From Dacryopinax spathularia (taxonomy: Eukaryota > Basidiomycota > Dacrymycetes > Dacrymycetales > Dacrymycetaceae), in the NCBI GenBank assembly GCA_037974965.1, contig JBBPFI010000002.1:1178001-1242000 (forward strand): a stretch of DNA of 64,000 bases. Reading direction: 5' to 3'. The notes under the pieces are model-generated. The model was not told the DNA's origin and made no database searches. It saw only the letters and a program-made list of their open reading frames with translations. A program made the translations under genes and the position numbers. Of this stretch, positions 1-64,000 are shown piece by piece (the first letter of the stretch is position 1; each line of letters begins with the position of its first letter).

Positions 1-255
1 GGGTTCTTCGTACGTCAGACCGACATCGAGGTAGGGATTGGGGTGGAGCAAGCTAGGGAATTGATCAAGATGGCTCAAGTCGATGTCCCGCCGCAGCTGT
101 TGACTCTGATCTGTCTTCTTCTCATTCGCTGAAACGGGTGGTCTTGACGCATTGGCTGGTGACGAAGGCAGAGTCTGTACTCGGCGACGTTGCAACACGG
201 TGCCCGCCCTTCGTAGTTGCCCGACGCGATGTCCGCTTACTTGAAGCACGTTCAT
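1..255 (-). CDS. Partial protein with mitochondrial-type N-terminus (runs off left edge)
   Basis: The frame is open from an ATG at 255 to the window edge, giving 85 residues and no stop. The N-terminus is rich in Arg and hydroxylated residues and lacks acidic residues up to about residue 45 (MNVLQVSGHRVGQLRR). This is what a mitochondrial presequence looks like. It is followed by a more ordinary stretch ending LDVGLTYEEP. I do not recognise the family. It is transcribed divergently from the mL59 gene, with 225 bp between the ATGs, so the two mitochondrial-type genes may share a promoter. An alternative model uses a GTAAGC...TTTCAG intron at 129-240, but that frame lacks an ATG, so the uninterrupted frame is preferred. 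The coding call is moderately secure and the product is unknown. Confidence 0.45.
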   Translation of the reverse strand, partial: MNVLQVSGHRVGQLRRAGTVLQRRRVQTLPSSPANASRPPVSANEKKTDQSQQLRRDIDLSHLDQFPSLLHPNPYLDVGLTYEEP

Positions 256-480
256 CCTCAAGCCGCAGTTCAATGTCGCGGTACTCGACGCCGTATGGGA
301 TGGCGGCGCTTGGAGGGGCGACCGTCGATGGATGTGAGGACAGAAGCGGTTTCGACGGTGAGCGTTGTGCGTCGGTGAATCAAAAGAGAAAATAGATCCC
401 GCCCCGCCACATTCCGACGCTTCCTTTTTGGGCGGCACTCTCTGTCGCGCGTTTACTACTCACTCTGAAGCAGCACAACT

Positions 481-1277
481 ATGGCCGCCATTCTTCCACG
501 AACACCCAAATCACCTCTACTGTTCAGGTTCTTCAACCGAACATTAACAGCGGCACTCGCAGCACTGCCAGAAGGCCTGAAATCCGCTCAACCCGTCCTC
601 GTTCCTGCACCTAATCCCTTCATCCCACGATACAACCCAGAATCGGGATGCTGGGCACCACCAAAGTACTCCAAGCGACGACAAAAGGAGCTGCTTAAAG
701 CCGCAGCTGCAGAGGGACTAGAAGAATGGATGCCTCGGGCGGAAGGAGAGCGTGTGGGAGGCGGAAAGCGGGCGAGAGCGAAGGCGTTCGCCGCTGCCGT
801 GGTGGAGCACGAAACGGCGTTAGAGGGTGGATCGGAGGAGATTGAGGTGCAGGGAGAGTCCATGGTCGTCGAGCTTTCCGGACAGAGATCTGCAATACCT
901 CCATCCGTTCTCGCCCAAACAGCAGAGAAGATCGTCGGAAAGGTGCACGAACCAGCAACAGACACCACACCGCAGCCGGTGACGGATCCGAAGGCGCCAT
1001 TCCTCTGGATAGGCATGCCTAAGCCCGTCTTCTCCCATCCGACGGTATATGGACACAGAACTAGGGACAAGTGGTTCAAGGGGCACAAGTGGCAGAGGGA
1101 GAAGGAGGAGCGTAGGAAGGAGGTCCAGAGAAATATCGAGACGATGGACGAGCGGATCAAAGATTACCACCAGGTAAGTAGTTCCCTGCTCCATAGTTGG
1201 TCGACCCTCACAAATCCGTGCAGAACCGTGTCAACAGGAGGATATCCGGGAGGCTCGGAGGACGGATACCATTTTAG
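481..1277 (+). CDS. MRPL25: Mitochondrial large-subunit ribosomal protein mL59 (MRPL25-like)
   Basis: This encodes a structural protein of the fungal mitochondrial 54S ribosomal subunit. Two exons (481-1173 and 1224-1277) give 248 aa. The intron has a GTAAGT donor and a TGCAG acceptor. The N-terminal core shows the family signature around residues 38-62, with NPFIPRYNPESGCW followed by PPKYSKRRQKEL. The C-terminal block (PKPVFSHPTVYG, then a basic helix ending ERIKDYHQ) also matches. Residues 75-165 form a variable, low-complexity insert, so the protein is longer than the yeast homologue (about 157 aa). Without splicing, the reading would run into a tail unlike the family; the spliced tail NRVNRRISGRLGGRIPF is short and basic. 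The call is confident; the insert is lineage-specific. Confidence 0.88.
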
Positions 1278-1619
1278 ATGTCAGCATGATAATCTTGCGG
1301 TATACACACCTAAATCAGAACTGCATGTCTTCGCCAGATTTGGTCTGCGGCATGTACAAAGCAGGGGTGCGCGTTGTCGATCCTCAGCAACAGTTGCAGC
1401 CGATTGCCACCAGCTGTCTTGTGCTGCAATCCGGCATGCGCGCGTCTAGCAGAAGCCAGTACTGGTCGCAAGCGTGTGAATTAGGCAAGCGTCTGTCAAT
1501 TACTCGCCCGCGTCAGCTCTCTGGGCGAGGTCCACGATGGCGGGTATGATGGTACGTAGAAGGCGAGCGGTCGTGGGGGGAAACGGTACACCACGATGTA
1601 CATAGAGGGACTAGTCGGA

Positions 1620-2531
1620 CTACTTAAAGTCCTCCGGCAATCTTCCGTTCATAACCCCCGCCGCCAGCGCAAGGCCGCGCCGCTCCGTCTCGTAGTCCTT
1701 CGGAAACGCGGAGGTGATGATCGTCTTCGGGACGGGAGATGAAGTCCATCGGGCGCTCACGTGTTCCCAGTAGGGCGGCATCCAGCCGCTGGTTTCCCAG
1801 TCGATAAGACCGACGAATCGACCATTCTTCGTCATGATGTTGTCAGGAGATAGATCACCGTGTATGAATACCGGTTTGGCCTCGTCGTACTTCGAAAAAA
1901 TGGGCTCCAGAGTGGGTCCCACTGCTGACCAATAATCTTCGAGTAGCCATCGAAGCCACTCATGAAACGCGCGCACGTCATCAAAGGGCTGAAGCTGGTA
2001 TACCTGGCTCAGACGCGGGACATCAAGAGCTCCACCGGAGGCGCTGCATATGGACTTGGGGTACGGATTCGGTATTCCACGCAGAACGCAGAGGTATCGT
2101 CGAAGATCGGCGGCCATCGCTGATACCTGAGACTCCGATAGAGTATCCTGGACGGTTTCGAGGGTCTCTCCTTCTAGTGCCGTCATCAGTAGAAAGGCCC
2201 GATGGTATGGCTCGTTGGGTGTGTGTCTGGAAGGTATGGTATAGGCGATGTAGTCCAATGCGACAGACGTGCGTATGTCCGTATGTCGTCGAATGAGCAT
2301 CATGGCGTGCGGCTCGCTTTCACCGATCGTTCCTCCCTTGAGATAGATACCGGGAAGGATAAGGCGGACACGGGTGGTATTTTGGCGGGGAAACAGCTTG
2401 TCTGTGACTTTCCAGATGGTCAGATAGATAGCGAGTCGCAGCCGCGCCGGAATGGCAAGCCAGAGCTTGCCCAGCAGGGGAGCCTGCCTCGTAATGCCGG
2501 CGACTGGGAGGCTATAGGAAGCAGGCCACAT
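1620..2531 (-). CDS. APH-type kinase, subfamily A (kinase 1)
   Basis: This is an aminoglycoside/choline-kinase-like phosphotransferase (PF01636 fold) of 303 aa. The catalytic loop HGDLSPDN (about residues 223-230) and the metal-binding segment LIDWETSGW are intact, and an N-lobe block PHAMMLIRRHT is present. The ATG at 2531 is the first in frame. The N-terminus is about 30-40 residues shorter than in its paralogues at 27262-28407 and 42036-43166, so an unseen upstream exon is possible. A GTACGC...CTGCAG candidate was tested and fails on phase. It lies head-to-head with the small partner gene at 2808, with 276 bp between the ATGs. The substrate is unknown; fungal members of this family are rarely true antibiotic kinases. 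It belongs to the ETSGW subfamily. Confidence 0.85.
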   Translation of the reverse strand: MWPASYSLPVAGITRQAPLLGKLWLAIPARLRLAIYLTIWKVTDKLFPRQNTTRVRLILPGIYLKGGTIGESEPHAMMLIRRHTDIRTSVALDYIAYTIPSRHTPNEPYHRAFLLMTALEGETLETVQDTLSESQVSAMAADLRRYLCVLRGIPNPYPKSICSASGGALDVPRLSQVYQLQPFDDVRAFHEWLRWLLEDYWSAVGPTLEPIFSKYDEAKPVFIHGDLSPDNIMTKNGRFVGLIDWETSGWMPPYWEHVSARWTSSPVPKTIITSAFPKDYETERRGLALAAGVMNGRLPEDFK

Positions 2532-2727
2532 CTTCTGCAGATAAGATTTCAGTTGATGTGGGTAGAACCACCACTGGAACTCTTGCGTACTGACCGATTA
2601 GAGGTAGTGACGAGTCACGAAACGTCAACTCGCGAGGAAGGAGCGGAGCGTAACTGGTGGAGGAGAACGGGAACAGATCTCGGCACATTTGTACCGCATG
2701 TCTCGGGATATCGTCATTCAGTTTTTG

Positions 2728-2734
2728 TATAAAT
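2728..2734 (+). promoter_or_regulatory. TATA box of small partner gene 1
   Basis: TATAAAT lies 80 bp upstream of the ATG at 2808. An in-frame ATG at 2733 overlaps this TATA box, so it cannot be the real start; this fixes the start at 2808. The partner gene of cluster II has a TATA-like run at a similar distance. Confidence 0.6.
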
Positions 2735-2807
2735 GCCAGCGCATTGCTATGGTCCGTACTTGCAAGCCTTGCAACCCCACGCTCAAATACCACCCTGCTC
2801 CCGCACC

Positions 2808-3305
2808 ATGGACCCGCAAGCCATACCGTTTATTCCGGATCATCTGTACCTGCGCATCTCCAAAGATGATCGAAACAGTGACACGATGGAGTGGTACATC
2901 TGTCTCCACGAGCAGGGTCTTGCCGGACGCCGAGCCACCTTTGCCTTGGACTGGCTCACCAAACGCCCCCGCTTCGAGTTGCGTCCCTCCGTGGATGATC
3001 GTCGGACTTCCAACGCCTTTTGGCTGCTTCACATAGCAGGCTATAGCCAAGCTGGCCTTCAACGCTTCTACCAAGCGCACAACACCTTCGATCAAGCAGT
3101 CTTCTCTGGACAATTGCAGTTTTCAAACGCTATCGACTGCATTTCTGCATACCTTGATTACCTTTTCTCTCAAGGTCTCGTCGGGGCAGCTGGTGCTGCT
3201 CTAGTGGAGCAAGCTCGTAGCCGTGCTCTCGCTAGGAAACATACGAGACCCGAACCTGGTCCGCCTGCCCCCATCACCGACGCACAGCCATTCATAACTG
3301 TCTAA
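2808..3305 (+). CDS. Small partner protein P1 of an APH kinase (unknown family)
   Basis: This is a single-exon gene of 165 aa starting MDPQAIPFIPDHLYL. It has no signal peptide and no clear TM segment. I do not recognise a named domain. It is recognisably related to the proteins at 28659-29186 and 40143-40603. Shared features are an aromatic LYL/W..CL block near the N-terminus, a (T/G)xN...hhhxhA block in the middle, a helical segment ending in GLVGA, and a C-terminal AP(I/M)xDAxPhhT motif just before the stop. It lies head-to-head with kinase 1. The start is set by the TATA box at 2728 and by similarity. The consistent pairing with a kinase suggests a functional partner, for example a regulator or substrate, but this is inference. 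Confidence 0.75.
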   Translation: MDPQAIPFIPDHLYLRISKDDRNSDTMEWYICLHEQGLAGRRATFALDWLTKRPRFELRPSVDDRRTSNAFWLLHIAGYSQAGLQRFYQAHNTFDQAVFSGQLQFSNAIDCISAYLDYLFSQGLVGAAGAALVEQARSRALARKHTRPEPGPPAPITDAQPFITV

Positions 3306-3584
3306 CTCCATCAGTCGGAGTATCGAAAGGCGTTCCAGGTTTGATTTGTATTGTGAGTCGCTCTCAGAGTGCATTGCACGATTGACTAACCATCACTCAT
3401 TAGTGCTTCTTTCGTGTAAGAGAGGGGTCGGAGTCGAGGAGGTTGTACAGTACAACGAGCTGATGAAATGCTTCGTGGTAGTGTACTTTTACCTTGTGGA
3501 GTTGTACGATGACTGGAAATACGTGTATGCCTTGAATGAAGCGCGGGATGTCACCGGCGAAGTCTATCCACCTTGCTTACATGC

Positions 3585-4553
3585 TCATGATCCGCCATCT
3601 CCAATCGGCCCAGCTCGCTCTCCTCCGAAAAGTTCGTCAGGAGGAGTGCCATAGTACACTTCTGCAAGCGCAACCAGTACCTCCCTCTCCAGCTCATAGT
3701 CTTCAGAAAGGACGTCGATAATGAAGCTCTTGAACCGGCCGTGGACAAAGTTGCCCGAATGCAGCGCGCAGGCATATTCCCAGTAGGCCGGCATCCACGC
3801 TGCCTCAGCCCAGTCGAGTAGGCCGGATAGTCGACCTTTATGGACCAAAATGTTCCGTGCGGCCAAATCGGCGTGGCAGAACCGTATCGTATAGTTCGTC
3901 CTTTCCAGGACGGGTGCCATCTTCCATCGTAGAGACTCATAGTACCGAGGGCCCAGGGTTTTCTTGAACCATCCGTGAAGGGCTGCGACGTCCAGCTGCG
4001 AAGGGATGTCGTCTCCGTAGAAATATGGCGCGTGGATGTTGCCGCCGGACGCACTGCAGATGGAGATCGTGTGGGGATTGGGTATCTGCCGCACGCTTTT
4101 CAGGCACGTTCGGAGATCTTCGCCAATTTGAAATAGGTTCTCGGGGCTGATGTCGTCCATCACCAGGTCGAGCGTGGAACCAGGGAGCTCAGATGTGAGG
4201 ATGTACCCCATGTCAACAGGAATCTCCGGAGGGGCAAAGATAACACAGTCGTAAAGCACTGGCGTCGGTATGGCCGGGGCATGCCGCTTCACGTAACATA
4301 CGGCATGTGCCTCGTCGAGCACATGGTTCCATATCCCACTTTTGAGGTATAGTCCGGGCCATATTCGGCGATTGCGACTACGCATAGCGTTGAGCGGCTG
4401 AGCAAAATATCTTCTGGATAGCGACGATAGCAGTCGATAGATTGCAACCCGCAGGCGAACTGGTACAAGTAACCAGAGCCTGCAGATTACCGGAAGCCTT
4501 TCGCTGCTAAGGCTTGTAATGGGAGATGATGCTTTCGTGGGTATCCAAAGCAT
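3585..4553 (-). CDS. APH-type kinase, subfamily B (kinase 2)
   Basis: This is a single-exon APH-fold phosphotransferase of 322 aa from the ATG at 4553. The frame stays open upstream to an ATG at 4703 (372 aa). The shorter start is preferred because kinase 4 (40851) begins with the same MLxIPTKA block and is 323 aa long. The catalytic loop reads HADLAARN, with Ala in the usual Gly position, a conservative change. The metal-binding segment is LLDWAEAAW and the N-lobe block is EAHAVCYVKRHAP. Subfamily B is set apart by (A/G)EAAW where subfamily A has ETSGW. It is convergent with P1 (280 bp between stops). A degraded piece of a similar gene lies just upstream at 4700-4936. The substrate is unknown. 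Confidence 0.85.
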   Translation of the reverse strand: MLWIPTKASSPITSLSSERLPVICRLWLLVPVRLRVAIYRLLSSLSRRYFAQPLNAMRSRNRRIWPGLYLKSGIWNHVLDEAHAVCYVKRHAPAIPTPVLYDCVIFAPPEIPVDMGYILTSELPGSTLDLVMDDISPENLFQIGEDLRTCLKSVRQIPNPHTISICSASGGNIHAPYFYGDDIPSQLDVAALHGWFKKTLGPRYYESLRWKMAPVLERTNYTIRFCHADLAARNILVHKGRLSGLLDWAEAAWMPAYWEYACALHSGNFVHGRFKSFIIDVLSEDYELEREVLVALAEVYYGTPPDELFGGERAGPIGDGGS

Positions 4554-4699
4554 TTTTCTGCCGGTTAGGTGGTGGATGAACGATACTAGCCTTTTGCTCG
4601 AGAAAGGCGGATGCAAACTGGCCTCGTGTTCGTGCGGGTCCATTTCTCGCCAGCGGGAGATCAAGAAACAGCAGAGAACGAAAGCAGGGTACTGATAGT

Positions 4700-4936
4700 T
4701 CATATCCTGACTGAAGAACGCAGAGAGACCAGATCTTGCACGACAAGAGAGCCAGATGCGGATGGCAGCATTGCGAAGATTTCATTGCATTGCCAGCTAC
4801 AGCCAGCAGGAAGAACCACCAGCGTTCCCGGTCGTGTATTGCACTTGCGACTGTGTGCCGCGTTGAAAGGCTGAGAAAACGCCAGAAAAGGATTATTGCG
4901 GACGGTACAGACTCGCAGTCGAACTGGGACCGGCAA
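4700..4936 (-). pseudogene. Relic of an APH kinase N-lobe
   Basis: On the minus strand, translation gives VPVRLRV, a short linker and then FSQPFNAAHSRK. Kinase 2 next door has VPVRLRVAIYR...FAQPLNAMRSRN. The DNA agrees over the same stretch, with near-identical runs such as CTCAGCC and AGTCGCAA. Downstream of this block the similarity fades and falls into other frames, and no catalytic loop follows. It is best read as the 5' remnant of a tandem duplicate of kinase 2. The reading is moderately secure because only the N-lobe part can be matched. Confidence 0.5.
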
Positions 4937-5509
4937 TCAGAGTCGCAGATGGGAGAGAGTCTGCTGTCAGGAGTCTTGTAAGGTCCAGCAGAAGGCGGGT
5001 AATGACGCCCCAATCATCAGTGCACCTGCCCAGAGCTGGGGAAATGAGCAAGCCGCGCTGTCGAGGGCAAACCGTGCTGGCAGGACGCAATGGTCCGTAC
5101 AGCTAAGCTTGATTAACAGAAAGCCGAGAGCAAGCCAGAGCGCGCTGTTCATATCCAACGACCGGTGCGAGCCAGACGCATACAAGGATCATCCGATCTC
5201 ATACGGTCAGTCTGTCGCAGATCGGTTGTTTATCCCAAGGCGTTTAGTAGTAAGTATGTTGCTTTCAAGAAGAATACGAGTACCTTCAATCCCGCTCTAA
5301 CTTGGTTTGTGGCGTTGAAGCGGAAGCATTTAGGGTGCATCGCCCGCTCTGAGGGGAAACGTGGAGTGAAGTAAGGGCGACGTGCACGACCAAAGAGTTT
5401 CAACGCCTGCGAGACGTGGCCCAGTTGACCCAGGCAGGCAGCCTCACGAAAACAGCTCTACCATTCTCCTCTTATCCCTTAAACTAAAAGCTTGACGACA
5501 TCTGCTGCG
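4937..5509 (+). other. Intergenic stretch before SEC23
   Basis: No supported gene. A short hydrophobic minus-strand frame at 4967-5150 (MNSALWLALGFLLIK) is too short and lacks relatives here. The right part is presumably the SEC23 promoter and leader. Confidence 0.4.
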
Positions 5510-9975
<4,466 letters not shown>

Positions 9976-12651
9976 ATGAACGGTCATGGCACTATGCAAG
10001 AACGCCAGACCGAAGAACCTATGACCTACACGAAATCGATCCTCCTCCGTGACGATGGCTCGCCAACATCCCGCCGAACCGGCTCGATGGATTCTTATGC
10101 GACATCCGAGGGCACATCCTATGACGGCTCGCCGACGAACGAACCGTCTACACTATCCCCTATCTGCGAGGATCCGATAAAGAGGAGCGAGAATGGTTTA
10201 GGGCTGAATGGTGGAGATAAGGGGGGCGAGAGCACGGTGCGTGTGACGTCGTCTCCCTCCAGTGAGGCCGATGGCGAAGCGGCGACGCCGCAGCAGAACG
10301 GCGCCGAAGCCCAGTCCACCCAAGAGCCTACGTCTACATTGGCAAAGCCACTTACCGACTCGCTTGCCTCTCGCATGGCTACTGCAGGAGGCGCGTTGGC
10401 TCCTGCTGCGAACGGACCACCCACGCCTCCGCCCTTGATCATACCTAACGCTATGTCGCTTCCCAATTCTCCGGATCCGAATAGACTTCCTACCATCCAA
10501 GCCCGCCGGCAAACAAACCCGGTGTCTACCCAACCTTCAGATAACACTCCCGTTTCCCCCCTTTCTGGTCGGCGCGGCTTTCAAAGACCAATGATCGGCG
10601 CCATGCCCTCAAGCTCGAGCATGCGCATCACGCCCGCCGTTCTGCTCACTCCGGCCGTCTCACGGCCCCTCACACTGTTCCCGCTTCCACCGATGACGCC
10701 TGCGGTCGGTAACGAAGATGCAGAGCAAGAAGCTCGCAGGGCCAAAAGAGCAGTTCCTGTCCTTATGTCACCGGGTGCGCAAGAATATCCAGACGAAGAT
10801 GCTGGTGGCAGTAGCAGCCCTGGAACCTCCGACGACGAAGGTGACGATTCGGAAGGAACCAGTGAGGAAGGAACCAGCACGGAAGATGCACGTAGTACAC
10901 GTTCGTCAAGCGGTGGGAGCAGCAATGTCGCTTTATCCGAAAGCCCCGGAACCTCTCGTGAGAGGATGGAGAGTGGGGCCACAAGCTCGAGCTCCAGCAC
11001 CTTGCGTAGGCCTTCTGCCAGTTCTGAACGGCCCATGACATCGTTCGGCGCGGCGATGGCTCCATTTACCCGGCCATTCCTTCAAGAAAGCTCTCCTGAC
11101 TCGGACGAGCACCAAATCCCGGAGGGCACCCCTACACCGGGGCCCTCGAAAGCATCGAAGGCGAAAGAGCGTGACTATTTCTCCTCAAAATCCATCTCAC
11201 CAACCGGGAATGAACGCAGTCCTCTACAAACCCCAAGACCGAAGACTACCGGCAGGCCGAGGGGCGTGACGGACGCGGATGCCCGTGCACGCCCCAGCTT
11301 GTACCATCAGAAATCCCGAAGCCTCGTCGATCTGACTGCCGATACACGAAAACCCAGCGTGCCGGAATCGGCTCCCAAGCCCCAGACGATCCCGGAGAAT
11401 GAAGTCTTGAAGCCAAAGCCAGTTCCTGCCCTCAAGAGGCGGACATCCCTCCCCTCCACGAATCCACCTCCGTACAGTCCGCCGCATCCGGCAGCCACTA
11501 TGGCTCGCACAACTGCGCGAGAAGAAGAAGGCAAGGAGAAGCTCCCACCGTACTCCTGCGGCGTGCATATCGAAGGCACGCTCCAGCGAAAAATGGAGTT
11601 TTCTGCTCCGGGTGTGCAGGCACGCGATCGGAGCTGGAAAAAGTACTGGTTCGAGTTGCATGGTCCTTCGCTCAAGGTTTTCCGACATGACCTGCGGAAG
11701 GTTCCCGTCAAAGGCTACGCAGCCTGGGACGGAAAAGGCTGTGCGGAAGATGGCAAGGCTCGACATGTACACTTGCCGGAAGGTATCCTCGAAGACAGGG
11801 ATCGAGCCCTCCGGCTGGAGCGGGAGAAGAGCAGAATAATCGAAGAGCAGCGTAAGGCGGCCGCACGCCGAGCGAGCGTGTCCTCTTCTACTACAGAGAA
11901 TCGGAGAATGTCTACCACTTCCGCCTCGTCCCATACCAGCCGTAGCACATCGCTCGCAAGTTCTCCGCCCCCTTCTTTCCATTCATCCCGGACCAGTGTG
12001 AACGCAAGCGCTGCATCTATCTCTACTTCGCCGTCTACTAACGGAACACACGAGACATCACCACCTCCCTCTCCGGAACGACCTGGTCCGTCACCTTTCG
12101 AGAAGCTCTCCCCACCGCCGACCGGTGTCGCAGTCCCCGCTCTGCGAGACAAGGAGACGCGTGCCGTGGCGACCTCAGCCAGTTCCAGCTCCCTTCGCCA
12201 TCCCCATCTGCCCAGTTTCCACCATGGAAACGCGATGCTCCGGCACTATACGATGCAAGGCGCCGAAAGCGGGCTGGGCGCGGACTACAAGAAGCGCAAG
12301 AACGTAATCCGAGTTAGGGCGGAGGGCGAACAGTTCCTCTTACAGGCCGACACCCTCGTCGACGTGGTGAACTGGATCGAGGTTAGTGAAGTCCCGCATA
12401 CATTCAGATTCTTGTGCTGACAAAGTTGTTAGGCATTCCAAGCTGCTACCAACATAGCCCTCGATCTGGATGAGCGACCTATGCCGAAGCTACCTACTCT
12501 GCCTCGTCGGCGGCGGAGGAGACGTCCACCTCAGGATGGTGCAGCGGCAGCGGCGGGAACCGCCAATGCTGCTCATCCCATTTCGCCCGGCACTGCTACC
12601 GGAAGCGCAAGCAATCCACCGCACTCTGCGGCGTCTACAAGTCGATCATAA
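9976..12651 (+). CDS. Large disordered protein with a split PH domain
   Basis: Two exons (9976-12381, 12433-12651) give 874 aa. Roughly residues 1-520 are Ser/Pro/Thr-rich and probably disordered, with many SP/TP sites. A pleckstrin-homology domain follows. Its first strands (IEGTLQRKMEF ... KKYWFELHGPSLKVFRHD) lie at about residues 531-570. Its last strand and helix (NVIRVRAEGEQFLLQADT ... VVNWIE, then AFQAATNIALDL) lie at about 772-812. About 200 low-complexity residues separate the two halves. The intron falls inside the C-terminal PH helix; the splice restores an unbroken helix, which supports it. The protein probably binds membrane phosphoinositides and acts in signalling or polarity, but I cannot name an orthologue. 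The start at 9976 is the first in-frame ATG. Confidence 0.8.
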
Positions 12652-13843
12652 ACGGACTGTTGCGAGATGATTGCAAACGGCTTCGATGCCGCCTACTGTA
12701 TCCATCAGATGCCACCTCCACAGGATCCTTCACGCTCTTTTCCCGTGTTTTAACTGTTTTCCCAGAAATGTAACATACGCTGCATGATACTCTTACGCAC
12801 AGACAATGACCATCATCTTTTCTTATATTCGGGGATAAGCCTCTGCCTATGCTGACTCGACCGGATTACATCTGACCTCCGGGATTGTATTGATTATTGT
12901 TGTTGTGGGACCAGGTACAGCGGGCAGGAGTTTAAAACGATTCCGACTCCGCCCGCCGCGCCCAGATGATCGGGAGTAGCCGCTCATCAGCAGTTAGGGG
13001 CTTCTCTGCTGGGTTCAGAAGCGCAGCAAAGCCGGCGCCGTTCCATCAAGCTTTGACCTCCCCCCAAGTGCCTTAATTAAGTCAAAGTTTAGATTGTTAG
13101 GGTGCAACAATAACAACTCGCGCCGTCATCGACGGGTTTCCAGTAGTATGGAACGGAGTCGGGTTGTGCCCCACACTGTTCTACGCAATTCTCGTGGCGC
13201 GCGGCGTGAGGATTTGACACGCACGGCCAACGCGCGCGTCCAAGGCTTATCGGCTTATGTGCCGCCCTCTTCCTAGGCCCAGGGCAGGGGATTATCGAGC
13301 ATTTATAATGGCAGCGACACCACCGGTGATACATCAATAAAGGAACATAAAGAGCGGTTTAATGGCTATAATGATGTTTTGACCATGGAAGGCATTGTTG
13401 TCGTCGTCTGAGGCTGCGACCGGGGTAGGCTCCGGAGTCGGAGAGAGTTTCGCGCATACTGTGGGACATTTGGCACCGCACCGCTTCATCCTGCTCCCGC
13501 GTCGTCCTCCCTCGTCTCCCTTGCTTGCTCCCATCACCCTTCCGCACCATCCCTTACCCCTTGCTGCCTCCCTCTCTATACAAAGTCCTCAGCTTCCTCT
13601 TTTCCTCAGTCCATCTATTACTCTTACGAGCAGTCAGACGGCGAACGGGGCGGGCAGCACATATCGGTTCCGAGTCACGGCTATCACGCCCGCAAGAACG
13701 ACCTTAAACCGACGTCGCTCACGTAACCTAAACAACCCATCTGACCGTCTCCGCACGACAAAGCTCGCTTTTCGTCCTAACAACACCTCTCCTTTCGCCT
13801 CGCCGTACCTCCTACGCCTACCTACTCGCGCACGAAAGATATC
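12652..13843 (+). other. Intergenic region before PP1
   Basis: About 1.2 kb. The left part is presumably the 3' UTR of the PH-domain gene. The right 300 bp are strongly C/T-rich (13490-13840), typical of a fungal promoter or leader for a highly expressed gene. No gene is supported. Confidence 0.4.
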
Positions 13844-15280
13844 ATGGCAGAACAACAGGCTGAGATAGACCTCGATTCCGTCATCGATCGGCTGCTAGAA
13901 GGTACGTTGTTTTGGTCATGTTTGGGGGCTGTTGGCTGGGCTGGACGGGTTGAGAGCGAGCTCGGGTGGGGTTTAGCGGTGACGGAGGGCCCTTTGAGGT
14001 TATCTGGGAAGAGGTTGAGGCGGATGGAGCGCCGTTTTGAGCCCATGGAACAGTTTTCGCTTCGTATCGCGTAAGTATCGGACGTGGGACTGACAGCGCG
14101 TTCGACCGTGTTTAGTGCGAGGAAACCGCCCCGGAAAGCCCGTTCAGCTGCAGGAGTACGAGATCAAGTACTTGTGCACAAAAGCACGCGAGATTTTCAT
14201 AAACCAGCCTATACTCCTCGAGCTGGAGGCCCCGATCAAGATTTGCGGTACGCCGAACTGCTTTTACATGTCATCATGCGTCTTCTGACATGATGTTGGC
14301 TCAATCCAGGCGACATACACGGGCAGTACTACGATCTTCTGCGGTTGTTCGAGTACGGTGGCTTCCCTCCTGAGGCTAACTACCTGTTTCTCGGCGATTA
14401 TGTCGACCGAGGGAAGCAATCGCTCGAGACGATCTGCCTGCTACTCGCCTACAAGATCAAGTATCCGGAAAACTTCTTCATCCTCCGAGGTAACCACGAA
14501 TGTGCTAGTATCAACCGTATTTACGGTTTCTATGACGAATGTACGTACCTTTCTCGGAGCTCGCCACGTCATAGTAGGGATTATGCTAATCCGGTTGCTT
14601 TAGGTAAGCGGCGGTACAACATCAAGCTCTGGAAGACATTCACGGACTGCTTCAACTGCCTGCCAATCGCTGCTATCATCGACGAAAAAATCTTCACCAT
14701 GCATGGTGGCTTGAGCCCGGATCTGCAGAGCATGGAGCAGATTAGGCGGGTGATGAGGCCGACGGATGTACCCGATACAGGTGCGTGGCACGCGACCAGC
14801 TACATGTCCGTTACCTGATATATGCGTGTCTAGGCCTTCTTTGCGATCTACTTTGGTCCGATCCCGATAAGGACATCACAGGGTGGAGCGAGAACGACCG
14901 TGGAGTGTCGTTCACCTTCGGACCGGACGTTGTGTCTCGATTCTTACAGAAGCACGACATGGACCTAATTTGCCGTGCCCATCAAGTCGTGGAGGATGGA
15001 TATGAGTTCTTCGCAAAACGCCAGCTGGTCACGCTTTTCTCTGCCCCCAACTACTGCGGCGAATTCGATAATGCCGGTGCAATGATGAGCGTGGACGAGA
15101 CGCTGCTGTGCTCCTTCCAGGTACGTTATGAGCTGGCTTTCGTGGGCCTCCGTTCTGACACGAAGGCTGCAGATTTTGAAGCCAGCGGAGAAGAAATCAA
15201 AGTACCCGAGCTATGGTGGCATGGGCGGCATGGGTGGAAACCGGCCGGTGACGCCGCCACGCAACAAGAAGGTGCATTGA
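13844..15280 (+). CDS. GLC7: Serine/threonine protein phosphatase PP1 catalytic subunit
   Basis: PP1 dephosphorylates many substrates chosen by regulatory subunits (glycogen, mitosis, transcription). Six exons (13844-13901, 14116-14247, 14310-14540, 14604-14780, 14834-15120, 15173-15280) give 330 aa, the normal size. The metallophosphatase motifs GDIHGQ, GDYVDRG and RGNHE are all present, as are the PP1-specific stretches [15 protein letters not shown] and [15 protein letters not shown]. The C-terminus contains a short Gly/Met repeat (GGMGGMGGN) and ends [12 protein letters not shown]. It keeps the TPPR phosphorylation site for cyclin-dependent kinase. The first intron is the longest (214 bp). 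All catalytic residues look intact. The identification is essentially certain. Confidence 0.97.
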
Positions 15281-15947
15281 GAGTTCGTCTTTCGCATGAT
15301 TCTCGTCTGAACGTGAAGTAGGGGAAGGCGTAAACGCTGAAGGCGCATATACCGAGGCATACGTGCGATGGCAGCGATCGAGTCGGGTGGTTGGATGTGC
15401 CGTGGAATGGCAAGAGGCATCCAAAGAGAAATGAGGTCACAACGCCGCTTTCTACCCGGTTCGATGTGGAGGCTGTGGTTGTGGTTGCTTCCTCATTTCT
15501 TTCCACCCTTCTTTCGCACCCGCCCCTATCCCTCTCGTCGACTGTCGTGCACGGGCAGCCACAACAGGCTTCACACTCCTTCATTCCCTTCGTTCCTTCC
15601 TCGTTGCCCCAAACCCTCTCGTCTCTGTATCGCCAAGCGCGTCTAGCTTCATCTCTCTGTGCTCTTTCTGCCCGCTGGTCTCCTTTCTCGCTCGTCCTAC
15701 AATCTAACACACCCGTGATCCGTCCTACTTGAACCCTTCACTCATCCCAATCATGATCCCGATGCCTAGCCGTACGTAGCCTAAATGTGAACTAGGGCTC
15801 ATTAGACCCATGCTTCGTTGACGTGCGACTGCTTGGCAAGCAATTTCATGCGCAAAAGAATCAAGCGGTATACATTACGATGCGGACCTGAGAGTACAAG
15901 TGTGTATGCCGAAAGAAAAAAGTAAGGGTAGACCGGGTCACAGATAA
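15281..15947 (+). other. Convergent 3' flanks of PP1 and RPC31
   Basis: About 670 bp between two stop codons on opposite strands. It is C/T-rich on the plus strand (15440-15700). No gene or RNA feature is recognised. Confidence 0.4.
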
Positions 15948-16881
15948 TCAGTCGTAATCGCCTGGAAGCGGGTCAGCAGCGTTCCAACGCATAGTCAGAT
16001 AACATACCGCCACCACGATCTCCATCATCATTCATGTCATCGTCATCGTCAGCTTCTCCGTTGTCGAAGTAGTTGGCTTCATAATCATCGTCGCCCTCCA
16101 AATCCTCCACATCATAGTCTTCCTGACGTTCCTCCTCTTCGTCCTCGTCCGCCTCTTCCTCGTTTGCCTCCTGCAGATAATGTAAGCGCTTACAGACAAC
16201 CATCCTTGGGAGCCAGCCTACCCCTCCTTCCTTATCATCGATACCAAGCGCATCGATATCCAGCTTCTTTCTCCGCTTTTTCTTATATTCGATCACTGCA
16301 TCACCCATTTCAGGACCACACGGCGCTCAAGAAGAGACGACGGGGACCGACCTCTCAGCTTTTTCGCTGGGTAGAAATACCCATCCCACAAACTAGAAGG
16401 GAAGAACTCCTGATTAAAGTCCTCCTGCTTGAGCATCCGGCTCGTCATCTTCTCCTGTTCCCGAATCCTGTCGAACCAGTGCTCGATCTCTGCCCCTCCT
16501 GTCAGCTTCCACTCACAACACACCTTGCACAATGAAAGCAGGCAGGGAGCGTACCGTTCGGCTTCTTAGTTTCTTCCTGGACGATCCAGTACTTTGACTG
16601 TCGCATCCGCTCGATCAGCTCGATCTGGTACCTGACGGCCTTTGACTCCTTCGTATCGAGAGGCGTCATATTGGGTATATCCATAGGCTGCAGACACAGC
16701 ATAAGCATTAAACTGGCTCGGAAGGGAGCGAGGTTCTCACGGGGTATAGAGCTGATGGAGCGGCCATGGACGCTTGGATATCCTTGAAGTCTACGCCTGG
16801 GGGAAGACTTGGACCGCCGAACCCTCCTCGACCTCGTCCGAAGCCGCCTCCGCGCCCTCGTCCTCCGCCTCGACCACCCAT
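15948..16881 (-). CDS. RPC31: RNA polymerase III subunit C31 (RPC7-like)
   Basis: C31 sits in the Pol III-specific C82-C34-C31 subcomplex used in transcription initiation of tRNA and 5S genes. Six exons on the minus strand (16741-16881, 16555-16687, 16352-16498, 16222-16295, 16008-16170, 15948-15961) give 223 aa. The layout is typical of the family. There is an N-terminal RGG-like stretch (MGGRGGGRGRGGGFGRGRGG). A middle segment, YQIELIERMRQSKYW...FPSSLWDGYF, follows, then a basic KKKRRKKLD. An acidic tail containing NYFDNGE ends the protein. The last exon adds only GDYD and the stop. Each junction keeps frame and joins conserved sequence. It is convergent with PP1. Confidence 0.88.
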
Positions 16882-18497
16882 GATTCCTGCAGCTTCGGTC
16901 CCAGGTCACGAGATAAAGAGTACAGCAGTATTAGTAGGACTTGGACGCAAGCTAGGAGGGTGTCGGGCTGCACGAGAAAGCAAGGACTGCCGAGCGGAGC
17001 TTTGGCGACTCGGACCAGGTCGAAATTATGCGCCTACCAAGGTCAGGGTCGTCGCGTCCTACTGAGAGAACAAACGGCTCGGAGCCGAAGTTACCCCGAA
17101 ACTGATGGTCTCGCCTTGTTTTGTGGGCTTCCGGAAAAGGAACTGTGACTTCAAAGAAGACGGGTCGACGTAAACATCAGGGTGATTTAAGGCTACGTAT
17201 TCCCACTGTTTTGGGTGGTTTGGATACTTATATGGTCGCTTCTTTTATGCTCCAGTCTAGACTGCAATCCCCTTGGGGTGATAGAAGACCACCATGCCTC
17301 AGCCAGACGAGTAACCATTTCTGTTAAGACTCGCACCCGATGTCGGGCACATAGCGCCTTTCCGCCAGCACCGTCGATCTGCCTGCCACTGTGCCAGCGA
17401 GTCACTGATCTTCCCTATCAGCACGGATTTATACGGCGCTTAGCACCAGTGTTCCTGGGCAACACCGCTGATCGAAATACTGATCGTTTTCCCTTATTCG
17501 GTATCGCAGACTCATGGACGGTCACGAACTTCTCAGAACTTGCTCGGAACTTGGCCATCCAAGGAAGACGCCCGTATTATGCAGCCGACCAATGGGTCTT
17601 CCAGCCTGATAGCACGCGCCAAGTGGAGGCGGGCTTGGTTCTGACCGCGCACGACTTAGAGAAAATCGGGATCATCCTATAGGTAGAGATGTTCAGACAT
17701 AGTGTCGGATTCCCGCGCTGTTTGGCGCCCGCAGCGTGAAGAATAGGGAGTGATCGTGTTGAGGTCTGGCTGACCCGACAAGCAGCGTGGAATGTGCCAG
17801 CGGGTTTTCCTTATCGGGATAGCGGGAGCAAACTTGGGTAAGCTGCACGAGGGGAATGAAAGCTTCAGACCAGTCTGATGAGGTCGAAAAGCTAGGCATT
17901 ACTGTTACAAGTTCGTAGAGAAATAGACGGTGCATAGCCGTTGTAGGGAAAGGCACAGGGCGACATGATGTGACGTTGCATGGTCTTGTTGCGATGATGT
18001 TGCCATGTGAGTTGTATGTAACAAAACCCGAGTGGAATGCTGTGTTGTAGACCCGGAGGACGACGAGAGAAGGGGAGGAGACCCGGGGTGAACGGAGGCA
18101 CATTTGCTATCGCCTCGCTGGTCGGCCCCTTTCAAAGAGAGGGCCGCTCATCATCGCCCGTTCCCCTCTTCATCCCATCCACCACTTCAACACCCTCGAC
18201 TGAAAGCTACTACACTCCGCTCTCTTCAACTCTCTCTGTGAGTACATCTTCCCATTACCATCCTATTATCTCGCCCTTGTTACAAGGCAAAAAGCGAGAT
18301 ATCCGGCATTGTCTTCGTTCTCGCTAGCAAGCACGCTTGCCGGGCCTTTGTTCGCGCACTTTCCACGTTAGTCATGCGCCGTCATCGGCCGCTTGCAGCG
18401 CTTGCCGATCTCCTATATAACCCCTTGGCTCTCATACCGAGTTGACCTTTACTGATACCTGTTGTACCACTAGCACCAACTATATTCCCCTTCTACA
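16882..18497 (+). other. Intergenic region between RPC31 and UBC4
   Basis: About 1.6 kb shared by two divergent genes. A plus-strand frame at 17215-17682 ends with a protein-like stretch (RRPYYAADQWVFQPD) but begins poorly. I could not connect it to upstream exons or to a family, so it is not called. A C/T-rich leader precedes UBC4. Confidence 0.35.
18414..18420 (+). promoter_or_regulatory. TATA box of UBC4
   Basis: TATATAA lies 78 bp upstream of the UBC4 ATG, a normal distance for a strongly expressed fungal gene. Confidence 0.6.
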
Positions 18498-19160
<663 letters not shown>

Positions 19161-19675
19161 TCGAGTTGCGTTGAGAACGGCTCGATACAGGGAAGTCTCA
19201 GTGTGTTATGCTGAGCACCTCGGCTGAGGTTTTCCGCGTTCCTCGGCGTGCTCTGTCATGTGTATCAATCATGTCATGTCATTCCCGCTTTCACTCCTTT
19301 TACGCCTGCTACTGTGCAATGATCGATGTTTACAAAGAGCGTGTCGTGCAATTCGAGATGATGTTCCGAGATTAGATATGACTGAGTCATTCCCACGGCG
19401 TGCCTTGCAGCGAGAGGTAAGAACTGGAGGCCAACATCATATTCGTGCTCGCATGGATGGTGTGATCGCCCTGGCTGGCGAACTGAGATTTGAACGAGGC
19501 CTGCCAGCTTGCCTGTTGCGCCGTTGCGAATGGTCGGTGAAAGCGTGCTTCAGTTGTGATCAGCGTAAACCCGAAAAGTAAAACGATGTACACTCACAAG
19601 GGCTATCGTACCAATACCATCTCGACCATCCTCCTGAAGGACATCGCTTCCCAACGCCCAACACCCCGAACCCAA
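19161..19675 (+). other. Convergent 3' flanks of UBC4 and UreD
   Basis: About 515 bp between opposing stop codons. No gene, repeat or RNA is recognised. Confidence 0.4.
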
Positions 19676-20674
19676 TCACACAAAAGCCTTATCATACACG
19701 TCCCTTCCCACAACATCCCGCACACCGCTCAACGCCTCCCTCAGCCAAATCCTCACGCTCTCCGTCTCCCTCCCCGCGCACCTCAGCACCCCCGCCCCTC
19801 CGCCCCGGTCGAGCGCACTAAAAGACCAAACAAACTCGGCCGGCTTGTTTCTCTGCATTTGCTGGATCTGGGCGTACCTTTCCCTCAGGCTGGCAAGGAG
19901 AGGCTGGACAAGCGGGCCAAAGAGGAAGACGGTCGCGTAGCATCCATATGGTGCTAGTCGGGCTTTCAGCTCACCCGGTGCGGAAGGGTGCAGGAGCATG
20001 ACGTCCTTAACAACCCGTCTCCCGGCAACGCGAAGATCATTGACGCTCCTGTACCGCTCTAGTTCCCAGATCTCACCGCGGGACATCCGGCCGCTCGTGA
20101 ACCAGTCTAGGATCACGGCGGAAGCAGTGGGATGGAGGTCGAATGACTGGATTTGGGAGTAGGACGAGTGGGCGAAACATGTTACTGGGTCGGGGAGGAG
20201 GAGGAGGAGGGCGTTGGCTTGTATTGAGGCGTGTAAGCGTTGGCGGGTGATGGGTGCTTCAGTCGCGGTTCCTCGGACTCGGAAGACCTTCGTGTAGCCC
20301 TGTATTCCCAGTATTTATCCTTATCACTAAGAAAAGCAGAGAATAGAGCAGGGCGGGCACACCTGAGTAAGCATCATCAACCTGCACCCCTCACCCACCA
20401 CAACCTCCAAATCGATCCGATCGCCCGATACAAGTCCCCCGCCATACGAAAGCACATACACCGTCGCCACGGGCCCCTCGACGGCCGTACGGGGCGAAAG
20501 AAGCTTGAGCGGGTAAGAGTATGAGAGCTCGCTGAATGCTGCTGAGGTGGGGCCGGAGGGGAGGAGGACGGCGCGGCCGGTGCCGTGGTGCGGGTGCCGG
20601 GCTGGCGCTGGGACTGGCGCTGTAGGGGGAGGGGAAGACTGGGAGACTAGGGAGGGGGAGGGGACATTGGCCAT
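19676..20674 (-). CDS. ureD: Urease accessory protein UreD
   Basis: UreD is the scaffold that holds apo-urease with UreF and UreG while nickel is inserted. Two exons (20363-20674, 19676-20299) give 311 aa. Family landmarks are GTGRAVLL and LLSPRTAV near the N-terminus, then YGGGLVSGDRIDLEV, the (M)LTQGYTKVFRVRG block formed across the splice, and VILDWFTSGRMSRGE with the conserved Trp-Phe-Thr-Ser-Gly-Arg. The 63-bp intron joins LMMLTQ to GYTKVF, where homologues carry TQ(A/G)xTKV(F/Y)R, so the splice is well supported. The gene is divergent from DPH7 with only 146 bp between the ATGs. Urease and the other accessory genes are not in this window. Confidence 0.92.
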
Positions 20675-20820
20675 ACGAAGCCTGCTTTAACAGAGCAGCC
20701 GGCCTGGGTATACAGTACACACGAGTAAAGCGAGTGAGAGAAACCAAGCTCAGATGTGCGAGTCGCGATAACAAGCGCGCGTCTCCGTGTGCCCTTCCTC
20801 ACCTTTCCTAGCGCTCGACG

Positions 20821-22267
20821 ATGCCTTCCGTCCCCGCTCTCCAAACACTCACCCTCCCCCACCCAGCAGACTCACTCTCCATCCTCCCCTCATCCTCCAC
20901 CTCCGCCTCCCAACCCTCAGTGTTGGCATGCGGGACCTACAGGCTAATCGAATCCACCCCACAGCGGCGCATCGGGAGTGTGCAGCTGTACGAAATCCTC
21001 CAGGACTCAGGCTCGTGTGTTCCTTTCCTCCTTCTCTCATTCCTTCCGATTCTGGGCTGATCGGAAGGGTAGGAAAGATGTTGGGCAAGTTGAAGCGGTG
21101 GGGATATTGGATTTACAGTGGGCTACGAGGCCGGATCGAACCGCCGCGCTCTTGACGGCAGATGCGGAAGGCTACCTTAATCTCTACACCTACGATCCCG
21201 CCTCCTCTGTGCGTAGTCCTTCCCTGCTCCCTTCCACGCTCTGGGGAAGAAAGAAACCTGAAGAAAAACAGTAGGCCCTCACCCCTACCTCCCGAGCCTC
21301 CACCTCCCCCAACTCCAAAGAAGCACTAGCGCTCTCCCTCTCCCTTCCCGCCTCTTACAAACCCCTCACCCTCCCCAGCCTAGGACCAGCACTGGTCTCG
21401 CTATCGAATGGCGAGCTGTCTCATCTCCTTCCACGGGGAGAGGGGTATGAAGTGGAAAGATGCTGGAAGGGGCATGAGCATGAGGCTTGGGACGTTTCTT
21501 GGGGACATGAGCACCAGCCCGACGTTTTGTACTCCGGTATGGTCCCCGCTTCGTTTAACCCTTGTCGGGCCAGAAAGGGCTGACAAGTCCGAAAGGGAGC
21601 GACGACCTTACGCTCAAAGGCTGGGACCTGAGAGCGGGGACGGAGAGTCCAACTTTCGTTACACGGAGGTTCGTCCTCCTTACCCCACTTCCTGCCTGAT
21701 CGTGCTGAAATGGAATGGTATGGGAATAGGTTCGACGCCGGCGTCGTCTCGATCGTCCCTTCTTCCTGGAACGACAATGAACTAGCAGTGGGCACGTACG
21801 TCCCTGCCTTCCCCCCCGCCCCTCTCCCATCTCCTCTTCTCTTTTCCGCATCCTTCAGGGCAAAGCTGACCGGAAGGCATAGGTACGACTCCCTCGTCAG
21901 GATATACGACACCCGCTCTCCCGCCCGGGCCCTCCAAACGCACCCCGTCTCCGGAGGGGCATGGAGGCTCGCCTTCCACCCCTCTCCATCCAGGAAAGAC
22001 CAGCTCCTAGTAGCAGCTATGCACGGCGGCGCAGAGATCATCCGTCTCGGGACGGCTCCTGAGCGAAAGAAAGGAGCAGGAGGAGAAGGAGGAGAAGGAG
22101 GAGAAGGAGAAGAGGCGGGAAAAGGGGGGAAGGAGAGAGTGCGGTTTGAGGGACATGAGAGTATGTGCTATGGCGCGAAATGGGTCACTGGCGACCGGGG
22201 GAAGGGAGAGGACATAGTGGCTAGTTGTTCGTTTTATGACCAGAAGCTGTGTCTCTGGAGAGCCTAG
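20821..22267 (+). CDS. DPH7: Diphthine methyltransferase DPH7 (WD40 protein)
   Basis: DPH7 removes a methyl ester from the EF-2 diphthine intermediate so that diphthamide can be completed. Six exons (20821-21014, 21073-21208, 21275-21536, 21596-21668, 21730-21795, 21883-22267) give 371 aa. WD-type repeats are visible, for example ILDLQWA, EAWDVSWG...VLYSGSDD...GWDLR and YDSLVRIYDTRSP. The C-terminal ASCSFYDQKLCLW is the family hallmark. A low-complexity Gly/Glu insert lies just before the final repeat. The third internal donor is the weak GTTCGT, but the splice restores RRFDAGVVSI. Phases are consistent throughout. It shares a very short promoter with ureD. Confidence 0.87.
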
Positions 22268-24033
22268 CATCTGCATTATCGCTCGAGCAACCTATCTCTG
22301 TCATGTCTACCCTGGGTTAAGTACTTGGATATTGAAATGATAATGATGATAATGTCAACCGCTATTTCTGGCTAGTATCTGGCTGCGACAAGGAAGAACC
22401 TGTCAAACCCGATTCCATTCCAAAAATAGCTTATCGCGTCTACTGTTAGTACCCACATGTCGTGCCTGATTCATTCTAGTTATTGTAAGCAACAACTCCC
22501 AAATCCCTTCTTCCAGAGATAGGAAAACACTTTCCACATACCGCTCCTTACCAGCGGTTTTCCGAGTTAGAGACCGGAAAACTCAGAGGAACCCAAGAAA
22601 TTACTTATTAGCCTGAATGCCAAGAACCTTGCCACCCCCTTTTTCGCAAATGAAGAGGTCAACATGACGCGCACCATACCTCACCCGCGCCCTAATAACC
22701 GTAATAATCCAAGTAACTGGTAGTCGCCAAGCTCTCCGTTATACCGGACCGTCACAGTACATACTCAAGCTGCTGCGCACGGTTGTGGAATGGCCAAGCT
22801 AGCCTGTGCCTATAAGCGGCAATTTCTGTGATCATGCGCCCTGTGGGTTCCGGGAGAATGTGTTGGAAGGACGGGGTGGGATAAGGGCCAAGACGTTAGT
22901 CGAAGGCGGGATGACGCCTTCGCTTCGCTTCATCTCAGTTCATCCAGCCTGCCCAAACCAAGTAACCAGATTATCCCGCTACAATTTTCGCAGTTCGTCC
23001 CATTCCAAGACTACTGAGTAGTGAGATGAGGAGCAGGACCACACAGGTCAATTTGTCGCGCCCTCCCAGGGAGAGTGAAACACACCCACGCGGGAATCAC
23101 GCGCCCCTCGTGTGCGTGCGGTGCCTAGAAACGCTTCGTCGTGTGCCGCTTCTGAAACGCGTCATACCCGCGCGGTGCTATCGATCCCTCCCTCCCCTTC
23201 ACACCTCCCACATCACCCACACCTACCACAGCTTATTGAATTCATCGATCCTGCCGCTTCTGAGTGCCCGATTCAGTTCGAATGGGACCGCGATGGGAGG
23301 GCGATAACTGCGAAGGTGGCCGATCTGACCGGATGGTGGCTATCTCTCCCAAATCGTCGACGGCTCGATGACGCTTCCTTCCCTCATCATCATGTGTGAG
23401 GAGGACGCTAGTGGATAGGCGGGATCAAGGGCGTACATTCCCGAAGGAGGCACGTTGCCACTCGCTCACACACACACACCATCGAAAAACAGGGGCGGCA
23501 CCGCGGGGAAGAGAGGCGAAGGAAAGTCTAATGCATCGATGGATGGGAGGGTGTGTGGGTGCGCAGCACCGCCTGCTTTGGCTGGGCGGCTCTGACCTGC
23601 ATGATGCAACCTCATCTCCGTCCGTGCACGGCTTCCCCCGATCCTTGTTCTTTCTCCTGCTCTTACATTCATCGCTGGGCTGCGTATCGCATCGCATCGT
23701 CTGCGCTTGGTACGCTCCGTGCTTAACGGCCATACGCGTCCTCTCGCCTCGCCCCCTACTACATCGACAGCGCCCATCAACCCCTCGGCGATAGAACGCA
23801 ACACGCCAACCGGACATCGAACGCGGTCAACCGAGGAGATTCAGCACTTGCGATACCCCGGTTCCGTCATCACTCGCCGGTGATACTAGTGCGAGGGTGC
23901 GGCGACTTGGGAGAGGCAGATCTCTTGCTGCTCTACCACCACCTACCGACTGCTAGCTGCGATTGCGAAAAGGAACGAAACGACTCTGGGAGTCGATCCC
24001 CTCAAGCGACACGCGAACATCAAGAAAGAAAAT
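22268..24033 (+). other. Long intergenic region before the unknown gene at 24034
   Basis: About 1.8 kb. No frame on either strand shows family character. It holds a short (CA)n run near 23466 and C/T-rich tracts. The last 150 bp are probably promoter and leader. Confidence 0.4.
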
Positions 24034-26146
24034 ATGGTCACTTCCTACGCTTCGGCTTCCTCCTCATCGACGACAACGACGACGGCGGGTTATGGACTTG
24101 CGGGTAGAGGACAACAACAGTATCAACGACCCCGACTCGTCATCCCCTCCTCGGGCAGCTCACCGCTCGCCCTAGTAAGGGAAGAGAGCACAGGCAGCAC
24201 ACGCACCGTCGGCTCAAAGGGGAAAGCTCGAGCTGATGACCGCAGAGAACGAGGAGGGGAGGAACAACGGGCAACTCCGGTCGAGCGCGAGCCGTGGACT
24301 TTGTCCCTTGCGGCGCTGGAGCGATATGTCTCTTCGTCGAGAGAGCAGCAGCGGGTGATCTTCCTCCTTGGCGGTATGTTCCCCGTCTCCTCGCATCCTC
24401 TGTGCAAAAGCTGACAGGCGAGCAGACCCACCCGCCTCGGCCCTCCAGCCCCTCCTAGCATCCGCATCCCTCTCCACCTCCCTTATCCTCCTCGCTTCCC
24501 TCTCCCCCTCCCCCTCCCCGCGCCCAGTGGTCCACCCTATGCCCCTCACCCACCCCACCGTGCGCACGCTCCGGCTCGACCCCTCCGTCGCTGGCCAACC
24601 AGAAGCAGCACGCGTTATCTGGCTCCTCGAGCGTGCTGAGCGCGCTTCCCGTGCTTGGCGGGCCCAGGAAAGAGGAGGAACGAAAGAAGCGCAGAAAGAG
24701 CTCGATAACCTGAGTGAGCTCAGCTCGCCCGGTTCTCCTCCCACTCCGGATCCTTCTCGCCCCCCGTCTCCCAGCGCCAGCAACTCCAGCACAAGCGTCT
24801 TCCGGCTCGCTCGCCTAGGACGCAGACCGTCCGCCCAGACCTCCTCCTCCTCTGCTCAAGAAGCAGCAAGGCTCCAACTAGCAAAAGAAAGACCGTTCGA
24901 CGCCGTGGTGCTTTTCCTCCCCCCGCATTTGTTGACGTCGGCTGCTGCGCTCGGAGAGGGGGATGCGGAGCTTAGAGCGCATGCTGGGCATTCGCTTTTG
25001 AAGCTGGCGATTCTGGTCTCTACGCTTTCGGCGCCGTTTTTGGTGAGTCGGAGGGAGGCGGAGCTCGTTAGGCAGCGGGAGGAGAGCGGGAAGGGCAGCT
25101 TGTTGAGGGCTGATAGTGCGTCTGCGTTAGGCGAGGTCGGAGGGGAGAGGGAAAAGAAGGGCGTGCTGGGGTTGTTAAGGCCCAAGATGCGCAAGCTTTC
25201 TTCCTCCTCCTCTTCGTCATCTGCGATCACTTCGACTTCGCACTCGTCAGTGTCGTCATTCCGCCGTCCCCCGCCAATTAACACCCTCGCTGCCTCCTCA
25301 TCCCGCTCCTCATCCTCCTCCATCCTCGTCAATTCCCGCACGTACTCCCTCGCCTCCTCCACCTCCTCTACGCTCCACCTGCCCGCGCAGCTCATACATG
25401 TCTTACCTCCGGGGCTTGACGCCCAAACACGGCAATCCCTCGCCCGAGCACTGGACAACTTCCTCTCCTCCTTCTCCGCCCCTTCGTCCGCCCTCTCAGC
25501 CCCTGACAGCCCCGGGGGACTAGCAAGTCGGACACTGCACTCCGCCCTCCTCCCCCTGGGGGCGCTGTCCGACCCTGCTTGCCTTCCAGTATCGAGCTCC
25601 ATCCGCCTCACCCCTGCCCACTCAGAAGAAAGGTTCTCCCCAATCGAGCTCCTCATCTCCGGCTCACTCCGCCCCCCCGCGGGGAGGAACACCCGCTGGC
25701 TCCCTTCCCTCCACGAGCCCGACACCCTTGTACTACCCTCCCACTGCCTAACCGCCTCCATCTCCTCCTCTTCCCCCGTCCTCACCCCTTCTCCCTCTCC
25801 CTCTCCCTCCCCCAGCCCGTCCCCCACACCCCCCGGGACAAGCTCAACAGCCGAACCCTCACCCTTATTCTCACCTTCCCACCCTCTCTCAAACTTAAAA
25901 GTGCCTATCAGGTCGCATTTCTTGCATTCCCGGGCAGAGGGGATGGGGAAACATAGGACGGGGCATGTGCATCCGCATGGGCGGGTGTTGAGTGCGCAGG
26001 ATGGGCGGGTGTTGAGTGCGCAAGAGGGGATGATTACGCCTCCTGGGAGTGAGGAAGAGGGGGAGGGGGGGAGGACGCCTACTACTGCTAATAGCGTCGC
26101 TAGTGGGGGGACGGCGAGGAAGAGGAGGTGGGGGAGACAGTACTAG
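24034..26146 (+). CDS. Fungal protein of unknown function, Ser-rich, 686 aa
   Basis: Two exons (24034-24373, 24426-26146) give 686 aa; the GTATGT...GCAG intron is in phase and joins VIFLLG to DPPASALQPLL. I do not recognise a named domain. The visible ordered segments are WTLSLAALERYVSSSREQQR followed by a Leu-rich part (residues about 88-175), a FDAVVLFLPPHLL strand-like segment followed by HSLLKLAILVSTL, and HLPAQLIHVLPPGLD. These look like buried strands and helices of one alpha/beta domain. Long Ser/Pro linkers interrupt it, including Ser runs near 280 and 320 and an SPSPSP run near 480. A short duplication (GRVLSAQDGRVLSAQEG) lies near the C-terminus. The long uninterrupted frame and codon-like composition make it a real gene, but its role is unknown. 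Confidence 0.7.
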
Positions 26147-27093
26147 TACTTACTACTGAGCATCTCGCCTTCGTCTTCGGAGTTTTGCTGCTTTCTTGGC
26201 TGCCTGTTTGCTGGTTTCACAACATCTACCGTCTCGGTGTGTCATACATATGGACTAAGTAGTCAGAAAAATGGTCGTTTGCCTAAGTTGGGTCTAGGGT
26301 GTGTTGCTCGTTGCTTGTTGCTTGTTGTTTGTGAGATAGATGACGGGGATGGGGCGGCTCGCCACTGGTTCGGTTCGGTTCAGCTCCGAACCGTGCGTCC
26401 TGCTGGTCCACTTCTGGTCCGGTTCTGGTCCAGTCCTGGCCCGGTTCGGTTCGGTTCGGTTCGGTTTAAACCGGCTCAGAACCAGTCCTCACGCTTGCCC
26501 ATCCCACTGGCGGGCAAAACAGAACGGTGCCACACTCTCCCTAGTTGCTCAAGAAAAAAACCGGTTTTGTACATGTGTTGTGCGTGTGCGCCAACCGTGC
26601 AAGGAGCAGGTGGAGGGTGAGTTCTTTCTTTTCTCCGTCCCTGATCAATGACGAGTTCTTGGAAGGAGTCAGGTATTGTCAGGATTGTTCTTTGTGGCAC
26701 GTGGTAAGTACCGAGGCTTGTTTCAGAAACAGTTGGTTTTTTGGGGCGGTTCTCAAAGTCTTAAAAACGGCGGTTTCAGTTCAGTTCTAGAGCCGGACCG
26801 GAACCGAGCACCGGCAGTTCTCGTGGCTGTGTTCGGACCGCTGCAGGCCTGATTGATGATGGAGCATCAAGACCATGGTGACCACCTCGATGGCGTATAC
26901 TACAAGGGCGAGGCTTGGGATGTTTTGCGCTTTAGCCCGAGGAAGTTGGGTTGTCACGGTGGCCATAGTCGGCTGCCGCTTGCATAAGAGCGCAGCATCG
27001 GACGGGAAGTGCAAGTATAACAATGATATTGTTTCGGGGAGGGGGGGCAACATACGGTCTGATAAGTATGTACATCACGTTTCTTTAGGCAGT
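26147..27093 (+). other. Intergenic region with GGTTC repeats and palindromes
   Basis: About 950 bp with no supported gene. It holds the GGTTC-rich palindromic patch described separately. A hydrophobic minus-strand frame (26830-26964) is too short to call. Confidence 0.4.
26364..26473 (+). repeat. GGTTC tandem repeat and short perfect palindromes
   Basis: The tandem tract (CGGTT)n at 26441-26467 follows an earlier run at 26366-26380. A perfect 8-bp stem, CGGTTCGG with CCGAACCG, lies at 26371-26393 with a 7-base loop. The 12-bp palindrome CGGTTTAAACCG lies at 26462-26473. More scattered GGTTC and GGACC words continue to about 26820. Confidence 0.75.
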
Positions 27094-27218
27094 TGCGAAG
27101 CCTCGTCTGACAGCGGTACGAGTGGGGTTGGGGTGGGTGACTGTGCTCGGCGACATACTTGTCCCAGCCCGCTCCGTACGGCCCACTACCAAACTTGATC
27201 GATCCGGCCAGTCGCATG
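27094..27218 (-). pseudogene. Duplicated C-terminal tail of APH kinase 3
   Basis: This 125-bp stretch repeats 27341-27467, the C-terminal coding part of kinase 3, at roughly 85% identity by eye. Translation gives MRLAGSIKFGSGPYGAGWDK against MRLAGSIKFGGGPYGEGWER in the intact gene. It lies in the same orientation about 250 bp downstream and lacks the catalytic domain, so it is a tail-only tandem duplicate or the remnant of a second full copy. Confidence 0.8.
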
Positions 27219-27261
27219 TCCGGAGCAAGTATTTGAAGACAAAGGACGGTTTGCGCTGAAG

Positions 27262-28407
27262 CTAGTCGTTCCGCTGGACATCAGGGTTGTGTTCAGGGGC
27301 CGGGACCAGCGAGATACCTTCGAGTGGTACGTCAAGGCGATGCGAAGCCTCGTCTGACCGAGGGACGATTGGGGGCGGGGGTGGGAGACCGTGCTCGGCG
27401 ACCCACCGTTCCCAGCCCTCTCCGTACGGCCCACCACCAAACTTGATCGATCCGGCCAGCCGCATGACCTCTCGCTCTACAGTGTAGTCCTCGGGCATCG
27501 CCAAATCGACGATCCTCTCGCACACCGGCAAGCCCTCGACCCGGGAGGACATATATTCCCAATACGGAGGCAGCCATCCGGATGTCTCCCAGTCGATAAG
27601 ACCGGACAATCGGCCATTACGAATGAAAATGTTGTCTGGCGATAAATCACCGTGGGTGAACACCGTCTTTGCCGACTCGTACTTTTCCAGTACTGGTGGC
27701 AAGATAGTCTGCATGTACGGCCAGGTTGTGCATTTGTACTGCGGAACCCACGCATTGAACGCAGCCATGTCCTTGAAGGCTGGAAGGTCCCGGACTTCCT
27801 GGAATGCTGGCGCATCGATGTCTCCGCCACAGGGACTGCAGATTGCAAGAGGGTAAGGATTCGGGATCGTGCGTAAGGTGGCAAGATATGAACGAAGGTC
27901 TTGTCCGATGGTAGTGACCTGTTCCGGCGATAACGTATCCATGACTTCCAGGAGGGGTTGGCCATGTGCAGCAGTCATGAGCAAGAATGCCATTCGAAAC
28001 GGCTCAATGCCTTCGATTTTGACGTTCGCAACCTCGTCCTTCCACATAATGTAGTCGAGAGCGATCGAGGTGTGTAGGTCCGTATGTCGTCGAATGAGCG
28101 CCATCGCGTAAGGTTCGCTCGGCCTGATTTGCCCGTGTTTCAGGTATATACCTGGTAGGATTTGGTGGACTCGTTGAGTCATCACTCGGGGCGCAATGTG
28201 GTCGGCTATCCACCAGATCGCGCGATAGATAGCCAGTCGGACGGATGTTGGGAGGAACAGCCACATCCTCCACAGCAAAGGCGCATGGGGAGAAAGCAAG
28301 GCGGAGAGCGAGCTCGGACGCTCCACTATCACAAGGTAACTTGGTTGAAAGAGCCCTTCAAGAAACTGGGAGGGACTTTGGAAAGCCTTCCAAATGGGGT
28401 GCGGCAT
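27262..28407 (-). CDS. APH-type kinase, subfamily A (kinase 3)
   Basis: This is a single-exon APH-fold phosphotransferase of 381 aa starting MPHPIWKAFQSPSQF. The N-terminal part PSYLVIVERPSSLSALL is shared almost word for word with kinase 5 (42036-43166). The catalytic loop HGDLSPDN and metal segment LIDWETSGWLPPYWEY are intact, and the N-lobe PYAMALIRRHTDLHTS is present. The strand is open throughout and the start is the ATG closest to the shared N-terminus. It is head-to-head with partner gene P2, with 251 bp between the ATGs. Its 3' end has been copied in tandem (27094-27218). The substrate is unknown; a small-molecule or protein kinase role is equally possible. Confidence 0.88.
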   Translation of the reverse strand: MPHPIWKAFQSPSQFLEGLFQPSYLVIVERPSSLSALLSPHAPLLWRMWLFLPTSVRLAIYRAIWWIADHIAPRVMTQRVHQILPGIYLKHGQIRPSEPYAMALIRRHTDLHTSIALDYIMWKDEVANVKIEGIEPFRMAFLLMTAAHGQPLLEVMDTLSPEQVTTIGQDLRSYLATLRTIPNPYPLAICSPCGGDIDAPAFQEVRDLPAFKDMAAFNAWVPQYKCTTWPYMQTILPPVLEKYESAKTVFTHGDLSPDNIFIRNGRLSGLIDWETSGWLPPYWEYMSSRVEGLPVCERIVDLAMPEDYTVEREVMRLAGSIKFGGGPYGEGWERWVAEHGLPPPPPIVPRSDEASHRLDVPLEGISLVPAPEHNPDVQRND

Positions 28408-28589
28408 GGCAGACAGTAGAGGTGGAAAGGCAGTGTCGGTGGGTAAGGAGAGGAGGGGAATGGTGACGGGTGATAATGGTTCAGCGAGGAGTCATAAGCG
28501 GGAGCAGATCTGTGGATTCGGCCACAGTCACATTGCTGAACCGACCAATGTCCTGTCTCGGAATATGCAGCCCAACATGAGGTATATGG

Positions 28590-28598
28590 TATATATAT
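28590..28598 (+). promoter_or_regulatory. TATA-like run of small partner gene 2
   Basis: TATATATAT lies 69 bp upstream of the ATG at 28659, matching the arrangement at partner gene 1. Confidence 0.5.
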
Positions 28599-28658
28599 TG
28601 GCTTATCTCCCACCTCCTATCGTCCCCACTCTGCTCCCATCTACCACCTTTCCACAAC

Positions 28659-29186
28659 ATGCTCGTAAACGCAATCGCAAACCTCAAAAATACCACCCGG
28701 ACCCCAGCGCAGCTTGCTCCCGCCAGCCTCTACCTCGGCGTCCTGCGAGCAGGAGGCACCTTCCGGTGGCTTATCTGTTTCAGTATTGATGGATTCTCTG
28801 GATATCGTTCGAGGATCGTCTTCGGCGGCGGCGGCTGGACAATCTCCACAAGTAGCACGCGAGATGACCGTAACACCGGCGGTGTCGTCATCTTCCTCCG
28901 CCTCGCTAACATGGGGACCCAAGTTACAAACCTCACGCAACCCTACTTCGACACCGTGAACAACTTCGCAGCTGCCATCAACAGCGGTGCCATCTCCTTT
29001 CCCACTGCAGAGCTGCTCGTTGCCAGCCTCCTTGACGAACTCCGACGCTCCTTTGGTTTGGTTGGAGCACCAGGTCAGACCATGGTCGACCAGGCTGTCG
29101 GTATAGCTAAGCCACGATCGGATGCCAACCAGTTCCTCATGCCCCCTGCACCAATGTATGATGCCAACCCGCTTGTTACTTTCTGA
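28659..29186 (+). CDS. Small partner protein P2 of an APH kinase (unknown family)
   Basis: This is a single-exon gene of 175 aa starting MLVNAIANLKNTTRTPAQ. No signal peptide, TM helix or named domain is recognised. It aligns with P1 through ASLYLGVL against DHLYLRIS, then WLICFSIDGFSG against WYICLHEQGLAG. Further matches are FGLVGAPGQTMVDQA against QGLVGAAGAALVEQA and the C-terminal PPAPMYDANPLVTF against PPAPITDAQPFITV. A Gly-rich turn (FGGGGW) is particular to this copy. It lies head-to-head with kinase 3. The repeated arrangement argues for a functional link between kinase and partner, but the sequence does not say what. Confidence 0.78.
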   Translation: MLVNAIANLKNTTRTPAQLAPASLYLGVLRAGGTFRWLICFSIDGFSGYRSRIVFGGGGWTISTSSTRDDRNTGGVVIFLRLANMGTQVTNLTQPYFDTVNNFAAAINSGAISFPTAELLVASLLDELRRSFGLVGAPGQTMVDQAVGIAKPRSDANQFLMPPAPMYDANPLVTF

Positions 29187-30128
29187 AGAGGAGTGCGTGT
29201 CGTACTAGGGTGTGATGGGGAGGTCGAAGAGGTCTCTAGGTGCGCGTGTTGGGCAGCTGGCTGCAGGTGCTGATACACCTCAGGTTCTGCGTCGATACCA
29301 TCTCATATCCTACCCATTTTCTCACTCTGCCCTATTCTCCTTCTTCTGCCAGCGTTTCCTCATCCTAGTCCACCATGTTAGGGAGTCGTCAGTATCTTGC
29401 CATGAATGTGACCGTTTCGCTCGAGTTGCAAATGTGCATCTCGGGCCGCCCATGCCGCCGAGAATGAGTCATTCGTCACTCTTCGGATATCAAACCGATC
29501 GTCCGTCTTCATTATTCACATCTATCCCGCTCGATGTGAACTATGCGGCAGGCGAGAGAAGAACAGGAGATCCAACCACAAGGCCACAACAGCAAGGGCT
29601 GAAGGACGTTTGGGAGATTACGGTTGTGACGCGCTTCGAGCCAATACTTCTGATGAGCTCCCTGCCACGCAACGAATGTAGGCGTCTCACGAGGTTCGGT
29701 GCTTTCTTCGTTCCGGCCCGGAAGGATCCAGACGGCACTGGGGAGCATTGCCGTCGATCGGGCGCTGCTGCCTTGCTCCTTAACCGTCTGTCAGGAGGCG
29801 CACAGCGACGTCCCGCTGGGGTGGACCACTTCAGCTCACAGAGACGCCGAAAAGGCAGCCATCGTGCTTTGAGAGTCGTGAACGATGTAGGGAGTCTTCA
29901 CTTAAGCCTGAGCGCCACATTCTTTTCGCAACGCGCAACGTGTGACTCAACGACCGGAGAGCAAGAAGCCCGGGATACGCCAGACAGACGTCACCCGTCC
30001 GTATCGAGGGGAGCCCGAGATGATCGCTCAGAGGCATTCGATTTCCGCAGCATGTACATCTTCTTCCGTACATCTCCCACACCCTCCGCACCTCTAGCTT
30101 ACTTGCTCCCACCGCCGTCCACAACCAC
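29187..30128 (+). other. Intergenic region holding repeat copy B
   Basis: About 940 bp. A long plus-strand frame (29212-30288) runs through it but crosses a dispersed repeat and NDUFS5 coding sequence in antisense, so it is not a gene. See the repeat at 29433-29638. Confidence 0.5.
29433..29638 (-). repeat. Dispersed repeat, copy B (inverted relative to copy A)
   Basis: Read on the minus strand this matches 32973-33229 on the plus strand. Shared blocks include AAGCGCGTCACA, GCCTTGTGGTTGGATCTCCT, TAGTTCACATCGA, GATCGGTTTGA and the terminal GATGCACA. Copy B lacks about 50 bp that copy A has in the middle. No coding capacity is shared. Confidence 0.8.
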
Positions 30129-30796
30129 TCAACTCGGTGGGATGGCATCATGTTGCCCCGGCTTGCCCGGCGCAGCAGGGTCAGTACTCTTTATGAGCCC
30201 TACGCCGATCGGCGCGCTGGTCGCTTTGACGTCCGCTTCTTTCTTGCCGGTGGCGGCTTCGCGCGCTTGTTTGCGCTGGGCTTGGTAGCGGAGGGCTTGG
30301 GCGCGGGCTTTCTGCGGGTGGGGTTAGCTTCTTCTACATCCTCGCCTGGAACGGGCGCAAGAGGGGGACAAGGAGAAGAGAAAAGAGGCGAGGAGGAGAG
30401 GGAGAGGTGGGAGGCGAGGAAGGAGGACAGAGGAGGAACGAGAACGAGAGGCAGGGATGGGGGAGACGAACCTCCTGCGTATGATGCAAACACTCGATAT
30501 AGTCTTCCTTCTGCAGCAGGCACTCGTTCGGATAATCAGCTTTGGCATAGCACTGTCACCCCAAACGCGCATTAGCGCATACATTCTGAGGTCACTAGGA
30601 AGGCAAGACACGCACCTTTGCGAACTCCTGCCAGAAGGGGAAGCATCTTGATCGCCCTATATCACCATCACTGTATCAGCATTTCCCGTGGTATTGGGAG
30701 ATGAGAAGGGGGACGGACCACCGCCGTAGCCGAAACCGGACTATTGTACTCGTAAGAGACGTGTGTATGCGGTTGAAATGGAGGACTTACGGCCAT
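30129..30796 (-). CDS. NDUFS5: NADH:ubiquinone oxidoreductase 15-kDa subunit (NDUFS5)
   Basis: This is an accessory subunit of mitochondrial complex I facing the intermembrane space. Five exons on the minus strand (30791-30796, 30722-30740, 30616-30656, 30472-30552, 30129-30311) give 109 aa. The spliced N-terminus reads MASGFGYGGRSRCFPFWQEF. A twin CX9C pattern follows: C-FPFWQEFAK-C and C-LLQKEDYIE-C, which is the family signature and the substrate pattern of the Mia40 import pathway. The C-terminal part (KARAQALRYQAQRKQARE) is basic and helical. The first two coding exons are only 6 and 19 bp, so automated models may miss them. The fourth donor is a weak GTTCGT. The gene is divergent from YRA1. 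Confidence 0.85.
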
Positions 30797-31248
30797 GTTG
30801 CGGAGATGCGGGCAGGAGAGGTGCGAGCTTTGCCTTTGAGCTAGGAAGGCCGGCTCTGAGGCGCGGCGGTTGGTGACGACGGCAGTACAGGGACCCCGAA
30901 AGTAGGCTGGCTTCTTCGCAGACTGCACCTTTGCACCAGCAGAAACATCATTGAATCATTGATGCATTGTCTGATACATGCACTATAGGAAGTATATTTA
31001 CTACAGTGGCCGCATTCCTACTGCCATACCCGCTTTGCGAGGTGTAGCGGCCCTCTGATTGGATGCGAGACTAGCTTTTGTTGTTAGAGCGCTGCCCTTT
31101 GCTTCCGGGGTCTTGCCGTCTGAGGGGATAAGAAGGGGCCCGCTCACGACGCGTTTTTGACCCTTCATCCCCGTCCACCACCAACACTTCCCCCGCATAC
31201 ATCGCCCGCCTCACCGACGTCCATCCACCCATACAAACGCATACAAAC
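30797..31248 (+). other. Divergent promoter region of NDUFS5 and YRA1
   Basis: About 450 bp between divergent ATGs. The last 90 bp before YRA1 are C-rich leader (CCGCCTCACCGACG). No other feature is seen. Confidence 0.4.
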
Positions 31249-32959
31249 ATGTCTTCCGCACTCGACAAGTCTCTCGATGATGTGCGCCTACTCCACGGCA
31301 CATGAAGACCAGCCTCGCTCACACGTTTTCTTCCCACAAATAGATGATCAAGGCAAAGCCTCGCCCTCAGCGTCGTCGCCGCGTTCCTTCCGCTAAGGCT
31401 GCCATCGTCGGCTCGGGCAACACTGGCGCTGCTGCCGCTGCGAAGGCTGCCAACCGCGCGGCAGCGCTGACTGCACCTGCCAAGCCGGCTGAGCCGACCG
31501 CGACGCAGGCGCAGCAGGAGACGCGCAAGATCGTCATCTCCAACCTCCCTGCCGATGTGACAGAGCAGCAGATCAAGGTCGACCCTTCTCCCGCTCGCGT
31601 ATCCGTTCTGTCCTGAAACCTGGCCCGTCCTTGTCCTCTCACAACAGGAACTCTTCAACGCTACCATCGGCAAGACCCGCGAAGTCAGCCTCGCCTTCGA
31701 CGCCAAGGGCAAGTCAAAGGGCATCTGCCACGTCACCTTCACCAACAAGGGCGATGGCTTCAAGGCCTACAAGGAGTACAACGGCCGCCTCATTGATGCG
31801 AGTCAGTCACTTTCCATCCTTTCTGGTTCTTAGTCGGAAGGTCGAGGGCGCCGATCGATGACTCACCGTGGAATCTCGGCCGCATCGAGACTTCCTCTCG
31901 ATGGTCTGGTTCTTATCTGCTCGAGATGCTGTCTCTTGCTTACTTCTGGAACGCGTCTCACCACTGGAGTTGCTGTCGCAGACGGTCGGGACCGTCTGCC
32001 GTGTTTCTCCGCCATGGAAGTGGCGCGCCCTTTGGCTGCCTTACCCTATCTATGGAGCTCTCCGTGGCCAAGCAAACGATGAGGAAGGCTTGCCTTTCGA
32101 GCGGCTCTCATCGCGTCCCTCGCTCCTCCGTTCCCGAACGAGAGTCGAGCTGCCCCTGTCTCCCTCTTCGGAGGTCGAGCTACAGACTCCCTCAATCGAG
32201 GTTGAGCCGCCACATTGAAGACCGTCCTGGCCCGACGTGTCTCGGCGAGATGCTGCACAGCAGCATTATCGGGCATGAGGTTGACTGCCGGACGGATTGA
32301 GCCAGGTACATGAGTGCCTTTGTCAGATCGCAACGACGAAGGTGGTGAGACGCGCGTTTGCGAGGCTAGTCCGATCGGTTCGAGGAGCAAAAGAGCAGAG
32401 GAGTATTAGCTGACGGCTGCATGCACACTGCGAGTTCTTTGGACGAACCGTCCGCGCTCTTCACCTCTCCTGACCTAGATTGCCCTCTTCCCCTTGGCTT
32501 CCGTCAAGTCCCGCTCCCGCCTCAGAGCTGATCACCTACCTCTTTCATCTACCAGAGAGCCAGATGAAGATCGAACTCATCCTCGAGCCCGTCAAGGCCG
32601 CCCCGCCCAGTCTCGCCTCTCGCGTCGCTCCGCCTCCCAAGGCCCCCGCTGCTCCCCGTGCTGCCGCTACGAATGGTGCTGCTCCTGCTACTAGGTGAGG
32701 ACGCTCTTCCTCTTGTTGATAGACATATGCTGACTCGTCATGACCAGGGGTGCTGTCAGGGGAAGGGGTGGACGCGGCCGAGGCCGTGGTGGCCGCGCTA
32801 GGCGTCCCGCGAAGTCCGCGGCCGACTTGGACCAGGAAATGGAGGTGCGTGAGCTCGGCCGATTGTGTAATTGCACATCTGAGCCATGCATAGGAATACG
32901 CCGCCGCTCCGGCCACCGAAACGAAGGCCGCACCTGCCGCTGCTGCTCCTGCAGCGTAA
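31249..32959 (+). CDS. YRA1: mRNA export adaptor Yra1/ALYREF (REF family)
   Basis: Yra1/ALYREF is the TREX-complex RNA-binding adaptor that hands mRNA to the Mex67 export receptor. Six exons (31249-31281, 31344-31577, 31648-31801, 32556-32694, 32748-32844, 32894-32959) give 240 aa. Visible parts are the N-terminal UBM-like motif MSSALDKSLDDMIKAKP, a basic RPQRRRR, and an RRM (RKIVISNLPADVTEQQI, then GICHVTFTNKGDGFKAYKEY). An RGG box (GAVRGRGGRGRGRGGRAR) and the C-terminal SAADLDQEMEEY motif complete the family layout. Most introns are about 50-70 bp, but the third is 754 bp and has a weak GTCAGT donor. This recalls the large regulatory intron of yeast YRA1. Confidence 0.9.
31802..32555 (+). 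other. Unusually long YRA1 intron (754 bp)
   Basis: This intron interrupts the RRM. It is more than ten times longer than the other introns of the gene. Its donor GTCAGT departs from the local GTRNGT norm. No nested gene could be supported inside it. Confidence 0.7.
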
Positions 32960-33399
32960 ATGGCTGGATGGTAAGCGCGTCACAGCTGTAATTTTCCGAA
33001 TGCCCTTCTCCTCTTGCTGTTGATGATGCCTTGTGGTTGGATCTCCTGTTTTTCTGTCATCTGTCTCTAGTAGTAGTGGTACACGCCAAATCACATTTCC
33101 AAAGCGTGCCGTGCACGTTGTACGCACCCCACCATTAGTTCACATCGACCGGTATAGGGGTGGATGATGAAGACGGATGATCGGTTTGACATCCGAAGAG
33201 AGACGAATGATTATCCGCGGAGATGCACATGACTCCACCCGAACCACGTAAAGACTTAAGGTCAGGGTTCTCGCAATAAGGGCCCGACTCGGTCAACAAT
33301 TTCATTCGTCTCGTTTATAGTCTCCTTCTTCATTCCCCACCTCCGCATTGTACATCCCTCTCTTCCCCATCTCTTCCCCATCTCTCAAACGCAGGTAGA
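32960..33399 (+). other. Intergenic region with repeat copy A
   Basis: The left part is the 3' flank of YRA1 and is almost entirely repeat copy A (32973-33229). The remainder is a C/T-rich leader for the cystathionine gamma-synthase gene. Confidence 0.5.
32973..33229 (+). repeat. Dispersed repeat, copy A
   Basis: This begins 13 bp after the YRA1 stop codon, so it forms the gene's 3' UTR or lies against it. It matches 29433-29638 on the opposite strand. Together the two copies form inverted repeats facing outward around the NDUFS5-YRA1 pair. No terminal inverted repeat or coding sequence is visible within the unit. Confidence 0.8.
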
Positions 33400-35541
33400 A
33401 TGGCCATCTCGACATACACACTCACCTCATCCGCCCTCGGCTCATCAATCCCCGCCAACCTCCCACACGCAATCTCCGTCTCCCTCCCCAAATGGCAGGA
33501 CAACGTCGACTACGAGGAAGGCGCGAGCAGGGTAGTCGAGGTGATGCAGACGGGGTATCCGAGGTTTTTTGTTCATCGGACGATCCAAAAGGTGCGCATC
33601 CCTCATCCTCGCTCCCTCCTCTGTCCTTCATCGGGGACCACTGGAGGGACGAGCTCCTGTCCTTCATCAGGGACACCGGAGATCGATGGGCGAGGAGAGA
33701 CGAGGACCCAGCTGACACCTGCTCAGTTAGCAGCCATGTGCGAAAAACGATTTGGCCAACCAGACGAGCGCGCGATGCTCTTCCCCTCCGCACGCATCGC
33801 AGCCGAATGCGTACGGTTCATGCAGTCCCAGTCGCCGCTCGGCACCTCCCTGCCCGTCCGAGTCACGCACTTCGCACTCCTGCCGCCTTCCTCGCCCACT
33901 TCTGCTTCTTTTGCTTCGCGAGAGAAGGCGGACGCTACGGTCGGAGCGCTAGCGGGAGGGGAAGGGGCAGAGCTGTATATCGTCCTTTTCCCGTCGGAGG
34001 CATACCCGCTCGCGAAGCTGTTTTGGCAGCATACGGGTCTGGGGATCTCGAGCCGTATGGCCGAGCGGTGTGCTCAGCTCTGGGCTGAAGGTGCTGCTGC
34101 TGCTGGTTCCGGATCGGCTAGCACTCGGCATGGCAGCCAGCCTGGTCCTTCCGACCCTGCCTCTCCCTCATCCGCGGGCGGCATACCTATCACTCGGACT
34201 GCTCCGCCCGCTTTGTCCGACCCTGCACAGGGGGAGTCCATGTCACCGGACCATGCGGCATACATTGAAGAGCGCTACGGCCGCAACCTCCCCCTCTCGC
34301 AGGCTTCGCTCGCTAAGCAGGCTCTGCGCCGTCGGATCGCCGGTACGCTAGCGCACGAAGAGGGCAGAGAGCAGACTGAGGTCAAGGGACGCGGCGTGGA
34401 GGGCGTGACGGAGGATGATGTGTTCCTTATGCCGACGGGGATGAGCGCCATCTGGTATGCGCATCAGTTGGCGTTGAAGGCACGGGAGCCGGCGAAGAGC
34501 GTTTGTTTTGGGTGCGTCTACGCTTCCTCCCCGGAGTGAAGAAATACAGGGTGCTGATGCTGGATCGTATTAGCTTTCCGTACACGGATACGCTCAAGAT
34601 CTTGCAGAAATGGGGACCGGGATGTTATTTTTACGGCCACGGGCTCGACAGCTCCATCGACGAGCTCGAAGCACTCCTCCGCTCAGGCGAAAAGATCCTC
34701 GCGCTCTTCTGCGAGTTCCCGTCCAACCCGCTCCTCCGCTCTCCTAACCTGCCGCGGTTGCGCAAGCTGGCTGACGAGTTTGATTTCTTGATGGTTGTTG
34801 ATGAGACTATTGGAAACTTTGTGAATGTCGAGGTGTTGCCGTATGCCGATGTACTTGTGAGCAGCTTGACGAAGGTGTTCAGCGGGGAGACGAACGTCAT
34901 GGGCGGGAGGTGCGTCTTCTCATCTCTTTCCTGGTTACGCCTGCTCAACCGGTCGCAGCCTCGTGCTCAACCCTGCACGCCGACACCACGCTATCCTCCG
35001 ACGAACTTTCAGAGAGATCTACGAAGACACCTACTGGCCCGAAGACGCCATCTTCATGGAGCGCAACTCGCGCACCTTCGTCTCCCGCGTCTACGTAATC
35101 AACGACAACGCCGAAGCGGTGTGCGACTTCCTACACAACCGGATCGGCGTTCCCGGGTCGGCAGTCAAAGAGGTCTACTACCCCAAGTACACCACCAGGG
35201 AGAACTACGACGCCTGCCGGATACCGGCGCGCAACGGCCGTCCAGCGGGCGGCTTCGGCGGCTTGTTCTCAGTGACGTTCCTCAGCATGGCCGCGAGCAA
35301 AGCCTTCTTTGACACGCTGCCCTGCGAGAAAGGTCCAAGCCTAGGGACGAACTTCACGCTCGCTTGCCCCTATACGGTCATAGCGCATTACACCGAACTG
35401 GACTGGGCCGCAGAGTGGGGCGTGGAGACCAGCCTCGTCCGGGTTAGTGTGGGGATGGAGGATAAGCAGAGCCTGCTGCGCGGGTTCGCCCAGGCGCTCG
35501 AGGCGGCCGATAGGGCTTTGGCCGAGGAGGGCTCGGGTTGA
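33400..35541 (+). CDS. STR2: Cystathionine gamma-synthase (STR2/met-7 type)
   Basis: This PLP enzyme makes cystathionine from cysteine and an acylated homoserine in the transsulfuration route to methionine. Four exons (33400-33591, 33727-34511, 34574-34909, 34959-35541) give 631 aa, typical of the long fungal form. Landmarks are [16 protein letters not shown], then [12 protein letters not shown] with the cofactor-binding Asp, then [16 protein letters not shown] with the Schiff-base Lys. The C-terminal small domain ends with [11 protein letters not shown]. The first intron is 135 bp, a multiple of three and stop-free, so a retained-intron protein is also open; GTGCGC and CTGCTCAG borders and low-complexity content favour splicing. 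A Pro/Ser-rich insert lies at about residues 180-225. The enzyme appears intact. Confidence 0.92.
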
Positions 35542-36588
35542 TGTGTGACTGTGTAACTGTTGTTTGTTAGAAAAACTTGTCTGTAATGGGTCGATACCCA
35601 ATGGACTTATACATATACCGCTTGAAGAAACAATTATGCAATTTGATTCTGGCCTTCAAAAGTACGGATGTGATTCGACTCGTCCTTCACTGAGCGTATT
35701 GCACTTCCGGCCAGGTCTAAACAGGGCAAAGATGCCCGTGCACGTCCGGTGCGTGCCATGAAGGCTGCCGATGCCCTAGGCCAAAGGGTTGACTGACCAG
35801 TCTGTAAAAAGTCGCTAACAACGACCATCCAGCTCCGCGGCATCATGTGCAGATTCCCTGGACCGTGCGTGGGCGAATTGCTGGACCAGCGACTGCCGAA
35901 GCGGGTGCGAAGTCTCATGACGACCCGGCGGGATACACTTCATTTCGTAGATAGCGACTACAATCTAATCGCGAGGAGTCAAGAAGTATCGTCAAGCTTA
36001 GACGTGCCGTTGTTGCGAGACGTTCGTGATGGCAACGCGACGGGCGGGGATGATCCGTTCGGCATCTCGGCCTTTAGTGGCAGTGTTATGTGGAAAGCTT
36101 ATGTGTGTGGGGTCTTTTGCCCATCATGATCATCATCATCTTTCTCGGACGCGCTGATACTTCCAACAAGCAATCTGTGCTTTACTTACTGGATTTGCTG
36201 GTATCTTGGGACTACATCACTTCTATTTGCGTAATCACGTGGGAACCTTGATGGACTACGGCGCCTAGTAACTGCCCGATATGGTGAATCGTATGGTATC
36301 CTCATCGGCATTCGTTCGCTTGGCGACCATGAGCTCGATTGACAAAGCTCGTGTTGCCATGACTGGCGTGGGACGGCTTCTCGTCATCCTTCCCATCTCC
36401 GTTCTCCCACTGGATATAAGGATGCCTGGCTTCCCGTCTCCTGCTCCTCACCAGCTGCGCTGCTGTCATCCCCGTTCATCGTTCTCTGTCTATCAACCCT
36501 GAGCCCGGCGCTCTTACTCCACTTCAGTTGACCTGAGCCTGTCCTTACCTCGAGTTCTCTATCTTCGTTCCTGCATCCAACTGCCGCT
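35542..36588 (+). other. Intergenic region before the secreted-protein gene
   Basis: About 1 kb; no frame has family character on either strand. A TATA-like element lies at 36415. Confidence 0.4.
36415..36420 (+). promoter_or_regulatory. Candidate TATA element of secreted-protein gene
   Basis: TATAAG within GGATATAAGGA lies about 170 bp upstream of the ATG. This is plausible if the leader is about 140 bp. Confidence 0.35.
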
Positions 36589-37446
36589 ATGCATTGTCGT
36601 CTCTCTATTCTGTCAGTTCTGGCGCTCGCTTCGGCTGCCTTCGCCTTCCCCGTCGCGCACCCCGAGACCAAGGCCGCCGCTGCGCTGCGACGAGCAGCCG
36701 CAATCAACTTTGGTACTTGCAGCGACCCGGAGGTGACCGACAACAACGGCGTCTTCAGCGTTGGGAATACCGTGAGTACCATAACAGCCCCTCGTGCAAT
36801 GTTCCGTTCTGATCTTCCTTGATCAACAGAAAGACTTCGGTTCCGTCCAGTCGTCCAAGTTCTTAGACGACGTCGTTCTTGGTATCTGCCAAGTTCTGGC
36901 AACCAACTGCGGTGTTGATGGTATCACTAATGGTAGGCGGTACATCAGATACTCAATGGCAATGTCTCATCAGACTGTTAGGTGACTGTTCCACCGCCGC
37001 CTCCGATGCGATCGGTGTTGGCAACTCCGCAGCTGCTGCTGACGAGTTCAATTCCGTCCTCGGTATAACGGTATGTTATCGACGGCATCTACCGTCCGTC
37101 ATGTACTGATGGATGGGCAGAGTGACTTCGCATCCACCGCTGCAGCTGCGGGTGGAGGAGCGGCTGCTGCCACGACTACTAAAGCGGCTGCTGCCAGCAA
37201 GACGAAAGCCGCCTCAGTTGGCAAGGCGACCCACACTGTGAGTTACTTTCTTAATCCAAGTCTTGCTCTTCTAATAAGCTACACAGAATGTCGCCGCGGC
37301 TGCTTCCGACAGTGAGTCACTGCACGGCTTCTAGCTGCATTATGCTGACTCCATTATCAGAGAACGGCCAAGGTCAATCGCACGGGAGCGGGAGCGGGAG
37401 CGGGAGCGGTCAGAAGACGGAGTGCGCGCGCAGCTCTACTTCCTGA
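36589..37446 (+). CDS. Small secreted cysteine-containing protein, 200 aa
   Basis: Six exons (36589-36771, 36830-36932, 36982-37070, 37121-37237, 37287-37311, 37361-37446) give 200 aa. The first 20 residues (MHCRLSILSVLALASAAFAF) form a clear signal peptide with a cleavage site after AFA. The mature part begins with a propeptide-like ETKAAAALRRAAA and then NFGTCSDPEV, a motif common in small secreted basidiomycete proteins. Four Cys follow in a compact domain (CSDPEV, GICQVLATNC, GDCSTAA), probably forming disulfides. The C-terminal half is low-complexity Ala/Thr/Lys and then (GS)n, ending SSTS, as seen in wall-associated proteins. No enzymatic motif is seen. Splice phases agree throughout. 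Its function is unknown, perhaps cell wall or host/substrate interaction. Confidence 0.8.
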
Positions 37447-37815
37447 GCAGCCTTCGCAGATCAAGCGCAAGGTTGATGTTCTGAGCTTCGCGGACGGCTC
37501 GACACTGTATATGTGGATTACTAGACAGAACCTTGAATGAGCATCCGCTTCTGCCAATCTTCCTGTGGTCGTACAACAATTCGCGATTCATTTCGACACA
37601 ATGTACAACATGCGAGCGTTACAACAGAAGATTCGACAGAATACACTTCCCTTCCTTCAAGATTCAGCCTGACACAAACAAGATAGACCGTTAAGCGCTG
37701 CGCTGCACGTCCTCCGGATCGACGAAGAAAAACGTGAACTACCATGGGGTTACTATGGACGGGGTTGTCAGCCTAGCCCTCGCGGTTCATGGCTGGGGGG
37801 CAGGACGCACCTGTA

Positions 37816-40135
37816 CTGTAGTGGACAAAGTAGGTGCGCGTCACCAAACCCTAATGGAAGCAAATTTTTGTCGTCCAAAGTGCGCGATCTCAGGAAAGGC
37901 TGGTGACAGTGCGCGTTCTTGCCATCAACATGCCTGACAATACCTTACCACCTGCTGGCAGCATTCTTAACTACTTGAAACCTGTCCCCACCCAGCAGTA
38001 TCTCCAGGAGACCAACCAGCGGCTAGAGGAGGAAAGAGAGGAGAGGGAGGTGGCAAGAGTAGAGCGACGTTTCCAAGCAGCTTTGAAAGCGAGGCGAGAC
38101 CAAGAGGCATTGAGGGTGAGAAAAAGAGAGGATAAGAGACGGTCAAGAGCACGTCAGAGGAAAGCGGACCTGCTGGGTACTGAGGTGCGCCGCTCTCTTG
38201 CTTTTTTCAGCTTGAGCTCGAAGTTGATTTTGCAACATAGAAGCGACCTATGGAGCTCACCGGTTCTGAATCACCATCGGACGATGAACCAGTTGAGATT
38301 CAGCCCTTGCTGTCTGCTGGTCCAAAAGCAGACCTTTCCCGACCATTTCGCAAAGCAAGTTCGCAACCAGCTAAGAACATGAATTGGTTCGCACCATTCA
38401 TCTGGGATGATATCGAGCAAGCACGGAAAGATGTAGGCTGGCATCCAGCTAAGATCGAGGCTCTTCTCAAGCGACGGAAACCAGCAGTGTTTGCCAGCCA
38501 GCCAGCTATCCATCATGGTACGATTCGTCGCTGGATGAAACCCGGAGGTGGATGGACAGAAGCAGTCCAGAGGCGGATTAAGAGTCATTACCGACAGATT
38601 TACAATGCAACCGGGCAGACTGGAGTGTTGGTAAGCAGCTCTTTCTTCTGCATGAGCAGGCTTGCTAAAGATCGAGTCAGACTGGTTGTATTGATACAGT
38701 CGAAAAAATCAAGACCCAGCTCATCCAGCTCCGAGAGGCCTTAATTGCGCTTTCTGCACACCTTTGTCAAGGCATCATTCTTGGACACCTTTCTGAAGAT
38801 CATTCAGAAGTCTTTACAAGGATTGTGCGCCGCACCGGCCAGCCATTCACTGTCTCGCTGAAGTTTGTCCGGCGGTTCCTGCATGCCCAACTGGGTTGGT
38901 CGATCCGACATGCCACTAAAGCAGGCCAGCTGGTTCCAGAAGACTATCAAGAACAGTGCTACCGTCTTTGCCTGCGCACTGCCTGGCTCATCAAGCACTA
39001 TCGTATCCCGGCAGACTGCATTGTCAACTCGGATCAGATGCAGGTTCAACTTCAGCATGGCGGTTCGATCACTTATGCTGCGAGGGGATCAAAGCAGGTG
39101 GAAGTTCTTGGGAAAGATGAGAAGCGGGCATTTACTGCTGTTACTGGCTTATCTGCGGCGGGTCAACTTCTGCCCTTTCAGTCAGTATGGGAGGGAACCA
39201 CAAACTGCTCCCTTCCTTTCGGTAACAAACCAAACAAATCTCAAGAACTCCGTGATGCGCTTAATGCTGGTCATCTCTTTGCACTTGCCCCGAACACTTA
39301 TTGGTCAACACAACCGACAATGGAGCAGTATGTCCGTGACTTGCTGGTACCCCACTTTCATCGCCAGAATGAACGCCATGGCCGGAGTTCGGATGCCCGC
39401 TGCATCTGGATCATCGATGTCTGGAGTATCCACCGAAGCGAAGCCTTTCGTGGTTGGATGCAAGCTACATATCCGTGGATCCTCCTACAATTCATACCAG
39501 GGAATTGTACCGGCATTATGCAACCAGCAGATGCCGGTATGCAGCGCCCCCTCAAGAACGTGATTCGAAAAGCCGCACTAGACGATGTTGTCAATGAGAC
39601 CCGACAGCTCCTTCGGGCTGGCACACCACCAGAAGAGCTCCAATGTGATGTCACCCTCCCAACGCTACGAAAGCGAAGTGTAACCTGGCTGATGAAGGCA
39701 CATGCAGAGTGCAATCGACCGGAGATTGTTTTGAAGGCATGGGAGCTCTGTCGCTGCGGAAAAGATAACATGACACTGGCATATGACTGTCTGACATCGC
39801 CAGCCACTCAGCGGTTACTGGACGATCTTCCCTTCCAGGATGGCCAGCTGTTCCGTCAAATTCTGCCTCGAGGTGGTATCCATGATCTCGGACTGCAAGG
39901 GGTGCGCCTTGGGGAGGATGAAGAAACTGAGCATGGGATTGATACCTTAGATATCATTTTGGATGAGGAAGCAGTTGGTACAACAGCAGATGATCATGAC
40001 GCAGACCTTATCATGTTGGATTGATATCATCAATGAAAGTGCGCGGTTTTTGAAACAGCTGGTGACAGAAGCGGAAAGTGCGCGGTTTTGGGCCCTGGTG
40101 ACCGGTGACCTGCGCACCTACTTTGTCCACTACAG
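37816..40135 (+). mobile_element. Tc1/mariner-pogo-type DNA transposon, apparently complete
   Basis: This 2,320-bp element has perfect 24-bp terminal inverted repeats, starting CTGTAGTGGACAAAGTAGGT, at 37816 and ending at 40135. TA dinucleotides flank both sides (37814-37815 and 40136-40137), the usual target-site duplication of this superfamily. Subterminal copies of a GTGCGCG word and of CTGGTGACAG occur near both ends and are likely transposase-binding sites. The single gene inside is intact over three exons. Near-identical ends and an open transposase suggest a recent insertion. Confidence 0.93.
37930..40024 (+). CDS. DDE-superfamily transposase (pogo/Fot1-like)
   Basis: Three exons (37930-38184, 38241-38630, 38681-40024) give 662 aa. 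The second acceptor was chosen because it alone keeps phase, joining TGVL to TGCIDTVEKIK. Residues 15-80 form a charged coiled coil. A helix-turn-helix-like region (HGTIRRWMKPGGGW) lies at about 180-195. The catalytic core has NSDQMQ (D333), WIIDVWSIHRS (D461) and MQPADAGMQRPLK (D499), with 37 residues between the second and third acids, fitting the DDE_1 (PF03184) pattern with a final D. No internal stop is seen. It lies between the terminal repeats of the element at 37816-40135 and is probably functional. An acidic C-terminal tail follows the core. Confidence 0.9.
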
Positions 40136-40142
40136 TACTCTC

Positions 40143-40603
40143 CTACTGCACGATCTTCAAATAAGCCGAATCGACGATTGGCGCATCGCCGGAGTTTCGT
40201 CTACCACGCACAAGCTTCTCGGCCTCGGCGATGATGTTTTCCATTGAATTAATCAGGCCTTTCGCCTCAAGCATGCGAAGGTGGTAGCGCAGCCAATTGA
40301 TCGGGTCGTTGAGCCCCTCGTCCTTCCAAATGTCTTGCACTACCTCCGCAAACTTCCTGCATTCGCCTCTGTAGTCTTCTCGTGACTTTGGGCTATTGAG
40401 CATAGCGATTCTGATGAAGAGCGCCACATTGGTGGTTCCTCGTACGTCGTTAATCTCTTTGGCGAGGACGGACAGCCCGGCCTGCTCGTAGAATGTCGGC
40501 ACATTGCGGAAGCCGCTGGCGCCGCCCAAGTGTAGATACGTTGAGTACTGTTTACGTCTCCCATTCCCATACCGTTCGTAAGGAATTCGGTGGATTCGGT
40601 CAT
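40143..40603 (-). CDS. Small partner protein P3 of an APH kinase (unknown family)
   Basis: The proposed two-exon model is 40556-40603 and 40143-40481, giving 128 aa. The start MTESTEFLTN follows an A/C-rich leader. The intron GTAAAC...GAGCAG is in phase. The main exon is open further upstream without an ATG-led leader, so a longer single-exon product starting at 40676 cannot be excluded. Similarity to P1 and P2 is clear in the second exon: RGTTNVALFIRIA against RRTSNAFWLLHIA, then a helical segment with EAKGLI against SQGLVG, and the C-terminal APIVDSAYLKIV against APITDAQPFITV. It is head-to-head with kinase 4 (247 bp between ATGs). The pogo-type transposon ends 7 bp beyond its stop codon. 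Confidence 0.6.
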
Positions 40604-40850
40604 GACGAAGACGCTGTGAATGTTGTAAAGATGTTGAACTGGGTGTGTGCCAGCACGACAATGGCGGCAAACCCATATGAAGCACTTCACTTCTAATCAC
40701 GACCAAAAAGATGCCGTGATGCACGCTAACGCGGTCTCGGAGGCAGCCGAACCGTCATCCACAGCGCCCTTCGTTCCTTACTCGTCAGTGCGTAGCGCAG
40801 TTTGCGCGCCTCTCAGTAATTCTGAGTTACTGACAGAATTTGGTCAGGAC

Positions 40851-41822
40851 ATGTTGGATATCCCAACGAAGGCTTTTTGGCCGCCAGAAGTTCCAGCCGA
40901 TTCGTGCAAAAAGTCTATAATCCTTCGATTGTGGTCGACCTTGCCCTGCCGATGGCGTGTTGGTATTTACCACCTCCTCTGGAATCTTTCTCCCAGGCTC
41001 TTTCAGAGGCACGGCCGCAAGTCGGGGCCTCGGAAGGTGGCACCGGGCCTCTTTCTCAAGCATAACCTGCGAGAAGGGGGCGCGGACGAAGCCAACGCCC
41101 TTCTCCAGGTTGCCAAACATACGAACATACCAGCCCCTCGTCTTTACGATTGCGTCGCCTATACCCCTAATCCTAAATTGGAGATATTCGAGGATCGCGT
41201 CTATCTCCTGATTTCGGAGATACCTGGAACTACCCTCGAACGCGTCATGCTCGAAATGAGTTCCGACGCCAAGGACCGTATCGCAGAAGACCTTCGAGCA
41301 TGTCTTGACCAGTTGAACCGAATTCCGAACCCCTATGGCCACGCGATCTGCAGCCCGTCGGGCGGCCCGATACGTGCTCCCTATATATTTCCAGGATTGG
41401 ACATCCCACCCCAACAACGGCTCGCCGATCTGAACGAGTACCTGAAGAGGTGGACGCAATGTTGCCCAGAAGAATTTCAGAAGAAGTTCCGTCCCGTGCT
41501 AGACAACACGACCTATTCGATCCGATTCTGCCATGGCGATCTCGCACCGCGCAACATCATGGTTCAGAATGGTCGTATATCTGGGCTGATCGATTGGGGG
41601 GAAGCAGCATGGATGCCGGTATACTGGGAGTACGTTTGCGCTCTGCACACGGGCGTCCGGGTGTCGAAAACGTTCAAGCCCATCATCAGAAGCGCTCTTC
41701 GTGAATGCTACGATGCTGAGAGGGAGGTTTTCTACAACATCAATGAACTTCAAGCAGGATGTCCTTCCAGCGAGCTCTCTGCATCGGTGGAGGATGGGGA
41801 GGAGGAGTGGAACGTCGAGTAA
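40851..41822 (+). CDS. APH-type kinase, subfamily B (kinase 4)
   Basis: This is a single-exon APH-fold phosphotransferase of 323 aa from the ATG at 40851. In-frame ATGs also exist at 40719 and 40677. The 40851 start is chosen because MLDIPTKAF matches the start block MLWIPTKAS of kinase 2 and gives nearly the same length. The spacing to P3 then equals that of the other pairs. The catalytic loop HGDLAPRN and the metal segment LIDWGEAAWMPVYWEY are intact, with N-lobe EANALLQVAKHTNIPAP. It is closest to kinase 2 (both (A/G)EAAW). It is followed 213 bp later by kinase 5 on the same strand. The substrate is unknown. Confidence 0.87.
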   Translation: MLDIPTKAFWPPEVPADSCKKSIILRLWSTLPCRWRVGIYHLLWNLSPRLFQRHGRKSGPRKVAPGLFLKHNLREGGADEANALLQVAKHTNIPAPRLYDCVAYTPNPKLEIFEDRVYLLISEIPGTTLERVMLEMSSDAKDRIAEDLRACLDQLNRIPNPYGHAICSPSGGPIRAPYIFPGLDIPPQQRLADLNEYLKRWTQCCPEEFQKKFRPVLDNTTYSIRFCHGDLAPRNIMVQNGRISGLIDWGEAAWMPVYWEYVCALHTGVRVSKTFKPIIRSALRECYDAEREVFYNINELQAGCPSSELSASVEDGEEEWNVE

Positions 41823-42035
41823 CACCCTCTTTGTGACATACGATCGGTGTGCGTAAGAGAAGAAAGACCCCTTTGAACACGTGGGATAGCCGAGAAAGAC
41901 GAGTCACGACGCGCCTACGAAGTGACCATGTACGGTCAACATTGCCTGGCTCCTCCTGTCTCGGACGCGCCCGAGCAGTGATTGCGGTTCAGCTCCCGCT
42001 AGCATGTTTGATCTCTGTCCTCGTGCTTCGCGTAC

Positions 42036-43166
42036 ATGACACCGCCCAGACTCTTGCCCCTCTCGCTGGCTCGTCATGCGAGGCGCCATCCAAAGGTTCT
42101 GCAACGCACCTACCGGTCTCTAAGAAGGCTCTTCGAGCCGAGCTACATTGTGATAGTCGAGCGACCCAGCTCGCTGTCCGCCTTGCTTTCTGGCGATGCC
42201 CCGCTGCCATGGCGAATCTGGCTCGTCCTGCCGACCTCGATCCGGTTCGCAGTCTACCGCGCGATCTGGTGGATAGCCGATCGTATTGCGCCACGAGTGC
42301 GAACCACCCGAGTCCATCAGATTTTACCCAGCATATACCTGAAGCATGGTCAGATCAGACCTAGCGAACCACACGCAATGGCGCTTATTCGACGACACAC
42401 CGACCTACATACTTCGATTGCTCTCGACTACATTGGTTGGAAAGAGGAGCTCCCTTACAGCAAGATGTACGGCATTGAGCCATTCCGGAAGGCATTCTTG
42501 CTCATGACCGCCGCACGTGGGCAACCCCTCCTCGAAGTCATGGACACGTTATCGCCGGAACAGATCGCGACGATCGGACAGGACCTCCATGTATATCTTG
42601 CTACCTTACGCACGATTCCGAGCCCCTACCCCCTTGCAGTTTGCAGCTCAAGCGGGGAGAGCCTGGATGCACCAGCCTTCGCTCATTCTAAACCTCGGGA
42701 CCTTCCGGTTTTCAAGGACATGGCAGCATTTCATGCATGGGTTCAAGAGGATAGACATCCGTCTTGGCCATACATGCAAACCATTTTGCCACCAATACTT
42801 GAAAAATACGAGTCAGCAAAGACGGTATTCACTCATGGCGACCTCTCTGCGGACAACATCCTCATACATAACGGCCGATTGTCAGGTCTTATCGACTGGG
42901 AGACATCCGGATGGCTCCCTCCCTATTGGGAATATATGTCCGCCCGTTTCGAGGGCTTGCCATTGTGCGAGAGGATCGTCGAGTTGGCGATGCCCGAGGA
43001 CTACACTGTGGAGCGACGGGACATGCTTGTAGCAGGATCGATCAAGTTTCGCAGCGGGGCATATAGACAGGTCTGGCGGGAGTGGCTCGCTACGCACGGA
43101 CACGCGCCCGCATCCGCATGTCAGTCATCGCGAAAGGACGAGCCTTCCATTTCCCCGGCAATCTGA
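42036..43166 (+). CDS. APH-type kinase, subfamily A (kinase 5)
   Basis: This is a single-exon APH-fold phosphotransferase of 376 aa. It is the closest relative of kinase 3 in the window, sharing PSYIVIVERPSSLSALL, SIALDYI, VMDTLSPEQIATIGQDL and FTHGDLSADN. The metal segment LIDWETSGWLPPYWEY is intact. The N-terminus of about 30 residues (MTPPRLLPLSLARHARRHPK) is basic and differs from kinase 3, so the exact start is less certain. It is in tandem with kinase 4 and has no partner gene of its own. That makes cluster III an A-plus-B kinase pair with a single small partner, as in cluster I. Confidence 0.87.
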   Translation: MTPPRLLPLSLARHARRHPKVLQRTYRSLRRLFEPSYIVIVERPSSLSALLSGDAPLPWRIWLVLPTSIRFAVYRAIWWIADRIAPRVRTTRVHQILPSIYLKHGQIRPSEPHAMALIRRHTDLHTSIALDYIGWKEELPYSKMYGIEPFRKAFLLMTAARGQPLLEVMDTLSPEQIATIGQDLHVYLATLRTIPSPYPLAVCSSSGESLDAPAFAHSKPRDLPVFKDMAAFHAWVQEDRHPSWPYMQTILPPILEKYESAKTVFTHGDLSADNILIHNGRLSGLIDWETSGWLPPYWEYMSARFEGLPLCERIVELAMPEDYTVERRDMLVAGSIKFRSGAYRQVWREWLATHGHAPASACQSSRKDEPSISPAI

Positions 43167-43499
43167 CGGTGTACATACTTTTTTGGACTTCATGGGTTGG
43201 AAGAGGGCTCTTTGAATGTATATTTGGACTTCTCAAACTCATCCTAGCGACTCTGCGATGATTCACCACCCGGGTGCTGCAGTAACCCCCAGGCCAGGGG
43301 CCGGACGACAGGTCCTGGGGTCCACATTTCTCAGTGTCTCTCCACATGGACATATCAGGCCAAATTCCGGACAACTCGCCTGATCGCAGTTTTCTAGCAA
43401 AGCAGGCCAGCGCATACACACCATCATAATATCTCATCTCTACACCTACCTGCTAGACTATCTTTCCGTCTCAGTGGGATCTGCATAGAATCTGTTAGG
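43167..43499 (+). other. Intergenic region between kinase 5 and the GNAT gene
   Basis: About 330 bp with no supported gene. It presumably holds the kinase 3' UTR and the acetyltransferase promoter. Confidence 0.4.
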
Positions 43500-44246
43500 A
43501 TGGCTGCAAAGTTCACGATACGCGAAGCGAAGGAAGATGATATCGTCAGTTCCACCTTCTCCTTACCAGCACAACCTACGACCTCACTCATTGAGTCCAG
43601 CCTGATATCCTTCGCCTGATCCTCGCTCTCGTACGTCCTTCCCATGCTCGTATCGTTATTCTGGCTAAGAACAGCATATAGGCAACATACGAGAAAGCCC
43701 CCGAATCGGCCAAAGCGACCCCGGACCTCCTCAAGAAGAACCTGTTCGGCCCCCACCCCTACGCACATACCCTACTGGCGTTCGTAGAGGGGAAAGCAGT
43801 GGGGATCGCCATGTACTTCTTCAACTTCTCGACATGGACCGGGAAGCCTGGGTTATTCGTGCGTTCTTGCTTGCTCGCTGTGCTGGCGTGGGGCGAGGGC
43901 TGACTGCGTGACTGGGTGGTTTGGTTATGCGTAGCTGGAAGACCTGTTTGTCGAGCCGGAGTATCGGAAGATGGGGATTGGGAAGGCGCTGTTTGGCGAG
44001 CTGGGGAGGGTGGCGGAGGAGCGGGAGTGTGGGAGGATGGACTGGTCTGTTTTGAAGGTACGCTCCATCAAACTCCAGCTACGAACACTCGTCTGATAGA
44101 TTGGGTAGTGGAACCAGCCAAGCATAGACTTCTACGAGAAAGCGCTCGGGGCGTTTGGGATGACGGAGTGGCAGGGTATGCGGTTAGAGGAGGAGGGCAT
44201 CAAGGGGCTTCGACGGTTCCGGGTCGCGGAGGCTACACAGGCATGA
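43500..44246 (+). CDS. GNAT acetyltransferase, diamine/thialysine (SSAT-like)
   Basis: Five exons (43500-43544, 43601-43630, 43682-43858, 43935-44057, 44109-44246) give 170 aa, the size of spermidine/spermine N1-acetyltransferase-like enzymes. The acetyl-CoA loop is in LFVEPEYRKMGIGKALFGEL (R-x-x-G-x-G/A). The C-terminal SSAT-type motif WNQPSIDFYEKALGA is formed right after a splice. The N-terminal MAAKFTIREAKEDDI and the substrate-side MYFFNFSTWTGKPG are also typical. It acetylates a small amine, perhaps a polyamine or thialysine; the substrate is not fixed by sequence. All introns are 51-76 bp and in phase. No unusual residues are seen at the motifs. Confidence 0.9.
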
Positions 44247-44430
44247 TAGAAGTGGAAGCTGGTGGAAGGATTGTACCAACGCTATATGCGTGTATTGTCC
44301 ATCATACATTGGAGGGAATCTTATAGAAGGATGCGGCCCATGTAGGCGGCATATATCAACGATGCTCGCGCAGGGTGCATACATCTGCCCTTAGTAGCCA
44401 ATGCGCATACATCCTCGTCTCTCCGCAACC

Positions 44431-46155
44431 TTATCCGCCCCTAGCCAATCTCCCCGCTCCTTCCCTCAGCATCCCCATCCCAACCCCAACAACGCCCCTC
44501 CAATCCACATTCCCCACCTTCAACCCGCCCTCTGCACCATATATCGCCACTAGTACACCTGCGCCCAAAACGAGTACGGCCATAAGCGTCCTCAGTTCTT
44601 GTTCTCTTGTTCTCCTTCCTTTGCTGCCCGCCGGCGTGCCTTTCAGCTCCTTTGAGGCGTCTTCCTCGTCGTCGGACAGGTCGAGCGATGTAACGAGGCC
44701 TGAGGAGTCCAGCACGAGCTCTTCGGCAGGGGATTCGCTAATTGTGGGAGGCCAGGAGGATCTGTGGACCGATGCGGGTCCAAGGGTCTGGGAGAGCTTG
44801 AGATCTGGGTGAGAGGGTGGGAAGAGAGCCATGAGGTCGTCGGCTCTTTGCAGTAGCGAGGGTAGGTGCACGGGCGGGGGAGGCGAAGTGAGGGGGGACG
44901 AGCTGGGAGTATAGGAAGGGAGGGAAGACGCGGAGGTAGGGGTTGGCGGCGTGGAGTCTTCTGGTTCTGGTTCTGCTTGGGAGGGAGGGGTGGAATGAGA
45001 CGGATGGGAGGGACCGTCGAGTAGCGGTGGGAGGCCCGAGAGGAGAACGTAGAGCGCGCCTTCGTCCCCGTCCTCCCGCATTCGCTGGAGCAGCTCATCT
45101 TTCCTTTCTAGTATCAGCTGTACATGAGTCAATACCAGATCGTCAACCCTTTGAAGAAGATAGAGGACACACAGCAGCAGTAAGATAGACGACCGCTACC
45201 GGCTCTCTAGCAAGCAGGTAGTCCCATATATGCTGTATGAGCGGCAGAGTCGGCACGTCATGCGCAAACAGCGTGAGGAGGTTCGACAGCGCATAATACG
45301 GCAGCGGCGTGGTCTGCTCTATAATCTGCACATACTCTGGGTCGGCGAGTCGGATCAGGCGTCTCAATATCCTATCTCTCTAGTAAGCAAGTAGAAGCGG
45401 ATGTAGAGGGACGTCGAGGCGCACCGTAGTAGTCCCAGGAGCGGCTCCAGCCCATGTCCCATTGCGTCCCTAAACCTATACAAGCTCATTCTTTCCGCAC
45501 ATCTCTCTAGCATCCTTTCCTCACTTTCCGTCACCTCCGGCCCCGGCGCTAGCGTTAGCAGCAACACCGACAACACATCGTGGTATCCCTGAACGTAGGC
45601 GAGCTTGCGCCTTTTCCGGAGTGTGCGGGTTATTAGGGTGTTCAAGCGCGATTTGAGCACTTCTTTTTTAGAGTCGGGGAGGTCGGGATAGAGCACGAAG
45701 GAGCGGGCAGTGTCGAGCGCTATCTGGGATTCGTCTTTGTGTGGTTCGTCGGTGCAGTCCGGCTCGATCTCGGGAGGAGGCGCGAAGCTTCCTGAACCAG
45801 ATGTGGACGAAGACGCAACTGGCCCCTCTTCTTGTAACTCGTCTGTAGAATCAGGACGGCTGGATGAAGGGTCTGCTTGCAGTAGAAATGGCCTGCAATC
45901 ACTGATTAGTACGTGCTCGACACGCAGGAGAACAAGGACGTACCAAGCGACCTTCCTCGCCTCCCCGAACCCTCCCGGTTTGAGACTAAGCTCTCTGAGC
46001 CGTTTTGTATTGCGAGCATTGACGGCATCCAGTACCTGCTGCTCTGTCTTTGTATCTGTCACCGAGTCCATCCTCTGTACTTCTATAGAGCCGGGTGTGT
46101 GAGGCAGCAAGTCGGCCCGACGGTGAGGGGAGTGATGAGCCCCTAGAGTTGACAA
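44431..46155 (-). CDS. GYP8: TBC-domain RabGAP with C-terminal TM helix (Gyp8/TBC1D20-like)
   Basis: Four exons on the minus strand (45944-46155, 45425-45892, 45173-45371, 44431-45117) give 521 aa. The TBC domain shows WPFLLQA (formed across a splice), the arginine finger in IALDTARSFVLYP and the glutamine finger in YVQGYHDV. Further blocks are RRLIRLADPEY and PLIQHIWDYLLAREP. A Pro/Ser-rich linker follows, then a basic segment and one TM helix near the C-terminus (LMAVLVLGAGVLVAIYGA). This layout matches the ER-anchored Rab1/Ypt1 GAPs TBC1D20 and Gyp8. An in-frame ATG at 46071 (MDSVTDTKTEQQ) may be the true start; the extra 28 residues are unremarkable. It is divergent from the MFS gene. Confidence 0.85.
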
Positions 46156-46960
46156 CCATCATTCACCTTCGCGTCGTCATCATTCACTCTATCAGTCGAT
46201 CACCTCGATCACTGATCATCCTTTCCCTGTCCCGATCACTCTCGATCTTGTATCACGTGACTGGCACGGATTCAAACGTCTTGCGTGCTCTCCCCTCCGC
46301 TCGCCTCCTGCTTCTCTCTCCCACGGCGGCTGACGATAACCCCCGCAGGGCCATTTTCGGCAAACGCTGAGCCCAGCACGCCATCCTCGCTAGAGTGCGC
46401 GCAATCTCGTCCATATAGCGCGTCATCCTACTTTGCTCTTGCTGGAAGTGTACATTTTATACTAATGGGCTGCTTAACAAATCTTGTTGAACTCATGCAC
46501 TGTGGGCGCGAATTTCCTACGATCGTGGTGAGCCACTCGCATCCCGAAATGAAGCCGTCCTCGACCCGTAGCGTGGGTATTGCGCACTTCCCCACCTCGA
46601 AGCACGCAATACTCACCCCCGGCAGACTCCGCATATTCTCACCCCCTCTCCGCCGGAGTAAGGCCTGGACGGGGCGGGGGAGCAAGAAGACGCCATAATA
46701 GACGAATCTTGCTCGGTACCTGACCCCTGGCAATCTTCCCTTGCTCACTCGTTGTGCTGCTGCCATCACTCAGCCGTCATCACCTGCTACTCTGGTGTCT
46801 GCATCACCTGCTCTGTGCTGTATCATCTCTATCATCTCCCTGGTGACGGCCCCGGCCCTGGTTCTCGTGATTTCCCAGGTTGCGAGACACATACCAGTCT
46901 AGAAGCCTATCTCCCGATCTCCATCAGCGTTACACCCACAAAAAGCTCGAAGATAGAAGG
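46156..46960 (+). other. Divergent promoter region of RabGAP and MFS genes
   Basis: About 800 bp. A minus-strand frame at 46428-46769 has no family character. A GATCACT word recurs near 46200-46250. No gene is supported. Confidence 0.4.
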
Positions 46961-48742
46961 ATGTCATCAGGCCAACCTGCACCGAAGTCCGCCTCCCTCT
47001 CCTCTGCAGAACAGGAACACGACTACGAGAAAGCCTCGCCTCTCTCCCCGTCGCCCCATAGCGCTGCGGACAGCGACGATGATTCGAATGTAGGGTTGGA
47101 CCTGTTCCATGTGACGCATACTCAGGGCTTGGAGTATACGCCCGAAGAGGAGAGGAGGGTTGTGCGGAAGATCGATCTGCTCGTGTTGCCTATCGTGAGT
47201 CGCTCTGGGGATTACTTTGGGATAGCAGCCTGACGAGGGTGCAGTTGAGCATTACGTTCTGCTTGCAGTATCTGGATAAGACAGCGCTGAACTATGCGAA
47301 CCTCTTTGGGTAAGGACGCTCTGACAACGTGTGGTGGAACGATGCTGACGCGAGATACAGGATGCAGACATCTCTTCACCTCACTTCGGACCAGTTTAGC
47401 TGGCTCGGGTCAATCTTCTACTTGTCAGTGTCATTCTGCTCTTCATATATTCTTCTCATGCTGACAACACCCCAGCGCGTATCTCGTCGGCTCCAACCCG
47501 TCATCCATGCTCCTCCAGCGATTCCCGATGGGCCGAGTCCTGGGGACAGCCGCCATAATCTGGGGCATAATCATCATGACGACCGCCGCGACGTCCAATT
47601 TCGCGGGCGCAATGGCCAACCGGTTCTTCCTCGGCTTGGTAGAATCGATCGTCACGCCTGGCCTGGTGCTCCAAACAGGGATGTGGTACAAGCTTGAAGA
47701 GCAACCTGGCCGACAGCTCTGGTGGTACTCTTTCCAGGGCTGGGCTGCCGTCGTTGGCGGGCTGCTGGGCTACGGCGTCGGGCATATCAATGGAGCGCTG
47801 GCGGAGTGGACGTATATCTTCTTGATTCTCGGAGGTATTACGATCCTCTGGGGAGGACTCGTGTTCTTCTTCTTGCCGGATACGCTCGTTAAGGCACGAT
47901 TCTTCAATGAGAGGGAGAGGGCGATCGCTCTTGACCGGGTGGCGAGGAACAAGTCTGGCCTCAGTATGTTTTGTCATCCGATGAATTTCTACGCTGCCGC
48001 TAACCTATGTCCCGCAGAGAACAAGACATTCAAGCCGTACCAGGTCGTACATGCACTGAAGGACCCGAAGACCTACCTCCTTTTCTTCATGTCCATCGCC
48101 GCGCAGATCCCGAATGGCACGATCACCAACTTTTCCACCGTGATCACCAAGGGTATCGGCAACTTCACGACCCTCCAGACGACCCTACTCGGTATCCCGC
48201 CCAACGTGATTCAAGTCGCCGCGCTGCTCGTCTCGGGCTACATCGCCAGCAAGGTCCCCAACACCCGGGTGCTCATCATGACCGCGGGCAACATTGCCTG
48301 CGTCGTAGCCGCGGCATGTATGGCCTACTTACCCGCGGCAGACCGCTGGCCCCGCTTGGTCGCATTCTGGATCACTCCAAGCCAAAGCATCGGATTCTCC
48401 CTCTCGCTCGTCATGGTCTCCGCCAACACGGGCGGTTTCACCAAGAAGTCCTTCACAGCCGCAACCACGTTCGTCGGATACTGCATCGGGAACATCATCG
48501 GCCCGCACTTTTACAAGCCCGAGGAGTCGCCCATCTTCCGCACGGCGGTCATATCCATGCTCGCAGGGTACTGCATCAAGACTGCGCTCGGGATCTGCCT
48601 CGGCGTGTACATGTGGAACGAGAACCGGAAGAGGGACGCGCTGTTTGAGCAGACAGGCGGGCAGAGCGAGAAGGAGTCGGAGGAGGAGGGCATGCTGGAT
48701 CGGACGGAGTTTGAGAACCCGGGTTTCAGGTACTCGCTGTGA
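46961..48742 (+). CDS. MFS transporter, anion:cation symporter family (Dal5/Tna1-like)
   Basis: Five exons (46961-47194, 47245-47309, 47361-47423, 47476-47963, 48018-48742) give 524 aa with the expected 12 TM segments. An acidic cytoplasmic N-terminus (residues 1-70) precedes RRVVRKIDLLVLPILSITF and LQYLDKTALNYANLFG, which are hallmarks of the allantoate/nicotinate permease group. FAYLVGSNPSSMLLQRFPMGR is rebuilt by splicing. The Gly-rich conserved motif GLVESIVTPGLVL and the central loop (RFFNERERAIALDRVARN) are present. The C-terminal half is uninterrupted. The tail is acidic (EKESEEEGMLDR). It probably imports a carboxylated small molecule by proton symport; substrate not determinable. Boundaries are well supported. 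Confidence 0.92.
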
Positions 48743-49237
48743 TCCTTGCCACCGCCTGGAGATTGAGATCGGGTGGATTTCTTGCCTTTTTTCTGCATTT
48801 CACGAGTCTTCGTAAATACCTCTGTCAGGAAGGAGAACACCAAAATGTAGACTATATCAATTGATTATCTATGAGAGTTCAACATCTGTGTCACCCACCG
48901 GCCCGCGTTTCGCGTCCCCTTCCCGCTGCTGCAAAGGAGGTGACTAACTGCTAAAGCATCCGTGCAGCGATATTGACACAAGAGAAACTGGCCTGTCGTA
49001 GTGCCAGAGGGCCAGCGGCGGCGACTGGGAGCCGTCTCAGGGTCGTGGACCCACGACTTTATTCCGAGGTTCGGAACGCGTGGATCGGTTCCCTGAAGAA
49101 CAGCCCAAAAGCCGGTTCTCTGCATGTGTTTTCCGCACCACAAAGGGAGCTGTGCGAATGGAGAAAAGGCCAGTTCATCCACCGCTGCTCAAGAGGCGAC
49201 ATAGGGTTGGCATTTCATTCGCATATTCTTCACATTG
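48743..49237 (+). other. Convergent 3' flanks
   Basis: About 500 bp between opposing stop codons. No supported feature. Confidence 0.4.
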
Positions 49238-50322
49238 TCACCATGTGTCCTTTCCTCCCGGTCTCCGCCGTCCCGGGCCATCCAGCCCGAACTGCCTTTC
49301 ACGCTCGAGCAGCTCGTCAAACTCCTTTTGCGCTTTCTTCCGCTCCTCGTTATCTTGGCCCGATGGCTCCTCAAAGTCATCCAGACCGATAGGCGTGTCA
49401 TACGAGGGCGTATCGCCCGTTTCCGAATCGGGAACAGCGGGGAAAGCTGGCGTTGGCCCCTGATTCTCCTGCTTCGGCTTTCCCTTCTTGGGCGGTATAC
49501 GCCCATGCCGCAGCGCTTCCCAGGCAGATTCTTCCCGCTTTTCCGTTCCGGACAGCGGCGGTGAAGGCACGGGTGTGGCCGTTTCCGCCGAACGAGGCGA
49601 AGGGTGAGGTGCTGCTGAGATGGTCAATTGTATGCTCGTTGATTGAAAATAACATTGGCCATACGTCTAGCATCCGAGGCACCTTCCCTGAATCTCCTCC
49701 ACCCACCAGGTTGCTGCTCCAGCTCTCGCGTAACCGGACCAACGGAGGAATCGCTGGCCTCTTCTCCGCTCCACATCGAATCCCGGCCGCCCATACGGTC
49801 CAGAACATCTGCTTCTCTACCGGGGATATCTGGTCGCTCGCTAACGGGCGGCGGGAAACCCTCGCGCCTGGAAGGTCTTGATCCGTCGAGCCTCGCCCTA
49901 TCGCGGCGCAGTTGCTCCCGTACAGCAGATGTAATGGCCGTATTGACCGCCATCGGATTGGAGCAGCTCCTGATGATGAGCGCGTCTCCAGCAGCATCGC
50001 TCAGTTGACCAACAAATAGACCGAGTGTTGTGCAGATCATCGTCAAACCGGCTATTCGAGTGGCAGGCCACGGTTGCTTTCGAATGAACTTGCCATAGAG
50101 TGTCGGCCCAAGTGCTCCTAGTCCAAGGCCAATTTTCTGCAGCTGATTAGCCCACTTCCCTCGCCGGAGGTTAATTCGGGTGGTACATACAGTGCCATGG
50201 AGCCTGAATCGCTCCTCGGACAGCACGGCTTCATCCGCAGGGGTGACCAGCCCTAGGTCCCTCTGCTTCTGCCAAATGTCGGCATCAATCGGCAATGCCC
50301 AGCGCAATGCTACCCCATGCAT
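49238..50322 (-). CDS. Predicted two-TM membrane protein of unknown function, 326 aa
   Basis: Three exons on the minus strand (50191-50322, 49665-50136, 49238-49614) give 326 aa. The first intron (54 bp) is stop-free and in frame; splicing joins RFRLHGT to KIGLGLGALGPTLYG. Two hydrophobic segments are visible: KIGLGLGALGPTLYGKFI and AGLTMICTTLGLFVGQL. The latter is followed by DAAGDALIIRSCSNPMAVNTA. The N-terminus (WQKQRDLGLVTPADEAVLSEE) and C-terminus (EFDELLERERQFGLDGPGRR) are soluble and charged, and the middle is disordered. I do not recognise the family. A charged hairpin membrane protein of ER or mitochondrial outer membrane is possible. The second intron was chosen because it alone links the two coding frames in phase. 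Confidence 0.65.
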
Positions 50323-52654
50323 TCAGCGAGTTGTAATGACATCCCAGGATCATTTTTGCAACACACCTCTCGGCACAAACGGGGGCGAGTCCAGCTGAAG
50401 GCCATCCCGTGGCGCAGATGCGTCCAAGCTGAAGTCGGTGGTGTCGGGCATGGCAGATCAGGTAAGCCGTCCCCGGACTATTTCCGCGACTTTTCCTTGC
50501 CAAACGGAGCGACAGATGAGTTCCGGTGTCGAACACGAGAGGTGTATATGCTATTTGAGTTGGACGCAGACCGAATGGCGTTGAGCCCGCAGTCGACGAC
50601 GTCCTCGACGGCGAAACCGGGCGGTGTGCGGCTCCCGTACGCGTCGGTGGCGTCAGAAGCGGCACGTGCCGTAAAAGAAGCATACCCTTTTGCTCCCGAA
50701 ACCAGGAAAGTCGTTGATGGCTTGCTGTTCAATCACCACCACCTGGTGCCGGCGCCCGTACTCTGCCGTCCTTATTGCATGCCTCCATGAGCAGGCACAG
50801 GAACGGGTTATTCCTCCCCCAAGGGCACTATGGAACGTTCACTCCCCTGGAATAGATGCAGGCTTGGATCTCGATCGGGGCAAGCCTGTATACTACTACC
50901 ATTCAGTTTACCTGGGTTATGGCATTATCTTGGTCGGCCAGTGACACCCTGGAACTGGATGCGGCTCAACTTCATGCCTACCGTCAAGCATGATTGATGG
51001 GGAATCTGGACTGCCCTGAAACAAATCGACTTCCGGCCGTCAAATCTACGAGCAGAAGGGCGACTCCCTATCATGGTTCTGTACGTGGCGTGCCACGTAG
51101 CATGGAGAGAAGGGATGGAGTAGAGCACTCACGCATCCAACTGGCCGCATGCAGAGAAATCTACTCAGGTAGCACGCAACCACATTTGGTCCACTGCATC
51201 TCCCAACCAAGGCCAACTTGCCCCCACCCCTGCCCCTGGGCTCCCAACCCACCCATCGACTCTACAACCTGTAAAAGTCGTCCTCCAAAACCATGAAGAG
51301 ATCACATGGGCAAGGTCAAAGCCACTGTCCTTGACCCTGAATTTTCAACCTAGACAGAAGACGGCCGGTAGGCTAGATGGCTTTCTTGCTGTTTCTGCTG
51401 GCCTTTCCCTGGTTTCTACTGGTGTCGACGACGGGGCTAGCGATAGCTCCATAATTCCGACCGGCTTTATGGGGTCGCTTCCGAACGCCGCCGGATGAAT
51501 AGTTGTCTCATTGGGCGAGCAGCAGAGCCATGGTCCCTGCAACCTGCATAGGTGATGAACGGAATAATATAATGCATAGATAATTCCATGTATTCCCAAG
51601 TGCTTCGAAATGTTCACGTGCATGGGGTATCGATAGGGCGATTGTGGTCCGATTGATCCTTGTGGCAGGCGAAGAGGCAAGCGGGGAGCAACAGGTTCCG
51701 CTTTTCATAGAACCCCCTTTTGCTTCCGGGACAACAAAGCATGGCCTCGGTCTCTGTGGTGCTGCCCCTCCTTCGCGTAACAGAACAGCCTCTGGACAAA
51801 GAAACTCGGCGATACGGCTTGTGGTGACCTGTATGGCTTCCAAGCATGATAGGCATGGATTATTCATGCTGCTCCATGACCGATCATGCGATTGAGAACC
51901 AGACTGCGATGATGCCGTCAATATTGGGCTTCTCCATTTCCGGTTTCCGCTCACAGAAGCTCTGCTCTCGGGTCTCTCGGCGATTCACTGTGGGCCGTAA
52001 TGTCAGACAATGTCGGCATCCAGACATGCTATGCAAGTGCCAACATAGTCGGCATGCCAGGGACTGCAAGGAAGGAAGCGGTCCCTTCTCATTTCCCACC
52101 GCTGGTCTTCTTGCGACACCCCTATTCTGGCCGCCATGGGCTGTGGTGAATGCTACCCGACAAGTCGACTCGCAGAGAGGGGACAATTGGGTGCGTACCC
52201 ATGGGGTACTGAAGCAGCCTAGAGACAGAAGTCATCGGGGGAGACCGTGATCGGGTCGTTCCCGATGCTTCTGTCTCGAATCCACATTTCGTCGCCTTCT
52301 TCACTGCTTCTTACGTGCCATACCAAGGCCACAAAGAGAGAGATGGCGCCAATCTCCTTCATCTCGCCTTTCCAGGCCTGTGGTCTTGGATCAACGTGGT
52401 ATCGTATGCTAATCCAAAGCACCTTCAAGTGGTGTTACGTGACGGTCTTGCCACCGGGGTTACATTGGTGACGCAAAAAAGGTATAAATCCCTCTCGATT
52501 TTCCGCCCTGGACCATTCTCAGGACTCTAAGACCCTCCAACTTCCCCAGCGCCGGACGCCTCACTTCAATCCCACTCACTGTACGTACGCCACATCGACC
52601 TGGTGCAGCGGAGATACAGTATCATCATTCCATATACATACAACCTCAAGAGCC
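50323..52654 (+). other. Long intergenic region before the zinc-finger gene
   Basis: About 2.3 kb. Overlapping frames on both strands at 50400-50790 mirror one another and cannot be told apart from noise. No repeat or RNA was recognised. The right end holds the promoter of the C2H2 gene. Confidence 0.35.
52493..52499 (+). promoter_or_regulatory. TATA box of C2H2 gene
   Basis: TATAAAT follows an A-run (GCAAAAAAGG) and lies about 160 bp upstream of the ATG at 52655. C/T-rich leader sequence lies in between. Confidence 0.5.
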
Positions 52655-54014
52655 ATGACGGTAAGCGTTCATTGGATTTGTGTTCGCAATGACTGAGATA
52701 TCCTGTGGCAGGAAAACCGACCATATGTGTGCGATGCTTCCACCTGCGCGGCCAACTGGTGTGGGAAGCGCTTCGCGCGCCGTCATGATCTCAACCGGCA
52801 CATCAAGGTGCATTTAGGCATAAGGTAGCTGTCAGTGCCCGGCGCTATGTTACATTTGCTGACAGTCGTGAAGGGAGTATGCATGTCGCTACTGCGACAA
52901 GACTTTCGGACAAAGCAATGGTTTGGAAGTCCATGAGAAGACTCAGTGAGTGCCATGCATCGTACTCATGCGACGTCCTGCTCATCGCGCCTCCCTAGTG
53001 TTGGGATGCGCACCCATTGCTGCCCACTGAGCCACGTTTTCGGAGGAACGTGCAAGGTCTGGCCCTTCCGGGATGATTCATCATATCGCCGCCACTGGCA
53101 GAATCAGCACGCTCCTCGTCCGCCCCGCTTTACTTGCCCGATTCGCAATTGCACCTTTACGTGTGTATTCCAAATCATTTGATTTCTGTCCAGACAAGGC
53201 TGACTGAAAATCGTGACACAGTGGTGCACGGAAGTCGCTCCTTCGGAATCACCTACGGGACCGCCATAACAGGGCGTTACCGAGACCTCTCCGAGAGCGT
53301 CAGCCTCGGGGTGCCCACGGTGTGACTGTTCCGGAAGCCATACGAGTCCAAGTCTACGATTCGCAACTCGAGGAACAAGGCTACGACGTCTCGACCGTCC
53401 GTGGCGGGTCGAGATCAAATTCCACCCGTATCAATAGTCGGTCCTCCTCTACAGTCACCCCGCCGAGTTCATCTCCGCTTGGGGAGCACGACATATGTGG
53501 GCAAGGCTATGATATGTCAGTCGACGCAGCGATGTCGACTCCTGCCAGCCGAAACTATCATGCTCCTGAGGATGACATCTTCGCCTTCAGGGTACCTTCG
53601 CCGTCCGTCCCCTCTCAATCGATCGCGGGACGCGCCACAGAATCGAACAGCCCGGATGAAGTGGTCGAGCCCTGTTCCGCCGGGTGGACCCCGCCGTTCT
53701 CAGGCGCATCGCCCGCGCCCATGATGGGGCAGCACGTTCCCCATATTGCCCCGATGTCTGTGCCCATGTTCGGCGTGGACGATTTGTCCTCGCCTTTCGA
53801 CTTCGGCTATAACGCGGTCCCTGCTGCCGAGCCTTTCAGCGTACTCGACAACGGAGCATACGATGCCGCATCGAGTCCTATTCCTGCCGCTGGTACAGAG
53901 CTCCGTGCCCCGGTGGACTTTATGGAGATGTGGAATTTGCTGCCCGAAGGCGCTGGCTTCGACCACCTCAACGTCCAAAGCAGCTCGTGGAACATTGATC
54001 CGGATCTCCTCTAG
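52655..54014 (+). CDS. C2H2 zinc-finger transcription factor, 381 aa
   Basis: Five exons (52655-52660, 52712-52824, 52874-52945, 52999-53160, 53222-54014) give 381 aa. The first exon encodes only Met-Thr. Finger 1 is C-AANW-C-GKRFARRHDLNR-H-IKV-H and finger 2 is C-RY-C-DKTFGQSNGLEV-H-EKT-H. A third, irregular finger has widely spaced Cys (C-PLSHVFGGT-C) before YRRHWQNQH. Finger 4 is C-PIRN-C-TFTGARKSLLRN-H-LRDR-H and is completed across the last intron, which supports that splice. The C-terminal 230 residues are Ser/Pro-rich and then acidic-hydrophobic (FMEMWNLLPEGAGFDHL), a likely activation domain. It binds DNA in the nucleus; targets are unknown. Confidence 0.87.
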
Positions 54015-54465
54015 TATCATGACTCCCGCGAACGAACTGTTCTGATATCTCTAGTGTTTGATTCAAGTTGCTTGTCTGCTGGAACGTGTAACTACGGGTC
54101 CGGATGGTGCTGTACTACTACAATGTAAATTCCGCTCACGCTCCATTACCTTTTCTAGGTAGCTAGCTCTACCTTTGTAACGGCCTTTTATATCAATCTT
54201 ATGCACCACATTCCTTCTTTTGGGCTTGGGCCAATCAACATGCGGGACGGCTGCGTCGACGACGTGCGCTTGCTCTTGTGCACCCGGCATGAACTGTCTA
54301 GCCGACAGGGCTGCGGCGCTCGCATTCATAAGGTCCGGAGGATGCCTCTACTTGTATTCTATTCTACAGAACAGTTGTACACCTAGACAACAAAGACAAC
54401 ATGCTGTGGGAGAAAGAAAAGCCAAACTCCCGTGTCGCAAGTCATAAATGCAGGATCCACCATGG
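54015..54465 (+). other. Convergent 3' flanks of C2H2 and nuclease genes
   Basis: About 450 bp between opposing stop codons. A 3' UTR on each strand is likely; nothing else is seen. Confidence 0.4.
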
Positions 54466-56538
54466 CTAGAACACAGCCGACTCCCAGCCACGATACGATC
54501 CGCCAGGATCCGTCGGTTTGTCCCCGAAATAACTACGTGGTGCTTGAGGTATTCCCCGGAGCTCCTGCTCAGGTCTATCCTCCTCCAGATCGGCCGGCGT
54601 GATATGACATTCTTTCAAGATGGCGCGTACTGCGGTTCCACTGTATGGCGGAGCTTGCATGAGTGCGGGTTCCGGAACGGGGGGAAGGGTGGAGAATACG
54701 AGTCTCGCCACTTCTATTTGTTGCAGATAGGCTTCAGGCGATTCTGGCGCGTATTTTGACTGGGATTCAAGTAGCTTCTCGATCGAGCCGTATTCCCTGA
54801 TTAGCTTGATTGCGTTGAATGGACCGAGGTTCTTCACGCGTCGGGTGAAGTCTGTGCCAAGTAATAGGGCGAAGTCGACGAAAGAAGTGCGGCTCAGCTG
54901 CAATGCCTCGCGGACCGCGGTTCCCGAGACCAGTGCAAGAGGAGTCTTGTAGCTGGTGAGATTGCGTAATAGAGGCGCTTCATATACGAGGACGTCCTAT
55001 ACACCGGGTCAATGATCCTGTTCACAATACTTGCGGTATAATTCGATACGTACTGTGTCTTCACTCCCTACAAAATCAGCATGACCATGAATGACCAGGC
55101 TGGCAGCGACGGCTTCAGCTTCGTACGGGTATTCGGCTTCGATGCAGGGTACTCCCATGGCGGCTACAATGCGTCTGGATTCTGCGTAGGTCGCCTGTGT
55201 GGGCAACCGATTTCGCTTTTCATAGCTTGATGCGATCTTCCCGCTCCGATTGAGCAATGCCTCCACGACCTCCTCCTCTTCCTCTCGCTTCGTTTCAAGT
55301 GGCTCTGCGTCCGTATGAGCGACTTCATTTGTCAATCTCTTCCAGAAGAGCTGTTCCTCCTGACTGAGTTGTACCTGGTATTTGGACGGTGCAACGGACT
55401 CCAGCTCCGGTACCTTGCCATCCTGCGCGACTTCCAGAACCGGTTTTGTCCCTCGTTTCCCAGTGCTCTTCTTAAAGTCTCGATATAATTCAATGAGTAC
55501 GTTCGCGATTGACGCCAAGTCAGCCGGTAGAGGCGGATAGAGAGGGGCAGATAAGATTGCGTCGTAATAGTGCGATCGACCAAAGGTGTAAGGCGCGGCA
55601 TCTTCGCTTGACACATCGGAAAGATCATCGTAGAAATCCCACGGATCTTGCGTGGTTGCGTTCTCCAAGACGTCCAGCGCAGCTTCATAAGCGTCATCCA
55701 CGGTTTGACCAACAACGATGTCGCTTGAGAAAGCGCAATCGTCTAGAAAGCTGGCCAGAGATTCCCTCTCCTCAGCAGGGTACAGCTGCAGCAATACCGC
55801 TTTCCGCATGGCGCGATCTGCCTGGTCAAGTTCCTCCTCTTCTTTCGCATCGTCCTCGTTGGCAGCCTCAACAGCCTTGGAACCCTGAACCTTATCCATG
55901 ACTTCGGCCAAGTCCAGGAGCTGGGCTTCAGCCGAGGGACCAGCTGCAACGCGCACAGCACGGCTGACCTGCAGCCGAGAGGGTAAATCGAGCTGCTGAT
56001 ATTTTTTCACGGCTTCCGTCAGTCGCTGGAGGCGATGAAGGCGGCCGAGTTCGTGAGTACCACGGGCTTGCTGTAAGAGTCTGATGGCCCGCCTTCGTGC
56101 TTCCTGTCCATACAGGAAGGTCGTTCAGAATTCCTCTAGTCCTCCAGCCCATGTGTGCGTACCTCTCGTGCCTTTGCCGAGCTTCGCTCTTTTCCATCCC
56201 AAACAGTGATAACCTCTACGCCATTTGCGCGTAGATCCCTGATAATCTTGTACCATCCGATGACGTGCCGGTATTCATGTTGCAAGGGACCAAAGTGAAA
56301 TCTTTGGGTCACCAAGTTGCCATCTCTGCGACGTTGTCAGCACTTCCGCGCCTTTCAAGCCCTGGAGGAGAGCGTACATTGCTATTCGCTTTCCTGACAA
56401 TGCTCGCAGACGTGTAGGTATGTATTTGATGACCTGCGGACTACGGGCGCGTCAGTTTGCGAGCTCCTACTACATCGTCATGCCGGGCATTACGTACCAG
56501 ACCTTCTGTAGGAATGGCGTAAATCCCAGGACTCCCAT
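54466..56538 (-). CDS. XPG/FEN1-family structure-specific nuclease, 611 aa
   Basis: Five exons on the minus strand (56503-56538, 56378-56433, 56163-56325, 55054-56103, 54466-54996) give 611 aa. The start MGVLGFTPFLQK resembles the Gly-led N-terminus of the family, though Met-Gly-Val-x-Gly is seen rather than FEN1's MGIKGL. The XPG-N block IDGNLVTQRFHFG and VWDGKERS come next. The XPG-I block EAEYPYEAEA...SEDTDVLVY is interrupted by the last intron between T and D and carries the metal-binding acids. The helix-three-turn-helix LLLGTDFTRRVKNLGPFNAI follows. A long acidic insert separates the N and I blocks (residues about 140-380), as in Rad2/XPG or fungal mitochondrial-type relatives. It is probably a DNA repair or flap nuclease; I cannot tell which. 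Confidence 0.85.
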
Positions 56539-57492
56539 CCAAAGCCCGAGTACCACTGTGCTCGCTCTGATGTGGAGTTGTGATATTCAATAAGGAAGTG
56601 TTGATATAGGACCACCGGTTGATCCGATTCTGGTGTTGAGCGCTTCAGTACGAGAATTGACGCGCACGCGAGTGACGACGGACTTTTTGGAGGCGCGCTT
56701 CCGAAATCCACAGCGACTTTCTGCGTCGGAGCCTGCGCCACTACTACTAACTATAACCTTACGTCTCTCCCATCACCACGGTCAGCTTCAAGTTTTGAAC
56801 ACTACGTCTTGACGTCGGCCTACGTAATTATTCTGGTTTATTGTCGAACCGAGCTAACTACTGTTGGCCTCTCACTGGCGGTCATGGAGGTACTTGGCTG
56901 AAGTACGCCTCGCGCTTATAAGTAACATAGCAGTGCCTTATGCACTGCCTTGCTGTATGTAACTTTAAAGGAGCGCAATTGAATAAGCACCATCGGTGCT
57001 CCAAATCTGCACCCGTCTGAACCCGTGTGACAATAACCCATGAGACGCGCATTATCAGCGCGTCAGGGACTGGCACTGCCACCCCGGCCTTGCGACGCGG
57101 CAGCCAAACGTCTAAGTCCGCTATCTCCCCCTCCTCCTCTTCCTCCTCTTCCTCCTCGACAACGACAACTCCGGCAACGTGCTCAACAGCACGTTGTATC
57201 GACCCTTCTTCCCCCCCTCAACTTCTAACTCACTGGCGTCTCCTCATCAAGACTGTGGCAGCCGGACTCAAGCTTCTGCTCAAGGACCATTCGTACAGTG
57301 GTCAACCGAGTAGAAGTGCGAGCGAGGCTTCAAGCACCACCGAGCGACCAAGTCGCACAAGTTGCATCGTACGGACCGCTGTACGTGCGTGTTGCTTGTG
57401 CACTTGCGTCTGCAATCTCTCAACTGGCGACTCGGGTTAAGGGGATCTCCCCCGCTTTACTCTAATACTTGCTTTTGTGGCGAACCGTCAAG
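56539..57492 (+). other. Intergenic region with hairpins and promoter of the 57.5-kb gene
   Basis: About 950 bp. Two perfect short hairpins lie at 56986-57000 and 57044-57064. Two diverged copies of a palindromic box seen further right lie at 57285-57303 and 57373-57385. Leader ATGs occur between 57040 and 57480, but no gene is supported. Confidence 0.45.
56986..57064 (+). repeat. Two short perfect hairpins
   Basis: AGCACC-atc-GGTGCT at 56986-57000 and GACGCGC-attatca-GCGCGTC at 57044-57064. Each has a fully paired stem (6 and 7 bp). Confidence 0.7.
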
Positions 57493-60400
57493 ATGCCGTT
57501 CGCTTCCTGGCTCACTGGCTATCGACATGGCCTACGACTCGAAAACCCGCATCCTCTGAGTCTCGAACTCGCGCGGCAGGTGCAGGAGGAGGAGAGGAAG
57601 CAGAGGCAGAAGCTGGAGGAGGAGGATATGAAGAGGATGAAGGCGTTCATGCTGCAGTGGCAGGCGGAGCGGGAAGCAGAGAAGGCGTCTGCCAAGAAGG
57701 CTGCGAAAGCTGCAGCGAAGCAGGCGAAGTCTTCGGTGCAAGGAGAAGGGGAGGGGATGGATGTGGATGTGGAGGAGGAGGGGGAGGGGGAGGATGTGCA
57801 GGCGATGGATGTGGATGCACCAACCGAGGTCGTAGGCCAGAAGGCTTGGAAGCGGAAAGAGAGGGGGATGGGAAGGCCTAAGCCCAAGCCGAAGGGGAAG
57901 GGAAAGGCGACAACGACGACGACTGGGAGTGGATCGGGGAAGCGGAAGAGGGATGATAGTCCTCTGCCCGAAGAGGAAGATTACGTCGAGCCTATAATCA
58001 GTAAGTACATTTCGAATTCGCATATACCCATCTCCCTCTTCCTCCTCTTCATCCCCTTCCTCCTCACCCTCACCCTCATCCTCATCCTCATCCTCATCCT
58101 CGCCCTCCTCATTCTCATCCTCATCCTCGCCCTCCTCATCCTCATTCTCATCCTCATCCTCATCCTCATCCTCATCGTCACCCTCATCCTCCTCCCGACC
58201 TCCCTCACTTCCATCCCCTTCCTTTCCCTCGTGTCGCCCTCATTCACTCGCCTAAGAGGGAGGCCGGTTGCGATGCCCAAGGACCGCCGTACAGCGGTCA
58301 ACGGGAACGCAGCCTCTCCCTCACCTCCTCCCTCACCTCCTCCCGCACCTCCTCCCGCACCTCCTCCCTCACCTCCTTCTTCACCTCCTCCCTCACCTCC
58401 TTCTTCACCTCCTCCCTCATCTCTTCCCTCACCTCCTCCCTCACCCCGTCCATCTCGCTTCCCTCCCTTCTTCTCTACCTCTCGTACAGTCCGCTAATCC
58501 CTGTCTCAGAACGACTCAGACCCAACTTCACCGATGTTCGGTACAATACGATCTTCAACGCCGACCAGCCCATGCCGTTCACTTACACGAACGCGCCGAG
58601 CCTGCTCGTCAGGCCTGCTAATGGCTCAGCGACTCCATGGTCCGTCGAGCAACTTGGCAATGCCGTGCTGGAGGGTGCTACGACATTTGTGGACGACCTG
58701 ACGCTGGAGGAGTGGAAGGAGAATTGGGTAGAGATGAAGAGGCGATACGACTTCTTCCTGAACGGCAAGGACGAGGACGGGGAATTCGATCGCCACGAAT
58801 TGCCCTTCATCTGGGAGGAGAACGGGCGTTGCGGCTGGGCGTCCTGTCAGTTCGACTGGACTGTCTTTGCTCAGCAAATCGAACCGGCCTTCCCTCACCG
58901 TGCCTTCGCTCAAGGAGTGCCAGCCAACGCGGCAAATGCGCTTGTCTGGTGGGCTCCTATTACTCCTGAGCTCGTGCAGCCTTATGTCCTGCCGGAAGAC
59001 CGTGGCGTGCCGGTCAAACTTGGTGAAGTCGTTCACCGCAAGATCGACTTCAATGCCGAGCGCTATCAGCGCCTTGCAGCCATCCACGGTGGACAACTCT
59101 TCGTCATCAACGCCTGGTGGGCCTACCTCCTTATGGAGGCCCACACCCACTTCGCAATCCTCGCCGTCACCCTTGCGGAGCGCGTCTCCAAGAAAAACTT
59201 CTGGCGGGACTGGTATCCCGCGAAGATACACGAGCTCTGGGCGTTCGACTTCGACAACGAGCGCTACGATCTCTTCCGACCCGTTCCGTACAAGCTGCTC
59301 CTGGTAGTTTGGCTGCGTTGTCAACGCAAGGTGCGCGATCTCATCGCGCTCTGCAATTATTTCGAGTCGCTGGGGACTCAGCGACCCTTCGCTCCCGATA
59401 ATCTTCCCGTAGTCAAGAACTACATCGGCGTTCTCCTGCCCAAATCAGCCGTCCTGAGGACCGACATGCAGAGGCTGCTCGAATTCTTCTTCGAGCATGG
59501 TGTGCCGGTTCTCGAGCCGCAACCGCACCCGCTCATTCTGCTATGGCATGAGCTCCCCCCCCTTCGCAAGATCCAGATCCCCGCCGCTCCTCCTCATCCT
59601 CATCCTCCTCCTCCTCCTCCTCCTCCTCCTCCTCCTGCTCCTCCCGCCGAGCCCGAGCCCGAACCCGAACCCGAGTCTGAGAAGAAGGTGGCCCGCCCCC
59701 AGGTTGATCCGCATAAACGCTGGGTGGACGTAAACCATACGCGTGCATGGGTCATGCAAAAGCGTAAAGAAATACTTGTCAGTAGCGCTCATCAAGGTGG
59801 TCCACTGTTCGATATTCACGTGGGGGTCCAGGTCGAAGCTGCCCGGGATCAAGACAAACTTCGGAGTGCTGCCCGCGCAAATCCTAAGGTGCGAGCCGAT
59901 AGGAAGAAGAAGATGGAGAAGAAGAAGCAGGCGATCATGGATGACGCCACGCTCTCTCAAGCGGAGAAGGAGGAGAAGATCCGGGCGCTCAAGGCAGAGG
60001 ACGTGATGGGCAAGTTGCGCACGTCCATCAAGCGGCTCAACTTCCCTGGCCAAACGAAGTATGCCGGTGTCCTCTCCTCCCGGTACAGGAACATGGAGTC
60101 GAGGATGGGGGAGATCCCCTTCGATATCGATTTTGCTGGTAAGAAGCTGGCCTATTTCCTCCACCCGGAGCTTCAGGTAGCAGATGAAGCGGAGGAAGAA
60201 GACTCAGCGGACGCTGCTCCTCCCCCTCCTGCGTCCTCAGCACCCGGAGCTCCCCCTCCTCCCCCTCCTCCAGCAGCTCAACCCACTGCACCTGCACCTG
60301 CTCCGACAGCTCAACCCCCTCCCCCTCCCTCGGCCCCAGCAGCCACTCAACCTCCTCCCCCTCCCCCTCCCGCATCTCCAGCCCGTCCACCGCCTTCTAC

Positions 60401-60890
60401 TGTCTCAACAGCAGAAGCGTCATCGGCACCTACGAGCCAGAGCTCTAGCAAGTGGTGGCCTCAAAACGAAGGGGAGAGGCAAGGGGAGGAGGAGGGGGAG
60501 AGGGGAAATAGGGAGAGGGAGATGCGGAGTAGGGCGGCTGAGGAGCGGGGTGAGACGCCTGCACCTCGCCAGTATGCGCCCTTGCCGAGTAGGCGGGCTG
60601 GACGTAGGACAGTCACTCCGAGCGGTACCACCCCGGCTCCCTCATCCTCACCCCCGGCGTCCTCGACCTCCTCGCCTGGCAAGCAGCACGGGCAAGCTGC
60701 CCCTTCCCCCTCATCCTCCTCCTCCACTCAACCGCGCCGCAGCGGCTCTGCTTTTCCCTCTTCTTCCTCCACCAATCGGCAGCCACAAGCAGGCCCGTCC
60801 TCTACCACTGGTATCCCAACGGACAGGAGCTTCTTCAGTAGCAAATCGAAGAAGACCAATCCGTATGTGACGAAGTCCCGCTTTTTGTAG
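57493..60890 (+). CDS. Large protein of unknown function, Pro-rich, 962 aa
   Basis: Two exons (57493-58000, 58510-60890) give 962 aa. The 509-bp intron is full of CT-rich repeats; splicing in phase gives EPIIKRLRPNFTDVRYNT. Residues 1-170 start MPFASWLTGYRHGLRLENP and contain a charged coiled coil (RQVQEEERKQRQKLEEEDMK) and a basic, possibly nuclear, stretch. Residues about 170-540 form an ordered domain, e.g. WKENWVEMKRRYDFFLNG, RCGWASCQFDWTVFA and FWRDWYPAKIHELWAFDFDN. A poly-Pro run, a Lys-rich helix (RADRKKKMEKKKQAIM) and a long Pro/Ser tail follow. I do not recognise the fold. Its company (repeats, transposase) suggests cargo of a mobile element, but this is inference. Confidence 0.6.
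58061..58190 (+). repeat. (CTCATC)n microsatellite in an intron
   Basis: Imperfect hexamer array of CTCATC/CTCGCC units inside the intron of the gene at 57493-60890. Confidence 0.85.
58275..58450 (+). repeat. Palindromic box plus CT minisatellite, copy A
   Basis: A 47-bp run (58275-58321) is identical to 62878-62924. It contains GACCGC-cgtaca-GCGGTC, an 18-base hairpin at 58282-58299. A minisatellite of CTCCCTCAC and CTCCCGCAC units follows to about 58450. The unit lies in an intron. Confidence 0.9.
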
Positions 60891-61411
60891 TCGGCCATCG
60901 AGAACTTCAGAGCGTTCTCGTGTATATTCACATTTCTCATCGGTAAGTCCCTACTCCACTGTGCATGATGCAGAACTAATCCTCATTCAGATTCCACAAA
61001 CGACAAAAAGAAAAACAAAAAAAGAGCAAGGAAATTCTCAGTTCTGTCATCGACTTCCAGGTCTACTTCTCTCTCCCAGGCAAGCAATCGTCTCTGTCGC
61101 TTGATTATGGGACCTACTAACTATCTATTAGCTGCGAACTACTACAGCCTCGCTACAAGCAGAAAAAAACACACACCAAAAAATGAAGACATGTCCTCTC
61201 TGGCTGACGGACTCTCGGGTTAATGGTTTTCCTTTCTTTTCCTTATGGTCATAGGTACGTGGGTCTGCTCCTGAATCGTAATTGATTGCTGACTCGCGAT
61301 AGGTAGTTAGTCATGCTCTGTACGGTTTCGGATATCTAATTGGAGTGGTTTGGACCACAACCTACCGCCTGTTGTGGAGCGATATCCCACCTAAGTCCTG
61401 TGCCATTCCTT

Positions 61412-61540
61412 TCTCCCTCTCCCTCTCCCTCTCCCTCTCCCTCTCCCTCTCCCTCTCCCTCTCCCTCTCACTCTTCCTCTTCCTCTTCCTCTCCCTCTCC
61501 CTCTCCCTCTCCCTCTCCCTCTCCCTCTCCCTCTCCCTCG
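61412..61540 (+). repeat. (CTCCCT)n microsatellite
   Basis: Nearly uninterrupted hexamer array, a polypyrimidine tract of about 130 bp with a few CTTCCT variants. Confidence 0.9.
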
Positions 61541-61753
61541 TCTCCCTCATCTCCCTCCTCCCCGTCCTCTTCCTCCTCACCCTCGTTCTCTTCCTCACCT
61601 TCCTCCCCGTCCTCACCCTCACCCTTTCCCTCTCCCTCCCCCTTCTCATCCTCTCCCGCGCGCCCTGCATACGCCTAATCTTCATCTCGCTCCTTCACGT
61701 TGCCTGGCTCCTTCCTGTCCCGTCCCTCCGGCTGTAACATCAAGATCAACAAG

Positions 61754-61862
61754 TCCAGCATCGGCACCAGCATCGGCACCAGCACCGGCACCAGCACCGG
61801 CACCAGCACCAGCACCAGCATCAGCACCAGCACCAGCACCAGCACCAGCACCAGCAGCGAGA
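61754..61862 (+). repeat. (CACCAG)n-type microsatellite
   Basis: Imperfect array of GGCACCAGCACC-like units just upstream of the small membrane-protein gene. Confidence 0.85.
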
Positions 61863-62095
61863 GCGACACCATCGGCAGTACCAGTACCAGCATCGGCAGT
61901 ACCAGCACGACTTGCACCGGCAGCACGAGCCTGCTCAGCATCGTCAGCATCGCCACCACCGCAAGTACGAGCAGCAGGGACGGCACCAGCTCCAGCAGCA
62001 GCACAAGCACTCGCTGCATCCGCCACACCAGCCCAATTACCGCCATCCCCCTCAGCAACGCTAGCCCCACAGCAACAGCAACAGCAACACCCAAG

Positions 62096-62568
62096 ATGGA
62101 CGCAATCGACCACCGTCTGCAAGTCACCGAGCGCGTTCTCTTGCGCTGGAACACCCGCAAGACTTGGGTGTTCCTCATCGGCACTTCGACTGGCCTCATC
62201 GCCTTGGCTGCCCTGGACGGACAAACCGCCGTTGGCAAGCGTGCAGCCGGCATCTTTATGAACGCGGCTCGTCTTATTCGCGTGAGTCTTCTCCCCCATC
62301 GAATAACATAACTAACTATTTGTAGGTCGTTTACAATGCGTCCTCTTCGGCGGATTTCGTTCGCGTGACTGGCGACTTCGGCAAGGGAATCGCCAACCTC
62401 GCATCCGCCTTTGCTCTCATCTGGGGCGGGTTTCTGGCCGTCTACGAGTTCGGCAAGCAGGAGGGAATGTGGGGTCGTAGAGGGGGTGCGGGAGGTGCGG
62501 TTGGGGGAGGTGGGGTTGGGGGAGGTGCAGGCGGGGTTGGGGTGGGATTGGGAGGAGGGGAGGCGTAG
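62096..62568 (+). CDS. Small membrane-associated protein of unknown function, 142 aa
   Basis: Two exons (62096-62281, 62326-62568) give 142 aa, the intron being 44 bp with GTGAGT and TTTGTAG borders. The ATG at 62096 is the first in frame after the CACCAG repeats. Two hydrophobic segments are visible: TWVFLIGTSTGLIALAAL (about residues 23-40) and ANLASAFALIWGGFLAVYEF. The C-terminal 35 residues are almost pure Gly with a few Val/Ala (GGAGGAVGGGGVGGG). I do not recognise a family. It sits between the large unknown gene and the transposase fragment, so it may be an accessory gene of the same mobile segment. Short length and low complexity limit confidence. Confidence 0.5.
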
Positions 62569-63159
62569 CGTTCGAGATGTTTAGCGAGCTTAACAAGGGA
62601 TCTTACGCACAGATCTGGCTGGCGTACCGTAAGTCTTTACGGCCTTATGAAGTGGGACTTCGCTGATGCTTGCGGACAGGTAATTCGCATAGATAATCAC
62701 TTCTCACTCTAACTCCGAGCAGGTTATGGGCTCAAACCGGTGAATACCATTTCATTACTTTGTATCTACGAACTGCCAAGGCAGCTCTTACAACGGGAGG
62801 ACGGCTGCGAGGACAGTATGAGGTTGGGAGGCTGAAGGTGGTGCTGAGGGTGGTGTGGAGGGAGGAACGGTTGCAAAGCCCAAGGACCGCCGTACAGCGG
62901 TCAACGGGAACGCAGCCTCTCCCTGACCTCCTCCCTCACCCACTCCCTCACCTCCTCCCGCACCTCCTCCCGCACCTCCTCCCGCACCTCCTCCCGCACC
63001 TCCTCCCGCACCTCCTCCCTCACCTCCTCCCTCACCTCCTCCTTCACCCACTCCCTCACCCCCTCCCTCACCCCCTCCCTCGTCCTCCCCCTCGTCCTCT
63101 TCGTCCCCTTCCCTTTCCCTGTACCTGCTCCCGAGTGCGTGCTGACTCCGTTTCACAGG
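62569..63159 (+). other. Intergenic segment between the small gene and the transposase
   Basis: About 590 bp. It holds copy B of the palindromic box and minisatellite and nothing else recognised. Confidence 0.45.
62878..63100 (+). repeat. Palindromic box plus CT minisatellite, copy B
   Basis: The 47-bp run at 62878-62924 is identical to copy A (58275-58321), with the hairpin at 62885-62902. A longer CTCCCTCAC/CTCCCGCAC array follows. The flanks beyond the box differ from copy A apart from a few bases to the left. Confidence 0.9.
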
Positions 63160-64000
63160 CTACTCGTCGGCCTCTACAAATGGCGGTTTCCTGTCAATGA
63201 TGCACCAGCGGTCGCGTACATCAAGTACGCGACCCACAACTCCTTTTATTCCCGATATGTCCACAACCTGAAGTCCGGCGAGCTCTTTGAAGGCGAGAGC
63301 ACTACCCCTCGGTGGGGGTCGGTTGTGCGGCTTGCAGGGCTTGATGACAGCCAGCTGGAAGTTGACCACACCAAGGCGAAGGTCGATCAGGTGTTGTAGC
63401 TGGCCGTAGTGAACGATCTCGCGCATGAAGCGCCCGGGTTGATACTGGAACTGGGAAGATGGTGAGTCTGGTCTTGTTTCCTGATAATGGACCGGGCTTA
63501 CCCTAACATAGGTCATATCCCGAGAATGAGGATTCTTCAATCCTCCGGCGGCATGTACTGTGTCTCCTCCATAAGGAAGGAGAAGTTTCCCATACTGATT
63601 GACCTCATCAGGGAGGGCGGCACGCACTGTTCGACCGTCGAGGTTGAGAAAGGCAGCCAGGTAGACAACCAGCTGAGTCTTGACGGCTGCACTGACTCGC
63701 AGAACAGATCTCGTACCAAAAAGCTTTCGATGCCGGTTCACCCTCACCTTCGGCTTCTCAATCTCCTCCAGCGAGTACTGGAGTCGAAGTTTTCCCCATT
63801 GGGCAAGCCGGAGGATGTGCCGATCGATTCCAGGGTAAGGATTTCTCCTTCCTGATACCGCACGCTGCAGCTCACCGCAATATCTCTCCATAGCAAAGGC
63901 CCAGCACGTCCAGACGGGCCCAGCGGATTCCACGCAGTCGGCAATGTGCAAAAGCGAGTGGATCGTTACTGGGCAGAGTCCTACACGCTCTGGACGTCCC
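63160..64000 (-). CDS. C-terminal part of a CACTA/Plavaka-type transposase (runs off right edge)
   Basis: The minus-strand frame is open from the window edge to a stop at 63160. The sequence LHIADCVESAGPVWTCWAF and MERYCGELQRAV is the C-terminal signature of transposase-derived proteins abundant in mushroom genomes (Tnp2/Plavaka-like). It continues with RHILRLAQWGKLRLQYSLEE. A 51-bp stop-free intron (63451-63501, GTAAGC...TTCCCAG) probably joins RDMTYVR to FQYQPGRFMREIVHYGQLQHL, which matches the RDxTYVR...YGQLxH block of relatives. Everything upstream lies outside the window, so completeness cannot be judged. It may belong with the two uncharacterised genes to its left. Confidence 0.7.
   Translation of the reverse strand, partial: GRPERVGLCPVTIHSLLHIADCVESAGPVWTCWAFAMERYCGELQRAVSGRRNPYPGIDRHILRLAQWGKLRLQYSLEEIEKPKVRVNRHRKLFGTRSVLRVSAAVKTQLVVYLAAFLNLDGRTVRAALPDEVNQYGKLLLPYGGDTVHAAGGLKNPHSRDMTYVRVSPVHYQETRPDSPSSQFQYQPGRFMREIVHYGQLQHLIDLRLGVVNFQLAVIKPCKPHNRPPPRGSALAFKELAGLQVVDISGIKGVVGRVLDVRDRWCIIDRKPPFVEADE

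Follow-up and report, generated by a model that had tools for sequence, protein, structure and literature searches.

The kinase genes of the window and their partners

The window, the whole 64,000-nucleotide stretch analysed here, belongs to a 29.2-Mb basidiomycete assembly and encodes five APH-type kinases (K), three of which stand head to head with a gene for a small orphan protein (P). K1 (1620..2531, minus strand), which carries the motifs HGDLSPDN and IDWE, is paired with P1 (2808..3305, plus strand; 165 aa, or 190 aa when the ORF is read from the ATG at 2733), K3 (27262..28407, minus strand) with P2 (28659..29186, plus strand; 175 aa) and K4 (40851..41822, plus strand; ORF open from the ATG at 40677) with P3 (40143..40676, minus strand), a 177-aa ORF in which conservation starts at about residue 40. 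K2 (3585..4553, minus strand; ORF open from the ATG at 4703) and K5 (42036..43166, plus strand) have no P neighbour. K5 is 75% identical to K3 and is a kinase copy made without P.

The HGDL...N and IDW motifs that the initial annotation had read in three of the kinases are indeed present in K1, K3 and K4. All five kinases of the window exceed the gathering cut-off of the Pfam APH profile (PF01636; 23.2 bits), with scores of 71.5, 45.4, 56.4, 74.1 and 62.3 bits for K1 to K5, as do Ka, Kb, Kd and Kf from the surrounding gene cluster (68.9, 78.5, 63.8 and 71.8 bits). Nine cluster kinases have an open frame and catalytic motifs, and their alignment contains H-G/A-D-x4-N (HAD in K2) and D-W in all nine. 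Lys65, Glu73, His224, Asp226 and Asp244, to which we presumptively assign catalytic or N-lobe roles, are at least 90% conserved among 16 sequences.

The kinase tree, which covers 11 of the 13 cluster kinases or remnants (all but Kg and Kh, with Ke and Kc represented by fragments), comprises three subfamilies, A (including K1, K3 and K5), B (including K2 and K4) and C, with 27-41% identity between subfamilies and K/P pairs in each of them. One outgroup row, from locus L017, is in the wrong frame and its branch is meaningless; the remaining outgroup rows are long. The K copies are under purifying selection relative to each other, with dN/dS values of 0.18 for K3/K5 (dS 0.95) and 0.15 for Ka/Kb (dS 1.57).

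Extent and geometry of the K/P cluster

Searches of the genome itself placed every copy within a gene cluster of 87 kb that contains 13 kinase genes or remnants. The recurrent divergent module of kinase and small protein proposed by the initial annotation is thus real and larger than first described, with six pairs instead of three. Three additional P genes, each head to head with a K, lie up to 45 kb left of the window; one of these pairs is broken in both genes and another has a damaged P. All six P genes map to C2:1136-1219 kb in own-genome searches with P1, P2, P3, P4 and P6, and these searches returned no P away from a kinase, a finding that, for this genome, speaks against the concern that P genes might mostly lie apart from APH genes.

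A divergent K is found within 400 bp of each of the six P genes in the genome. The chance of such a neighbour for a P placed at random in the cluster is 2.9%. When six P were placed at random 200000 times, no set had more than four with such a neighbour, a statistic that ignores common descent. All six pairs show the head-to-head, recurrent arrangement with starts less than 1 kb apart that is expected of co-regulated divergent pairs. The intergenic gaps claimed for the window were reproduced (K1/P1, 276 bp; K3/P2, 251 bp; K4/P3, 247 bp), the last being measured from an ATG at 40603 whose frame differs from that of the conserved P3 region. Orientation is kept across the three kinase subfamilies, as claimed; spacing, also said to be kept, varies from 247 to 376 bp between starts over the six pairs.

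Among the intact kinases, Ka, Kf, K2 and K5 lack a P. No P remnants were detected beside Ka, Kc, K2 or Kf by tblastn with six P queries against a 144-kb region; P matches in about 2 kb around these genes were at chance level (E >= 0.87), and nothing outside the known P copies in that region was better than E 0.067. Of 20 APH matches outside the cluster, seven loci (L017-L020, L022, L026 and L028) were scanned with the P profile including 1.5-kb flanks, and no P was found, the best E value among the matches listed being 0.37.

The P family

P1 and P2 align at 32% (E 1.7e-16) and are conserved at the protein level in the annotated frame; their dN/dS is 0.40 (dS 1.93). The statement that the small proteins are alignable holds for these two, whereas P3 has no significant pairwise match to either and joins them by a larger profile only. 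A profile of P1 and P2 gave E 0.98 for P3, with 3 of 5000 shuffles as good. A profile of the other five P recovered it with E 7.8e-7 among 3106 ORFs, at 26.9 bits versus a shuffle maximum of 8.0 (0 of 10000 shuffles as good), and its membership of the P family is confirmed at the level of sequence profiles. Identity among the P copies falls to 17-34%, and by these comparisons P forms an orphan family that evolves fast.

Frame damage affects two or three of these six genes. The N-terminus of P3 is unconserved, and its in-frame ATG at 40676 abuts the longer K4 ORF, which begins at 40677. The probable start of P4 lies in a different frame, though its partner kinase Kd is intact, and P5 is split between frames, its kinase Ke also being broken. 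Given these defects in P3, P4 and P5, as many as half of the pairs may contain a P that is losing its function.

No relatives of P outside the genome were found at E <= 0.01 with the P1-P3 profile among 5.8 billion proteins (6088 candidates), and P1 alone gave 128 candidates, none at E <= 10. As the search was word-seeded and P1 and P2 have only one 5-residue word in common, this absence is a weak negative. Viral contigs searched with the P profile and K3, and prokaryote contigs searched with P1, contained no confirmed match.

A shared upstream element

The commonest 7-mer upstream of the kinases, GTCTCGG, is located at most 250 bp upstream of 11 of the 13 kinase genes or remnants, a single site serving both Kf and Kh, a number reached by none of 500 shuffled sets (maximum 7), and lies between K and P in all six pairs. 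It is found in P sense at 2700-2706 in the 276-bp region shared by K1 and P1 (2532..2807), together with TATAAA at 2728-2733, and at 28555-28561 in the 251-bp region shared by K3 and P2 (28408..28658), together with a TATA-like run near 28590. Copies in K sense occur at 40734-40740 upstream of K4 (40677..40850) and at 41958-41964 upstream of K5 (41823..42035). Its orientation in K4/P3 is reversed relative to the other five pairs, and K2 has no GTCTCGG within 300 bp upstream.

The sharing of GTCTCGG is consistent with co-regulation of the two genes of a pair, and part of its conservation may be explained by shared descent. Since it also precedes kinases without P (Ka, Kc, Kf and K5), the element marks kinases rather than the pair, and its presence upstream of so many of them defines the cluster as a candidate regulon. 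A 17-bp form, GTCTCGGNNCGGANGCA, occurs six times in 29.2 Mb, five times upstream of Ka-Ke and once inside an ORF judged by eye to encode tubulin. Another word, GACGAGTCACGA, which first stood out as common to K1/P1 and K5, was rejected as a specific regulatory word, with 8 genome matches versus 9 for the reversed control.

P itself could be a DNA-binding regulator that acts through GTCTCGG on the promoter of its own pair, K being the regulated enzyme. Weak helix-turn-helix matches of P3 (HTH_12, E 0.045; HTH_20, E 0.05) point in this direction, as does the ArsR-family chain 3f6v, which the P profile matched weakly (E 0.12), and we regard it as very improbable.

Origin and possible function of the pairs

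The initial annotation had raised the possibility that the pairs represent one recent segmental duplication with non-coding P frames. This was rejected: comparison of the window with itself revealed no P or intergenic block, only a block shared by the kinases K3 and K5 (77.6% over 1008 bp) and otherwise short kinase patches and repeats, and P1 and P2 are conserved as proteins. The presence of pairs in all three kinase subfamilies instead argues for an old unit that was repeatedly duplicated and lost. P distances track K distances over five pairs (r 0.74; equalled by 7 of 120 permutations, counting the true one), a marginal agreement between the sequence distances of the two families.

We favour, with moderate confidence, the explanation that the pairs are copies of an old head-to-head unit consisting of an APH-fold phosphotransferase K and a partner P with a shared promoter region. 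K and P would act in one process, P being a substrate, adaptor or effector that depends on K, and K would be able to serve without P. P would be intracellular, no leader being visible by eye, and a single regulator acting on GTCTCGG might turn on the whole cluster together. Local duplication and decay would enlarge and shrink the cluster, through which the K/P pairs could diverge in specificity. The functional unit suggested by the initial annotation is borne out in that the pair recurs, a sign of two genes regulated together as one unit as far as gene order and sequence can indicate; it is qualified by the four intact kinases that lack P. Taken together, the P-less kinases, the GTCTCGG sites without P and the damaged P frames argue against strict pairing.

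The same observations would also fit linkage by descent only, in which one ancestral pair of K-P neighbours was multiplied locally and P, an unrelated orphan gene, has the intergenic region in common with K but does not act with it. All copies lie within one 87-kb cluster, four open kinases lack P, the frames of P4 and P5 are damaged, P4 next to an intact kinase, and GTCTCGG also precedes P-less kinases. However, none of the six P genes was found without an adjacent K, despite P identities of 17-34% and three K subfamilies. A free P gene should also occur without K, and as only K without P occurs, this counts against linkage by descent only, which we consider a tentative though serious alternative.

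APH-type kinases are common in fungi, many being listed among the protein matches of K3, and to our knowledge most of them have no known substrate. Should the old K/P unit be the correct explanation, a partner kept beside its kinase through deep divergence would offer a handle on what an APH-type kinase acts on or with, and P defines an orphan protein family that is open to testing.

Comparison with known systems and relatives

A toxin/antidote system, or one for allorecognition made up of an effector and a regulator, would have a harmful P held in check by K phosphorylation, with conflict diversifying the cluster. Undamaged P genes always lie beside an open K, K often occurs without P, Ke, the only paired K that is broken, stands beside a P that is broken too, and P diverges fast. 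Yet joint decay rests on one pair, P has no match to a toxic or any other Pfam domain, and its fold model is weak; we consider this explanation unlikely. Slightly less probable again is its most specific form, a new two-gene system of the Dacrymycetes in which P would be harmful unless modified by the divergent K and diverged pairs would set self and non-self.

According to PMC9972908, the SPOK spore-killer proteins of Podospora form a multi-copy fungal family in which a kinase-like part is required for resistance, and the K cluster is likewise multi-copy and kinase-like. SPOK is, as described there, one polypeptide with a putative nuclease, whereas K and P are encoded by two divergently transcribed genes without a nuclease match, and any killing and resistance parts would not be combined in one protein. 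Fungal regulated cell death clusters, as presented in PMC12881547, consist of two or three genes, resemble the K/P pairs in having a small gene beside a signalling gene, and vary in number between species; they contain NLR, protease or gasdermin parts, whereas P has no such Pfam match. The available part of PMC8893723 contains nothing relevant to K/P pairs. PADLOC anti-phage profiles matched K3, P1, P2 and P3 with no family at E <= 0.01, and a literature search, mostly outside subscription papers, found no published description of such a pair.

Among solved structures, the K profile best matches bacterial APH(3') enzymes (2bkk, 1l8t and 1j7i; best E 1.4e-6), with which the catalytic motif is shared. 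The three kinases compared (K3, 35.2; K4, 36.1; Kb, 36.7 bits) fall below the NCBIfam equivalog cut-off for APH(3') of 205 bits, and nothing in the cluster kinases suggests aminoglycosides as substrate. The nearest named relatives of the cluster kinases are APH-family (PF01636) proteins of Calocera cornea and C. viscosa (Dacrymycetes), with up to 52% identity to K3. No P partner is named for these Calocera kinases in the database records examined, whereas K in the cluster is often paired with P. In a tree, K1, K3 and K5 group with 11 proteins from Calocera or metagenomes, which have 46-55% identity to K3, and contigs of equal length among the matches suggest that several of these relatives also share a contig.

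Kinase cluster and divergent gene pairs

The window corresponds to C2:1178001-1242000 of its own assembly (29,246,034 bases, 24 contigs) and is basidiomycete DNA, with the closest named relatives of the kinase K3 being proteins of Calocera cornea and C. viscosa, class Dacrymycetes (50-52% identity for the best three named). It encodes five APH-type kinases (K1-K5) with open frames, all five exceeding the Pfam APH cut-off; such kinases are already known in fungi. The initial annotation had described a recurring module in which a kinase (K) faces a small orphan protein (P), and ORF calls and gap measurement reproduced its ORFs, orientation and spacing (P1 opposite K1, P2 opposite K3, P3 opposite K4). 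P1-P3 yielded 0 Pfam matches above a cut-off, and a literature search returned no description of the P family, of its placement next to K or of the upstream element GTCTCGG. The arrangement is provisionally filed as an amplified divergent gene pair whose second member is an orphan, rather than as a new system.

Searches with K3 (24 matches) and K4 (21 matches) and a kinase profile placed nine open-frame and four broken or relic kinases at C2:1133.8-1221.2 kb. Besides K1-K5, the open frames are Ka (C2:1133803-1134777), Kb (C2:1135409-1136350), Kd (C2:1140163-1141176) and Kf (C2:1168750-1169670), all on the minus strand, and the broken or relic copies are Kc (C2:1137786-1138747, -), Ke (C2:1166532-1167483, +), Kg (C2:1175308-1176120, -) and the weakly matching Kh (C2:1169984-1170889, +). 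The Pfam APH profile has 31 matches over the genome, 11 of these in the cluster. A possible further kinase remnant (43 aa, 49%, E 0.004) lies on the minus strand at 4826-4945, just upstream of K2.

Three more P copies face cluster kinases: P6 (C2:1136688, +) opposite Kb, P4 (C2:1141461 or 1141484, +) opposite Kd, and P5 (start near C2:1166167, -) opposite Ke. The ATGs of P1 to P6 lie 276, 251, 247, 284, 376 and 337 bp from those of their kinases. Own-genome searches with P2, P3, P4 and P6 placed no P outside the cluster among the best candidates scored. The K/P linkage has been kept. A P placed at random in the cluster has a divergent K within 400 bp in 2.9% of cases, and none of 200000 random sets of six had five or six such neighbours; since the copies share descent, which this statistic leaves out, it gives no probability that the pairs arose independently. 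Linkage by descent only is a serious rival, with a substantial minority chance of being correct.

Membership of P3 and frame integrity

The claim that the small proteins can be aligned held for P3 at the profile level and failed in pairwise BLAST, which gave no family match. With a profile of P1 and P2 only, P3 was the top non-member (E 0.98; 3/5000 shuffles equally good). A P1 search of its own genome returned five matches, including three new copies (C2:1136757 +, 1141499 +, 1165728 -). When these were joined with P1 and P2 in a profile that left P3 out, a scan of the 3106 ORFs of a 144-kb region recovered P3 at E 7.8e-7 (26.9 bits versus at most 8.0 in shuffles; 0/10000 near). P3 is thus a true family member, although its N-terminus is aberrant. 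The frame that holds its conserved part opens at ATG 40676 and differs from that of the start chosen in the initial annotation (ATG 40603).

P1, P2 and P6 have clean frames. The N-terminus of P3 is unconserved, the probable start of P4 lies in another frame (its neighbour Kd being open), and P5 is split between frames, with a partner, Ke, that is likewise broken; some of these defects could stem from assembly errors.

A transposon at 37813-40138, which we take to be of the pogo/Tigger type, contains a DDE_1 transposase ORF (39038-40024) and terminal inverted repeats of ~35 bp (94%). Its end and the stop codon of P3 are 5 bp apart, so it inserted directly behind this gene. Inverted repeat patches (29469-29636 and 32973-33210, 83-88% identical) lie downstream of P2.

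Upstream element

GTCTCGG/CCGAGAC occurs within 250 bp of the kinase start in 11/13 upstream regions, with Kf and Kh sharing one site and the open-frame end taken as the start of broken genes; in 500 shuffled sets the maximum averaged 4.3 and was at most 7. The upstream regions of K2 and Kg lack it. The element points towards P in five pairs and towards K in K4/P3, and the 144-kb region holds 31 sites in all. Its longer form, GTCTCGGNNCGGANGCA, has six genomic occurrences, five upstream of Ka, Kb, Kc, Kd and Ke and one inside a C13 ORF (tubulin by eye). At six APH loci elsewhere, GTCTCGG was found upstream once, ~500 bp before the matched stretch. The element thus marks the kinase cluster, whether P is present or absent.

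A second shared word, GACGAGTCACGA, turned out to be unspecific in its genome matches. Upstream of K5 (41823-42035), GTCTCGG and GACGAGTCACGA are oriented like those facing P in K1/P1, as if K5 stood in place of a P. Kf and Kh stand in divergent orientation with a single GTCTCGG site between them (C2:1169670-1169984), the remnant Kh occupying the place held by P in other pairs.

Putative function of the pair

Judged by its motifs, K is a putatively competent phosphotransferase. Both K and P would be made from one intergenic region, probably controlled by one regulator reading GTCTCGG. As no P was found without an adjoining K and four open kinases have no P, P would depend on K or on the surroundings of K, and K would not depend on P. 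P is taken to act with K in one process, as its partner, substrate or effector. A toxin/antidote or allorecognition pair is a further serious rival, though an unlikely one; PMC9972908 describes a kinase-like domain for resistance in SPOK, which would offer a functional precedent, the likeness being one of function with no homology implied.

Evolution and selection

A tree of 11 cluster kinases or pieces contains three groups, A (K1, K3, K5 and the Calocera proteins), B (K2, K4) and C (Ka, Kb, Kd, Kf and pieces of Ke and Kc), with 27-41% identity between groups. P partners occur with all three (P1 and P2 in A, P3 in B, P4-P6 in C), so the pair is most simply read as older than the groups, and pairs are expected in Calocera, whose sequences fall in group A. 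P copies are more diverged than the kinases (17-34% versus 27-74% identity). The ratio dN/dS is 0.18 for K3/K5 (dS 0.95) and 0.15 for Ka/Kb (dS 1.57), and 0.12 for Kb/Kd, 0.28 for K1/K3 and 0.40 for P1/P2, three comparisons whose dS (1.8-3.7) is saturated or close to it; for K2/K4 the value was not computable. P1 and P2 resemble each other in the annotated frame (E 6.6e-17), and a match in one antisense frame pair (E 9.8e-6) is taken as a shadow of this similarity.

The K3/K5 duplication (75% protein, 77.6% DNA identity) is later and copied only the kinase. A tandem repeat covers the 3' end of K3 (27094-27221 versus 27341-27469, 86%), and the window also contains a direct repeat pair of ~213 bp (58256-58468 and 62858-63068, 87% identical).
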